A DNA stretch of 64,000 nucleotides from positions 36,475,704 through 36,539,703 of the forward strand of contig OW028582.1 in the NCBI GenBank assembly GCA_932294295.1, in the 5' to 3' direction. Origin of the DNA: Alitta virens. Lineage: Eukaryota > Annelida > Polychaeta > Phyllodocida > Nereididae. The translations under genes were made by a program, and so were the position numbers. Shown piece after piece: positions 1-64,000 of the stretch (positions within the stretch are counted from its first letter, which is position 1; each line of letters opens with the position of its first letter). A model generated the notes under the pieces. The model was not told where the DNA came from. It saw only the letters and a list, made by a program, of their open reading frames with translations, and searched no databases.

Positions 1-2030
1 CATGGTGAGGTCACAAAGTGCACGAATCATGTAGAAGTAATGATGTCATAACATATGACATTATAAAAAAGAGGTCAATGAGGCAAAAATGCCAACATGG
101 CTGCCTGGTGAAAAGGGTGTATACTAGACCGATCCATGAGTCCCTACATGTAGATGTAGGGACTGATTCCAAACCATAGGTTTTTTTCAGCCCATAGGGC
201 ATTTTCAGAAAGTCGCTTTTTCTAAACAATTCCTCTTTGAAGAATAACGCCAATTTTCAGACACAATCACTCAAGTTATAACTGTAGGCAATATATTTCT
301 CTACAATTGTGTGTCATAATTAACCGGAAAGGTAATTTCCCGAAGATAATAGAATTTTGTCCATTGTTGTGATATCAATTACTTCTGCTTCACCCCCATT
401 TCACCATTAATGACTACTGCAAGAGCAAATTGTCAATTCACCAACTAAGGCAACAAGGCTCGGGGTCTATTATGATCCATTGACAAACAGCCACCAGGGG
501 CAGGTAGCAGTGGAGATTCCTGGTGAGGTGACTGTGGGGTTCTAGACTTAGTTTCATGTATGCTGACTTGAGTTACTTACTAATTTCTGGTATTCACCCT
601 TTTCACATGGCAGCCATGTTGACATTTTCCCCTCATTGACCTCTCTTTGCACTATTAAGTGTTGTGCTGTCATCAATAGACAATGGCCATGGTGTGGTCA
701 CAGAGTGCAAGAAAAACAGTAATGATGTCATAATACATGATGTAGTCAAAATTAGGTCAATGAGGCAAATATGCCAACATTGCTGCCGCGCCAAATGGGT
801 GTATACTATTGATTGGCACTAATTGCTCGTTAGGCTCATTAGTCCAAATCCAGGATCTTACAGTAGGTGACAGAAGTCTTATCAGGAATATGGCAATTCT
901 AGATCTCAGCCGAAAGCCTTGTCTGGCACTTTTAACAATGTCTGGTGCTTATAGCACCCTAATTAAGGTGTTTTCCTGTGATGGTTCTGGGTGTCAATAA
1001 ATATTTTCTTCAGATTTTTTTGAGTCATTCCGTTATAGGTCACTAGAATCTGAGCATAATCATGAACTAGGACAATAAGAAAGTTAAATCCCAAACGTTT
1101 TAATCTATTCTAATCAATCACACAAAATGCCACTCAAACCAGTGTTCAGCTATTCATTCAAAACATTCAAAGACAAAGTAAATCACGTACCTTAATACAA
1201 TTTGTCGACATTCCTTGGCCATACACTTGACACATGGTCATTCAATCCTAATTAAACCTCAATATTCTATTCCAATGCTCCAGTCACTTCCTTCCTAGTC
1301 TTATTGCTTACTCTAAGGTCTTGAGCTCAGTTCCTCCCAACTGACTGCACAAACCTCTCTGTCTCTCTGACTTTTGCCCTGGTTATATACCTCATACCTG
1401 GGCTGGCTGCTTGAAAAAAGCCTGCACCGTGCAGCAGGTTTTCAGGTGAGGCTAGTAGCTAATCTTATTTTACCCCTCTGGCCAAGGAATGTGTGGCTTA
1501 GCTTGTCGATAGCGATGATAGCGATCAAGCAAAGTCTAGATAGCATCTTTATTTTGTACATTTCATATATATTGCTACAATCTACAATATCATCTCAGTT
1601 AAAGAACATCAACCTTTATATTCAATTTATCTATTAATCATACATTAATACATTATATAGCCCTACAGTGGGCACTTTATAGGTACATCAAGAAACAACA
1701 TGTTTATATTACTAAATTTCATGTTAATACATGACACGTGTTATACATATAGGCTACTAAAAATAGCCATTATAACCTCATTAAGTACATTATATATTAT
1801 TACATTGGCTACATTATTTAAACTAGTCAATAATACAATCACTTTAAACATAAATAAACTCATCACACAGCTATTACTACGTTACATGTCAATATTATAA
1901 TGTGTCTTCTTTTTTGTGTTCACAGTCGAAAGATGCTCCTCCTGGCATCACACGACAATACCATAAATTTTCATGCTGTGGCGAAGGATTTTTGTTCAAT
2001 ATTTTTTAACCCTGAAGTATTATTCCAAGC
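1..2030. repeat. Non-coding repeat-rich left flank
   Basis: I see no credible gene here; open frames are short and not protein-like. The stretch is matched at 35087-37114. It contains diverged copies of a roughly 690-bp unit: the segment starting near 352 recurs at about 34757 and 35445, and the segment at 1-340 is matched by 690-810 in shorter form. The 1320-1900 part is AT-rich. Confidence 0.6.
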
Positions 2031-2036
2031 AATGCT
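2031..2036. repeat. Polinton target site duplication, left (AATGCT)
   Basis: AATGCT immediately precedes the element and is repeated exactly at 20435-20440. Block B has one copy at 37115-37120 with both flanks continuous. A 6-bp duplication is the family hallmark. Confidence 0.97.
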
Positions 2037-2095
2037 AGTAGTATGTGGTGCGCGCTGATGTCAGAGCAGCGCCTCTGGTGGTAATTTTGGAACTA
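2037..2095 (+). repeat. Left terminal inverted repeat
   Basis: 59 bases identical to the reverse complement of 20376-20434. It begins AGTAGTATGTGG. Similarity breaks after the GGAACTA motif and continues as variant subterminal repeats. Confidence 0.97.
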
Positions 2096-2290
2096 GGGAT
2101 GTAATCCCCTGGTGGATATTTTGGAACTAGGGATATAAACCCCTGATGGTGCATTTTGGAACTAATAACTATGCCCCTAGAGGTAAATTGTGAAACTAGA
2201 GGCTCTGTTCCTATTGGTAAATTTTGGAACTAGGGTTCTGCTCCCCCCTCCTAGGGGTAAAATTGGAACTAAGGGGGTACAGATGATTCT
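2071..2290 (+). repeat. Left subterminal repeat array
   Basis: About five diverged copies of a 40-bp module combining a CCCCTRGTGG-like core with TTTTGGAACTAGGG. Related modules lie in the opposite orientation at the right end. The arrangement suggests repeated binding sites near the replication or transposition ends; that role is inference. Confidence 0.75.
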
Positions 2291-2395
2291 GCCACATGCT
2301 GCATGTAATATTAGTTATGGAATTTCAATATTTAACAGATGCATATTTATAATTGGTTGTGACTTGTAGCCAATCACGTGTAAGCTAACCAATGG

Positions 2396-2503
2396 GATAA
2401 CGGTTCGTTTAATATAAGATTGCAAATATAGTATATGGATTAGTATACACATTAGTACTAAGCAAGGGGCTTTAGTCATTTAGCTATTCTTATAAATATA
2501 AAA
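2396..2503 (+). promoter_or_regulatory. Probable promoter of the first Polinton gene
   Basis: AT-rich leader with TATA-like runs (AATATAAG near 2410, TATAAATATAAAA just before the start). No experimental motif can be assigned. Confidence 0.35.
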
Positions 2504-3220
2504 ATGGCAAGCAAGCAACTTTATTACGGAGCACCTGAAAGGTTGTTAAAACTTCATATGTCTTCTCAAACTCGCTTTATTACCTGTGAAATGGAAAAAG
2601 AAGATCCAGATAAACTTTTGTTAGCAAGAAGTTATTGCGAACTTCTATGGTGCCTCAAACAGACGCTATCAATTAGCCATGATTACTTAAGCCACAAAGA
2701 TATGACGTGTGGATGCAAGGATATCATACTGCACAGCGATCTCAGATCTATTATACACCAAGGTCAAATTGTTAATGATCTGATTGGCATCCAAATTGAT
2801 GAAGATAGAAATGACTGTTGGATGATATCTAATAGCAAAAAATTCTTTTTGATATGCCAATTTCTTGACAGCACATCAACTGAATTTCAAGACATGGAGG
2901 ATAACATGGATTTTTTAGAATATCAACTTGAATCCGAAATGAAGCACAGTGACATAGCAAGAAGATATTACAGTATACTGAAGGATCTGGAGAGCTATCT
3001 TCAAATGAATTGCCCTACATTAGACCATTATACAGGATGCCAATGTAAATCCTTTCTATTACTGAGCTCTGTATTAGCACGATACGTCACAGTTGAAGAA
3101 AATATTGATGAAATAATCAAGCAAGAAGTGGAAACTGACCCTACATCTTGCTGGCTTACTCAAACTATTGACAAATACAGGTTAATATGTTTAATTCACG
3201 ATATGGCGAGATGGATGTAA
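2504..3220 (+). CDS. Polinton unknown protein 1 (238 aa)
   Basis: A 238-codon frame with a good start context (AAAATGG), directly after the left terminal region and on the strand of the capsid genes. I do not recognise the family. The product looks mostly helical and mildly acidic, and carries scattered cysteines (CGCKD near residue 70, GCQC near residue 178). There is no signal peptide or membrane segment. It has none of the His-Asp/Glu-Gln-Cys pattern of adenain/Ulp1 proteases, so I do not call it the missing protease. The left-terminal position suggests an early or accessory role; this is inference. Confidence 0.7.
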   Translation: MASKQLYYGAPERLLKLHMSSQTRFITCEMEKEDPDKLLLARSYCELLWCLKQTLSISHDYLSHKDMTCGCKDIILHSDLRSIIHQGQIVNDLIGIQIDEDRNDCWMISNSKKFFLICQFLDSTSTEFQDMEDNMDFLEYQLESEMKHSDIARRYYSILKDLESYLQMNCPTLDHYTGCQCKSFLLLSSVLARYVTVEENIDEIIKQEVETDPTSCWLTQTIDKYRLICLIHDMARWM

Positions 3221-3294
3221 CACTGCGCATTCCACTGAGAATTGAGTCATTCACACTCAACCTTTAACATTATGCTTATATATATCATGATAAT

Positions 3295-3448
3295 TCAGTT
3301 TCACTTGGACATCTGATGGGAATCAGTACAGTCATGATTCTAACCTGCCACATCATTTTTATGGCACTGTGCGACCTACTGTACAGTCTAAATGATTTAA
3401 TATATAAACGAAAAATATCACGACAATTCAGTTTCACTTGGACATCTG
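3295..3448 (+). repeat. 22-bp direct repeat pair upstream of unknown protein 2
   Basis: The 22-bp sequence starting TTCAGTTTCACTTGGACATC occurs at about 3295-3316 and again at about 3427-3448, each preceded by a TATATA-rich stretch. It lies in the 250-bp gap between the first two genes. It may be a duplicated leader or regulatory site. Confidence 0.6.
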
Positions 3449-3466
3449 TCGTGAACAAGCGCTATC

Positions 3467-4018
3467 ATGATTTTAATACATTGGGCGATAATAGGGCAGA
3501 AGCTCTGTGGAAATGAACTGCATAATGTAATACTTTTCAAAAGCAGGTCTTTTAACACACTGGAAAAATGTCAAAGGAATTATGATATTTACGCCGTTAA
3601 TGGGATGATTACAGCATTGTCAAGTCAATTTCTCAGCTACAGTGTAAAGTACATTATAAATAATGTGGAAGAAGAATCGGAATCGGAATCAGATACGGAC
3701 ACGGAAGGCGAGGAAGAGATCGAGTCCAAGAATGGTGTAAAAACTACTAAACTCGGAAAAAACCCTAAAAATGGTCACCCTGCAATGTCCCATCCATCAG
3801 GCTTTGTTCGACACAATGGACGACCCGAAGATGTGAAAATGAAATGGAGACTGTATCTTGTAGACAAATGTCGTTATCGAGACCACTGGGAAGAAATTAC
3901 TTCTAGTACAGAAACTTTCTTAACTATAAGAGACGGCTTGGTAAATTTTTGGAATTCACAATTCGATAGATTTAATCCAGGAATTAAATATGAAGTTATT
4001 ATGGAGCTTGTAAACTAA
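3467..4018 (+). CDS. Polinton unknown protein 2 with acidic stretch (up to 183 aa)
   Basis: Open frame of 183 codons. The true start is uncertain: the first Met is at 3467, and an internal in-frame Met lies near residue 47. A Glu/Asp/Ser run of about 25 residues sits near residues 69-90, followed by a Lys/Gly/Pro/His-rich linker and a compact C-terminal part rich in Trp and Arg. No known domain is recognised. AATAAA occurs at 4061. It lies between unknown protein 1 and integrase on the same strand. Confidence 0.55.
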   Translation: MILIHWAIIGQKLCGNELHNVILFKSRSFNTLEKCQRNYDIYAVNGMITALSSQFLSYSVKYIINNVEEESESESDTDTEGEEEIESKNGVKTTKLGKNPKNGHPAMSHPSGFVRHNGRPEDVKMKWRLYLVDKCRYRDHWEEITSSTETFLTIRDGLVNFWNSQFDRFNPGIKYEVIMELVN

Positions 4019-4212
4019 TCATTATACAAACTATATCAATAACATGCTGTAAAGTTTGACAATAAATGTATTCAGATACTTTAAAAAATTGTTATTACGT
4101 CACTTATGCATGTATCACGTGATATGACCGCTAACTGATTTCTTTAGTCGCTTCGAGCTAGTAACTAGTTCAGTCTTATCAATGATACCGGCAGCCAAGG
4201 TATATGTAACAA

Positions 4213-5313
4213 ATGGATAAGGTATTTAATTCCTATCTTGAAAAGATTTATTACCAACCGCAGTCTCCAGGAAGTTTTACAAGCAGGGATAAAATTTGGA
4301 GGTTTATCCGGTCAAGGCGTGACAAACCCAAAGGTTTAACATTAAAAATTGTTGAAGAATGGTTGCAACTTCAAGACACACCATCTGTGTATAAATCTCG
4401 AGGTTCTAAGTTTAAAAGAGAAAAAATAATTGTCTCTTGTAGAGATGAACATTGGTCTGCTGACCTAATGGATACAAGTAAACTAAAAAAAGAAAATGAC
4501 AATGTAACTTTTATATTAGTTATAGTTGACATCTTTTCCAAATTTTGCTGGGCAGAGCCACTTATTAATAAAAAAGCTGAAACAGTTAAAAAAGGTTTCA
4601 CTAGGGTTTTCGACCAGGGGCGTATCCCACAAAGAATTTGGGTAGACGCTGGAAGCGAATTTCAAAATAACTTACTGAAAGTATATTTCAAGGAAAAAGA
4701 CGTTCACATGTTCATAGCTAGGTCAGAAAGTAAGTCAGTCTTTGCGGAACGTCTGATTAAAACGTTAAAGTTGAAAATGTATAAATATATGTATCACAAA
4801 CAAACTTACAAGTATATCGATGTTTTAAGTGATATAGTGTATTCATACAACAATTCATATCACAATTCAATCAAAATGGCTCCAATGGCCGTAAACAGTG
4901 CAAATGAACTTGATATTTACACCACGCATTACATGCCGACTGTAAATAAAAACAGTGTCACGGTGAAGAAACCATCATTTGCCAAAGGAGATTTGGTCAG
5001 ACTATCTCATGCTAAAGGTAAATTTACTCGTTCCTTCAGAGAAAGTTTTACTGAAGAAATATTTAAAATTAATTACGTTATATTATCCACACCACCCAGA
5101 TACACAGTTGAAGACGGTTTAGGCGAAAAACTTAAGGGCAGTTTTTATGCACATGAATTGGCACTAGTACATCCTGACGATAATAGATCGTATAAAATAG
5201 ATAAGATAATAAAATATAGAAATAATAAAAGGCAAGCTCTAGTTTCATGGTACGGTTATTCTAGCAAATTTAACTCTTGGATACCATCAAGTAATATAAA
5301 AAGGTACAAGTGA
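4213..5313 (+). CDS. Polinton integrase (RVE fold) with C-terminal chromodomain
   Basis: 366-aa retroviral-type integrase that would insert the element and make the 6-bp duplication. Visible parts are an N-terminal Tyr-rich helical region ending in an EEWLQLQD motif (residues 1-55), then an rve core. The acidic triad is D84 (SADLMD), D145 (VDAGSEF) and E179 (FAERLIKTLK), a D-D34-E arrangement. The segment around MAPMAVN at about residue 223 is typical of the Polinton/adintovirus branch. Residues from about 325 form a chromodomain-like module (SWYGYSSKFNSWIP). The frame is uninterrupted and usual in length. It is separated by 28 bp from the penton-like gene. Confidence 0.95.
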   Translation: MDKVFNSYLEKIYYQPQSPGSFTSRDKIWRFIRSRRDKPKGLTLKIVEEWLQLQDTPSVYKSRGSKFKREKIIVSCRDEHWSADLMDTSKLKKENDNVTFILVIVDIFSKFCWAEPLINKKAETVKKGFTRVFDQGRIPQRIWVDAGSEFQNNLLKVYFKEKDVHMFIARSESKSVFAERLIKTLKLKMYKYMYHKQTYKYIDVLSDIVYSYNNSYHNSIKMAPMAVNSANELDIYTTHYMPTVNKNSVTVKKPSFAKGDLVRLSHAKGKFTRSFRESFTEEIFKINYVILSTPPRYTVEDGLGEKLKGSFYAHELALVHPDDNRSYKIDKIIKYRNNKRQALVSWYGYSSKFNSWIPSSNIKRYK

Positions 5314-5341
5314 ATACATTATTTTTAAATTAATATATCTA

Positions 5342-5794
5342 ATGGAGGTAACTAAACGCATAATATACGTGTCTAGTGAAGATTCCAAAATATATTTTCC
5401 CACGAACAATCAGCAACGTTTCACATACGTTTTGAGTGCACCTTTTATTTTAGAGGGAAAGTGGGAAGTTGGATTACGAGATATAACTGTCACTCTAAGT
5501 ACTGCTGTACAATCTATGGATCCAATTATACTTGACATTAGTTTAGAACAGGCCAGTGGTAACATAAGACAGGGTATTGAAAGCATGGTCATATAAAGAG
5601 CTATCTGCAATCCTAGAAAAGATTGTACGTCAATTTACTCTCTGTCAGGCTATTTAGACACAGTTAAGCTGAGGTCACCTTATCTGGATCGCCTGGACTT
5701 TGTTATAACCCCAGTTCAACCAAACAATTTGTCATTTGATAACCAGGCATCTGCACACTTAACACTCATTCTGCAAAAAGTCCGAGAAAACTAA
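5342..5794 (+). pseudogene. Penton-like minor capsid protein, in-frame stop
   Basis: The first 84 codons match the N-terminal part of Polinton/adintovirus minor capsid (penton) proteins: a beta strand ending in a PTNNQQRF-type motif, then LEGKWEVGLRDI (residues about 38-49). A TAA at 5594-5596 ends the frame. The same frame then stays open for 65 more codons to 5792-5794 and includes a C-terminal-like strand (LDFVITPVQPNN). A single nonsense mutation or a small deletion at the join would explain this. The total of about 150 codons is shorter than typical penton proteins. Function as a vertex protein is inferred from family and position before the major capsid gene. Confidence 0.7.
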
Positions 5795-5852
5795 GTACAG
5801 TAATAATGATTTTCAAAACAAGTTAAACATAGAGCAGTGGGAGGATTATTTT

Positions 5853-6217
5853 ATGAACCAAGTAAAAGGAAATGAACAAAGAAAAAAAAATTCAGGACAG
5901 TCTATAGTTAGTGGAGGCATAGACCATGGAGAGGACTCAGAATCCTTATCTGTGGTAGGTAGTTTAAAAAGGAGAATTCGCCAGAAGATCCAATTACATT
6001 AACCATGACGTCACCAGCTTCAGCTACAGTTGAAATGGCCAAATCTGAACTAGTTAATATTAAAGATGAAATACATACAAATATAGGCAGTTCGAAAAGA
6101 TCACTCAAGAGGAAGTCATCTAGCTCTGCCAACAAAAGGGATATTAAGAAAAAAAGGAATAACAACCAGGTTAATTCTTACAAAGACGTATTTTCACGTC
6201 ACGGGAATAAGTCATAA
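5853..6217 (+). pseudogene. Small basic minor virion protein-like gene, frameshifted
   Basis: Two short frames abut. 5853-6002 (49 codons) has WEDYFMNQ just upstream of and around its Met, and a basic end. 6005-6217 (70 codons), in another frame, is Ser/Lys/Arg-rich and ends in an RHGNKS tail. Polintons and adintoviruses carry a basic pVI-like minor virion protein here, with a Tyr-rich start, a Gly-His-Gly segment and a Lys/Arg-rich tail with a short hydrophobic end. The two frames resemble its halves, so I read this as one frameshifted gene. Two separate small genes remain possible. Confidence 0.45.
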
Positions 6218-6307
6218 AATATAGTATAATATACTATATTACATAAACAGTAATTATCATTTTACTTAAGTCTCTGTTAAGTTATTAATATTATCATAGA
6301 TATCATA

Positions 6308-7615
6308 ATGAGTCGTGACAGTGTGCCTGATAATGCAATGATGGGTGTTACACCTCAGCTAGATTTATTTCAACTGCCCATTATTCAAAACGGTATTGAA
6401 AGAAATATCATAATAGAGTATAGACCTACTTCACAGATTAGTTCACAAGAGGCACCAGTATCATTTGTTTTGGGGGGTGACTCTAAACATTACCTTGACC
6501 TCAGAAAAACAAAATTGTATGTTAAAGCTAAAGTGACAAGAGAAGATGGCACAGCTGTGCCAAAAGATGAAAAGGTAACCACAACTAATCTGACTCTGCA
6601 TTCAATGTGGAATCAAATTGATATCAAAATATCAGGTCATTCCTTATCTTTATCAGACAATGCCTATGCATATAAAAGCTATATACAAACGCTATTAAAA
6701 TCGTCAAGTGATGTTAAGGATTCACAGTTATGCGCACAGATGTATTATAGTGATGACGGCAATATGGAAAAATGTGCATTAAATACAGGGGCCGCTAGCA
6801 GAATGAAACTCTTTGCCGAAAGTGCTAGTGTGGAAATGGAGGGTCCTATTTTAGAAGACATATGCCAAACATCACGGTATATTTTGAATAATACGCAAGT
6901 AGAACTAAAACTGTTCAGATCAAGACCTGAATTTATAATTTTAACTGAAACTGAAAATAAATATAAATTACACATAGAAGACATTTGCCTTAAAGCGTGT
7001 TATGTGGATGTTAATCCAGGTGTTATTACAGGGCATGCAAAGGCACTTGAGAAATCTAATGCAATTTATCCCTTTGTCAGAGTTCAAATGAAGTCTTTTA
7101 ATGTCAGTACAGGAAGTAGACAATTCTGTTTTGAAAACTTATTCAACACAGAGTGTCCTACCAAAGTTCTAGTAGCTTTTGTTGAAAGTGATAGTTTCAG
7201 TGGCAATTTTAAGAAAAACCCTTTTAACCTGCAACATTTTAAATTGAACGAGATAGAGCTTTGTTGCGATGGCACAAGTGTACCTTCAAGACCAATGAAG
7301 TTTAACTTTGATGATGAGGGTCGCGAGGTAGTGACACCTTATCTTAGATTGCATGAATGTCTGGGTGGTCATTGCAACTCAACATTTGGTACAGGTTTAA
7401 CAATGGAAATGTTTTCTAAGGGTCATTCTATTTACTCGTTTCCAGTGTACGGGGCGGGAGGTGAAGGAAGTTTTATGGAAGTTAAAAAGAGTGCTAATGT
7501 TAGAATACAGGGCACATTTGCAAATGCTTTAACACAAGCAGTAACTATCGTTATTTATGGGGAGTTTCCATCTGTGGCTGAAATTGAGGGTAGTAGGAAT
7601 GTAATAGTAAATTAA
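6308..7615 (+). CDS. Polinton major capsid protein (double jelly roll)
   Basis: 435-aa major capsid protein (PY in Polinton nomenclature, hexon-like). The start region LDLFQLPIIQ followed by IIEYRPTS, then YLDLRKTKLYVKAKV (about residues 61-75), is the N-terminal signature of the family. A first jelly roll follows, with an N-terminal WNQIDIKISG strand, and a second with YPFVRVQMKSF. It ends in the conserved IYGEFPSVAEIEGSRNV element. The frame is full length and open. It lies 57 bp before the packaging ATPase, the usual order. The product would form the icosahedral shell. Confidence 0.93.
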   Translation: MSRDSVPDNAMMGVTPQLDLFQLPIIQNGIERNIIIEYRPTSQISSQEAPVSFVLGGDSKHYLDLRKTKLYVKAKVTREDGTAVPKDEKVTTTNLTLHSMWNQIDIKISGHSLSLSDNAYAYKSYIQTLLKSSSDVKDSQLCAQMYYSDDGNMEKCALNTGAASRMKLFAESASVEMEGPILEDICQTSRYILNNTQVELKLFRSRPEFIILTETENKYKLHIEDICLKACYVDVNPGVITGHAKALEKSNAIYPFVRVQMKSFNVSTGSRQFCFENLFNTECPTKVLVAFVESDSFSGNFKKNPFNLQHFKLNEIELCCDGTSVPSRPMKFNFDDEGREVVTPYLRLHECLGGHCNSTFGTGLTMEMFSKGHSIYSFPVYGAGGEGSFMEVKKSANVRIQGTFANALTQAVTIVIYGEFPSVAEIEGSRNVIVN

Positions 7616-7671
7616 GTGAGATGACTCATAACTACTATTTATTTTATTTTAGAAATAGCTGAAAGGAAACC

Positions 7672-8364
7672 ATGGGTCCTATAATACAACAGGATGATCA
7701 AGGTCATTGTTATATACCTTTTGAATCACCCATTTCATTAACAGTATGCGGATCATCAAACTCTGGAAAATCTACATTTATAGCAGCTTTATTGGACAAC
7801 AAAAGTAAAATGTTTACACCTGAGCCACAAGAAATAATATTTGTTTATTCTGCGTGGCAGCCGTTGTATGATAGGCTAGAAAGGACGGTACCAAATATAA
7901 AATTTATGAATAGAATTCCAACAAAATCTGAAGTTGTACAAATGACTGAAGATTTAGAACATAGAATGATGATACTTGACGATCAAATGACTCAACTTTC
8001 ATCATGTCCTGACATTACAGAGTATTTTACTGTCTTCAGTCACCACAGAAATCTTTCATGTATTTTAGTATTGCAGAATGCGTTATATCAAGCCCAGTGT
8101 GTAAGGGACATATCATACAATGTTCAAGGTATGATTATATTTAGAAATCTTAGGTCTCCCCAACAGGTTGGAATTTTAGCCACTCAAATGTTTCCTGGAA
8201 AAAAAAGAAAATATTTTTTAGACGCCTATAAACAGGCATGCCTTGACAGGCAATTTGGTTATCTATATTGTGATATAAACCCAAGAAATGATATGAAGTA
8301 TCAGTTGAGAACTGACATCCTACCAGGTCAAGACACCATAATATTTTTACCTAAAGCAGCCTAA
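7672..8364 (+). CDS. DNA-packaging ATPase (FtsK/HerA superfamily)
   Basis: 230-aa genome-packaging ATPase that would pump element DNA into capsids. Walker A is GSSNSGKST at residues 27-35. Walker B is MMILDDQ, with the Asp pair at 103-104. A sensor-like HHRNLS motif follows at about 124-129. Length and the neighbourhood just after the major capsid gene match other Polintons. The stop TAA shares its last base with the next ATG (TAATG at 8362-8366). That tight packing suggests reinitiation or shared transcripts. Confidence 0.93.
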   Translation: MGPIIQQDDQGHCYIPFESPISLTVCGSSNSGKSTFIAALLDNKSKMFTPEPQEIIFVYSAWQPLYDRLERTVPNIKFMNRIPTKSEVVQMTEDLEHRMMILDDQMTQLSSCPDITEYFTVFSHHRNLSCILVLQNALYQAQCVRDISYNVQGMIIFRNLRSPQQVGILATQMFPGKKRKYFLDAYKQACLDRQFGYLYCDINPRNDMKYQLRTDILPGQDTIIFLPKAA

Positions 8365-8678
8365 TGAAAGATTTTGACAAATTTTTCGATTTGGTAAAGG
8401 TTATAACTACCTCTGATGATAAAGCTGTAAAAGCTATTATTAAAACATCTCCTGAGCAGTTTATCAAATTCATAGGCGATATATCCTTAAATATTTTATA
8501 TGAAATAATACCGCTCACTGTATATTATTTAGATAAATTAAATAAACATTCAAGCATTGTTAGAAAAATAGGTTCTAGAAGATTGAAGTCTAGAAAGAGA
8601 CGGATTTTATGTACCAGATATAGTCAAATTGTTACAGTATTACTAAAAGCATCTTACAATTATTTATATACGCAGTAA
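8364..8678 (+). CDS. Small basic conserved Polinton protein (104 aa)
   Basis: 104 residues. An acidic/hydrophobic N-terminal helix is followed by the pattern LNILYEIIPLT (about residues 43-53), then a Lys/Arg-rich helix (RKIGSRRLKSRKRR) and a hydrophobic end. Many Polintons and adintoviruses encode a protein of this layout beside the ATPase: a short NLL...IPL segment, a basic segment and a leucine-rich tail. Its function is unknown. It overlaps the ATPase stop by one base and ends 2 bp before the next ATG. Confidence 0.65.
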   Translation: MKDFDKFFDLVKVITTSDDKAVKAIIKTSPEQFIKFIGDISLNILYEIIPLTVYYLDKLNKHSSIVRKIGSRRLKSRKRRILCTRYSQIVTVLLKASYNYLYTQ

Positions 8679-8680
8679 AT

Positions 8681-9229
8681 ATGGCCCAGGCGCATGTTAT
8701 GATATCTACTGATGAATATAATAGATTATTACAGAGACTTAAAGACTATGACAATGCAATGGATGGTCAGGTTCAGAGGGAGGCGAATTTACAGGGCGAC
8801 ACTACCGATAACATAAGCAGGCCAGATAAATCTTCCCGGAGTGAAAGGGATTTAAGTAAAAATAGCAAACCTAGTAATGCGAACAGTAGCTATAATAAGA
8901 AAGAATCTGTTAAAACGGAAAACAAAGATCTTGAAAACGAATTTAAAAATCTACTAAAAAGTGTTGAAGAATTAAAGACACAAACTGCAAGTCTCAAATC
9001 AGTAAAACAACCTTCTAGAAAACGTAATAATCCGCGTTCAGACAAAGACAGTAATCCTGACTCCAAAAAACGTAAAACCAAAGTGGCTACTTCAAAAACT
9101 AAGAAAATTACCAAAAAGGAAATAGCTGCTAAGTTAGTACCACCTGGTATCAGACAAGCACAAACTAAAGCTGCTAAGAATACATCAAGACAAAAAGAGA
9201 CAGATATAAAAACTTGGCTATCTGTATAA
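8681..9229 (+). CDS. Lys/Ser/Asn-rich basic protein, likely virion core-like
   Basis: 182 aa. It starts with a short predicted coiled segment (STDEYNRLLQRLKDYDN). A long low-complexity Ser/Asn/Lys region and a second helical stretch follow (LENEFKNLLKSVEELK, near residues 87-102). The C-terminal half is strongly basic with nuclear-localisation-like KKRKTK and KKITKKE. Polintons often end the morphogenesis cluster with such a protein. A DNA-condensing core role is inference. The start is fixed by the 2-bp spacing from the preceding stop. Confidence 0.6.
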   Translation: MAQAHVMISTDEYNRLLQRLKDYDNAMDGQVQREANLQGDTTDNISRPDKSSRSERDLSKNSKPSNANSSYNKKESVKTENKDLENEFKNLLKSVEELKTQTASLKSVKQPSRKRNNPRSDKDSNPDSKKRKTKVATSKTKKITKKEIAAKLVPPGIRQAQTKAAKNTSRQKETDIKTWLSV

Positions 9230-9508
9230 ACATACAACATTTCCCACAACGCAGTAGGTAGTATAATTTTAATAGCTCTTACAATCCATGGTATGCCTGT
9301 TAGTAAAGTTAGGACAAAGATGCTTCATTGTTTTGGGGGGTAAATTGTTTGCGATTGGCTAGAAGTTTAGTTAGAATGAATCTGAGTGGTTGTTGGATTA
9401 TAACGTCATGGTACTGCCTCCAAAATACGTCACAAGGTCTTCTGTTAAAAGAAATGGCCAGCACTATTGTAAAACACAAGTGAACTTCTTCTTCTGAATT
9501 TTACAACA
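9230..9508 (+). promoter_or_regulatory. Intergenic region before the PC4-like gene
   Basis: 280 bp without a coding frame. It probably includes the transcription start of the PC4-like gene. I see no clear TATA box. Confidence 0.3.
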
Positions 9509-10768
9509 ATGAGAGGCAAGGGCAAGTCCAAGGCACCAATCGAAACTATTGTATTGGACGAGAGCGAAGAAAGTGCGTCTGAGGCAACTTCAGCTCCAGT
9601 TAAAAAACACAAAATGGACAGGAACTCAAATGGACCTGACGAAGAGGCAGAAGCTTCTACTTCGTCTGGAGCATGCGGTGGACCACCCGGAGAAAGAGAG
9701 ACCTGGGTTCGAACCTAAACCAAAGGGCAATTCAGCCTCATCATTAGCATCTGCTGCTCTTGTGTCACCAGGTAAGTTCTTTTGTTTTTTCACTCATTTG
9801 TTGTTATGCTTAAATTACTTCTTTCTCACAATGATATTAATTGACGCACTTTTAAAAGTATACATCCCTCCCTGTTGCGTGGAATTATATATTTAGCGAT
9901 GTATGACCATACATTATTTAATACGGTGAACGCTTGTGAATTCTGTACAGCGCTAAATATTTAATTATGTACGACTGTACATTATTTCAACACTGAACAC
10001 CGGTGATTGATGTAAAGTATTAAATAATATAATATACATACATAAATTATTAAATAATGCGTTAGTACCTATGTATATTTAATGGTTAGTTTATAATAAT
10101 TATGTGATATAATTGTATTTATAGGAAATTTTGCTGATGAAATCGATGAAGACGTTCCAGCAAATACAGCATGTGACGCTATTCCGGAGGCGCCTCCTCT
10201 CGAGCCAATGGTGCTCAGTGAAGTCAGCAATATCCTACTTCTAAGGCCTCGTGCAATATTAGCTTTTCCCCTGGGCTATAGGGGTCGCTACATCGTTCTT
10301 TCTTCTTTCGGCGAAACAATGGGGCTGCATATCCGTGAGTTCCAGAATACGGCAACTGGGGCAAAGTTTCCCACGAAAAGAGGTGTTAGGATGACACCTA
10401 TGCAAGTCGCAGATTTACGGTATCACCTCCCAGAAATTAGAAACATTATGTATAGCATGAGGCCTGGTAGGACCTATCACTTTGGGAAGCATTTGTTTAT
10501 CAATGTTAACAACGATTTTGGTGCCAGTGCAGATTTGAGGCACTTTTTCACTCTAGCTAATGAGGATAATAGACTACAGCCGACCAGGCGTGGTATCAAA
10601 TTATCCGTCATAGAAATTGAAGCCATCATTTGGGCTCTTCCGAGATTTGCTGAAGTATGGCCTGAATTTGATGCCATTGATGAACCGTGCTTTGTTCGAC
10701 ACATGAGATGTCAAGGTCAAACAGAGTACATGGAATGCCCTCACTGTAACCCTGAATATCTTATTTAA
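9509..10768 (+). CDS. Tandem PC4 (SUB1/p15)-domain protein, two exons
   Basis: Exon 1 (9509-9771) encodes an acidic Ser-rich leader (LDESEESASEA) followed by KKHKMD, like the N-terminus of the coactivator PC4. It ends at a perfect donor, CCAG|GTAAGT. Exon 2 starts at 10125 after TTTATAG. The intron is phase 1 (9772-10124). Exon 2 holds two PC4-like ssDNA-binding repeats. Repeat 1 runs from FPLGYRGRYIVLSSF through HIREF to PTKRGVRMT. Repeat 2 runs from YHFGKHLFINV to PTRRGIKLS. A C-terminal CPHC motif may bind zinc. The exon-1 frame from the ATG meets a stop at 9716-9718, whereas the frame that splices correctly is one base off. So a single-base frameshift or another start between about 9509 and 9716 must exist. 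The role, binding ssDNA in transcription or replication, is inferred from the fold. Confidence 0.7.
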
Positions 10769-10925
10769 TTTAATGTTACATAGTGTGTGTATCAATAATA
10801 GAAGATATTACTTGAGTAATCGTTATAAGAGTAGGTTATGAAGCCTATTCTTTATCTTGGCTGAGTTTTACTTGTTTAATTAGTACATGGAATGTCCTCT
10901 ATGCAACCTTGAATTTCTTATATAA
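10727..10925 (+). repeat. Tandem duplication of the PC4-gene 3' end
   Basis: The last codons of the gene at 10727-10768 (GTACATGGAATGCC... to the stop) reappear at about 10883-10925 with substitutions, including the two-cysteine motif. The downstream sequence (CGTTATAAGAGTAGGTTATGAAG and onward) is repeated at about 11030-11080. A 150-bp segment was therefore duplicated and has diverged. Confidence 0.7.
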
Positions 10926-11867
10926 TCACACTTACTGTCACTTATATAATTGTCACAGAATATATATGCTAGAGTAATAATTCATGTCACTTATATAATT
11001 GTGACAGAATATATATGCTAGAGTAATAATTCAGTAGATTACGTTATGAAGTCTATTATTTATCCTGGCGGAGATTTACATGTTTTCAGTCATACATTAA
11101 AATGATACTGTTGTGATGTTTAAAATGTATTCATTTACGTAATAAAATGTTCTGATCTAAAACATGGCCTTTTACCTGTGTTGGGAACGGTGGTGATATA
11201 TTTTTATATATAAATATATTTTGAAAGAGTGATTGACTTTGCAATATAATAAGAAAAAGATGAAGAAGAAGAAGAAGACAAACATGATATGAGATTAATT
11301 GTGAGTTTGATAAATATATCCCTGAAATGAGCAGAATAAGTACACTTTTAGAAATACTAAGTGGTAGTGTTAGCGACACTTACTATAACTGAAACGCATT
11401 AGAATTTTAAAATGCTTCAACTCTGAACACTTTTGAAATATAAATGTGTAGTAGTATTATTCACTTTAAATGCTCAACTTAAAATGTTCAGAAACGTCCT
11501 ATATAATTCCCATGTGATACAATAACAAGATCACAACTTAATTGCATTTAAAATACCAGGTGTAGATTTAAGAATACAATTAAGTCATTATGCTTAACAA
11601 TGTCTATTAAGTATGTTTACAATATACCGAAGAGTCAGACAATCAACATGCGCATTTGTTTTGTCTGGCAATAATGAATTAAGTAGACATCCTTAAATTT
11701 AAGTTAGTCTTTAATATCAGAACAACTTTTAAAACAGCAGTGTTCACATGTGTAAATTACAGAGCTGTCTAAAAATGGAGTTTATTTCACAGATAATTAT
11801 TTTCTACATAGAGGAGTTGTAGTATCAACATTCAGTCTTCGTTGAATATGAGTGCTTGCTCTAAGTC
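10926..11867. other. AT-rich intergenic spacer with 52-bp tandem repeat
   Basis: No credible gene. A 52-bp unit (TGTCACTTATATAATTGTSACAG...) occurs twice at about 10934-11035. The remainder is AT-rich spacer between the convergent PC4 and glycoprotein genes, and likely holds both 3' ends. Confidence 0.6.
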
Positions 11868-14132
11868 TCATGCGGTGAAATCTAGGGTCTTCCACAATTT
11901 CGTCGCACATAAGTCTACATCACGCATTTCATCCGCACTTCGAGAATGACCCGGACTGCGGGGTAAGTCTGGGTCTCCGCAACACAGTGAACCTCTATTT
12001 GACTGACTTTGACCAAAGGTCAAACAAACTCTATTATTTACTGTATCATGTTGCGCAAATACCCTTAAAGCTGTCGGTGTTACAATGTCATTTCTTAATG
12101 TCACACTATCGTTTGCAATGGACATAGGCGGAGCAGAGGGCGCGTGAACTTGTGCCCTCGTATAACCGTCGTCGGTACAGATTGATGATGAAAAAACTGC
12201 CGGAGATGAGGCTGTTAATGAACTAAACACGTGTTCTGGAAAATTGTGAAGAATGGGTGAACATATTACTGGCGAAGTTTGATACAAGAAAGTTTCCAAT
12301 TCTTCAGGGCTAGCTGACTCAATTTCCGTCATCGGGATGTACTGGTCTTGTGAAGAGTATACCTGTATTGAAGTATATATAACAATATAATTGTACTGTT
12401 ATTAAATTAATTTAAGTAATGCTTGGAATTATAATTTTAAAATAGGCATAATTTAAGTAACGTGTTTACTATAATTTTAAAATAAGAATAATTTAAGAAA
12501 TGCGTTTATTATAATTTTAAAATAACAATAACTTTAGGGTTGTATTATATTATGATTTAGAATATTAAATAATTAAGAATTGCATTATATTTAATTTAAA
12601 AATAAGAAATATACTTACATCATTTTGACGACGTTTTTTAAACAATTTAAATAATTTATATAGCGAGGCAAAAATCCCTGCAGAAACAAACGATATTGAC
12701 AAACTGCCTCCAATGGAAATTCCAACAATTTCACCTTCTAGGTTTTCTGAGGGCTCAATACTAATTTTAATTTTGGGCTTATCATCATCGGGATTTTCCT
12801 GTAAAAGAAATTAAAGATGGAAAATCCAAAACAGCAATGTTAATATAAAGATAAATACTTGTTTGATGTAAATAAGCATTACTATAAATACTTACCAATT
12901 TAGTTGATATCTTGGGGGTATAATTAAAGATTGCCATCTGACTAGAAACTATGCGCATTGCAGTTGTGGTCTGGGGGCTCATTTGTCCAGTAACCTTTCC
13001 AGTATTACTCTGTATAGTAGAACGCGAAGAAATAGCTACATTAGGCTGCATAGTACTAGTTAGAGTAACATGTAGATTTCTAAAGAGAGTACTACCTAGA
13101 CTGCTAGGTTGTGTACTAGATATAGTATGCAATATAGTGCTTAGCGCAGTATTAGCGACAGTCCTAGGTAAAGTACTGGCAACAGTAGTAGGTAAAGTAC
13201 TAGATATAGAACTTGTCAACACACTGTCAACATTGTCTGGTACATTACTCACTACAGTACCAACAACAGTACTATGCACATTGGACTGTGCAATGTTATT
13301 ACTGTCACTGTCAGAAAGGTTTGCTGTGGTGTAATCATTTTCCTCAACACTCTGAGATGCAAAATCCTGTAACAAAAAATACTTGTGTTACGCATTATAT
13401 GCAGTAATTTTAGAAATATATGAGTCTATAATTTGGCAACAGCCCTAATGTGTCTAGGCTTTTTTAAAAAAGAATAGAACATAGCCTCGAATATAACTGT
13501 GAAGTTTACAGTTGCCCTATAAGCCTGTTGTATAATAATCTCTATCATGTTGTTTTATTTAAGCTTTAGTGTACCTAGATTTAAGATAATAGGATTAAGT
13601 TTGAATAAATGCACATTTTAATAAATATTTACCTCTGATGTAGTAGATGTCAATGTAGCATTTTTGAAATTTAACTCTGTTGTAGTAGATATCGATGTAG
13701 CATTTTTGAAATTTAAATTTCGGGTGACAAACAGTTTCTGTTAACGAGAAAAATATATAACTAAATAATTGTATGAAATAATTTGTATTACAATTTATAA
13801 CTGTGTTAATTATTAAGATAACTCACCTTACATTCATCTGGATATATTTCTAAAGGTTTCCAGCTAATCCTTTTCAAAATTATTATAGGACAACCAAAGG
13901 GATATTTCACAGTAATCGTTGTTTCTGTGCAGCCTGTCATGTCAACTATTCCTTTTCGTGTTAAAACGATTATTGTTGCATCTATTCCACAAAATGCAGG
14001 TGAAATAACTATCCTCATTCCAGAGCATATAGTAGAAGTGTCGCTTGTCTTGACACATTTAAATTTCGAGCAATTTCCATGTATAGAAAAAATTGCAAAT
14101 AAAGCCGCAATGTGCAATGCAAAGACCTTCAT
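11868..14132 (-). CDS. Five-exon mucin-like type I membrane glycoprotein
   Basis: Exons on the minus strand are 14132-13827, 13737-13633, 13366-12896, 12798-12619 and 12362-11868. Every junction has GT-AG borders (GTGAGT, GTAAAT, GTAAGT, GTAAGT) and every intron is phase 0, giving 518 aa. Exon 1 encodes a signal peptide (hydrophobic ALHIAALFAIFSI) and a Cys-rich ectodomain. Exon 2 has two tandem copies of LNFKNAT with N-glycosylation sites. Exon 3 is a 157-aa Ser/Thr-rich mucin-like stalk with repeats of the STLPTTVAS type. Exon 4 has a Gly/Ser-rich hydrophobic segment (GISIGGSLSISFVSAGIFAS) and a basic stop-transfer KKRRQND. Exon 5 is a 164-aa cytoplasmic tail. No homologous family is recognised. 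It could be an attachment or envelope-like protein or captured host cargo. Confidence 0.8.
12405..12560. repeat. Intronic tandem repeat, about 50-bp unit
   Basis: In intron 4 of the glycoprotein gene, three to four copies of a unit containing TATAATTTTAAAATAA and TAATTTAAG with small changes. No coding content. Confidence 0.6.
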
Positions 14133-14361
14133 TACTTCTTTTCTTGTATTGAAAGAACTCCCCTCCAGGTAATTAAGCTGTCATGCATGATTTAACTTAT
14201 TTACAGCCACCAGATGTCACTGTGTGATTTATTCATATCAGAAGCCACCTACCGGATTTTTCTTGACTTTAATTAAATATTAGTGACTAAAGGATCTCTT
14301 GCCATTTCGCAGTTAGAAATACATGAGATAAGTGTGTTTCTTTTTGTACTGAAGAATCAAA
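14133..14361. promoter_or_regulatory. Shared divergent promoter region
   Basis: 229 bp separate the start codons of the minus-strand glycoprotein and the plus-strand small membrane protein. Both genes probably start transcription here. There is no clear core motif beyond AT-rich tracts. Confidence 0.4.
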
Positions 14362-14691
14362 ATGAGGTCTACAGATGGTCAGAGTGAAAGAATTGAAGAC
14401 GGTTGCAATCCTACATTTGTCACTATAGATTTACCAAACAGAAAAATGGAAAATGATATAATTGCACAGTCTCTGGGTAAAAGACCTTTATTACCAGTCA
14501 AATTAGGCAATAAACAAAGTCATAAATTTATAACGCTGCTATTGCTTACCATAATATCTGTTTCAGGGCTAATTGGGATGTTAAAACCTACATATAACAA
14601 TGAAAGATTTGATTATCAGCCTCATTTAGAGGCACTAAACTCTTTAACAAATTTTTCTATACTAAATGGTACTATAAAGGTATTTTATTAA
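14362..14691 (+). CDS. Small type II membrane protein
   Basis: 109 aa. A hydrophilic N-terminal part of about 55 residues precedes one hydrophobic helix (FITLLLLTIISVSGLIGML, about residues 55-73). A short outer part follows with two N-glycosylation sites (NFS, NGT). No cleavable signal is seen, so a type II orientation is likely. A possible alternative end uses a donor at 14680 (AAG|GTATTT) and an acceptor after a pyrimidine tract at 14735, giving a 15-codon second exon to 14783. It lies divergently beside the mucin-like glycoprotein, so the two may act together at membranes; this is inference. Family not recognised. Confidence 0.55.
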   Translation: MRSTDGQSERIEDGCNPTFVTIDLPNRKMENDIIAQSLGKRPLLPVKLGNKQSHKFITLLLLTIISVSGLIGMLKPTYNNERFDYQPHLEALNSLTNFSILNGTIKVFY

Positions 14692-14783
14692 TTATATGTC
14701 TTGCATTGCATCTCACATATATACCCTCCCTACAGTTTAACAACTTTCCTAACTCAGAATTGTTTAGCAGCTTTAAATGGTGA

Positions 14784-15088
14784 ATCATCGGGTTGAATAC
14801 CCCTACCCTTCCCATTTAACAATTTATAGGGGCTTTGTTTAGCATATAAATAAACTGCAGTGAAAAAGTGTAGCAGTTTGTTACTTGTCTTGATGAGAGA
14901 CCTCCCATATACCGGTAGACAACACTGGGACAATTTGGTTAAAGATTGACACAAAAGCTTTGCACCATTTGCAAATGGAGCTTTAAGGATTATATTCAGA
15001 TGTTGGTTAAATAACTTCCTTATAATGTACCAACGACAGAGTAAATAACATTATTATAGTGCACAAAAAAACAAAAAAAACAACGACA
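14784..15088. other. Spacer upstream of the polymerase gene
   Basis: No coding frame worth calling. An A-rich leader lies immediately before the polymerase start, and promoter elements are presumably here. Confidence 0.4.
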
Positions 15089-18000
15089 ATGGCATCAAAC
15101 AACTTAAATACACCAAGCAGCCAGAAGAGGGCACTTGAGGATGGCAACGACTCTGAGACATCTGTTGGAAATACTGTAAGTTGTACGGTTTCTATTTTAA
15201 TTGTGCAAAATTAATTCACTGTTGAAAAACTTGTATTTTACTTATAAGTATTAATTTTTGTTATTGTAGGGAGACAATATAGGATCATTTTTAAAACACC
15301 CTAGACTTGAACCGCAGCAAAAAAACCCGTATAATCAAAGTCTACTAAACACAAACTTGGTAAGTTTACTTAAGGGATGTTATTTGAATACACTTCTGAA
15401 TATTATACTTCCATTTTAAATTTATTTATGAACCAAAACAAAATAGTATGATTTTACATTCCTTATTATAGGCAAAATTTAAGTAGTAAGAGATAAGCGC
15501 TGATGGTAGTTTATAAAATACACATATTTTATTTAGTGACATGTTTGTTGGATATTTACTCTTCATTTTAAGGTGGCAGAAAGCAAGCCCTATTCCATTG
15601 TACAGAGTAGAATTACAAAAACATGGAAACGAGGTGTGGAAGAAAAAACCTACAGAGCCAATTTCAGCGCTGAAAAAACAGGTATTTTTCAATAATTGTA
15701 TGTTATATTACTTTAACTTTGTATTATGAGTTATTGGGACTTTGAGTATTGTTTTTACAATTGTATGCATTATTTTACAACAGGAGCCAGGCTATTAGAT
15801 ATTAAAGAAGACCTAGTGCGTATGTTTGATGAGGTCATTAACATCGCTTCAACTAATTATGATGGGAAAGACAAGGCTAGACTTACTATAGCCCACTCTG
15901 AGATGCCAGAAGAAATATTTGTACACATGAGAGATGTTTCTAACCTAACAGGAAGAACAGTGATGGAAAGATTTGAAAAAGTGCTTAACTCCCACCAAGA
16001 TATGACTGTTGACGAGTCCTTTGAGATATCAGTTGGCCTCATGAGGTTATTTAAAGGAGGCAGTCCTACAAAGAGAAGTGGTAGGACTCTCCCTCTATTT
16101 CCTCATTTGAACAAAACATTATATAGTTCTATTGTAAACAAAAAAGCCATTGTGGAAATAATTTGTGAAGACAATGAATTTATCTGTGCAGCAAAAAGTA
16201 TTGTTGTTTGTATGGCTAAGCTTGAAAATATGAGACGAAATGACTTTCTCAATTTGATCAGGAAGAACAGACAATGTTCCAATGGTCCACAGACGCTGAA
16301 GACCAAAGCATTAGAACTACAAGAAAGGGCTGGACTTCCCACTGATGAACCCCTGACAATTTCAGAGTTGGCTGCTTTTGAATCTGTGCTAAAGGTAAAA
16401 ATAGCTGTAATTCAATTTGCAGACGAATCAAATACGCCTGTAGTTTCAGAAGTTTCAGGTAGTGAATATGACAATGTGATATTTCTGTATCATACTGATG
16501 ACCATTTTCATGCTGTAGTCAATCACAGAGCCATGTTTCCTAAAAGTAACCTTTGCATGCAGTGTTTTGAGGTGTACAATGTGAAAGATAAATCCCACCC
16601 TTGCCTAGAAGGCCAAAAAAGCAATTGCATTGTTTGTAAAAGACATGAGTGTAATTTTGGTGAAACTATTACCTGTGAAGACTGTAACATGACTTGTAGA
16701 AACATGTCCTGCTTTGATTCCCACAAGAGGTTAACAAAATCTGAAAAAACACTATGTGAAACAAGGTACAAATGTAAAGAGTGTGGAAAAGTTATCTTAA
16801 CAAAAGAACAAAGCATTGTGGATCATGTCTGCGGTCAATACAAATGTCTTTATTGTTCAGAATATGTATATCAAGATCATTTATGTTACCTCAGAAGGAA
16901 AAAAATTAAACTATCATCAGGTAAATTTGTATTTTTTGACTTTGAAACAATGCAGGATGATGTCTTTCAATGTGAATATGGTTATGTTAAAAGAGGTCAT
17001 AGCGGCCAAGGTGATTGCAGTAAGTGTACTGATGAATATGAATGCCCCTCTTGCAGAATCTGTGTCAATTGTAGGACACCTAATTGCAATAGAAATTATC
17101 ATATTCCTAACATGGTTGTATGTCAAACAGCCTGCGATTCCTGTAAAGATGAAACTCTTAAAGAAAAGCCTAATTGCAGTAAATGTGGTAACCTTTGTAT
17201 GCAGTGTCAAAAGTCAAGATCACAAAAGGATGACAGTACAGTTGATTGCGATGTTAGTTGGTGTGGTGAACGAGAATTGGTTTTTAAGGGCCCTGACACA
17301 GTTTATAACTTTTGCACATGGCTAATATCACCTTTACATAAAAATTACACAGCTTTAGCACATAATGGAAAAGGCTTTGATTTTTCATTTATTTTGAACT
17401 TTTGTGTCAGTGAAGCCAGAATAAAACCTCAATGCATTTACGCAGGATCTAAAATAATGTGTATGGAAATAAAAGATGGCATAAATCTGAAGTTTATTGA
17501 TAGTATAAACTTTATGGGAATGAGCTTAAAAAAGCTTCCAAATGCATTTTCATTACGACCTGAAAGTGAGCTTGATGGTGATGTACATGAACTTGCTAAG
17601 GGGGACTTTCCCCATCTCATGAATACAAAAGAATATCAAGATTACTGTGGAACTTTTCCTACTCTTGCCATGTATAACATGAATGCAATGCCAGTTAAAG
17701 AACGTGAAACATTCATTGAATGGCACAAAAAACAAAGTGGAAAAGTGTTCAATTTTCAGAAAGAACTGCTATCTTATTGTAAGCTTGATGTCACCATTTT
17801 AAGGTTGGCTTGCTTGAAATTTCGAGATATCATCACTGAAATAACTACCATCAAAAGTGATGACGGCGATGTATTAGGCGTAGTAGATGTGTTTGCCCAT
17901 GTGACAATTGCCTCTGCATGTATGCAGATTTTTCGAGTTAATTTTATTGAAGAATACTATGATGTAACATTATGTGATGGCAGGGGTGGTAAAGCTCTTT

Positions 18001-19898
18001 TTAAAACTGGTAAATGGTATTTAGGTGAAGAGCCTATCTCACCAGGTGATATAATAGAAAGAAAGTTTGTTTCCTCATCTATTGCACAAGTGCCTGCCCA
18101 AGGCTATGTCAGAAACAGTAATCACTCCTATAAGTCTATTTTATGGCTGGAGTGGGAAGCTAAAAAACTTGGTAGAGAAATTGTACATGCTAGAAACAGG
18201 GGTGAACATCCAGTGCGATGTGGTTCATCCACTTATCTACTAGATGGCTATGATAAAACTAACAATGTCTGTTACGAATTTAATGGTTGCAGGTATCATG
18301 GATGCTATTGTATAAAGGACAGAAAACTGAAAGATCCTAGAACAGGTTTTTCCATGGAGGACTTACATAAAAACACAAAAAGGAAAGAAAATGATTTAAA
18401 AGCAATGGGGTATAATTTGATAATAATGTGGGAATGTGAATTTGATAAGATTGTAAAACAGGATGAAGAGTTACAAAAGTTTATCCAAGAGTTAGATGTA
18501 CCTGAACGATTGTCAATCAGATCTTCGTTCTTTGGGGGGCGCACAGAGTGTTTCAGTCTTCATCATTCATGTAAAGAAGATGAGGAAATCCATTATATTG
18601 ACGTCTGTTCAATGTATCCATTTCTAAATAAACATTCCAAGTTAGTTGTAGGCCACCCTGAAATTATATGTAGAGATTTTGACTACAGTATGCAGAGTTA
18701 TTTTGGCATTGCGCATGTCAAAATATTACCACCTAAAGATCTGTACATACCTGTACTACCCCTCAGAGTGACTGGTAAGTTAACATTTCCACTTTGTGCT
18801 GCTTGTGCAAAATTAGATATACCCCCAGAAATTTGTGAACATTCCAATGAAGAAAGGGCTATTAAAGGTGTTTATTGCACTCCAGAAATAATGGCAGCAA
18901 TTGACAAAGGTTATGTCATCATGAAAATATATGAAGTTTACCATTATCCAGAGACATCTCAATATGATAGTGAAACTATGAAAGGTGGGTTGTTCACAGA
19001 GCAAGTTAATTTATTTATCAAAATAAAAACTGAAGCAAGTGGCTATCCTCAATGGGTGGAAAGTGAGTCTGATAAAAACAAATTTGTAAAGGAATACAGA
19101 GAAAAAGTGGGGGTTGCTTTAGATAAAGACAAAATACAAGTCAACCCTGCTTTGAGAAGTATAGCAAAAATATTCCTTAATTCCTTCTGGGGTAAACTTG
19201 GCGAAAAAAACAACAAGTTAAAAACACAGTTTATTTCTGACACTTTATCACTTGCAAAATTACAGAATAACTCAAAATATTGCATTCAGAATGTTCATGT
19301 TGTTAATGAAGATGTCATGGTTGCTGAATATAACTGTGACACAACTTTTGAAGAAGAGAGTAATGTTACTAATGAAATTTTGGCTTCACTGACAACTTGT
19401 TATGCTAGATTAGAGCTTTTAAAGCATATGGATTTTGTAGGAAGACGAATTCTTTATTGTGACACAGATAGCATAATTTTTGTAACTCAACCCACTCTTG
19501 ATTCAAATGGTCACAAAGTTTATGATAATTACCCTCTGTTGGGTGATTGTTTAGGTGACCTTACTAATGAATTAGAATTAGGTACTTACATAACAGATTT
19601 TGCATGTGCTGGACCTAAATCATATTCATACAGGACAACTGATGGCCATGAAAGTGTGAAGTTTAAAGGTGTGAAAGTTAATTTTTTTAATTCACAAATA
19701 ATTAATTTTGATTCTGTAAAAGAACTAGTCATGGATTTTAACAAAACTGTTACATTGACACCTCAAACTCAGTTTAAAAGATGTAAATATGGCGGCATAA
19801 TCTACAATACATCTCTGGTAAAAAAACTCACATGTACATTTGATAAAAGACAAATTTTACCATCCCTAGATACCATACCTTTTGGCTTTGTAGAATAG
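15089..19898 (+). CDS. Protein-primed DNA polymerase B, four exons
   Basis: Exons are 15089-15175, 15270-15359, 15573-15681 and 15784-19898, with GT-AG introns of phase 0, 0 and 1, giving 1466 aa. This pPolB would replicate the element from a terminal protein. Exonuclease motifs are FFDFET (Asp about 481), HNGKGFDF (Asp about 628) and YCKLDV (Asp about 764). Polymerase motif A is DVCSMYP (about 1035), motif B NSFWGKLGE (about 1228), motif C YCDTDS (about 1322). A Cys/His-rich zinc-binding region spans about residues 360-610. The conserved YEFNGCRYHGC module lies between the exonuclease and palm domains. The N-terminal part, with VYLYH-like FLYHTDDHFHAVV, resembles the OTU-like leader of Polinton polymerases. 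The three leader exons encode a Ser/Asn/Lys-rich tail. Confidence 0.93.
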
Positions 19899-20130
19899 GA
19901 AGATATAATGCTTTTATTTTGAATTTGTGTTATCTATATTTATGTAATCTTACATCATTAACATGAACACCAGTATAGTCTGCAGAAAATGTTTTGTACA
20001 ATTGTATGTCTTTCAATGTAATTCTTGAAAATATATGTTTTATACTATCTCACTTGTGTTTGATAATAAATGTTACTAATGTCTTTATAATAAAATTCTC
20101 AAACTGTATCTTGATTTTGTACTTATTTCA
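19899..20130 (+). terminator. Polymerase 3' UTR with polyadenylation signals
   Basis: AATAAA hexamers occur at 20065-20070 and 20089-20094, about 170-190 bp after the polymerase stop. No other gene lies here. Confidence 0.6.
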
Positions 20131-20149
20131 TATACTGTTAACCTTAGAG

Positions 20150-20375
20150 CGATTTTTACGTCCCTAGTGCACGATTTAGCACTAGAGGGCTTTATGTTTG
20201 TAGTACCAAAATTTCAGCCAGGGGTTTAATTCCCTAGTTCCAAATTTAACACAAGAGGGCTTTTACGTCTGTAGTACCAAAATTTCAGCCAGGGGTTTAA
20301 TTACCTAGTTCCAAATTTAACACCAGAGGGCTTTTACGTCTGTAGTACCTAAACTTTCCGCTAGGGGTTTATATA
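20150..20375 (-). repeat. Right subterminal repeat array
   Basis: Three copies of a roughly 75-bp unit (AGAGGGCTTTTACGTCTGTAG, then AGGGGTTTAATT, then TAGTTCCAAATTTA) precede the right inverted repeat. The TAGTTCCAAA element is the inverse of the left-end GGAACTA module. Confidence 0.75.
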
Positions 20376-20434
20376 TAGTTCCAAAATTACCACCAGAGGC
20401 GCTGCTCTGACATCAGCGCGCACCACATACTACT
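20376..20434 (-). repeat. Right terminal inverted repeat
   Basis: Exact inverse of 2037-2095 over 59 bases, ending CCACATACTACT. Confidence 0.97.
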
Positions 20435-20440
20435 AATGCT
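20435..20440. repeat. Polinton target site duplication, right (AATGCT)
   Basis: Second copy of AATGCT. The flanking sequence CTTCTGATACTTC continues as in block B at 37121. Confidence 0.97.
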
Positions 20441-21115
20441 CTTCTGATACTTCATCAAGAATTATGTGAAACGTCACTGAAGATTGTTATTCAGTTTAGA
20501 ATAAAGACTATCTGATTGAGGTGTTGATCTCATGCATTAATACAATTTATCCCAAAACTTGACATAGTGAATTATACCTTTTGTAATGCGATCGGAATCC
20601 TTATTTTTGTGCTATTGGCATCAGTTTATCCAAATATTATAATTAGAGTTGGAATCTTCAATTCTACCTATCTTGAATTTATTCATAATCCAGGAATTGC
20701 CAGTTTGTTCCTAATTTTAGATCGAGCTTCCTCTGTATTGGTATATTTTCACAAATTTATGACTTGTTTTTGTAAATTTTCCACGATTGAAAATCACACA
20801 AAATATGGCTGATGGTCAGAGATATTCTCCATTAGAATTCCTGCAGTGGTTTTGAAGAAATGTGTAGACCTTATTTATATATGGTCATTCCTAATATGGG
20901 CATGCATAAAAAATGATGATACAACTTCACTGTATTTTCTGAAACTTTTTAATTTTTATTATAGTAGTCTTAAGCAGTCATATATGTTATTATAAGGTGT
21001 TCTATAGATTTAGATCTGGTACATAAAGGGCTACAGATAACAGTTATGTTATGTCACATTTGAGTCACTGAGCAGCTAAGGCATGGGACGGCCATCACTC
21101 AAGATTCTTACAAGC
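20441..21115. other. Non-coding flank right of the Polinton
   Basis: No credible gene. It is near-identical to 37121-37797 and AT-rich. Confidence 0.6.
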
Positions 21116-21118
21116 TAA

Positions 21119-21620
21119 AGCCCCCTTCACACGTAGGGTCTGCTGGGATCGGGATGAAGAATATTCTGGTGGCACCCCGGTAGTTATCTTAGGGGTGTCT
21201 CCACCTGTATATACCGTTTGTATATGTATAGGAAATAAAATGAGTCTGAGTCTGAGTCACACATAGCCAGATCAGACAATGGAATGTCCCAGAGTAAAAT
21301 TTCTTTCACTCCGGGGTGGTCCGGGAACAAAGGGCTGAAAATTTCAACAAAAAATAAATGTTTGGCGGTGTGTACACAATGGCAATATGGTGTCAACAAG
21401 GAGCAACACGGAGAAGTCTCCGGTTGTTGCCGGAGTTAACACGACTGTCCCGGAAGAATGCGGAGTGAACCAGATTTTACACGGTGCCTTCGCGGTGGTC
21501 CCGGATCGCCCCGGACAATGCTGGAAATGAACACAAGGTCTACACGATATTACCCGGAGTATGCCGGAGTGATACTCTGGGATGCTCTGGCATCTGATCC
21601 GGCTATGTGTGAAGGGGGCT
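21119..21620. mobile_element. Harbinger-type MITE (copy A)
   Basis: Terminal inverted repeats AGCCCCCTTCACAC at both ends and a TAA target duplication (21116-21118 and 21621-21623), as expected for PIF/Harbinger elements. It has no transposase. The inner part carries repeated CCGG-rich motifs. A LINE 3' tail (about 21137-21256) ending in GAGTCT repeats is inserted in it, flanked by TCACACRTAG. Confidence 0.85.
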
Positions 21621-21964
21621 TAAAGTATAGGAAGTTTGCCTTACATACAACATATTTGTGTCAATTAAAGTGACTGGGCTGAAATTGTGCTACCTTAATT
21701 AATTTGGCATACCATTGATATGCTAATAAAGTGAGTAATTTAATTCATTAGTAATTACATAGGTGTGGGGATGTCTGACTCCGATGGTTGAAACTGGATG
21801 ATGACAACGATGTAAGTGATGATGAAGCCCAACACCTGGCAATAGACACAGAATGGAGATCCACAGACTTTTGAACAATTACTAGTTATAAATAAAAATC
21901 AAAGAAGCAATTGAAATTGCAAGTTGCTATAGTGCACAATATGTATATGAAAAATCCATGGCTT

Positions 21965-22100
21965 TCATAGGGTAAACTGTAACATGGTGTAGACTCTAAG
22001 ACTTATTATCTCATCATTACGTCTGTCTCTGGTAGCTGGTCATATATGCTGATTAAGCTTCAGACCCAGTAGCACTGAGACAGACATGGAGACATAGAAA
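21965..22100. repeat. Dispersed repeat, family 2 fragment
   Basis: Segment with GTAACATGGTGTAGACTC, the ATTACGTCTGYCTCTG core and the CAGACCCAGTAGCACTGAG end. Related pieces occur at 28250-28375, 32925-33055 (inverted), 38645-38775, 44815-44915 and 54265-54335 (inverted). Confidence 0.65.
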
Positions 22101-22589
22101 GATATAATTAAAACTTAAAAAACCTCAAAATGGGAGTCTATATCTTATAAACCTATATTGCTGTACCAGCTTGGAATAGCAATGTCGTATTTTTATTTAT
22201 TTTTTTAAAGACAAGTTTCATATCTAGCAATTAATAAAGTCTTTTTTATGGATTGTATTTTTGCTGTTTATTTGCATCACTTACCCCTGCTGCACCCGAT
22301 CGGTCCAGATTCAAGAATCCCATTGCAGAAACTCCCGAAAATGTTTCAACCTTCTTGATGAACAGGTACACCTGAAATTATCAATCATGAATTCCCAAAA
22401 TATCTATTAATCTATATATCTATCAATCTATATATTTGTCTGTCTGTTCTGTCTGTCTAGCTGTCTGTTTGTCTGTCTGTTTATCTATTTATCGATCTAT
22501 CTATCTATGTATAGTTTCATTAAAATGAATGTCCACATGTTTTTGGTTTCTCTCTTTAACCGCAGGAGTTTGCCGGCAACAGTGGGGGT

Positions 22590-22775
22590 TGGAGCTCAGT
22601 GGAGCACGCTGGGCTTCCAACCACTGGGTCCCGGTTTCAATTTCCATCTAGCCTAAGTTGGATGGCTGTTACATCCTTCATCCTATTGCCATGGTCCCTG
22701 CCTGTCCTAATTAGCTCATCAGGTGCAGAAATACAGGCCTTATCCACCTACCCACCCTTGGCGGCAACAGTAATA
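22590..22775 (+). mobile_element. tRNA-derived SINE, old copy
   Basis: Diverged relative of the SINE at 23568. The tRNA-like head has a degraded B box (GGTTTCAATTTCC), followed by the TAAGTTGGATGGCTGTTAC body and the TGCAGAAATACAGG tail. Present in both blocks (39270-39457 in B). Confidence 0.7.
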
Positions 22776-23551
22776 CATTTGAGTTGTGAAATGATAAATG
22801 ATAATAAACTTATTTGTAAAGCACCTACTTCAGAAAAGATTTTGGCTCACCAGCGCTTGGATTGCAAAAGCTTATTTATTTATAGGCAGTTCTAAATAGA
22901 TGAGTTTTAATTTCTTCTTAAAGCCATCACAGATGGAGATTCACTTGCTATCTTCAGGTAATCTGTTCAAGAGGTGAGGAGTAATCACTGAGAAAGCAGA
23001 TGCCCCAAATTGTTTACTAGACTGAGGTTTGAGGAGCAAGTAATTGTCATTGCTTCCAAAATGTATTGCATGCTCAGGCTGTTTCCTCAAGAGCTTTGTC
23101 AATGATATGTATGGTAGTGCCTCATTGTGTTCTGTGCTCATCTCAAGTGGCAGTGTGCGTTAATTGGCCTACAGCTGTGCGAGCTGCCACTAGAGATGGG
23201 AAAGCAATTATAAGTATGGAATCCCATTAAAATAACGATATTATAAAAAATTTGGTTAGTTGTTAAAAAACAAAATGGAATATACACAGTCAAAATTGAT
23301 TTTACAGGATTACAAAGTAACGTCTTGGTTTCCATATGGTTGGGAAAATTTGGTTGTTTACAGATTGCACACTGTGTAAATCAGGATTATCCATAGATGA
23401 GTTACTCTCGTGACGTATTCTTGCGTGCAACTTTCCTACAGTCTAACAGTAAGCTAAAGAGCTAAAGAGCAGCTGCCCACCAGCCAAGTGCTAGTAGGCG
23501 AGGTAGTTGTGTACCCCTGGATCGTAATACTCTAATAGGATACACATGTGT

Positions 23552-23763
23552 ATTACCTGGTAAAAGGTGGGGGCCTAGCTCAGAGGTAGCGCTCTGGGCT
23601 TCCAACCGCTGGGTCCCGGGTTCGATTCCCGGTTGAGCCTAAGTTGGATGGCTGTTTCATCCTTCATCTCATTGCCATGGTCTCTGCCTGTCCTAATTAG
23701 CCCAGTAGGTGCAGAAATACAGGACGTAAAGCCCTAATCACCCACCCATTACCTGGTAAAAGG
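23552..23763 (+). mobile_element. tRNA-derived SINE inserted at a splice donor
   Basis: 180 bp at about 23568-23747 between 16-bp direct repeats ATTACCTGGTAAAAGG (23552-23567 and 23748-23763). Block B has a single copy at 40233-40248, so insertion followed the duplication. The head has a good A box (TAGCTCAGAGG) and a perfect B box (GGTTCGATTCC), both pol III promoter elements. The target lies across the end of GRL exon 3. The duplicated target restores the donor (CCAG|GTAATG). Confidence 0.9.
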
Positions 23764-23820
23764 TCTGTTCAGAAAAAGACTTCACATTCGCATTGGTCAG
23801 CATGTCCAGTGGTTTCTTGC

Positions 23821-24198
23821 CCTGAAAAATGTCAATGAAAGAAATTGAGTCAACACATGTTACAACCAATGACACTTACCACCAAATTAGCTGACCTGGC
23901 AGGGTATATATTAGTTTATTTGGCGAATACCAATCATGCTTAACATGCCTAGAAAGCTTTCTTTTATTTGTCAACAAGCCTTACGTGATATTGTTGCTTC
24001 GTCAAATTGCCTGAAAAATGTCAATGAAAGAAATTGAGTCAACACATGTTACAACCAATGACACTTACCACCAAATTAGCTGACCTGGCAGGGTATATAT
24101 TAGTTTATTTGGCGAATACCAATCATGCTTAACATGCCTAGAAAGCTTTCTTTTATTTGTCAACAAGCCTTACGTGATATTGTTGCTTCGTCAAATTG
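23821..24198. repeat. 189-bp tandem duplication
   Basis: 23821-24009 is repeated exactly or nearly so at 24010-24198. Block B has one copy, so this is a recent local duplication in the intron of GRL-A. Confidence 0.9.
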
Positions 24199-24611
24199 CC
24201 TGACTGACATTTGGAGTACAAGTCAGAATGTGCAAAAACAGAAATGTTCACACCCAAAATGTCCAACACACATCCAAAATGTACAATTTTATTTTTACAC
24301 ATAGTTAATTGCTCTAATATTAGGAATACAGTGGCGGGGCTACAGGAGTTAGTAGGCTAGGCTATTAAAACAATAGTGGATGGTGAGGAGTCCAACATAG
24401 AGGCTTTGTGGGATGAGGACAAATTATATCAGTTGAGGCCAATATAATTTTTCCTCACTCCACAAAACTCTATGATGGTCGATGCACCATCCACCATTTT
24501 ATGTTCTCTTGTCAGCACCTGAAATCTGCCATAAAATCAATACAGTTTAAATCTGTGTAGTGTGAGCTGGATGCAGAAAAAGCACCGTTGCAGTTACAAC
24601 TTGTCTCAAGG

Positions 24612-25712
24612 CCCCTTCACACATAGCCGGATCAGACACCGGAGCGTCCCGGAATATAATTTCTTTTAATCCGGGGCGGTCCGGGCGAAAGAGCTGGAAA
24701 TGTCAACAAAAGAAATATTTGGCGGTGTGGACACGATGGCAATACGGTGGCAACAAGGAGCAACACGACCATTACACGGATGAATAGGGTCGCTACACGG
24801 ATATGTACGGTTGAAACACGGCGGTGCACAGAGGTGCCCGGTGCACCAAGGAGCGAGCCACGGTTGTTGCCGGAAGTAACACGACTGTCCCAGATGAGTG
24901 CAGAGTGAACCGGATGTTACAGGGGGCCTTCACGGATATACCCGATCTTTACACAATCTTAATACGGAGTTAACCGGTTTACCGCCTGATAGCTCTGAAA
25001 TTGGTATTTAAACTGCCTGCGGCCCACTGTCCGTCATTCCACTTTGGACTACCATACTGCAAAGGTGTTGCTGCTACTACAGAATAATTAGATATATCTT
25101 TATCACACCACGACAGGGTGGAATTAGATGTGAAGTACCTGGACATGCAAGTCCAGCTACTTACTGCTGCAAAGAATATAATTCTGCAAGAAGAACAGAA
25201 ACTGCAAGACGATCCAGAGAGGGCCACAACAACAACTGATGAAGATGACTTATTACAAAATGCTGGTGCTGCACGAAGTAGAAGAAAAAGGCGAATCTGG
25301 ATGCGACCTTGGCTTCTAAGAAGACCTCTTTATGGGCAGTATGAAAAACTGATGGCTGAATTGACTGCAGAAGATGTGGGTGGCTTCAAGAATTTCATGA
25401 GGGATGAAGCCTGACTTATTTCATGAAGTTCTTGCCAGAGTAGGACCTAGGATTACAAAGCAGGATACCTTTTGGAGGAGGGCCCTTGAACCTGGATTGA
25501 AACTGGCTGTTACCTTGCGTTACCTGGGTACGGGCAACAGCTACATGTCTCTGCAGTATGGACTTAGGGTAGCCTTCAATACCATTTCTATCCTTGTCAT
25601 CGAAGTCTGCCAGGCCATCATAGATGAGTATATAGCATTTCCGTGTTTGTTTATTTGTTTATATTGTTTTTTTATTCTGCAGGGCCCTGTTTTAAACCAG
25701 ACAGTAGTCTGA
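24612..25712 (+). pseudogene. PIF/Harbinger (HARBI1-like) transposase remnant, copy A
   Basis: The left end GGCCCCTTCACACATAGCC resembles the MITE ends. The coding remnant has two overlapping frames. 25118-25414 includes a basic RPWLLRRPLYGQYEKL motif, and 25404-25712 includes KQDTFWRRALEPGLKLAVTL and ATGxSY-like TGNSYMSLQYG. These are the N-terminal part of invertebrate HARBI1-type transposases. A frameshift lies between them at about 25408, and the DDE catalytic part is missing. No right end is found. Confidence 0.8.
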
Positions 25713-25825
25713 CACATGTTACCCTGTTAAAATATATTTAAATAAATTGTAAGGCAAGTTCTTGCTGGTCAAGAGGGTTGATTGAAGAGGTGAAGGAAAG
25801 GAGGAGTCCACCTATACATTTACCT

Positions 25826-26035
25826 CATGGATGGTGTCTTTCACTTGCCTCCACATAGACCCTGAGCACAAGGGACGCCAATTTAACGTCTCATGCGATC
25901 GTAATCCAGCCGGGATGTTGCTCATGAGGAGTGCCTGGGATAGGGATCGAACCCGAATACCTGGCACTGCCAATTTAACGTCTCATCTGAACAACATCCA
26001 GCCAGGATGTTGCTGGATGAAGGGTGCCCCAATAA
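25826..26035 (-). mobile_element. Second SINE-like repeat, inverted
   Basis: On the minus strand it has a perfect B box (GGTTCGATCCC), then the body with CATCCCGGCTGGAT and AAGTGAAAGACACC. Partial internal duplication of the AACGTCTCATCTGA segment. The B-block copy is at 42113-42325. A related fragment lies inverted at 33055-33155. Confidence 0.65.
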
Positions 26036-26889
26036 AAATTAACTAAAAATAATTTGGCGTCTTACCTGCTTGACCAAATAAGCTGGTGAAGCCAACAACA
26101 CTAACAATGATAGAGTCATCACAGTGACGGAAGGATACAGCGACTTCGGTGGTATGTAACCTGAAATGAGGTTTATGCCCAGACAGATCATTGAGATGGC
26201 AATCACAAGGAGAGACGATGTAATGATGATTCCATGGGAAGAGTTAAAACTGTCCACCGCTTCGCATAACTGGTTGTAACGCATGCGAAATCTGTAAATT
26301 GACAATTTTTTCAAATACATACAATGTTACACGTGTGAAAAAGTGCTTGACTTGAATTGTGTTATTTCTGATGGAAAATGGAATGCTTTTAGTCCAATTA
26401 GGACTGCCGAGATACAAAACTGAAATATTTTCCTTTTTATTGTACTAGGCCCAAGAGCATTTGTTACCTTTGCAGAGCATCACAATCTTTTCCAAACAAG
26501 TCTGGTGATATTTCCATCGTTTCGTAGAGGACTTGGAATTATTTTCCGAGTATGAAGGAATAGACGGCAATGTAGTATGGAATGATCATCTGTCCAGGTA
26601 ATATGAAGAATAAGGAAAGTAGGGTTGTAAAGATATTGCATATCGGATCTGTAAAAAGACGTTTTGCACTGCATATTGGCAAAACATCTACAACAAAATG
26701 TTCCAAAATTGTCATGAGGCTGGTGGCAATCATGGTCAGTACTGGTAAAACCAAAGCTGAGAAGATTACGGCCTTAGCAAGACATCGCCACAGTAATGTT
26801 ACCATGGTGATCATAAAACAAAATATCTTTTTACCTTGGAATCCATTATCTCTATTACCACCTAATTCACATTTCTGGGATTGCTGCAA

Positions 26890-28680
26890 CTAATTGATTT
26901 GCAGTAAACAACTAATAAATTATGTAGTCGAAATGCCAAATGAAATGAATAACATCTACATAGTTGCAAGATCAATGAACAATATTGAGTTTTACTTTCA
27001 TTATTTGTTATCAATTACCGCCTTCAAATAATGATGCATTTGCCTTAGATGCGTGGGTATTTTTACTTGTGTTGAAGCAAAGCCATCAAAATGCACTTAC
27101 ATGAAATGGAATGAATAGTTTATTACCCACTCGCTTCACTGAAAGCAATAGGTGACATTGAGTTATTAGGCTTACATGCCAGTTTTTATGTAATATGCGC
27201 CTAAGCCAGAGCTAGATCCTCTACTGTCAAAGTATCTAAGTACCTGTAGTTGGCGTTTGTATATTTAGGCAATTAGAGATAAACTTCTTGTAGAGCTAAT
27301 ACTTTTATTTCACTCGAATAGACATCTGTCAATTAGGTGAATCTGAAATAACACAATCACCTATAAAATATGTATATTCAACTTATCTGATAAATAATTA
27401 CAATGTACAGTGTTTGAATGTTTATAATATAAATACTAGAAAACATGTCACATAAATTCAGATTTATTTCGAGATTGCAAGAACAGCTACTTACAAGACA
27501 TAGCAGCTCTGGGCTGACTTCTACACAAAAAAACACCATATCACCTTTAGCTCTGGGTAATAACCTTAATTTACCAGATTATGCATGTGCATGTGTACTA
27601 ATTATTACACTTCATAATTTAAGCAGATGTTTCATGCCTGACTTCAGAATGCTGAATGAGTAACAATACAATGCTAGGAAGCACTCTAACATTCAACACA
27701 AAAACTGTGAACATTTCACACTATAATTTTGTCAAGTGTGAAAAAAAAACTGAAGGAAACAAAACAACACTGGCTGAAGTGTAACGCCTGTAGTTATCAA
27801 CCATACTGGCGGAGGGTTAACGTTATAGGTAGCTTTTTCTGTGGTTGTGGCCCTTGGCAATCCATTTAATCCTCACAGACACTGCGACTCTCCAGCATAT
27901 GAGGTAGTGGTACTTGGTACCTGCATGCTCAAGACGAGAGACCGATCAGCCACATAGCACCTGTGCGAAATGAGGGTAACTGCTGGATACTCTAGACACC
28001 TGACTGAGGTGAAGAGCCATGGGAGCCACAGTACAACTTTAAAATTGACATGTATGGATGTGTGGCTCTTAAAAAATCATCAATTTCATTACATTCTGAA
28101 TTGGCTCTAAGCATGCATCAGTGTGAAAGATACACTCTAAAAGAGTATGAGCTGCATCCCAGCTGGATGTTGATCACATGAGATGTTAAATTGAAGATGC
28201 CTTGTACTCCGTGACTATGCGGAGGCAAGTAAAAGACCCCACCCATGGGGTGAATGTGTAACACTGTTTGGACTCCAAGCCTTATCACCTTATCATTACA
28301 TCTGCCTCTGGCAGCTGGTCATATAAGCTGACTATGCATCAGACCCAGTAGCATTGAGACACATGTGAACGTCAATACTGAAAAGTAAGTAAGATTTTAG
28401 TCCAAATGCTAAGCCATTGGCAGGGGCGTCAATTTCTCTTGACAGATAAGGGGGATGCATCCCTACTTGGTCGCATCATGACATTCCCTCGCTCGTACAA
28501 GTGGCTGCAGTTAATGCATAGACACTTATAGCTACTTGTCAAGAGGTAAAGTAATTGCGGATCAGTGATGCCAATTAACCGATAAACTTGTACTAATTTG
28601 TGGTACGAAGTGTAAAACTGTTTATGAATTTCGGGATGGGGGGATGATTACATTGACCATCCCCCTCCCCCTTCCAAAAA
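26890..28680. other. Intergenic DNA between GRL-A and the transglutaminase fragment
   Basis: No credible gene. AT-rich and matched in block B at about 43490-45110. A family 2 repeat lies at 28130-28375. Confidence 0.5.
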
Positions 28681-28689
28681 TGTTGGGGT

Positions 28690-29690
28690 ATATATGATTG
28701 GTTTCTGGAGCCTGGCACCCTCCACTTCGCATTCGCACTTCGTCAAAGCATACGGAAGTAGATTCTCGAAGGAAAATTCAACGTTGTAAGTGTCACCAAC
28801 CTTTATTTCTGCTGGTGCCTTTTGAAATAAAAGATAATATTTTAGTCATCATTTCACAATGGTATTGGTTCGTCTCCAGCACTCGGACCATAGTGCTGAT
28901 TTTGATGATGGCCATGTCCACCAGTTTGTCCAAATACTTGTCAGGGGGGACGTTCATTTTGAAGACGCCATCTTGTGGTGAGTTTATGATATGGTAAGTC
29001 AGAAACTCATCATAAAAATGTAATTCATTTAGAGCTGGAATGTGATTCAAAAATTTAAATGCAGACAAATTGAACTAGTGGGTGGGGAGGGGTCACTACA
29101 TTTTGTCGAACTTGCAGAAATGCATTCTGACCTATATTTAATTTCATGATTGTAATCAACAATTAATTGGGCAAACAAACTTAGGGAATGGCCAGAGCTC
29201 CTTACAAAAGCATGACATCACATCAACACTTCCATAAATCTCATGTGTGAAATGCAGTCAGTTGATTGAAAGCTCGGACAAACATGAAACATTATCGTAA
29301 ACAGATTATGTCCAAATTTTCCATCGCATTTTTGAGGGAGAAGAGATATTGACAGATTTGGATCTGGAGGACAACCATGAATTATAAGGTTTACAAACAG
29401 TTCATCTGTTCATAACCAGTGTCAATATGCTTAATATTTTAGACAACATTTTTGGTCCAGATAAAGACACTTCATAAAATACTAACCCTTCTTGCCCTTC
29501 ACTTGGACTTCGTAAGATTCAGACTTGATCATCCTGGCCATGACTCCATTTTAATAGACCACGGAAGCCGTCAAGGTCACCTTCACCGTCTGAGTAAGTG
29601 TATTTTCATTGTTCACTCGAAGACCAACATGGAAGGGGTTTACGATCATCGTGTCTTCCCAATCGATTAATTTAAACGCCATGTCCTGTA
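28690..29690 (-). pseudogene. Transglutaminase 3'-exon fragment (duplicated, broken)
   Basis: Three exons of the downstream transglutaminase are recognisable on the minus strand. About 29500-29690 encodes [10 protein letters not shown] and [13 protein letters not shown]. About 28857-28985 encodes [15 protein letters not shown] and ETNQYHCE. About 28700-28812 encodes VGDTYNVEFSFEN. A deletion of about 160 bp removed the end of the second exon, its donor and part of the next intron. A second deletion of about 1.7 kb at 28690 removed the last exon. No upstream catalytic exons exist here, so it cannot make an enzyme. Confidence 0.85.
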
Positions 29691-29984
29691 AAGGTGGTAT
29701 AATATATGATTCCGTATGGATACAGCCTTCAAAAGAATTATTACTATAGTGACCATTATATATATAACATTTATTCAAACTCTTTCATATACATGTACAT
29801 AAATGTTAAAACAAAGATAAAATTTTAAGATACACATACCAAGTTCATAAAATCAAGTCTCTCTGAATGACTGAAACCACTTATTTGGACTAGATCATCT
29901 CTCAAATCTTCTAAGATTGCAGGCATCACCTTGTCAGACTCAGACATTTCTTCGAAATAAGCACCTCACAGTCTACTCAGTTTG

Positions 29985-30535
29985 CACTTTAATACAATTT
30001 AAATCAAGTCTCTTCTCAATAACACTAAAACTCCTGCGTATAATTGACCTAACTGTTGACATACACACTTTAAACAGAAACTTAACCTCCACATTTTCGC
30101 TTTTTTCCATAGTATGGCACATTCAAATAAATCGGCAGTACATTTGATCTAAAACTCCTGTATGGTTCATTATAGATAAATTGAAAATACCTCCACCTGA
30201 TTGATTCAACGCTACTGCGTACTCATGAAGAGAAATTACAAAGAACAGTACGATGCACTATGTGCTAAATATTTTCTGCAAAACATTATCTGGAAATATT
30301 CCAAGACTAGCTAAAAACAGTGTTGACACGACTGAACAAATCATTCTTTTTACTTGGAACATCCGTACTTTCACTTAAATTAAAATTGATTCTGTGACCT
30401 AAATATTTCACACTGTCTACCCAGATAAGTTTGTCTCCACACAACATAAAATCAGGTTTGCCTTTAACACGCTGCTTTTAATACAGTATGCACACTGTCT
30501 TTTGAGAATTGATATTTACGCTCATAGGTATGACC
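29985..30535 (-). mobile_element. LINE reverse-transcriptase fragment, copy A
   Basis: Degraded copy of the 3' part of the RT region seen at 48200-49020. It reads on the minus strand with a KTVCILY segment near 30480-30500. Similarity to block B ends inside it, so a duplication breakpoint falls in a LINE. Confidence 0.6.
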
Positions 30536-30539
30536 AAAC

Positions 30540-31500
30540 TTGATATTAGGTGTAGCTTATACGTAGATGGTGAATTGTTAGTTGTGATGTGATCAATATG
30601 GGTTAAAATGCTACAATATAGGGACGGGGTGGAGGGAAACAGGCGAATGATTGTGTGAGCAAGGCTAGTTGCTTTATACAAATTTTCGGCAGACTGGCCG
30701 GAAGCGGCCGGAAGTGGCTCGCTATTTGCCAAGCCCCCTGACGTTGACCTAATGGCCGGAAATAGTAATATGTAACATTCAAAGAGAAAGGCTAAGATGG
30801 TGGCGTCCCATTGTTAACCTATTTTACAAGTAAGTAAATTTACTCTAGAATTTGACGTACATGACAATGACAAAAGCTTTATTGACCAACAACAATAATC
30901 ATATGTTTGATATAGTGTCAATTTATTCATCCATTTCCATGGCAATGTGATGATGGGAAAAACAGCCATCCAACAAATTTGGACCTTGTGTCCATTTAAA
31001 GATAGGTGAAAGAAAACATCTGCAGCTGAGTAGCTTCTTTAAGAAAATAATTTAGGCATAGTATTCACACTACTTTTCAATGCAGACGAGTGGACTAAAC
31101 CATTCTCAAGTATGTATAACAGATTCATGACGATACCACCCTCAAGTCCTAAATTGCATATGTCTACTACATAATGTATCAAATGTTGGCAGAAATAAAT
31201 TAGATTCTTATATATTAATCATACATGCATGTGCTTATTGCTTTTACCATTTGGCGCCTTACAATAAATTACAGATTTTGTACATTTATATATCTATCAG
31301 CTGTTGTTTTGGTTATTAACTGTGTTTTCATCAATATGTTTACATTAATTATCAATAAAACATTAAAAAAGTATAAACACATCTAGTAAACGATTTAATA
31401 TATATATAAATGACTCGTACCCTATAGGAATGACAAATTAAGGTCAGAATTGACCTCTAAGGTATTATAAGGTAAGTCAATAAAAATCTATCTGTCCCTA
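30540..31500. other. Unique interval between duplicated units
   Basis: No gene seen. Contains a SINE-tail fragment at about 30930-31015 (inverted, GGCAATGTGATGATGGG) and AT-rich DNA. Confidence 0.5.
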
Positions 31501-31502
31501 GA

Positions 31503-34500
31503 TTAATCACCAGGCTGGAACTGAACTGTGATGACGATGTATGTGATGATAAGGCCTATGACCTGAAAAATAATTGGCCTTTGTAAATCAGCTGCAGTGA
31601 AACATCACCAGTAAGACCACCTTTGGTGTTGCATAATTTACTGGTCATAATAATATTCTTAATTTTTTACTTTTAAATCTAATATTCAATGTATGTATGT
31701 GAAAGAAATCAAATGATATTATTATATAATGGTGAGGTGGTCTTAAACAAGAATTAAAATACAACAGCAAGTATCTGTTAGGTCTCCAGATGGGCAGTCT
31801 TACAGTTAATTTCATAGACTTGGAACTGAACTCCAGGGCAGAGAGAACTGCTCCATAGGACGTCATGTGAATCCGGGACTCCCTTTGGTTAAAGTCCTGG
31901 ATTGTATTTAGTTACCAAGTTGGCTGTAATGGTAGGGTGGTCTTCTGAAGTGAGGTATATTAGTATAAATGTCTGAAAGCGGTGTTTCACTGTACTTCAC
32001 TGTACTTCACCATATCTCTATGGACTATATAACTTTTTGCATAAACTGGACATACCCTAGCCTAGCATCATTCCTGTCATTTTTTCGTGGTATTTTGCAA
32101 CAGGTTCATAAATATTCAGCATGGACAATATACATCAGTGCCTACTATCACCATTTCACATCATTAAAGTTGAGATTGCCAATTCAGTTCATCAATACAG
32201 TGATTGTGTTCAAATGTCAAGGTTATTCATAGTGTGTGCACTCATTATTTCTTGGTATAAAGTCGATTTATGTATGTTGAAAGGCTGTAAAACCGCATGC
32301 ACATAGTATCCCATAAAAATTATAAAGACTGCTGCATGGCCCTTATTCTGCAAACTCAAGCAAGGTTAAGTTGGTTTAGCTTAGTCTTCCACTATTAATG
32401 TCTGAAATATGAATGATAAGTGAACTCAATATTTCTTTTATCTGTCTAAAGTATAAACAAAACTGATCAAACAGCCTTCTTACACATCAGATCAGGACTT
32501 CGATGATATAAATTTTGCCCATACTTTGCAGCTGAATATGAAATTATAGTAATTTTGACTTTCACAGCTTTGAATGGATCTCCTGGAAACTGCTAAATTT
32601 GCTGTGTCTGAGTCTTCCATGATACTGTCGATTTACTCATTCTCAAAGAAAAAACCAAACAGATTGTTACCTCAAGTTACAATTTATTTTGCATTTCTGG
32701 GTCAGTGTATTTTTTTCTCATTTTTGACAAATAGACACAGGTGAAGAAAAAAAAATGCATGTATACCTGACGATTGGTGTGCTCAGAAGTCAGTTTCAGG
32801 TCTGCGGTAGTGAACAATTCCATTGGTCTCTGAGCCTGAGAAAAGATACACATCAATGTTAGGCAATGACCGCTGTGACATAAAGTAACCCTCTGACAGT
32901 ACTGAGTCAATAACTGGGCATTTCAGATGTCTCATGTCTCAATGCTACTGGGTCTGAAGTTAAGTCAGCTCATATTGGCAGCTGTGAGAGGCAGACATAA
33001 TGATGAGATGATAAGACTGCTTGGAGTCCACACCATGTTACACATTTCCCCAATGGGTGGAGTCTTTCACTTGCCTCAGCATAGACACTGAGTATAAGGC
33101 ACCTCTAATTAAACGTTTCATGCGATTGACATCCATCTTAGCTGATAAATGGTGCCTGGGTCTGGGATCAATACTTTATGAAATTGTACATGTTAAACTG
33201 AATTGAATTAATTTTATTTTGAAGATATACAAAAACAGAAAGATCGAATAAATAAACTCCAACTATATGTCACAATATACTTAGATCTCTAGAATAAGGG
33301 AGTTCAGGATAAGATATTTCTGAAAAAGCACTACCTGTTCCAATACATAAGCTGGAGCAGCCAAGAATATCAAAAGCGTCGCAGCTATTTGGGTGAGTGG
33401 AAGCCACATGTATGGAAAATTTGGAGATGATACGATACTGGTCAGAAGAGATGTGGTCAAGCAGACCATAGCAATGGACAGGGTCAGCAGAGATGAGACA
33501 ATCAGGATGCCATGGGTTGAGGAAAATCGCTCCACAGCATCACACAGCCGGTTGTATCGGAAACGAAATCTGAAAAGTAGGTCGCAGCTGAACTCATAGA
33601 CTTGAAAACTTAACTCCAAAGGACATCACGAGAATCCAGGACTTTCATTGGCTGAGGAATGGCTTCAACTAATGGGAGTCTTGGTGGATACAAATGATGT
33701 TATCTGGAGTTTTCCAAGTCTATGAAATCTGCTGTAATCAAAAGCCTTATTAGTTGGTGAATTAATGATAAAATCATTATGAACTTGTCATACATTAATT
33801 AGATATTTGTCATTTGTCGTTAAAATTCATTTATGGATCTTACAAATGAAACATTCTTTAAAAATCATATTCATAGTTTCTTGGTTAGACTGTTCCTTAC
33901 TTTTGTAGAGCACTGTCATCCTTGCCAAAGAGGTCTGGTGACTTTTCCAAACTTTAAAAGAGGAACTGAAACTCTTTTCCCAGCAGGAAGCAATACACTA
34001 TTAAGTAGGAAGGTACAATTAACTGTCCGGGTAATATGAACAACATTGCGATTGTCGCTATAGTAATGTTACAGTCTAATTTGACAAAACCATCCCACAC
34101 TGTGCATCGCTTTATATTATGAAAGGTAAAATGTTCAATGCTAGTCAACAAACAACTTGCAATATTAACTAACACTGGTAAAACGACAGCCATTACAAGT
34201 ACAATCTTCACTAAACGTCTTGGTTGATAATGAAATTGATTCGGTTCCATGACAAAAAGGGTCTTCTTTCTTGCCATTATGAACATGTTGATTGAAGATA
34301 TTATACTCCATAAAAGGAATGCACCAAGCTGGATTGTAAAAGCAACACTCAGTCCAAAGCTTCGAGATTTTGTTGAAGCCATCACCATGGAAATAGCCAC
34401 AAATATAGTCCCACTAATGTGGAGTATGTTGTATGCGATTGACAAAATGTGCCAAAAATTTCTTGGCTTTCCTTCAGTGTGAGATTTTCCAAATATAATG

Positions 34501-34529
34501 AATGCTTTGTGAAATAGAGACAGCTCCAT
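31503..34529 (-). pseudogene. GRL-C: diverged gustatory-receptor-like gene with in-frame stop
   Basis: Minus strand. Exon 1 33901-34529 (629 bp, the same length as in GRL-B) starts MELSLFHKAF and carries four membrane helices. Exon 2 33335-33569 has RFRYNRLCDAVERF and two helices. Exon 3 32767-32835 (69 bp, same length as B). Exon 5 31503-31562 has LIITYIVITVQFQ, the C-terminal signature. Splice phases match GRL-B. A TAA at 33954-33956 interrupts the end of exon 1, after which the frame continues to the donor. I could not locate exon 4 between 31563 and 32766. It is probably a pseudogene, though readthrough or a polymorphic stop cannot be excluded. Confidence 0.75.
32925..33155 (-). repeat. 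Dispersed repeat, family 2, inverted copy
   Basis: Longer copy with TCAATGCTACTGGGTCTGAA, the CAGCTGTGAGAGGCAGACATAATG core, then GGGTGGAGTCTTTCACTTGCC and CGTTTCATGCGATTG. Confidence 0.65.
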
Positions 34530-35086
34530 CTGGACGACCTCTAAGCTCTTCTTCTGAACAAAGTGATGTGATTCATATATTGCTTGATATTGACATAGTT
34601 GTAGCTCATGTGATATTCAGTGTTCACTTCCATTAAGCTCTTGTGCTTAAAGCCACAACTAACCTTTCTACATCCATTAAAGCTATGTATGAACAAACAT
34701 TTCTTTGTGCTTATCACATTAGTTGCTATGCTGTAGCAATTTAAATGGAGTTTTGTCCATTTTTTGTGATATCAATTACTTCTGCTTCACCCCCATTTCA
34801 CCATTAATGACTGCTGCAAGAGCAAATTGTCAATTCACCAACTAAGGCAACAAGGCTCGGGGTCTATTATGATCCATTGACAAACAGCCACCAGGGGCAG
34901 GTAGCAGTGGAGATTGCAGTGGAGATTGAGGTGACATCGGGGTTCTAGACTTAGTTTCATGTATGCTGACTTGAGTTACTTATTAATTTATGGTGTACAG
35001 CCTTACACAGTACCCATGTTACATTTTTGCCTCATTGACCTCTCTTTGTACTCAGATATAGTATTGCGATGTCATCAGACAAAGGC
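34530..35086. repeat. Extra unit of the flank repeat
   Basis: From about 34757 this is a diverged copy of the segment at 352-690 and 35445-35780. Two partial tandem units of about 690 bp therefore precede block B. No gene. Confidence 0.6.
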
Positions 35087-37114
35087 CATGGTGAGGTCAC
35101 AAAGTGCACGAATCATGTAGAAGTAATGATGTCATAACATATGACATTATAAAAAAGAGGTCAATGAGGCAAAAATGCCAACATGGCTGCCTGGTGAAAA
35201 GGGTGTATACTAGACCGATCCATGAGTCCCTACATGTAGATGTAAGGACTGATTCCAAACCATAGGTTTTTTTCAGCCCATAGGGCATTTTCAGAAAATC
35301 GCTTTTTCTAAACAATTCCTCTTTGAAGAATAACGCCAATTTTCAGACACAATCACTCAAGTTATAACTGTAGGCAATATATTTCTCTACAATTGTGTGT
35401 CATAATTGACCGGAAAGGTAATTTCCCGAAGATAATAGAATTTTGTCCATTGTTGTGATATCAATTACTTTTGCTTCACCCCCATTTCACCATTAATGAC
35501 TACTGCAAGAGCAAATTGTCAATTCACCAACTAAGGCAACAAGGCTCGGGGTCTATTATGATCCATTGACAAACAGCCACCAGGGGCAGGTAGCAGTGGA
35601 GATTCCTGGTGAGGTGACTGTGGGGTTCTAGACTTAGTTTCATGTATGCCGACTTGAGTTACTTACTAATGTCTGGTATTCACCCTTTTCACATGGCAGC
35701 CATGTTGACATTTTTCCCTCATTGACCTCTCTTTGCACTATTAAGTGTTGTGCTGTCATCAATAGACAATGGCCATGGTGTGGTCACAGAGTGCAAGAAA
35801 AACAGTAATGATGTCATAATACATGACGTAGTCAAAATTAGGTCAATGAGGCAAATATGCCAACATTGCTGCCGCGCCAAATGGGTGTATACTATTGATT
35901 GGCACTAATTGCTCGTTAGGCTTATTAGTCCAAATCCAGGATCTTACAGTAGGTGACAGAAGTCTTATCAGGAATATGGCAATTCTAGATCTCAGCCGAA
36001 AGCCTAGTCTGGCACTTTTAACAATGTCTGGTGCTTATAGCACCCTAATTAAGGTGTTTTCCTGTGATGGTTCTGGGTATCAATAAATATTTTCTTCAGA
36101 TTTTTTTGAGTCATTCCGTTATAGGTCACTAGAATCTGAGCATAATCATGAACTAGGACAATAAGAAAGTTAAATCCCAAACGTTTTAATCTATTCTAAT
36201 CAATCACACAAAATGCCACTCAAACCAGTGTTCAGCTATACATTCAAAACATTCAAAGACAAAGTAAATCACGTACCTTAATACAATTTGTCGACATTCC
36301 TTGGCCATACACTTGACACATGGTCATTCAATCCTAATTAAACCTCAATATTCTATTCCAATGCTCCAGTCACTTCCTTCCCAGTCTTATTGCTTACTCT
36401 AAGGTCTTGAGCTCAGTTCCTCCCAACTGACTGCACAAACCTCTCTGTCTCTCTGACTTTTGCCCTGGTTATATACCTCATACCTGGGCTGGCTGTTTGA
36501 AAAATGCCTGCACCGTGCAGCAGGTTTTCAGGTGAGGCTAGTAGCTAATCTTATTTTACCCCTCTGGCCAAGGAATGTGTGGCTTAGCTTGTCGATAGCG
36601 ATGATAGCGATCAAGCAAAGTCTAGATAGCATCTTTATTTTGTACATTTCATATATATTGCTACAATCTACAATATCATCTCAGTTAAAGAACATCAACC
36701 TTTATATTCAATTTATCTATTAATCATACATTAATACATTATATAGCCCTACAGTGGGCACTTTATAGGTACATCAAGAAACAACATGTTTATATTACTA
36801 AATTTCATGTTAATACATGACACGTGTTATACATACAGGCTACTAAAAATAGCCATTATAACCTCATTAAGTACATTATATATTATTACATTGGTTACAT
36901 TATTTAAACTAGTCAATAATACAATCACTTTAAACATAAATAAACTCATCACGCAGCTATTACTACGTTACATGTCAATATTATAATGTGTCTTCTTTTT
37001 TGTGTTCACGGTCGAAAGATGCTCCTCCTGGCATCACACGACAATACCATAAATTTTCATGCTGTGGCGAAGGATTTTTGTTCAATATTTTTTAACCCTG
37101 AAGTATTATTCCAA

Positions 37115-37120
37115 GCAATG
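37115..37120. other. Empty Polinton target site
   Basis: One AATGCT in uninterrupted flanking sequence (left TATTCCAAGC, right CTTCTGATAC). It is the paralogous pre-insertion state of 2031-20440. Confidence 0.95.
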
Positions 37121-37800
37121 CTCTTCTGATACTTCATCAAGAATTATGTGATACGTCTCTGAAGATTGTTATTCAGTTTAGAATAAAGACTATCTGATTG
37201 AGGTGTTGATCTCATGCATTAATACAATTTATCCCAAAACTTGACATAGTGAATTATACCTTTTGTAATGCGATCGGAATCCTTATTTTTGTGCTATTGG
37301 CATGAGTTTATCCAAATATTATAATTAGAGTTGGAATCTTCAATTCTACCTATCTTGAATTTATTCATAATACAGGAATTGCCAGTTTGTTCCTAATTTT
37401 AGATCGAGCTTCCTCTGTATTGGTATATTTTCACAAATTTATGACTTGTTTTTGTAAATTTTCCACGATTGAAAATCACACAAAATATGGCTGATGGTCA
37501 GAGATATTCTCCATTAGAATTCCTGCAGTGGTTTTGAAGAAATGTGTAGACCTTATTTATATATGGTCATTCCTAATATGGGCATGCATAAAAAATGATG
37601 ATACAACTTCACTGTATTTTCTGAAACTTTTTAATTTTTATTATAGTAGTCTTAAGCAGTCATATATGTTATTATAAGGTGTTCTATAGATTTAGATCTG
37701 GTACATAAAGGGCTACAGATAACAGTTATGTTATGTCACATTTGAGTCACTGAGCAGCTAAGGCATGGGACGGCCATCACTCAAGATTTTTACAAGCTAA

Positions 37801-38302
37801 AGCCCCCTTCACACGTAGGGTCTGCTGGGATCGGGATGAAGAATATTCTGGTGGCACCCCGGTAGTTATCTTAGGGGTGTCTCCACCTGTATATACCATT
37901 TGTATATGTATAGGAAATAAAATGAGTCTGAGTCTGAGTCACACATAGCCAGATCAGACAATGGAATGTCCCGGAGTAAAATTTCTTTCACTCCGGGGTG
38001 GTCCGGGAACAAAGGGCTGAAAATTTCAACAAAAAATAAATGTTTGGCGGTGTGTACACAATGGCAATATGGTGTCAACAAGGAGCAACACGGAGAAGTC
38101 TCCGGTTGTTGCCGGAGTTAACACGACTGTCCCGGAAGAATGCGGAGTGAACCAGATTTTACACGGTGCCTTCGCGGTGGTCCCGGATCGCCCCGGACAA
38201 TGCTGGAAATGAACACAAGGTCTACACGATATTACCCGGAGTATGCCGGAGTGATACTCCGGGATGCTCTGGCATCTGATCCGGCTATGTGTGAAGGGGG
38301 CT
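37801..38302. mobile_element. Harbinger-type MITE (copy B)
   Basis: Duplicate of 21119-21620 with the same TAA flanks and the same nested LINE tail. Insertion therefore predates the segmental duplication. Confidence 0.85.
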
Positions 38303-38439
38303 TAAAGTATAGGAAGTTTGCCTTACATACAACAAATTTGTGTCAATTAAAGTGACTGGGCTGAAATTGTGCTACCTTAATTAAAGGTTTGGCATACCAT
38401 TGATATGCTAATAAAGTGAGTAATTTAATTCATTAGTAA

Positions 38440-41400
38440 TTACACAGGTGTGGGGATGTCTGACTCCGATGGTTGAAACTGGATGATGACAACGATGTAA
38501 GTGATGATGAAGCCCAACACCTGGAAATAGACACAGAATGGAGATCCACAGACTTTTGAACAATTACTAGTTATAAATAAAAATCAAAGAAGCAATTGAA
38601 ATTGCAAGTTGCTATAGTGCACAATATGTATATGAAAAATCCATGGCTTTCATAGGGTAAACTGTAACATGGTGTAGACTCTAAGACTTATTATCTCATC
38701 ATTACGTCTGTCTCTGGTAGCTGGTCATATATGCTGATTAAGCTTCAGACCCAGTAGCACTGAGACAGACATGGAGACATAGAGAGATATAATTAAAACT
38801 TAAACAACCTCAAAATGGGAGTCTATATCTTATAAACCTATATTGCTGTACCAGCTTGGAATAGCAATGTCGTAATTTTATTTATTTTTTTAAAGACAAG
38901 TTTCATATCTAGCAATTAATAAAGTCTTTTTTATGGATTGTATTTTTGCTGTTTATCTGCATCACTTACTCCTGCTGCACCCGATCGGTCCAGATTCAAG
39001 AATCCCATTGCAGAAACTCCCGAAAATGTTTCAACCTTCTTGAACAGGTACACCTGAAATTATCAATCATGAATTCCCAAAATATCTATTAATCTATATA
39101 TCTATCAATCTATATATTTGTCTGTCTGTTATGTCTGTCTAGCTGTCTGTTTGTCTGTCTGTTTATCTATTTATCGATCTATCTATCTATGTATAGTTTC
39201 ATTAAAATGAATGTCCACATGTTTCTGGTTTCTCTCTTTAACCGCAGGAGTTTGCCGGCAACAGTGGGGGTTGGAGCTCAGTGGAGCACGCTGGGCTTCC
39301 AACCACTGGGTCCCGGTTTCAATTTCCATCTAGCCTAAGTTGGATGGCTGTTACATCCTTCATCCTATTGCCATGGTCCCTGCCTGTCCTAATTAGCTCA
39401 TCAGGTGCAGAAATACAGGCCTTATCCACCTACCCACCCTTGGCGGCAACAGTAATACATTTGAGTTGTGAAATGATAAATGATAATAAACTTATTTGTA
39501 AAGCACCTACTTCAGAAAAGATTTTGGCTCACCAGCGCTTGGATTGCAAAAGCTTATTTATTTATAGGCAGTTCTAAATAGATGAGTTTTAATTTCTTCT
39601 TAAAGCCATCACAGATGGAGATTCACTTGCTATCTTCAGGTAATCTGTTCAAGAGGTGAGGAGTAATCACTGAGAAAGCAGATGCCCCAAATTGTTTACT
39701 AGACTGAGATTTGAGGAGCAAGTAAGTGTCATTGCTTCCAAAATGTATTGCATGCTGAGGCTGTTTCCTCAAGAGCTTTGTCAATGATATGTATGGTGTT
39801 GCCTCATTGTGTTCTGTGCTTATCTTGAGTGGCAGTGTGCGTTAATTGGCCTACAGCTGTGCGAGCTGCCACTAGAGATGGGAAAGCAATTATAAGTATG
39901 GAATCCCATTAAAATAACGATATTATAAAAAATTTGGTTAGTTGTTAAAAAACAGAATGGAATATACACAGTCAAAATTGATTTTACAGGAATACAAAGT
40001 AACGTCTTGGTTTCCATATGGTTGGGAAAATTTGGTTGTTTACAGATTGCACACTGTGTAAATCAGGATTATCCATAGATGAGTTACTCTCGTGACGTAT
40101 TCTTGCGTGCAACTTTCCTGCAGTCTAACAGTAAGCTAAAGAGCTAAAGAGCAGCTGCCCACCAGCCAAGTGCTAGTAGGCGAGGTAGTTGTGTACCCCT
40201 GGATCTAATACTATAATAGGATACACATGTGTATTACCTGGTAAAAGGTCTGTTCAGAAAAAGACTTCACATTCGCATTGGTCAGCATGTCCAGTGGTTT
40301 CTTGCCCTGAAAAATGTCAATGAAAGAAATTGAGTCAACACATGTTACAACCAATGACACTTACCACCAAATTAGCTGACCTGGCAGGGTATATATTAGT
40401 TTATTTGGCGAATACCAATCATGCTTAACATGCCTAGAAAGCTTTCTTTTATTTGTCAACAAGCCTTACGTGATATTGTTGCTTCGTCAAATTGCCTGAC
40501 TGACATTTGGAGTACAAGTCAGAATGTGCAAAAACAGAAATGTCCACACCCAAAATGTCCAACACACATCCAAAATGTACAATTTTATTTTTACACATAG
40601 TTAATTGCTCTAATATTAGGAATACAGTGGCGGGGCTACATGTGTTAGTAGGCTAGGCTATTAAAACAATAGTGGATGGTGAGGAGTCCAACATAGAGGC
40701 TTTGTGGGATGAGGACAAATTATATCAGTTGAGGCCAATATAATTTTTCCTCAACCCACAAAACTCTATGATGGTCGATGCACCATCCACCATTTTATGT
40801 TCTCTTGTCAGCACCTGAAATCTACCATAAAATCAATACAGTTTAAATCTGTGTAGTGTGAGCTGGATGCAGAAAAAGCACCGTTGCAGTTACAACTTGT
40901 CTCAAGGCCCCTTCACACATAGCCGGATCAGACACCGGAGCGTCCCGGAATATAATTTCTTTTAATCCGGGGCGGTCCGGGCGAAAGAGCTGGAAATGTC
41001 AACAAACGAAATATTTGGCGGTGTGGACACGATGGCAATACGGTGGCAACAAGGAGCAACACGGCCATTACACGGATGAATAGGGTCGCTACACGGATAT
41101 GTACGGTTGAAACACGGCGGTGCACAGAGGTGCCCGGTGCACCAAGGAGCGAGCCACGGTTGTTGCCGGAAGTAACACGATTGTCCCAGATGAGTGCAGA
41201 GTGAACCGGATGTTACACGGGGCCTTCACGGATATACCCGATCTTTACACAATCTTAATACGGAGTTAACCGGTTTACCCCCGGATAGCTCTGAAATTGG
41301 TATTTAAACTGCCTGCGGCCCACTGTCCGTCATTCCACTTTGGACTACCATACTGCAATGGTGTTGCTGCTACTACAGAATAATTAGATATATCTTTATC

Positions 41401-43390
41401 ATACCACGACAGGGTGGAATTAGATGTGAAGTACCTGGACATGCAAGTCCAGCTACTTACTGCTGCAAAGGATATAATTCTGCAAGAACAGAAACTGCAA
41501 GACGATCCAGAGAGGGCCACAACAACAACTGATGAAGATGACTTATTACAAAATGCTGGTGCTGCACGAAGCAGAAGGCGAATGTGGATGCGACCTTGGC
41601 TTCTAAGAAGACCTCTTTATGGGCAGTATGAAAAACTGATGGCTGAATTGACTGCAGAAGATGTGGGTGGCTTCAAGAATTTCATGAGGGATGGAGCCTG
41701 ACTTATTTCATGAAGTTCTTGCCAGAGTAGGACCTAGGATTGCAAAGCAGGATACCTTTTGGAGGAGGGCCCTTGAACCTGGATTGAAACTGGCTGTTAC
41801 CTTGCGTTACCTGGGTACGGGCAACAGCTACATGTCTCTGCAGTATGGACTTAGGGTAGCCTTCAATACCATTTCTATCCTTGTCATCGAAGTCTGCCAG
41901 GCCATCATAGATGAGTATACAGCATGTCCGTGTTTGTTTATTTATTTATATTGTATTTTAATTCTGCAGGGCCCTGTTTTAAACCAGACAGTAGTCTGAC
42001 ACATGTTACCCTGTTAAAATATATTTAAATAAATTGTAAGGCAAGTTCTTGCTGGTCAAGAGGGTTGATTGAAGAGGTGAAGGAAAGGAGGAGTCCACCT
42101 ATACATTTACCCCATGGATGGGGTCTTTCACTTGCCTCCACATAGACCCTGAGCACAAGGGACGCCAATTTAACGTCTCGTGCGATCGAAATCCAGCCGG
42201 GATGTTGCTCATGAGGAGTGCCTGGGATAGGGATCGAACCCGAATACCTGGCACTGCCAATTTAACGTCTCATCTGAACAACATCCAGCCAGGATGTTGC
42301 TGGATGAAGGGTGCCCCAATAAAAATTACTAAAAATAATTTGGCGTCTTACCTGCTTGACCAAATAAGCTGGTGAAGCCAACAACACTAACAATGATAGA
42401 GTCATCACAGTGACGGAAGGATACAGCGACTTCGGTGGTATGTAACCTGAAATGAGGTTTATGCCCAGACAGATCATTGAGATGGCAATCACAAGGAGAG
42501 ACGATGTAATGATGATTCCATGGGAAGAGTTAAAACTGTCCACCGCTTCGCATAACTGGTTGTAACGCATGCGAAATCTGTAAATTGACAATTTTTTCAA
42601 ATACATACAATGTTACACGTGTAAAAGAGTGCTTGACTTGAATTGTGCTATTTCTGATGGAAAATGAAACGCTTTTAGTCCAATGATGACTGCCAAGATA
42701 CAAAACTGAAATATTTTCCTTTTTTTGTACTAGGCCCAAGAGCATTTACCAATTTTGTTACCTTTGCAGAACATCACAATCTTTTCCAAACAAGTCTGGT
42801 GATATTTCCATCATTTCGTAGAGGACTTGGAATTCTTTTCCGAGTAAGAAGGAATAGACGGCAATGTAGTATGGAATGATCATCTGTCCAGGTAATATGA
42901 AGAATAAGGAAAGTTGGGTTGTAAAGATATTGCAATTCGGATCTGTAAAAAAACGTTTTGCACTGCATATTGGCAAAACATCTTCAACAAAATTATCCAG
43001 AATTGTCATAAGGCAGATGGCAATCATAGTCAGTACTGGTAAAACCAAAGCTGAGAAGATTATGGCCTTAGCAAGACATCGCGGATGGTAATGAAATTCT
43101 CTCGGATCCATCACAAGAAAGTTGCCTTTCCATGACATGTAAAACATTGTGATTGAAGACAGTATGCTCCAGGCGATGAGAGCAGCAATTTGCGACGTAA
43201 ATGCAATATTCTGATTGAAGTCCTTGCTGTTACTAGTGGACATCAATAGAGATGTTAAGGCAACGACGCAGCCACAAATGTGGAGTATGTTGTGTGTGAT
43301 AGACAAAATGTGCCAAAAACCTCTTGGCTTTCCTTCAATGTGAGATTTCCCAAATAATATAAATGCTTTGTGAAATTTTGCCAGCTCCAT
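38440..43390 (-). CDS. GRL-B: gustatory-receptor-like 7TM protein, five exons
   Basis: Exons on the minus strand are 43390-42762, 42577-42352, 40306-40238, 39053-38970 and 38520-38440. All borders are GT-AG, intron phases are 2, 0, 0, 0, and the product is 362 aa. Seven hydrophobic helices are visible: four in exon 1, two in exon 2, and the last in exon 5. The final helix carries ITYIVVIIQF, the TYhhhhhQF hallmark of the insect gustatory/odorant receptor superfamily, preceded by a GFLNLDRS segment typical of its loop. Family members are ligand-gated cation channels with an inside N-terminus; chemosensory use here is inferred. The start MELAKFHK is chosen by alignment with MELSLFHK of GRL-C, and an upstream exon cannot be excluded. 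An in-frame upstream Met exists at 43486. This is the only intact copy of three. Confidence 0.8.
40908..41999 (+). pseudogene. PIF/Harbinger transposase remnant, copy B
   Basis: Same as 24612-25712, including the frameshift (frames at 41414-41701 and 41691-41999). The shared lesion shows it was dead before the segmental duplication. Confidence 0.8.
42113..42325 (-). mobile_element. Second SINE-like repeat, block B copy
   Basis: Counterpart of 25826-26035 with the same inverted B box and inner partial duplication. Confidence 0.6.
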
Positions 43391-43489
43391 TTTGACTTCT
43401 GAACTCTTGCGTAGAAAATGCCAAATGATTCTGTGGCAATCTAATGTACATTGCATAGTAATATTACCATGGTGATCATAAAACAAAAT

Positions 43490-46349
43490 ATCTTTTTACT
43501 TTGGAATCCATTATCTCTATTACCACCTAATTCACATTTTTGGGGTTGCTGCAACTAATTGATTTGCGGTAAACAACTAATAAATTATATAGTCGAAATG
43601 CCAAATAAAATGAATAATATATACATAGTTGCTAGGGGGGGATAAAAAAAATAGTAATTTATACTTACACTATTTGTCATCAATTACCACCTTCAAATAA
43701 TGATGCATTTGCCTCAAATGCGTGGGTATTTATTTGTGTTAAAGCAAATACATCACAATGCACTAACATGAAAGCAATGAATAGTTTATTACACATTTGC
43801 TTCACTAAAAGCAGTACGTGACATTGAGTTATTAGGCCTACATGCCAGTTTTTATTTAATATGCGCCTAAGCCAGAGCTAGATCCTCTACTGTCAAAGTA
43901 TCTAAGTACCTGTAGTTGGCGTTTGTATATTTAGGCAATTGGAGATAAACTTCTTGTAGAGCTAATACTTTTATTTCACTCGAATAGACATCTGTCAATT
44001 AGGTGAATCTGAAATAACACAATCACCTATAAAATATGTATATTCAACCTATCTGATAAATAATTACAATGTACAGTGTTTGAATGTTTATAATATAAAT
44101 ACTAGAAAAAATGTCACATAAATTCAGATTTATTTCGAGATTGCAAGAACAGCTACTTACAAGACATAGCAGCTCTGGGCTGACTTCTACACAAAAAACA
44201 CCAATATGATATCAACTTTAGCTCTGGGTAATAACCTTAATTTAATAGATTACGCATGTGCATGCGTACTAATTATTACACTTCATAATTTAAGCAGAGA
44301 TGTTTCATGCCTGCCTGACTTCAGAATGCTGAATGAGTAACAATACAATGCTAGGAAGCACTCTAACATTCAACACACAAACTGTGAACATTACACACAT
44401 CCTTGACCAGATCTGTTTTGGTACTATAATTTTGTCAGGTGTGAAAATAAAACTGAAGGAAACAAAACAACACTGGCTGAAGTGTAACGCCTGTAGTTGG
44501 CAAACATACTGGCAGAGGGTTAATGTTATAGGTAGCTTTTTCTGTGGTTGTGGCCTTTGGCAATCCATTTAATCCTCAGTGACTCTGTGACTCTCCAGCA
44601 TATGAGGTAGTGGTACTTGGTACCTGCATGCTCAATCAGCCACAAAGCACCTGTGCGAAATGAAGGTAACTGCTGGATAATGCATCAGTGTGAAAGAGGC
44701 TCTCTAAAAGAGTATGAGCTACATCCCAGCTGGATGTTGATCGCATGAAATGTTAAATTGAAGGTGCCGTGTACTCCATGTCTATACGTAAAAGACCCCA
44801 CCCATGGGGTGAATGTGTAACACGGTCTGGACACCAAGGCTTATCACTTCATCATTACATCTGCCTCCGGCAGCTGGTCATATCAGCTGACTATGCATCA
44901 GACCTAGATTTGAGACACATGTGAACGTCAATACTGAGGTAAGTCAGATTTTCTCTTGACGGATAAGGAGGGTGCATCCCTACGTGGTCACACCTCGACT
45001 TTCCCTCGCGCGTACAAGTGGCGGCAGTTAATGCATGGACATTTGTTGCTATATTGATGCCAAATTATGATTACACTGATCATCCCCCCCCCCCCTCCTT
45101 CCCAAAATGTTTGGGTGTATACCCCCATCCCCCCCCCCCCCCCCCGTATCGATGCCCCTGGCCACTGGAGACTTGCACTTTATGAGTGTGGGTTAAAAGC
45201 AATAGAAAATGCAAGATATGACACATCAGTTTTGTTAACATCATTTATCAGTTATAATACAACTATTATAAAAGTAACAAAACATGCATATACATGCTTG
45301 CAATAATGACATTTAATGAATTCAACATATTATAACAATGTACGCTTTAAATGGTTAATACTTTGCTTAACAAAATAAGTTCAGCATCATGGCAAACAAA
45401 AAATGCATAGCATCTCTGCAAATTTTATTCAGGGTAATACACTTAATTTTAAAAATTTTAAATCATACAGTTGACTTCACAAACACACATTCCACAAAGG
45501 GCCTATTCCACAACACAATCATGCAGTCATACTGCATGTCATAATATGTATGCAAAATGTGAATAAATGTGGCTGATGTCATTGTTGTACATATATGTCA
45601 TTGTTGTCATAGGAATCCTATATGTAATATTGCATATATCATATTGTAGTTTGACAATATTTTTCCATAATCATCATTATTACACTATGGATGATAGCAG
45701 TTAAGTCTGAACTGAATTTTACAAACCACTCAATTGAAATAAATGAGTGAGGTAATTCAACTAAAATATTGCTAGAAGGCTATCTCAGCCAACTGACATC
45801 ATCAAAAATAATGTGTATTGCGTCAACGAGTACAATTACCTACTGATCTAATTCGCTATACAGCTGTACATCTATTGACTACTATTGACGAACAAAATAC
45901 CTACTCACAAAACAGATCTCACACTTTGGCAATTTACATGGCCAAATGAGCCACGTGCATTTTCCATAAAAAGGATAAACGCATGGAAAACGCATGGTTT
46001 TTAACTAATTATAATGAGGCAAAAACCATGCGTTTTCTATGCGTTTATCCAAACGTATGGAAAACGCACATGGCACATTTGGCCATGTAAGTATTACATT
46101 TTTTTTATTACGTTGCTAAGGTCAACACTATGATCAAATGTATCATCAAATAACATTGCAAAGTAGAACAACATATCTCAATCGAGGCTAATAGTACATA
46201 ATTATCACAGTGACATATGAATTTAATTATTACTTTTAGTCTTATAAAAGTTGTCATTCAAGTAAAATGTAGCTCACCTACAAAATTATACAATATTCAT
46301 TTTTGACATCAATGCAATTTTCTGTTCAATTAATTAATACTCAACACAT
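43490..46349. other. Intergenic DNA between GRL-B and transglutaminase
   Basis: Tail-to-head spacer. Contains a family 2 repeat (44690-44945), a poly-C tract (45131-45146) and a hairpin-like element (45934-46090). No credible gene. Confidence 0.5.
45934..46090. mobile_element. 157-bp imperfect palindrome, MITE-like
   Basis: The arms begin TTACATGGCCAAATG and end CATTTGGCCATGTAA. Inner arms share ACGCATGGAAAACGCA-type motifs around a short AT-rich loop, so nearly the whole element folds on itself. No clear target duplication. Confidence 0.6.
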
Positions 46350-47889
46350 TCAAGCTATGACTTTCACCATTGTCGTGCCCATTACAGACATCAGTTCGGT
46401 GGAATCAAAGTTAACGATGATTTCTCTGTCACCTGGGGTCTTCGCATGCATGACTGTTGTCTTTTTGGCAGTTTGTCCTTTTTCAACATTCCTGAAAATA
46501 AAAAGTGAAATTTGACTATGAAATATAATAGCTATGTTGATTTAACCATTATATAATGAATGATACCAAACTAAAATTTTGTGACTGCTAGATGGCCATC
46601 CTGGTTGAACGATGAGTTTACACGTAATCACTGAAAAATGGTCTGAGGACTGTCAAGCTTCCACGAAGCCCAAACAATTAACTTCGCAAGCTCTTTTAAA
46701 AGAAAAAAAACTAGAAATACCTATATTACCAGTTAAATTTCCTGCCATTTTCAGTATTTCATTATTAAATTGCACACTTACGGATGGTGGAATTTTATTG
46801 GTTTCTGGAGCCCGGCACCCTCTACTTCCCATTCGCACATCGTCAAAGCATACGGAAGTGGATTCTCGAAGGAAAATTCAACGTCATAAGTGTCACCAAC
46901 CTTCATTTCTGCTGGTGCCTTTTGAAAAATAAAAGATCACATTTAGATAAGACAGTAATGGTCCCTGATCTACCAACATTTACAGCGCTTTTATTCATGC
47001 TTTACCAAACTTGACAGTGATTTCTTGAAGTTTTACCAACTTTAATGAATAGTCTCCTACCTTGACTGTCATTGTAGGCTTCAAGAACCGGAAGTCGTCA
47101 TCTTCACAATGGTATTGGTTCGTCTCCAGCACTCTGACCATAGTGCTGATTTTGATGATGGCCATGTCCACCAGTTTGTCCAAATACTCGTCAGGGGTCA
47201 CATTCATCTTGATGACGCCAGCTGGTGGTGAGTTGATATATATGGGTCAGAAAAACATCACAAAAATATGCAAGTCATACAAAATTTAGTGGCCCCTCCC
47301 CACCCACTAGTTCAACGTTGTCTGCAGGAATGTCTTCTGGCCCACATTTAATTGCAAGACTCTCCCAGTAATCAAAAATTATTTGGGCAAACAACAAACT
47401 TAGGGATTGGCCAGAGCTCCTTATATAACAGCATGACATCACATCAACACTTCCATAAATCTCATGTGTGAAATGCAGTCAGTTTGAACAGAAGCTCTGT
47501 GACAAACGTGGGACATTATATTGTAAACAGTCCAAATTTTAGATACAGATTCTGATCTGGAAGACAACCATGAATAATACCGTTTACAAATAGTTCATCT
47601 GTTCATATGACTGCCCTATCCAGTGTCAAAATGCTATATATTTTATGAAACATTTTTGGTCCAAATTAAGACACTTCATAAAATACTAACCCTTCTTGCT
47701 CTTCACTTGGACTTCGTAGGATTCAGACTTGATCATCCTGGCCATGACTCCATTGTAATAGACAACGGAAGCCGTCAAGGTCACCTTCACCGTCCTAGGA
47801 AGTGTATTTTCATTGTTCACTCGAAGACCGACATGGAAGGGGTTTCCGATCATCGTGTCTTCCCAATCGATTAATTTAAACGTCATGTC
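46350..47889 (-). CDS. Transglutaminase C-terminal barrel exons
   Basis: The four last exons (47889-47691, 47221-47061, 46918-46782, 46491-46350) encode the two beta barrels and end with [11 protein letters not shown] and TGA at 46350-46352. The first three also exist in broken form at 28690-29690. Confidence 0.9.
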
Positions 47890-50800
47890 CTGTAAAGGTG
47901 GTATAATATATTATTCCGTATGGTTACAGCCTTCAAAAGCATTATTACCACGGTGACTATTATATATATAATATTTATTCAAACTCTTTTATGTACATGT
48001 ACATAAAATGTACAATTATATTACAGATAGGCTAAAAACAAAGATAAATTCAATTTTAAAATACACATACAAAGTTGATCAAATCAAGTATCTCTGATTG
48101 ACTAAAATCCAGTTATTTGGACTAGATTATTTTAACTCATCTAAAATTGCAAGCATCACCTTGTCAGACTCAGACATTTCTTAGAAATAAGCACCTCGCA
48201 GTCTACTCAGTTTGCACTTTAATACAGTTAAAATCAAGTCTTTTCTCAATAAAACTAAACAACTTCGTGTAATTGATCTAGCTGTTGACATAAACACTTT
48301 AAACAGAAACTTAACCTTTACATTTTCGCTTTTGTCCACAGTATGGCACATTTGATAAATCTGCAGTTTATTTGATCTAAAACTCCAGGTGGGACTACAT
48401 GAGGTAGATATCTCGTACGGGTCATTATAGGTAAATTAAAAATAACTCTTGACTGATTGATTCCACGCGACTGCGTACTTATAAAGAGAAAGTAAAGAGA
48501 ACAGTTCCATACAAATGTGCGCATTGTGTGCCAAAAACTTTTTGCATGACATTATCTGGACACATTCCAAGACTAGCTATAACAGTGCTGACATGACTGA
48601 GCAAATCACTTTTTACTTCGAACATCAGTACTCTCACTTAAATTAAAGTTGATTCTGTGACCTAAGTATTTCACACTGCCTGCCCAGAGAAGTTTGTCTC
48701 CACACAACATAAAATCAGGTTTGCTGTTAACAAGCTGCTTTTAATACAATATGCACACTGTCTTTTGAGAATTGACTTTTACGCCTTAGGTTTTACCAAA
48801 CTTCTCACAGATTTCTAACGTTGCTTTTAAACCTTTAACAGCGGCAGACAACAGTTTAAGGTCATCAGCATAACCTTTTGCTCCAAAAAACTGTTCTCCG
48901 ACCCAACATCGAAGACCAGCAGTTTCCAAATGTTAAACAATATGTCCATATACAACATAAAATAAAATTGGGAAAATTATTCCACCCTGACTCACACCAT
49001 TGATGGTCTTAAAAATTATATGAAAGACTGAGCTAGACTGAGCTAGACTGAGCTAGACTGAGCTACACCGAGTTAGACTGAGCTAGACCATGACAGGAAC
49101 ACCCAGCCACTAAACCAAACCATCTAACTTTAGTATTCCATAATGATGTTTTACCATAAGTCTGCATCCCCATCATGACTGATATTTATGTAGGATTTTA
49201 GTTGGGCCAACTTATACAGGTATTTTCCAGTCAGGTATGGCTTGTTGTAGCTTTAATTAGTTCGATCTAGCTCTGGATAGCTCCAGTTGGACTTTTCAAG
49301 TAGTATTGTACAAACCTTGATATCCACGTTGTACAAATCACTCTGTTTCCAGGTCCCTGTGCCTTTATCGACTGCCTTTAGGACAGCAGTTCTTTCCATG
49401 ACATCACCTGGAATAAAACCCACATAATGCAGTAAAGAAAGAGAATAATACAGCCCTTGGCTATTAATTACGTCGTTTTTGTCGTAGCTTGCCACTGATG
49501 AGGGTTTGAGATTAGATTGAACAGTATAAGAACAAAACGTTCATGAAAAGCAGTTTAGCTGCATCAAATCAAGGAGTTAATAATCTATACAAACTAGTAT
49601 TTCTGCCAGTAAAATAGCGCTTACCTTCACAATATTTGTAGTTATCGGTGACAAACATGGCAACTTCTTCTCCCAGCCCTTTGGTTGTAATATTTTTGCC
49701 AATTCTGAAATGTTGTCCTAATGAAATTATCAATCTAACAACTAAATATAAACCAAACTAATGATAAGATAATACAATCATGGGCTTGCTTTATCCACGA
49801 AAAGTAGCTATTTATTCAATTTGAATAGTACCAGCCTGCTTTCACCACAAGAAACATGTGCAGTGTAACTGTAACTCCCATAGAAGCTGACTAAGGCCAT
49901 TGCAATCACTTGACCAACCAGCTTCTCTAGTTAGTGTTTGGTCTAAAGCCCATTGCACAAGGGAATCACATATGATGGCATCACATGTGATGGCATCACA
50001 ACCCCTTCTTGTGATGCCAGCATAATGTGCTGCACACGAGATTGACCCCATGATAGAGTCACAACCCCTCACTAGCCATTATGGAGTTGTTGCAAACTGG
50101 GGTTTACTGCATTCTAGGTCGTCAAAACCCCTCACAGCTGATTGGCTATTAGCAGGCCAGGCCCCTGTGATCACGGCATAAACTGCTGCACACGGGGTTT
50201 GCATCATGGAAGTTCTCTGATTTCATCATGGAATATCTAGCAGTGCTAGATACCCATGATCTCGTCACAAGTCATATATGACGCAATCATAGTCCGCTGC
50301 ACATGGGAAAATTTGGTCATGAGAAGGGGTTGTGACCAAATCATATGTGATCACGGCTTGGAAAAACTCATGTGCAATGGGCTTAATACACTTAAGATCT
50401 AGCATTCAATGTCTCTCTCTTAACTTTATAATAATTGTATGACTTACGCAGACTCTTCTTTGGTATTCGCCCAGAGATGATCGTTTAACTTAATCCAGTT
50501 GACGCGATCAGCATTGACCTCGGCGAAGATGAATCGACCGTCATAGGGAAAGTCAACGTGGCCTTGCTTGACCGCTTCTACTGATGCTGGGCCACAACAG
50601 AATGTACCTGAAAAATTGTTTATTTTGAAAATAAATGACTGAATTTATTACTAGTCTACTTGTGAACAGGGTTTTGGCCATCCGGTTACCTTTTTAGCAC
50701 GGTGTAAAGCAACACTGGGTGTAACTCAAATGAATTTATAATTTTGCAATTAGAATCCTAAGAAGGAAACCATTTCAGTGTTTGAAAATCAAATCTGTCC

Positions 50801-53800
50801 ACAGAATCAACATCAGTAAAATTTAGTATTCGTCAGTTTATCGAAATGTCCATATTTATGGGTTTGTCACATTCATCTTAGTAAAAAAATTATTGTTGCT
50901 ATTCTCATGGTTATTGTAATAATTTAATAGATTTTCACAGAATGAATTATTTTACCATCGGATCTCTCCTGCGGGGTAGCATCGATGGCCTGCCAGCCTC
51001 CGAACCCATGAGGTAAGTCCGGCCGAGCCATCCAGACTTCGTTCCAAACATGGAAATTCCTGTGAAGTTTTGAAGTATATTAATTGCAGACTATGAGACA
51101 TATACAAAGGTTATAGGCTTGAGTTTTTCTCTGGGAAAATTAAGTGTCCTTTATAACAGTCATGAAGACCATCTCGTGAAAAGCTTGATATTCACACAAT
51201 GTTATTTGATACAGTTCCATAACCCTAACTCAACCATAGTCCACAAAAGATGGACTGATCACTGTGGTTCATCTTCATTATAACCAGTGTATTGTAATAT
51301 GAGGGCCTGGTGTGGGTTGCCGTGGGAGGATTAGGGCTTTACGTCCTGTATTTCTGCACCTGATGGGCTAATTAAGACAGGCAGGGATCACATGGCAATG
51401 AGACGATTATGAAACAGCCATCCAACTTATGTGGCCCTGGTGTCCATTAAAAGATAGGCGAACCAATACAATACAATTCAGGATAATGACTCGGTTATAA
51501 CCTGATTTTATTTTTGCATAATTCTGCTCATTTTTTTGATAGAAAAACTTAGCAAACTCACCATACAGAGTCATTGTTCCACTCTTCAATGGGGATTCCA
51601 TTCTTGTCCCAATGTTTGTCGATCGTGATGTTTCCGTCTGTGTCGTGAGCGGATGAGAAGTTGGTGACGCTTCTGCAAGGGATTCCCAGAGCTCTGCAAA
51701 CTGTAAAATAATGTGGAATGTAAGTTAAAAAATTAAGTTATACATACCCGTTTTCTTGGTATAATGCCTGATATAGTCTTTTTGAATGAATACCTGAAAT
51801 CTTCAAAGACTTGCCAAGTTGTCATATGAAAAAAGCTGTGAATCAAACCACCAATTAGTCTTTATTTTGAAAGTTACAAGTGCACCAGGTGGCAGCAAAT
51901 GTCTTCCTAATACAATATTCAGTAGACAGCTTTAGTATATTTGCAGGTAGTATTGTGGCTGCAGGTGATGATGTAACAGTGCTATACTTATACTAATGAC
52001 ATCACTAACAGAATATAAAACAGACTGCCCAAATAATTTCTTATGCTTTCATTATTTTTTTTCTTCTTTTTTCTACATAAAGATGGCACGGTAATCTGCA
52101 CAGACACTACAGAAAAATACATAGTAATTTCAACTAACCCGTAACGGTGACACCGGAAAAGACCCAGCACTGTCCGTATCTAACGGCCCTCTTCGTGAGC
52201 CAGAAGAGCTGCAAAATGCCGACACTTCCTGACCAGGTGAGAGGGGCAATACCGTCCCTGTAGTCGCCATTCCACCTGCCTTCCAAAACACCATCGTCGT
52301 CTGGGGAGTTCACCTGTCAATTAAGTGAAATTTAATTCAATATAACTGACTACAGTACTGAACGTGTAAGGCACCAACAAATTTTGTTGGAACTAAATAA
52401 AATGTCTCATGTTATCTTATCTTATGCTATCTTATCTTATGTTTGTTATCTTATCTTATCTTATCTTAACTTAACTTAACTTCTTAACTTAACTTAACTT
52501 CTTAACTTAACTTAACTTCTTAACTTAACTTAACTTCTTAACTTAACTTCTTAACTTAACTTCTTAACTTAACTTAACTTCTTAACTTAACCTCCACTCC
52601 ACTCCACTTAACTCAACTTAACTTAACTTAACTTCTTAACTTAACTTAACTTCTTAACTTAACTTAACTTAACTTAACTTCTTAACTTAACTTAACTTAT
52701 CTTACATACAAATCAAAGCAATACAATACAATAGGCTTTACCCACCAGAGCACTGATCTTCCTGGCTATGGCAACGGGGTCTCCTCTGTTCCTCGCTTTC
52801 ATACTACTGTTGTCCAGTAGCCAGATCACACATTCCAGGACGAAATCCTCAAACTGGAGCAAGATCGAATAGTGTGCATACAATCTACTTACATCAAATT
52901 ATGGCAAAAGCATTAAGAACCACAAAACAAAATCGTATATGCTTCTTATAGGTGATAGGCCTACACCTTAGAAAATACCATCTCGTCCTCAAGCAAGTAG
53001 CTCTGCATTTGGTGGTCTATAAAGTGCCCGTATGAACTTTACTCAAGTTTCCATAAATTTCTGAGTGTGTTATAAAATTTTATAAATGTTGATAATTATG
53101 TGTGATTAGCCCCCTACCTGGCCAAAATTCCAGGGGACTGCGTTGATTTGGTTGGCCGTCCCTGCAAACAATCGTCCACTATCATTCAAGACATATTCCT
53201 CCAATTCGTCAGTGTTTGGGTAGTAAGTCTGGTCCTCTGGATGACAGAAAAAAAGTTTATTATGCTATATAGAAGTCTCTATTAATACCACCTATAGCAT
53301 ATATAATACAAATTGTATATTATTGTGATGAAGCTTTTGTTTTGAAGTTGCATACATGACCTTTGTTTTTAATAGACCAGTAATGACAATAGCCAGTTAG
53401 TTATGTCATAAATCTGACCATAGTTCAATTTACACTGAAACTGATTAGATACTTTTAAAAGTGGTGTTATGTGTGATATGGTCTTTGCGAGTGGTTTACA
53501 GTTTGGTAACACTCAATTATTTTTAATCTTCGAGTTCATATTTCTTAACATGAGTCCACTCTCTGCTTTAAATGAAGTTCTTCTGATCAACTGCAGTAAA
53601 TTATTTTGCAATCAAATCCAGCTGTAACCTAACCAGCTGTAACCAAGTATCTGAAGATTTCCTGAACTTGTTTACCACGTAAAATTCAAAAATCTTATTT
53701 TATGATTTTCATTAATTCATGAGAAACCATTTCAATGGTTTCCAAATTTACAAGCCTCAGAACAGCAGCGCAGTAACAAAACAAAACAATATAATACAAT

Positions 53801-54199
53801 ACAATACAATAGAACCGACCTTTGCACCATGGATTAAACAGTAGATAGAAAGATGCAGGGTGTTTGTACGCGCACCAAACATCTTCAGTTTTATCTTCTT
53901 TGATTTTCACGACATCGAAAGAGAACTTCCAGCGGGCTACGATGGCATTCGCAGGGGTGTAGATTCTTAGCGTCATTTTCTGTGCCAAACAACAAAATAA
54001 AGAATCGTGTAATTTTTTTATAATTTAGTTTATCAATGTACTAATTATAGATTGTGTGGCCGTATAAACCATGCTGCCAATAAAAAATGTTGATTGAATG
54101 GTAATATGTATAGTTGTTGAAATCAGATTTTTTGTGGGAGATCCTGTATGAAATAATTAGATATATTAAATTGAGTCGCAGGGCCACGATTTAGCTAGT

Positions 54200-54249
<50 letters not shown>

Positions 54250-57200
54250 ACCGCAAATTTGTCAATGCTACTTGGTCTGAACTTTAGTCGGCTTATATGA
54301 CCAGCTGTCAGAGGCAGACGTAATGATGAGATGATAATTCAATAATCAATTCATTCATTCATATAATCAGTTAATTAATTCATCAATCAATTCATTCATT
54401 CATTTATTTATTTTTTCAAGCAAGTTACAACTGTCTGCAATTGGTCTTGCAACTTCATTACAGTAAAAAACATGCAAACATGATTTTAGAAAATATGAAT
54501 AATCACATGGTAAGTGCATGTTCATTAATATTATGTGAGCTTAATGTAGCATCATATCTCCAAGTACATTCTCACGAATCAAAACAGAATTTTAAAAATT
54601 ATTTTGTATGTAAGATAGATCTCAAAAGACTAATTTGGAACTGTTGCAAAAATACAATACACTGACACCCCAAGGCACAATACTGTGAGTTCACTGTCCA
54701 TGTACTGTGACAGTATGGCCGACTGCCAATTCTTTTGCGTGCAGACTATATATAAATATAATAAAGCAACTAAAAATGAGTGAATGATAACAAAAATTAG
54801 TGCATGTTGCTGCTAAGACCACGCAACCATAAGTAATACCCTAATATATACGTTTTCTTTCTACAAGTTTATTTATCATGATATAAACAAGAACTGTGAT
54901 TGATTTAAAAAACAAAAATTAGTGCATGTTGCTGCTAAGACCACGCAACCATAAGTAATACCCTAATATATACGTTTTCTTTCTACAAGTTTATTTATCA
55001 TGATATAAACAAGAACTGTGATTGATTTAAAAAACAAAAATTAGTGCATGTTGCTGCTAAGACCACGCAACCATAAGTAATACCCTAATATATACGTTTT
55101 CTTTCTACAAGTTTATTTATCATGATATAAACAAGAACTGTGATTGATTTAAAAAACAAAAATTAGTGCATGTTGCTGCTAAGACCACGCAACCATAAGT
55201 AATACCCTAATATATACGTTTTCTTTCTACAAGTTTATTTATCATGATATAAACAAGAACTGTGATTGATTTAAAAAACAAAAATTAGTGCATGTTGCTG
55301 CTAAGACCACGCAACCATAAGTAATACCCTAATATATACGTTTTCTTTCTACAAGTTTATTTATCATGATATAAACAAGAACTGTGATTGATTTAAAAAA
55401 CAAAAATTAGTGCATGTTGCTGCTAAGACCAGGCAACCATAAGTAATACCCTAATATATACGTTTTCTTTCTACAAGTTTATTTATCATGATATAAACAA
55501 GAACTGTGATTGATTTAAAAAACAAAAATTAGTGCATGTTGCTGCTAAGACCACGCAACCATAAGTAATACCCTAATATATACGTTTTCTTTCTACAAGT
55601 TTATTTATCATGATATAAACAAGAACTGTGATTGATTTAAAAAACAAAAATTAGTGCATGTTGCTGCTAAGACCACGCAACCATAAGTAATACCCTAATA
55701 TATACGTTTTCTTTCTACAAGTTTATTTATCATGATATAAACAAGAACTGTGATTGATTTAAAAAACAAAAATTAGTGCATGTTGCTGCTAAGACCACGC
55801 AACCATAAGTAATACCCTAATATATACGTTTTCTTTCTACAAGTTTATTTATCATGATATAAACAAGAACTGTGATTGATTTAAATAATGATCACTCTTT
55901 ATCAAAATACTGCTTAATTTAAGGGAGATGTTGTGCCTTTAAATGGCATAATGGTCATGGCCCTGCTAGCTTGCAAAGGTCCCAGGTTCAATTCAACCAT
56001 GAAAGCTTCAGAACGTCTGCACTGCATGAGACACAGACATTATTTTTAATTTGTTTATTTACCTTTATTAACTCAACAATTTATTCATCCATTTCCAAGG
56101 GATCATTTATTAATTTATTCATCCATTTACAAGGGATCTTTTATTCAATAGGCCAAGCCAATTAGGAGTTCAGTTTCTGCAATAAATGGACTAAAAATAG
56201 AACACAGGGTATATTTATAAATAGCACTTACATTTCCTTCAATGCTCTTGACTCTAGCTCCCCATTCGCCGACATAGTCTTCTTCGCTGACTAAATAGCT
56301 GATTTTTGTTCCACTGCTGACTAAAGGAATTTCTGGGAATATAAAAAAAAAAGTGTCAAAAATACAATATTTGGCTACCAGCTCACATTTCACGAATGAC
56401 TGCTAACAAAAATGTGTAAAGCAGACTTTTAAAAATACAACCTTGCACCATATGACACCATGTATGGAACTGCATTATTTTGCCACACTTTATGATTATG
56501 CGCATTTTCCATTTGATTAGTTTATTAGAACTGGTGCACTGAGTTGGGTACATTTTAGGGTGACAGATTTATACCGAAATGCAAAACATAGAGCTCTTTG
56601 AATATGAGGTATATATCATGCAGAATTGCAAATATGAACCCGTTTGAATTATAATATATACAGGTATTTGCACATTCTGGCTCTAAATATGGGTAAATAG
56701 GTTGATGCGTAAAATTTAGAATAGAATAGAATGAAGGTGAAATGTGACAGCAAGAGCTTTTTAGAGGGCAAATTAGGGCTATCCTTCATGATTGAAGAGC
56801 TTGGAATGAAGATGCGCTTGTCTTACTGAACCTATATGCAATACTGAACAGTAGCTGTAATACCAGCCAGAGAGATATTTTAAACATGATATTGTGAATA
56901 TTCGTATAATAGGAGGCAAGAATTAAGTCTAGATAAAGTAGATGAAATAAATGTTATAGGCAAACAAAAGACAGTTGAACAACATGGCACAGAGGAGGAG
57001 GAGGAGGAGGAGGAGGAGGAGAAGGAGGAGGAGAAGGAGGAGGAGGAGGAGAAGGAGGAGGAGGAGGAGAAGGAGGAGGAGGAGGAGGAGAGGAGGGATG
57101 AGGAGGAGGAGGAGGAGGAGGAGGAGGAGGAGGAGGAGGAGAAGGAGAAGGAGGAGAGGAGGAGGAGGAGGAGGAGGAGGAGAGGAGGGATGAGAAGGAG

Positions 57201-58960
57201 GAGAGGAGGAGGAGGAGGAGGAGGAGAAGGAGGCGGAGGAGGAGGAGAAGAAGAGGAGAAGAGGAGGAGAAGGAGGAGGAGGAGAAGGGGGAGGAGAGGA
57301 GGGATGAGAAGGAGGAGGAGAGGAGGAGGAGGAGGAGGAGAAGGAGGAGGAGGAGAAGGAGGAGAAGGAGGAGGAGGAGAAGGAGGAGGAGGAGGAGGAA
57401 GAGGAGGAAGAGGAGGAGGAAGAGGAGGAAGAGGAGGAGGAGGAGGAGCCAAAAATTTTGTAATTCCGTTAGCATTTAATAAGTCACCTTCATTCTTGGA
57501 ATAAGAAAAAGTTTGCTTCAGCTGAACAAAAACAAAACTTGTCAAACTTGACATTTTTGAACGAATTTATATTGATTGGTGTAATAATAAAAGCCTCACC
57601 TTTTTTCATGTTTGTTGTGTCAAGCTTGAAGGTGATTCTCATGTCCAGATCATTTTTATCAAAAGGTCGGTCAAAGGTCAAATCGAAGTCGAAGGACTGA
57701 CCCCTCCTGACCACCAGCTGGGCCGGAAGTGTGGCCAGGTCTTTCTTCCGTTCCTTGGTGATCTCATAAGTGTCTGTTCTGATGAGAAATAAAGATGGAA
57801 AATTATGATTACTTTCAGATTGATTAACATATATTTACAGCATTCCTCAAGAATGTTCAACTTCAGCTATCCATGGCTAGAAACACTTAGCTGCAGCTAC
57901 AATAATAATTATATTAACAAGAATTTGATGTAATCAATCATTGTGGAGTTCCTTGGGATAGCTCCAGCTATAGCTTGGTTGGTTAAGTGGCAGGTAGTAG
58001 CTCGAGCTACCTGCATAAGTTACATGTGGATGTTGAATTAAGAAAAAAATTTAACAGCTTTATGCAAATAAACATCTACTCTACTCTACTCTACTCTACT
58101 CTACTCTACTCTACTCTACTCTACTCTACTCTACTCTACTCTACTCTACTCTTTTACTCTTCTCTTTTACTCTTCTCTTCTTTTCTCTACTCTACTCTAC
58201 TCTACACTACTCTACTCTTCTCTTCTACTCTTCTCTTTTACTCTTCTTTTCTCTACTCTACTCTACACTACTCTACTCTACACTACTCTACTTTTCTCTT
58301 CTACTCTTCTCTACTCTTCTCTTCTCTACTTTTCTCTACTTTTCTCTACTCTACTCTACCCTACCCTACTCCACTCTACTTTTCTCTACTCTACTCTTCT
58401 ACTCTAGCTTCTCTTCTTCTCTTCTATTCTACTCTACTCTAGCTTCTCTTCTACTCTTCTCTTCTCTTCTACTCTTCTACTCTAGCTTCTCTTCTACTCT
58501 TCTCTTCTACTCTACTCTAGCTTCTCTTCTACTCTTCTCTTCTCTTCTACTCTTCTACTCTAGCTTCTCTTCTACTCTTCTCTTCTCTTCTACTCTTCTA
58601 CTCTAGCTTCTCTTCTACTCTTCTCTTCTACTCTTCTCTACTCTTCTCTACTCTACTATCTCATTCTATCTCATTATATCTCATTCTAGCTCATTCTAGC
58701 TAGTGATTACTACATTGGCAGGCACAATGTTTGCCCAACATGCATTTGCCTAAATCAGCCTGTTGACGATGTGGTATAAAATCAGATACTTATTTTCAAT
58801 TACAAATAGACCCTCACTTTTTCGAAAGACTTCTCAGTCCTGAATTCATAACTTTGAAAAGTTTAAAAGTGGAAGTAATTGACATACTTGTGGAATTTTG
58901 TGTTTTTCTCAATTCTGAAATCCACCTTCTCCACTTTCATCTTTTGTTGCACCGCAGGGG
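46350..58960 (-). CDS. Transglutaminase (Ca-dependent protein cross-linking enzyme)
   Basis: Sixteen minus-strand exons: 58960-58888, 57778-57600, 56332-56232, 53979-53820, 53236-53118, 52853-52742, 52313-52139, 51700-51562, 51059-50956, 50607-50448, 49704-49625, 49407-49316, 47889-47691, 47221-47061, 46918-46782, 46491-46350. They total 2133 bp, about 711 aa, the usual size. The N-terminal beta-sandwich has LVVRRGQSF. The core holds the active Cys in YGQCWVFSG (52139-52313) and the catalytic His (FHVWNE) and Asp ([11 protein letters not shown]) in 50956-51059. [11 protein letters not shown] and FIFAEVNAD follow, then two C-terminal barrels. The enzyme joins Gln and Lys side chains (isopeptide bonds). 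The true start lies upstream. A candidate further exon ends at 62981 with a compatible phase. Introns are rich in repeats. Confidence 0.93.
48200..49020 (-). mobile_element. LINE reverse-transcriptase fragment in a transglutaminase intron
   Basis: Minus strand shows RT motifs [13 protein letters not shown] (near 48955-49000) and [10 protein letters not shown] (near 48850-48880), then KTVCILY. Frameshifts and stops break it. Only the palm region to the C-terminal end remains. Confidence 0.8.
49025..49090. repeat. GAGCTAGACT short tandem repeat
   Basis: About six copies of a 10-bp unit with two variant units. Confidence 0.85.
49947..50383. mobile_element. Harbinger-type MITE in a transglutaminase intron
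   Basis: Ends AGCCCATTGCACA and TGTGCAATGGGCT, flanked by TAA duplications (49944-49946 and 50384-50386), 437 bp. The inside is rich in inverted ATCACATRTGATGGCATC-like motifs. No coding capacity. Confidence 0.85.
50956..51059 (-). CDS. Transglutaminase exon with catalytic His and Asp
   Basis: Encodes [16 protein letters not shown] and [16 protein letters not shown]. His and Asp of the triad lie on this one exon. Donor GTAAAA at 50955. Confidence 0.93.
51300..51460 (-). mobile_element. tRNA-SINE fragment, inverted
   Basis: Inverted body and tail of the family at 23568 (CCTGTATTTCTGCACCTGATGG and AACAGCCATCCAACTTA). The tRNA head is reduced. Confidence 0.7.
52139..52313 (-). CDS. Transglutaminase exon with catalytic cysteine
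   Basis: Encodes [19 protein letters not shown] and the [10 protein letters not shown] active-site motif. Acceptor GACAG at 52314 and donor GTTAGT at 52138. Part of the gene at 46350-58960. Confidence 0.93.
52405..52705. repeat. ATCTT/AACTT pentanucleotide-based array
   Basis: Runs of TTATC then TTAAC(TT) units arranged as higher-order AACTTAACTTCTT blocks. Confidence 0.9.
54198..54250. repeat. GATT microsatellite
   Basis: About 13 GATT units, followed by an inverted fragment of the family 2 repeat (54265-54335) and ATTC-rich DNA. Confidence 0.9.
54791..55888. repeat. 122-bp satellite, nine copies
   Basis: Unit starts at 54791, 54913, 55035, 55157, 55279, 55401, 55523, 55645 and 55767. Copies are almost identical. 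The only change I see inside the array is CACGCAACC to CAGGCAACC in the sixth copy. Each unit has ACGCAACCATAAGTAATACC and TTTATCATGATATAAAC. It lies in a transglutaminase intron. Confidence 0.95.
56988..57448. repeat. GGA purine-only tract
   Basis: About 460 bp of GGA/GAA repeat with almost no pyrimidines on the plus strand, with GGGATGA breaks. Frames across it are low-complexity and not genes. Confidence 0.95.
58076..58700. repeat. TCTAC pentanucleotide array with higher-order repeats
   Basis: Starts as pure CTCTA repeats and changes into TCTTC/CTAGC blocks with longer period, ending in TCATTCTATC. Pyrimidine-rich on the plus strand. Confidence 0.95.
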
Positions 58961-59639
58961 CTGTAAACAAAAATTGAAAAAAATGTTTCAAAATATACAA
59001 AAACATAACAAAATATCTTACTAATATTAGTTATTATTACCCGCTTCAAATACATACAGTAAGTACATTGCTCTTCAATTTTTGAAAAATATAAGTTGTG
59101 ATTATATATATAGATTTTTATTGACAACAAAATATCAAATTGATACATGTGTCAGCATGACAAAATATTAAATGGCAAAAAAAAGATAATAGAAATACAT
59201 GGATCAACAGTTAAAATAATTAAATAAGTAGAGCTATATTATGACTAATACTAATCAACCTTACATAGTCTGTCTAAGGAATTCTGAAGCACCCGGAACT
59301 AAACAAATAATAGTTATAATACTGTTTAAAAAGCACCAACAAATAATTTTAGCACGACAATTCAGGTACAATAACAATACTAAACACTAAGCGTAAGATA
59401 TATATATATATATACATGATGTACTCATGACTGTTAAAAAATTTTTTTTACCAATATGAAGTGATATACAATATGAGATGGGAATATTGACATACAATAT
59501 GAAGTAACATACAATATGAAGTGACATACAATAGTAGATATTTACAAATATACAAATGTACAAAGTCATACACACATGGAAGCAGTTTCGTCAATGTGCC
59601 GCCAGCCGCTCACTTCCAGGAGACATTTAAATTACCATT

Positions 59640-61950
59640 ATATAAAACATTTATACTCTACTGTCTAATTTTAATGCTACCTGTAGGAATATACCAAGAG
59701 CAAAGTCAAGGTAAATGTTCTTAGTTGTTAATATTTGTAAGAATTGTTCAGTTGGATCCAAAATAATAAAGCCCTCGACGCATTTACAAGCAATTTGGAA
59801 TAAGTTTAGGCGGATATCATTCCATTTTTTACACCTCATTAAACAATGAAATTCATCTTCTACTTGGTTCACATTGCATTTTTCATCTGCAGGAACATAA
59901 GGATGTTTGTGTCTGCCAAATTCAATATTAAGGTTGTGTGAGCTTAGTCTAAAACATGCTATATTACATAGACAGATTTGGGTAGGGTATAATTCAGATA
60001 GGGCTCTATTCGAATATCATTCTTGAAGGTTTTGTATGTTCTGAGTTTTGGGTCTAGCGTACTATCATTAATCTCAGTGAGCATCTTAGTATGAGCCTTT
60101 TCGAACAAGGATAAAATGTGCTTGTTTAAGCTTGAATTGTCAGAATCTGTATCTAGAGTTTCTGTGACTTTATAAAGCCAGCAAGGAACACCTCTTTGAT
60201 GTAACTTAGTCTGAATGTCATAACAGCTACATAAGAGCAAGGGGCATGTATTTGACCTTAGCCTGCCTAGAAATGTTATTGCTGAAGCATGTTGTCTGAC
60301 TACCAGTGGAAATCGACCTGTATCAGCCAGAATGGCAAGTGCTGAAGTTTGAAACATGACACTGAGCAGCTTTTTAAGGAATCGAACTTGTATTTTCTCA
60401 AGAGCTTTAATTTGCTCCTCTGGGAACCATATTTCACTATTGTATTCAAGTAGTGGCAATATATGTGTGTCAAACATTTTGATACTCAATTTTGCTGGTA
60501 GATAGCCAACTGTAGACTTGTTTTTTCTTTAAGAGCATACATCGCTTTTTGTGCTTGGGTGGTCAAATGCTCATACATTACTTTGTGTATATATGTTGCT
60601 AGAATTACTAATTACATGGCCCAAATATTTGTATGAATTAACTATTTCTAATCTCTCATTTTTAATAATGAAATCATGATTATCTTGGGCTGTACATTTG
60701 CAGAAGATCAGCTCTTCTTAGAGTTAATTATTAACAATAAGCTTCAAGATCTTTTAATAGAGTCTGCATTCCATCAGCACTTTCCAAAATTAGGACAAGG
60801 TCATCAACATATAGTAGAATACTCCACAGGTCTGGTCTAGGTATTCGCACTTGTCTGATAAATACAGATAAAATAGCTTGGGACTGACCATCTCACCTTG
60901 GAGAACGCCATGGGTACTATCAATGTTTGTCCCTAATTCACCATGCCATCTAACTTTAGCTAGATATGTCGAACATACTTGGTATTATTTTTACAAGCTT
61001 TCCATCATAGCCTTTTTTTATCATTTTATGATACAGGAATGATCGGTTGACAAAGTCAAAAGTTTTGGAAAAGTCTATAAAAGTTATAAATAGGGTTTTA
61101 CGAATTGATTTATGTTAAGATATGATTGTGTCTAATGAATACATTATCACTAGTTCTGCAACCCTTACTAAAACCAAATTGATTGGGATCTACAATGTCT
61201 GTAGCTTCACTTTGGAAGAATAGTCTCTTATTTAAAATGGCTTCAAATATTTTACCCATACATGCCATTAGAGTCTGTTTGCGATAGTTATCAGGTTCAC
61301 TATAACTACATTTTTTATGCAGGGGTTGAATTATTCCCTCAGACCATTTGTTTGGGTAAACTCCCTTTTCCCAAATGTAGTTGAACAATACTGTAAGAGG
61401 CTGAAGTAAGTAGTCAGACAAATATTTGTAAAAATCATTACTAATTCTATCTATTCCAGGGGCCTTGCCCAGCTTAAGGCTTTTCAGTTCAGTCTGTACC
61501 TAACTTATTGTTATAGGGTGATCAGTCATGTACATTGTAGGTACTAAGATTAGTGGGACTGTTGTTAAAGTTTACCATGAACTCGTCTACATATTTGAGG
61601 AATTGCATATCAAATGTAGAAATATACTAACTAGGTGGGGCTTGCACACTTGCAAAGTATTTTTCAAAACAGTCAATAGATATATCACTGGCAATTGAGA
61701 AACTATTATTTTTATAATCTATCCCATTATTTCAAGTAGTCACATGGGTTATTCATATCCAATTCACAGAGCTCATTTCTAATTTTATTTTGAAAGGTTC
61801 TTTTCTTTCTTTGAGTTGTGGCTTTATATGAAGTTTTAAGTGAATGATATTGCAGGAGGTTATCTTGCACATTTAGGTCATGAGTTTTAACATAGTCATT
61901 TGTTAAGTGCTTGCTTTAGGTTTTTGCATTCGTCATCATAAATTTTTTGA
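59640..61950 (-). mobile_element. Degraded LINE (non-LTR retrotransposon)
   Basis: Minus strand. RT start region at 61421-61110 has WSEGIIQPLHKK, PDNYRKQTL and FEAILNKRL. YVDDLVLIL lies near 60800. The C-terminal domain (60489-59959) has LLEYNSEIWFPE and IQVRFLKKLL. A terminal Cys-rich part near 59850 has EDEFHCLMRCKKW. Frameshifts and stops separate the pieces, so it is inactive. Confidence 0.85.
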
Positions 61951-64000
61951 CTTCTGATATTTTTTGGGGCAGTTTTTAGTAATGATATAAAATGCAACAC
62001 CTAAGTAAAATTGATGGTTCCGTACATAGGCAAATGGGGTGAGTCTAGCCACTTTAGCTTAATGAGGCCCGGAGGCCAAATAGAAATTAAACTGAGGGTG
62101 TTTTCAGTTGACAAAAGAACACCCCAGACAGCTATGCAGTTAAAATGTTTTTGATGCCCCCTCCCCCTATAGTTCATTCAAATGAACCCTCTTGGACATA
62201 TTTTGAATTTTTGCTATTAAAAAACCCCTAACATACCATGGCCTAGTTGACCAATAGTTTGAAAGTAACGTATTATGAAATTTGATTTAATTGTGCACAT
62301 TTATATTAACCACTTTTTATGGGGAAATAATAAAAATACTTTATCCTAACTTCCTGTCTATGTTTACAAAATAAAATCTAAATCTTTAACACAACAAAAA
62401 CAAGTTGTTTACTACAGGATAATTTTACATAAACACCTGCATCTTTCATATATGATCAAAGTAGACCTTCTTACACGGCCTGGTGACTTCAATACCTAAT
62501 GTAAACAGTCTGAAGCACCAATATCAATCATGACTGGGTCATTGTAGCAGCCTGTTGTAGCACAGGCTTATATCATATAAATAGATGGCTGTGTTGTCAA
62601 TATATTACAGTAGTGTTCTATTCTAGTGCAAATCTTGTGAAAAGTGCCCTTTAAAAGATGTTTTATAACTAAATAAATCATATCATGAGTTTGTGTCAAT
62701 TAAGCTTTTAACATATCCTGTCCCATCAAAAAAAATGTTATATCGGATTTTTCATGTAATACACTGTAATTTGGATTAGACTACTCATTGATACTGCATT
62801 CAATAGTTGTTGCCCTGTGAGATAAACCATAGGCCTAAATATCACAATGCATAATCACATATTTCAGTTCGTTATATATAATAATTTACAACTAATCATT
62901 AAAATGCTTAATCACATATTTCAGTTTATTATCTTTTGTAATTTACAACTAATCTCATTAAATTAGCTAATACAACTTACCTGGCTGACCAATGTATAGT
63001 GGTGTAGCTATTACTACCGTGTCTTCGTAATCTTTATGCAAATATTTACACTTCAATAAAATGCTTGACCTGAGTGACTTTAATAGTTGCTATTTGTAAG
63101 CAACTTAGAGTAGTTTGGTCTGATTGTGCACAATAGCATGGTGTATTTCACTGATTTATGTGTTTGCTAGTATATATCATTACTACATAGTATACAATAA
63201 CTATAAAATTGTATATAAATTGCAACCAACCTTGTGTCAAAGTATGATGCATGATTGAACAATCAAAGTCTTCACAATGATCAATAAAACCCAAAATAAA
63301 CAGAGGTATAAACGTTCTGCTACTGGCTAGTAGCGCTCAGTAAATCCACAGCTGTTTTGGAAATATTCCACCCTAGGAGTAGCTATAGTTATACACATCA
63401 CCGGCCAAGCGTGAATTTGGATCCAGAGACCTAGTTTGGAACTTCACATTGTCAAATGCTTTCTTTCAGTGTAAAAAGGGTAATATTGTTAAGGTTTACT
63501 GTTTTGCTCGCTGGAGTATGTCACAAAATATTAAAGATTCTTGGAAAACATGTTTGTTCAATTTTTAATGGCATATTTATGAAGTTAAGGCAACTTATAA
63601 TGGAGAGAAGTCTTGAGATGTCTATTTTGCATAGTAAAATGAGTCGAGCATATACTACAGCATAAACATTTTGAGGTGGTCTTTATCAGCAGCCAAATGG
63701 AATCGGGGTGGTCAACCCTCGATAGCGGCAAGAACTTGCCTTAGAGATCTGCACTTTCCACATATATCTGTCTATCTGTCTAGCTGTCTGTCTACCTATC
63801 TATCTATCTATCTATCTATCTGTCCAGCCAGACAACAAAATCTATCTATCTATCTGTCCAGCCAGACAACAAAATCTATCTATCTATTTATCTATCAATC
63901 AATCTATCTATCTATCTGTCTATCTGTCTGTATGTCTGTATGTCTGTCTATCGATCTATCTGCCTACCTACCTACCTATCTACCTATCGATCTATCTATC
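61951..64000. other. Right-end non-coding DNA
   Basis: No credible gene apart from the candidate exon at 62981. CTAT/CTGT microsatellites fill 63764-64000, with a 40-bp duplicated TCCAGCCAGACAACAAAATC element inside. Confidence 0.6.
62981..63070 (-). CDS. Candidate upstream transglutaminase exon
   Basis: The minus strand shows an open stretch with KYLHKDYEDTVVIATP ending QP then a GTAAGT donor at 62980. Its end phase (1) fits the 58960 acceptor. No clear 3' splice site or start codon could be fixed on its other side. The intervening LINE makes a long intron plausible. Confidence 0.3.

What the first reader, a model, noticed from the sequence alone, without database searches (positions are those of the whole stretch)
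2031..20440. Complete Polinton with its own empty site in the same window
AATGCT flanks an 18,398-bp element with exact 59-bp inverted ends. The paralogous site at 37115-37120 is unoccupied and its flanks are continuous. The coordinate offset drops by exactly 18404 across the insertion. Boundaries are therefore known to the base, and the insertion postdates the segmental duplication.
Basis: partly seen in the sequence, partly recalled or inferred. Interest (0 to 1): 0.9.

Follow-up and report, generated by a model that had tools for sequence, protein, structure and literature searches.

The report
Young Polinton beside its empty site
An 18.4-kb virus-like jumping element (a Polinton, also called an adintovirus) inserted recently into one copy of a duplicated stretch of a genome, and the other copy still shows the empty site; the kind is known, but the genome holds many close copies and relatives.

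Summary
An 18,398-bp element (2037-20434) has identical 59-bp inverted ends and AATGCT on both sides. Gene content (integrase with chromodomain, DNA polymerase B with a vOTU-like motif, double-jelly-roll capsid, weakly matching ATPase, tandem-PC4 protein) makes it a Polinton of the adintovirus type. The same ends form 13 pairs in the genome, 11 with exact 6-bp duplications. Four siblings differ from it by about 0.4%; the host blocks differ by about 1% near the site. So the insertion is young. Two corrections: the penton-like frame is interrupted here, so the ends are complete but the coding is not; and the host blocks look like an older duplication with a homogenised core, so the insertion postdates that homogenisation. 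Nothing is of a new kind: the tandem-PC4 protein resembles one labelled MOSUB in adintoviruses. Less ordinary is the load: 79 nearly full-length, stop-free capsid frames of several kinds, and a second Polinton nested in one sibling.

The parts
2031..2036 (.). left target-site duplication AATGCT
2037..2095 (+). left 59-bp terminal inverted repeat, begins AGTAGT
   Evidence: 59/59 identical to the right end; same end in 13 pairs
2075..2164 (+). subterminal 34-bp tandem repeats, overlapping the inner end of the terminal repeat
2462..3217 (+). ORF1, 252 codons, unknown; no Pfam or PHROG match
   Evidence: pN/pS 0.13 over 5 of 8 copies read
3455..4015 (+). ORF2, 187 codons, unknown
   Evidence: pN/pS 0.32 over 6 of 8 copies
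4210..5310 (+). integrase: rve core plus C-terminal chromodomain
   Evidence: PF00665 7.6e-8, PF00385 1e-5
5342..5593 (+). penton-like (minor capsid) frame, interrupted here; longer in copy C9
   Evidence: penton identity rests on position and recalled motif, no Pfam match
6311..7612 (+). major capsid protein, double jelly-roll (stretch used in the searches; a Met codon lies at 6308)
   Evidence: AlphaFold2 pLDDT 85.5; Foldseek PBCV-1, mavirus, Sputnik capsids, E 1e-15 to 1e-13
7672..8361 (+). packaging ATPase candidate (FtsK/A32-like, weak matches)
   Evidence: pN/pS 0.03 over 8 of 8 copies
8364..8675 (+). small basic ORF of 104 codons, unknown
8681..9226 (+). coiled-coil-like basic ORF; look-alikes, by eye, lie next to the tandem-PC4 gene in two other loci
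10130..10765 (+). tandem-PC4 protein (adintovirus MOSUB-like), predicted single-stranded-DNA binder; its start codon is not settled
11871..12398 (-). accessory ORF, 176 codons, unknown; 202 codons in C9
12788..13387 (-). Ser/Thr-rich accessory ORF, 200 codons
   Evidence: 5 copies compared: amino-acid changes only
13809..14180 (-). accessory ORF with signal-peptide-like start and cysteines (read by eye)
14353..14688 (+). accessory ORF, 112 codons, one hydrophobic stretch (read by eye); no sign of constraint
   Evidence: pN/pS 1.24 over 8 of 8 copies
15726..19895 (+). DNA polymerase B (organellar/viral type) with N-terminal vOTU-like Cys154/His260 motif
   Evidence: PF03175 1.4e-43; motif; pN/pS 0.31 over 5 of 8 copies
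20174..20399 (+). subterminal 71-bp tandem repeats, overlapping the inner end of the terminal repeat
20376..20434 (-). right 59-bp terminal inverted repeat
20435..20440 (.). right target-site duplication AATGCT
37117..37122 (.). unoccupied paralogous target AATGCT

Best explanation
A recent insertion of a Polinton/Maverick element of the adintovirus type. Shown by sequence: inverted ends, 6-bp duplication, empty paralogous site, near-identical siblings elsewhere, and the gene set. Inferred from the known families: linear DNA made by the protein-primed polymerase was joined to the chromosome by the rve integrase with a 6-bp stagger; the vOTU-like domain frees the terminal protein from the polymerase; the tandem-PC4 (MOSUB-like) protein coats single-stranded DNA during strand-displacement replication; capsid proteins and ATPase can package the genome. 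The window copy itself is probably not autonomous now, because its penton-like frame is interrupted; whether it moved with help from siblings or was damaged after landing is open.
For: Identical 59-bp ends, 6-bp duplication and empty site. Thirteen end pairs in the genome, 11 with exact 6-bp duplications. Integrase with chromodomain, PolB and PC4 domains. Capsid fold. vOTU Cys in 28 of 28 rows with letters there (29 aligned) and His in 29 of 29. Mismatches per alignment column against siblings: C12b 73/18,963, C1 84/19,004, C3a 78/19,003, C4 87/18,763 (sums rows, which overlap slightly), about 0.4%, against 56/6,000 between host blocks around the site (15 stretches), about 0.9%. pN/pS below 0.5 for ATPase, capsid, ORF1, ORF2, integrase, PC4 and polymerase.
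Against: Penton-like frame interrupted and some frames shorter than in C9. No cysteine maturation protease found among the frames scanned. ATPase matches are below cut-off. Siblings also have damage: the integrase frame of C4, the polymerase of C6a, and integrase, capsid, PC4 and polymerase of C6b are broken by length changes, and single stops lie in ORF1 of C9 and C6b, ORF2 of C6b and the small basic ORF of C3a. C6a (1.6%) and C6b are more diverged. The coiled-coil ORF (0.64) and ORF 14353-14688 (1.24) show little or no constraint. The role of the PC4 protein and any particle formation are untested.
Confidence: 0.92

Rival explanations
1. The two host blocks are unmerged haplotypes of one locus, so the empty site is the other allele rather than a paralogue.
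For: About 1% divergence over some 6 kb around the site would fit heterozygosity.
Against: Identity falls to about 95% upstream and to 97, 90 and 80% downstream, and the spacing of the blocks changes; haplotypes would be expected to stay more even. Read depth was not available.
Confidence: 0.07
2. The element was once in both blocks and was lost exactly from the second, by precise excision or by conversion with an empty copy.
For: The high-identity tract suggests conversion between the blocks, which could move an empty site.
Against: The second site has one intact AATGCT and no scar. I know of no precise excision of Polintons (recall, not searched). The low divergence from siblings fits a simple late insertion.
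Confidence: 0.06
3. A sub-question inside the best explanation: the copy was mobilised in trans by siblings while already defective, rather than inserting as a working element.
For: Penton-like frame interrupted in the window copy; an internally deleted relative on C8 keeps both end regions, matching 2037-4687 and 18810-20434.
Against: Polymerase, integrase, capsid and ATPase frames are open, and the lesions could have arisen after insertion, as decay in C4, C6a and C6b shows it can.
Confidence: 0.35

Closest known systems
Polinton/Maverick elements
   Same: AGTAGT ends, 6-bp duplications, rve integrase, PolB, double-jelly-roll capsid, ATPase candidate; 18.4 kb and 59-bp repeats lie inside the ranges given for intact vertebrate Mavericks (12.7-24.6 kb; 46-1,447 bp), whose commonest end motif is AGT twice (passages of PMC8097293).
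   Different: Core genes lie on one strand, whereas vertebrate Mavericks mostly keep two opposed modules. No protease found; PRO was identifiable in 74% of a Polinton set (passage of PMC4028283).
Adintoviruses
   Same: [quoted passage not shown] The tandem-PC4 model's best viral match is MOSUB of the Branchiostoma lancelet adintovirus (E 4.2e-4, the only match under 0.001; TM 0.46-0.48), with MOSUB of an insect-associated adintovirus sixth (E 0.015).
   Different: Capsid and polymerase nearest relatives are unnamed proteins; the 24-row polymerase clade holds none of the 14 named animal proteins in the tree. Comparison with reference hexons was not made.
PC4 / MoSub1 / Pur-alpha nucleic-acid-binding fold

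Membership tests
Polinton/Maverick | terminal inverted repeats with AGT-type ends and 6-bp target duplication | tested here: met
   end motif and duplication size as in PMC8097293 passages
Polinton/Maverick | rve-type integrase | tested here: met
   PF00665 7.6e-8
[quoted passage not shown]
   PF03175 1.4e-43; vOTU motif. Protein priming itself is inferred
Polinton/Maverick | double-jelly-roll major capsid protein | tested here: met
Polinton/Maverick | FtsK/A32-like packaging ATPase | tested here: inconclusive
   only sub-threshold matches: AAA_15 0.0019, FtsK 0.0024, Pox_A32 0.047; strong constraint
Polinton/Maverick | penton (minor capsid) protein | tested here: inconclusive
   candidate frame by motif only, no Pfam match, interrupted here
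Polinton/Maverick | Ulp1/adenain-type protease | tested here: inconclusive
Not identifiable in 26% of a Polinton set either
Adintovirus | PolB with N-terminal OTU-like domain | tested here: met
   Cys/His motif only; no structure of this domain was predicted and Pfam gave no OTU match
Adintovirus | integrase with C-terminal chromodomain | tested here: met
   PF00385 1e-5 at residues 328-365 of 367
Adintovirus | hexon recognisable by BLASTP to reference hexons | not tested
   no named reference hexon was compared by sequence

The most novel reading that the evidence does not exclude
Several Polinton/adintovirus families are moving at the same time in this genome (host not identified, presumably an animal), one even into another, making it one of the most heavily and recently loaded genomes for these virus-like elements; relatives of the window's family are otherwise known to me here only as short unnamed contigs, which could be free viruses.
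Probability: 0.4. Interest if true: 0.6.

Novelty: new member of a known kind. Interest (0 to 1): 0.4.

Why it matters
The exact boundaries and the empty paralogous site give a clean age order for one Polinton insertion, and the 13 paired copies let insertion preference, decay and selection be measured on one family. The number of capsid frames in one chromosome-scale genome would let one ask whether Polintons still spread, and whether by infection or by copying within the genome. The age order is testable now with reads from several individuals; the question of particles is not answered here.

Tried and rejected
Apparent second type of element with the same ends: six pairs matched the window only at their tips. 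Copy C9, then read, is the same element in the opposite orientation. The other five were not read, but capsid and PC4 searches place this family's genes on the minus strand in all five.

Tandem-PC4 as a new Polinton gene: text searches for PC4 with Polinton plus transcriptional coactivator, with adintovirus and with virophage found no paper, nor did MoSub1 with adintovirus, but the viral structure library holds the fold under the label MOSUB in two adintoviruses. I dropped the novelty claim. The founding adintovirus paper, looked up by a DOI from recall, is not held.

Related loci in viral contigs: three scans found no relative. Rfam at gathering threshold and the tRNA scan of the window were empty. 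Sequence searches of solved structures gave nothing useful. Pfam on 30 capsid relatives gave no shared family. Host identity was not determined; a paper search on sea cucumbers followed a guess and led nowhere, as did a broader one. The script stopped with an error after eight genes; the 124-codon frame could not be used because the extracted segments differed in length. The copy count for the L051 family is missing (not completed).
Full report
Observation. AATGCT stands at 2031-2036 and 20435-20440, the element between is 18,398 bp, and its two ends are identical over 59 of 59 bases and then diverge. Self-comparison of the window gives blocks 1-2036 <-> 35087-37122 and 20435-23568 <-> 37117-40249, so the offset falls by 18,404. 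With the element left out, the 26 bases ending in the target and the 26 after it equal the empty site.

Copies in the genome. The window lies at C10:36475704-36539703 of a 671-Mb genome in 23 contigs. The 59-base end occurs 28 times with up to 3 mismatches, against none for the backwards control. The hits form 13 facing pairs and 2 single ends. Of the 13 pairs 11 have an exact 6-bp duplication and 2 (C3a, C3c) differ at one base. Pair lengths computed run from 18,041 to 36,444 bp, eight of them (the window's included) between 18.0 and 18.7 kb. I read seven of the other 12 copies (C12b, C1, C4, C6a, C6b, C3a, C9). The single end on C8 belongs to a copy matching the window only at 2037-4687 and 18810-20434; the single end on C3 shares only the 59 bases.

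Gene content. Integrase with rve core and chromodomain, polymerase B and a PC4-domain protein pass Pfam cut-offs; the ATPase has only weak matches. The capsid protein has no Pfam match above cut-off and no solved relative by sequence, but its model (pLDDT 85.5) matches double-jelly-roll capsids of PBCV-1, mavirus and Sputnik (TM 0.5-0.66). In the viral library the first match is an uncharacterised protein filed under a Cotesia bracovirus (23% identity), and adomavirus and adintovirus proteins are among the first ten. The polymerase N-terminus carries a Cys and a His at the places that I take for those assigned to a vOTU-like protease that would free the terminal protein (passages of PMC11071308). 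Of 32 relatives chosen, the 27 of at least 1,200 residues were aligned with the window and the nested element: the Cys stands in 28 of 28 rows with letters there, the His in 29 of 29. No Ulp1/adenain-type protease was found among the frames scanned.

State of the window copy. The penton-like frame ends after 98 codons here and runs 164 in C9. The frames between penton and capsid are split here and one frame in C9; the small frame near 9700 and the accessory frame at 11871-12398 are also shorter here. Integrase, capsid, ATPase, PC4 and polymerase are open. Genome-wide, the family's capsid gene is a full-length stop-free match in 10 of 13 copies, with C6b, C3c and C2 broken. The PC4 gene is a single full-length match in 12 of 13, one of these (C3c) with a flagged stop, and is split in C6b. 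Other damage in the seven siblings read: integrase of C4 and C6b, polymerase of C6a and C6b, and single stops in small frames of C9, C6b and C3a.

Age and selection. Over nearly the whole element the window copy differs from C12b, C1, C3a and C4 by about 0.4% and from C6a by 1.6% (sums; rows overlap slightly; C9 was not in that call, its genes are 97.6-100% identical). Host blocks show 1 to 9 substitutions per 400 columns in the 15 stretches around the site (56 in 6,000), but 17 and 22 in the two stretches further upstream; downstream the blocks are 97.4, 90.0, 79.1 and 79.9% identical, gaps counted, apart from a 267-base block at 100%. The core was therefore probably homogenised after an older duplication, and the insertion came after that. 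pN/pS over pairs of unbroken copies of equal length is 0.03 for ATPase (8 of 8 copies), 0.13 for ORF1 (5), 0.16 for capsid (7), 0.31 for PC4 (7), 0.32 for ORF2 (6), 0.43 for integrase (6) and 0.31 for polymerase (5). Pairs are not independent. The coiled-coil frame gives 0.64 and frame 14353-14688 gives 1.24 (8 copies each), and the Ser/Thr-rich frame has only amino-acid changes (5 copies), so these three show little or no constraint.

Load of the genome. The capsid search scored 97 of 1,399 candidates and gave 98 matches. By my count 79 rows are nearly full-length and stop-free: 10 of this family, 3 of a family 77-78% identical, 1 at 63%, 20 of 22 with 462-codon frames, 31 with 445- or 432-codon frames and 14 with 425-codon frames. 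Seventeen of the 22 462-codon rows show the same bit score. That these are whole Polintons is inferred; their surroundings were not read. Marker words of 48 bases occur 21 times (19 exact) for one PC4 family, 25 times (20 exact) for a second and 17 times, all exact, for the capsid of the family nested in C3a, each with no backwards control match. For scale, vertebrate genomes average 22 Mavericks and at most 38 fully intact ones were reported (passages of PMC8097293); my count is of one gene only, so it is not like for like. Mavericks are 1.69 and 1.93% in the two columns of a clam genome paper's table (passage of PMC8905726), so a high load is not unheard of.

Nested element. Sibling C3a carries a 17.8-kb insertion at the place matching window 10817-10822, flanked by TAATCG twice, with ends ACTACT...AGTAGT and its own polymerase, integrase with chromodomain, capsid and ATPase-like frames; a PC4 match is below threshold (0.082). 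Integrase, capsid, ATPase and polymerase are about 30-40% identical to the window's; the PC4 candidate shows no significant match. It therefore inserted after the element that holds it.

Relatives. The capsid search of public proteins found 35 relatives; none bears an animal name and the one with an organism name is filed under 'bacterium'. One (P0002) is identical at 267 of 272 aligned residues. In a tree of 55 polymerases (the window, the 40 top hits and 14 named animal proteins, out of 120 listed and 1,152 found) the window sits in a 100/100 clade with 23 unnamed proteins and none of the named ones. The longest contig listed for any of these 23 is 17.8 kb. That fits free viruses or poorly assembled host DNA equally well; their surroundings could not be read.

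Verdict. An ordinary kind of element in a very clear setting, with a genome-wide load that is worth following.

Noticed in passing
C3 39337062-39354826 (L039-L041): A second Polinton family, 17.8 kb with TAATCG duplication, is nested inside sibling C3a; its capsid marker occurs 17 times, all exact.
   Followed up: partly
whole genome G000: 79 nearly full-length stop-free capsid frames of several kinds among 98 matches, many with the same score.
   Followed up: partly
C4 15763301, 15791196, 15819091: Three capsid matches spaced exactly 27,895 bases apart: a tandem array or an assembly repeat.
   Followed up: no
L049 1070-2374, L050 1346-2669, L051 627-2127: In three other loci the tandem-PC4 gene is split into two frames, one repeat each.
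   Followed up: partly
C8 24731918-24736253 (L044): Internally deleted copy keeping both end regions of the window's family.
   Followed up: partly
C3 8545176-8545234 (L046): A lone 59-base end with no further similarity to the family.
   Followed up: no
L041 3126-3662 and 6278-6805: Two Cys-rich, RING-like frames in the nested element; only sub-threshold Pfam matches.
   Followed up: partly
window 33957-34616, 42761-43495: Two similar host frames that look, by eye, like multi-pass membrane proteins.
   Followed up: no
window 54789-55885: Nine copies of a 122-bp unit at 99%.
   Followed up: no
window 23821-24203: A perfect 189-bp tandem duplication in one host block.
   Followed up: no
P0002: A public capsid fragment 98% identical to the window's over 272 residues, on a 1,147-base contig.
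   Followed up: partly
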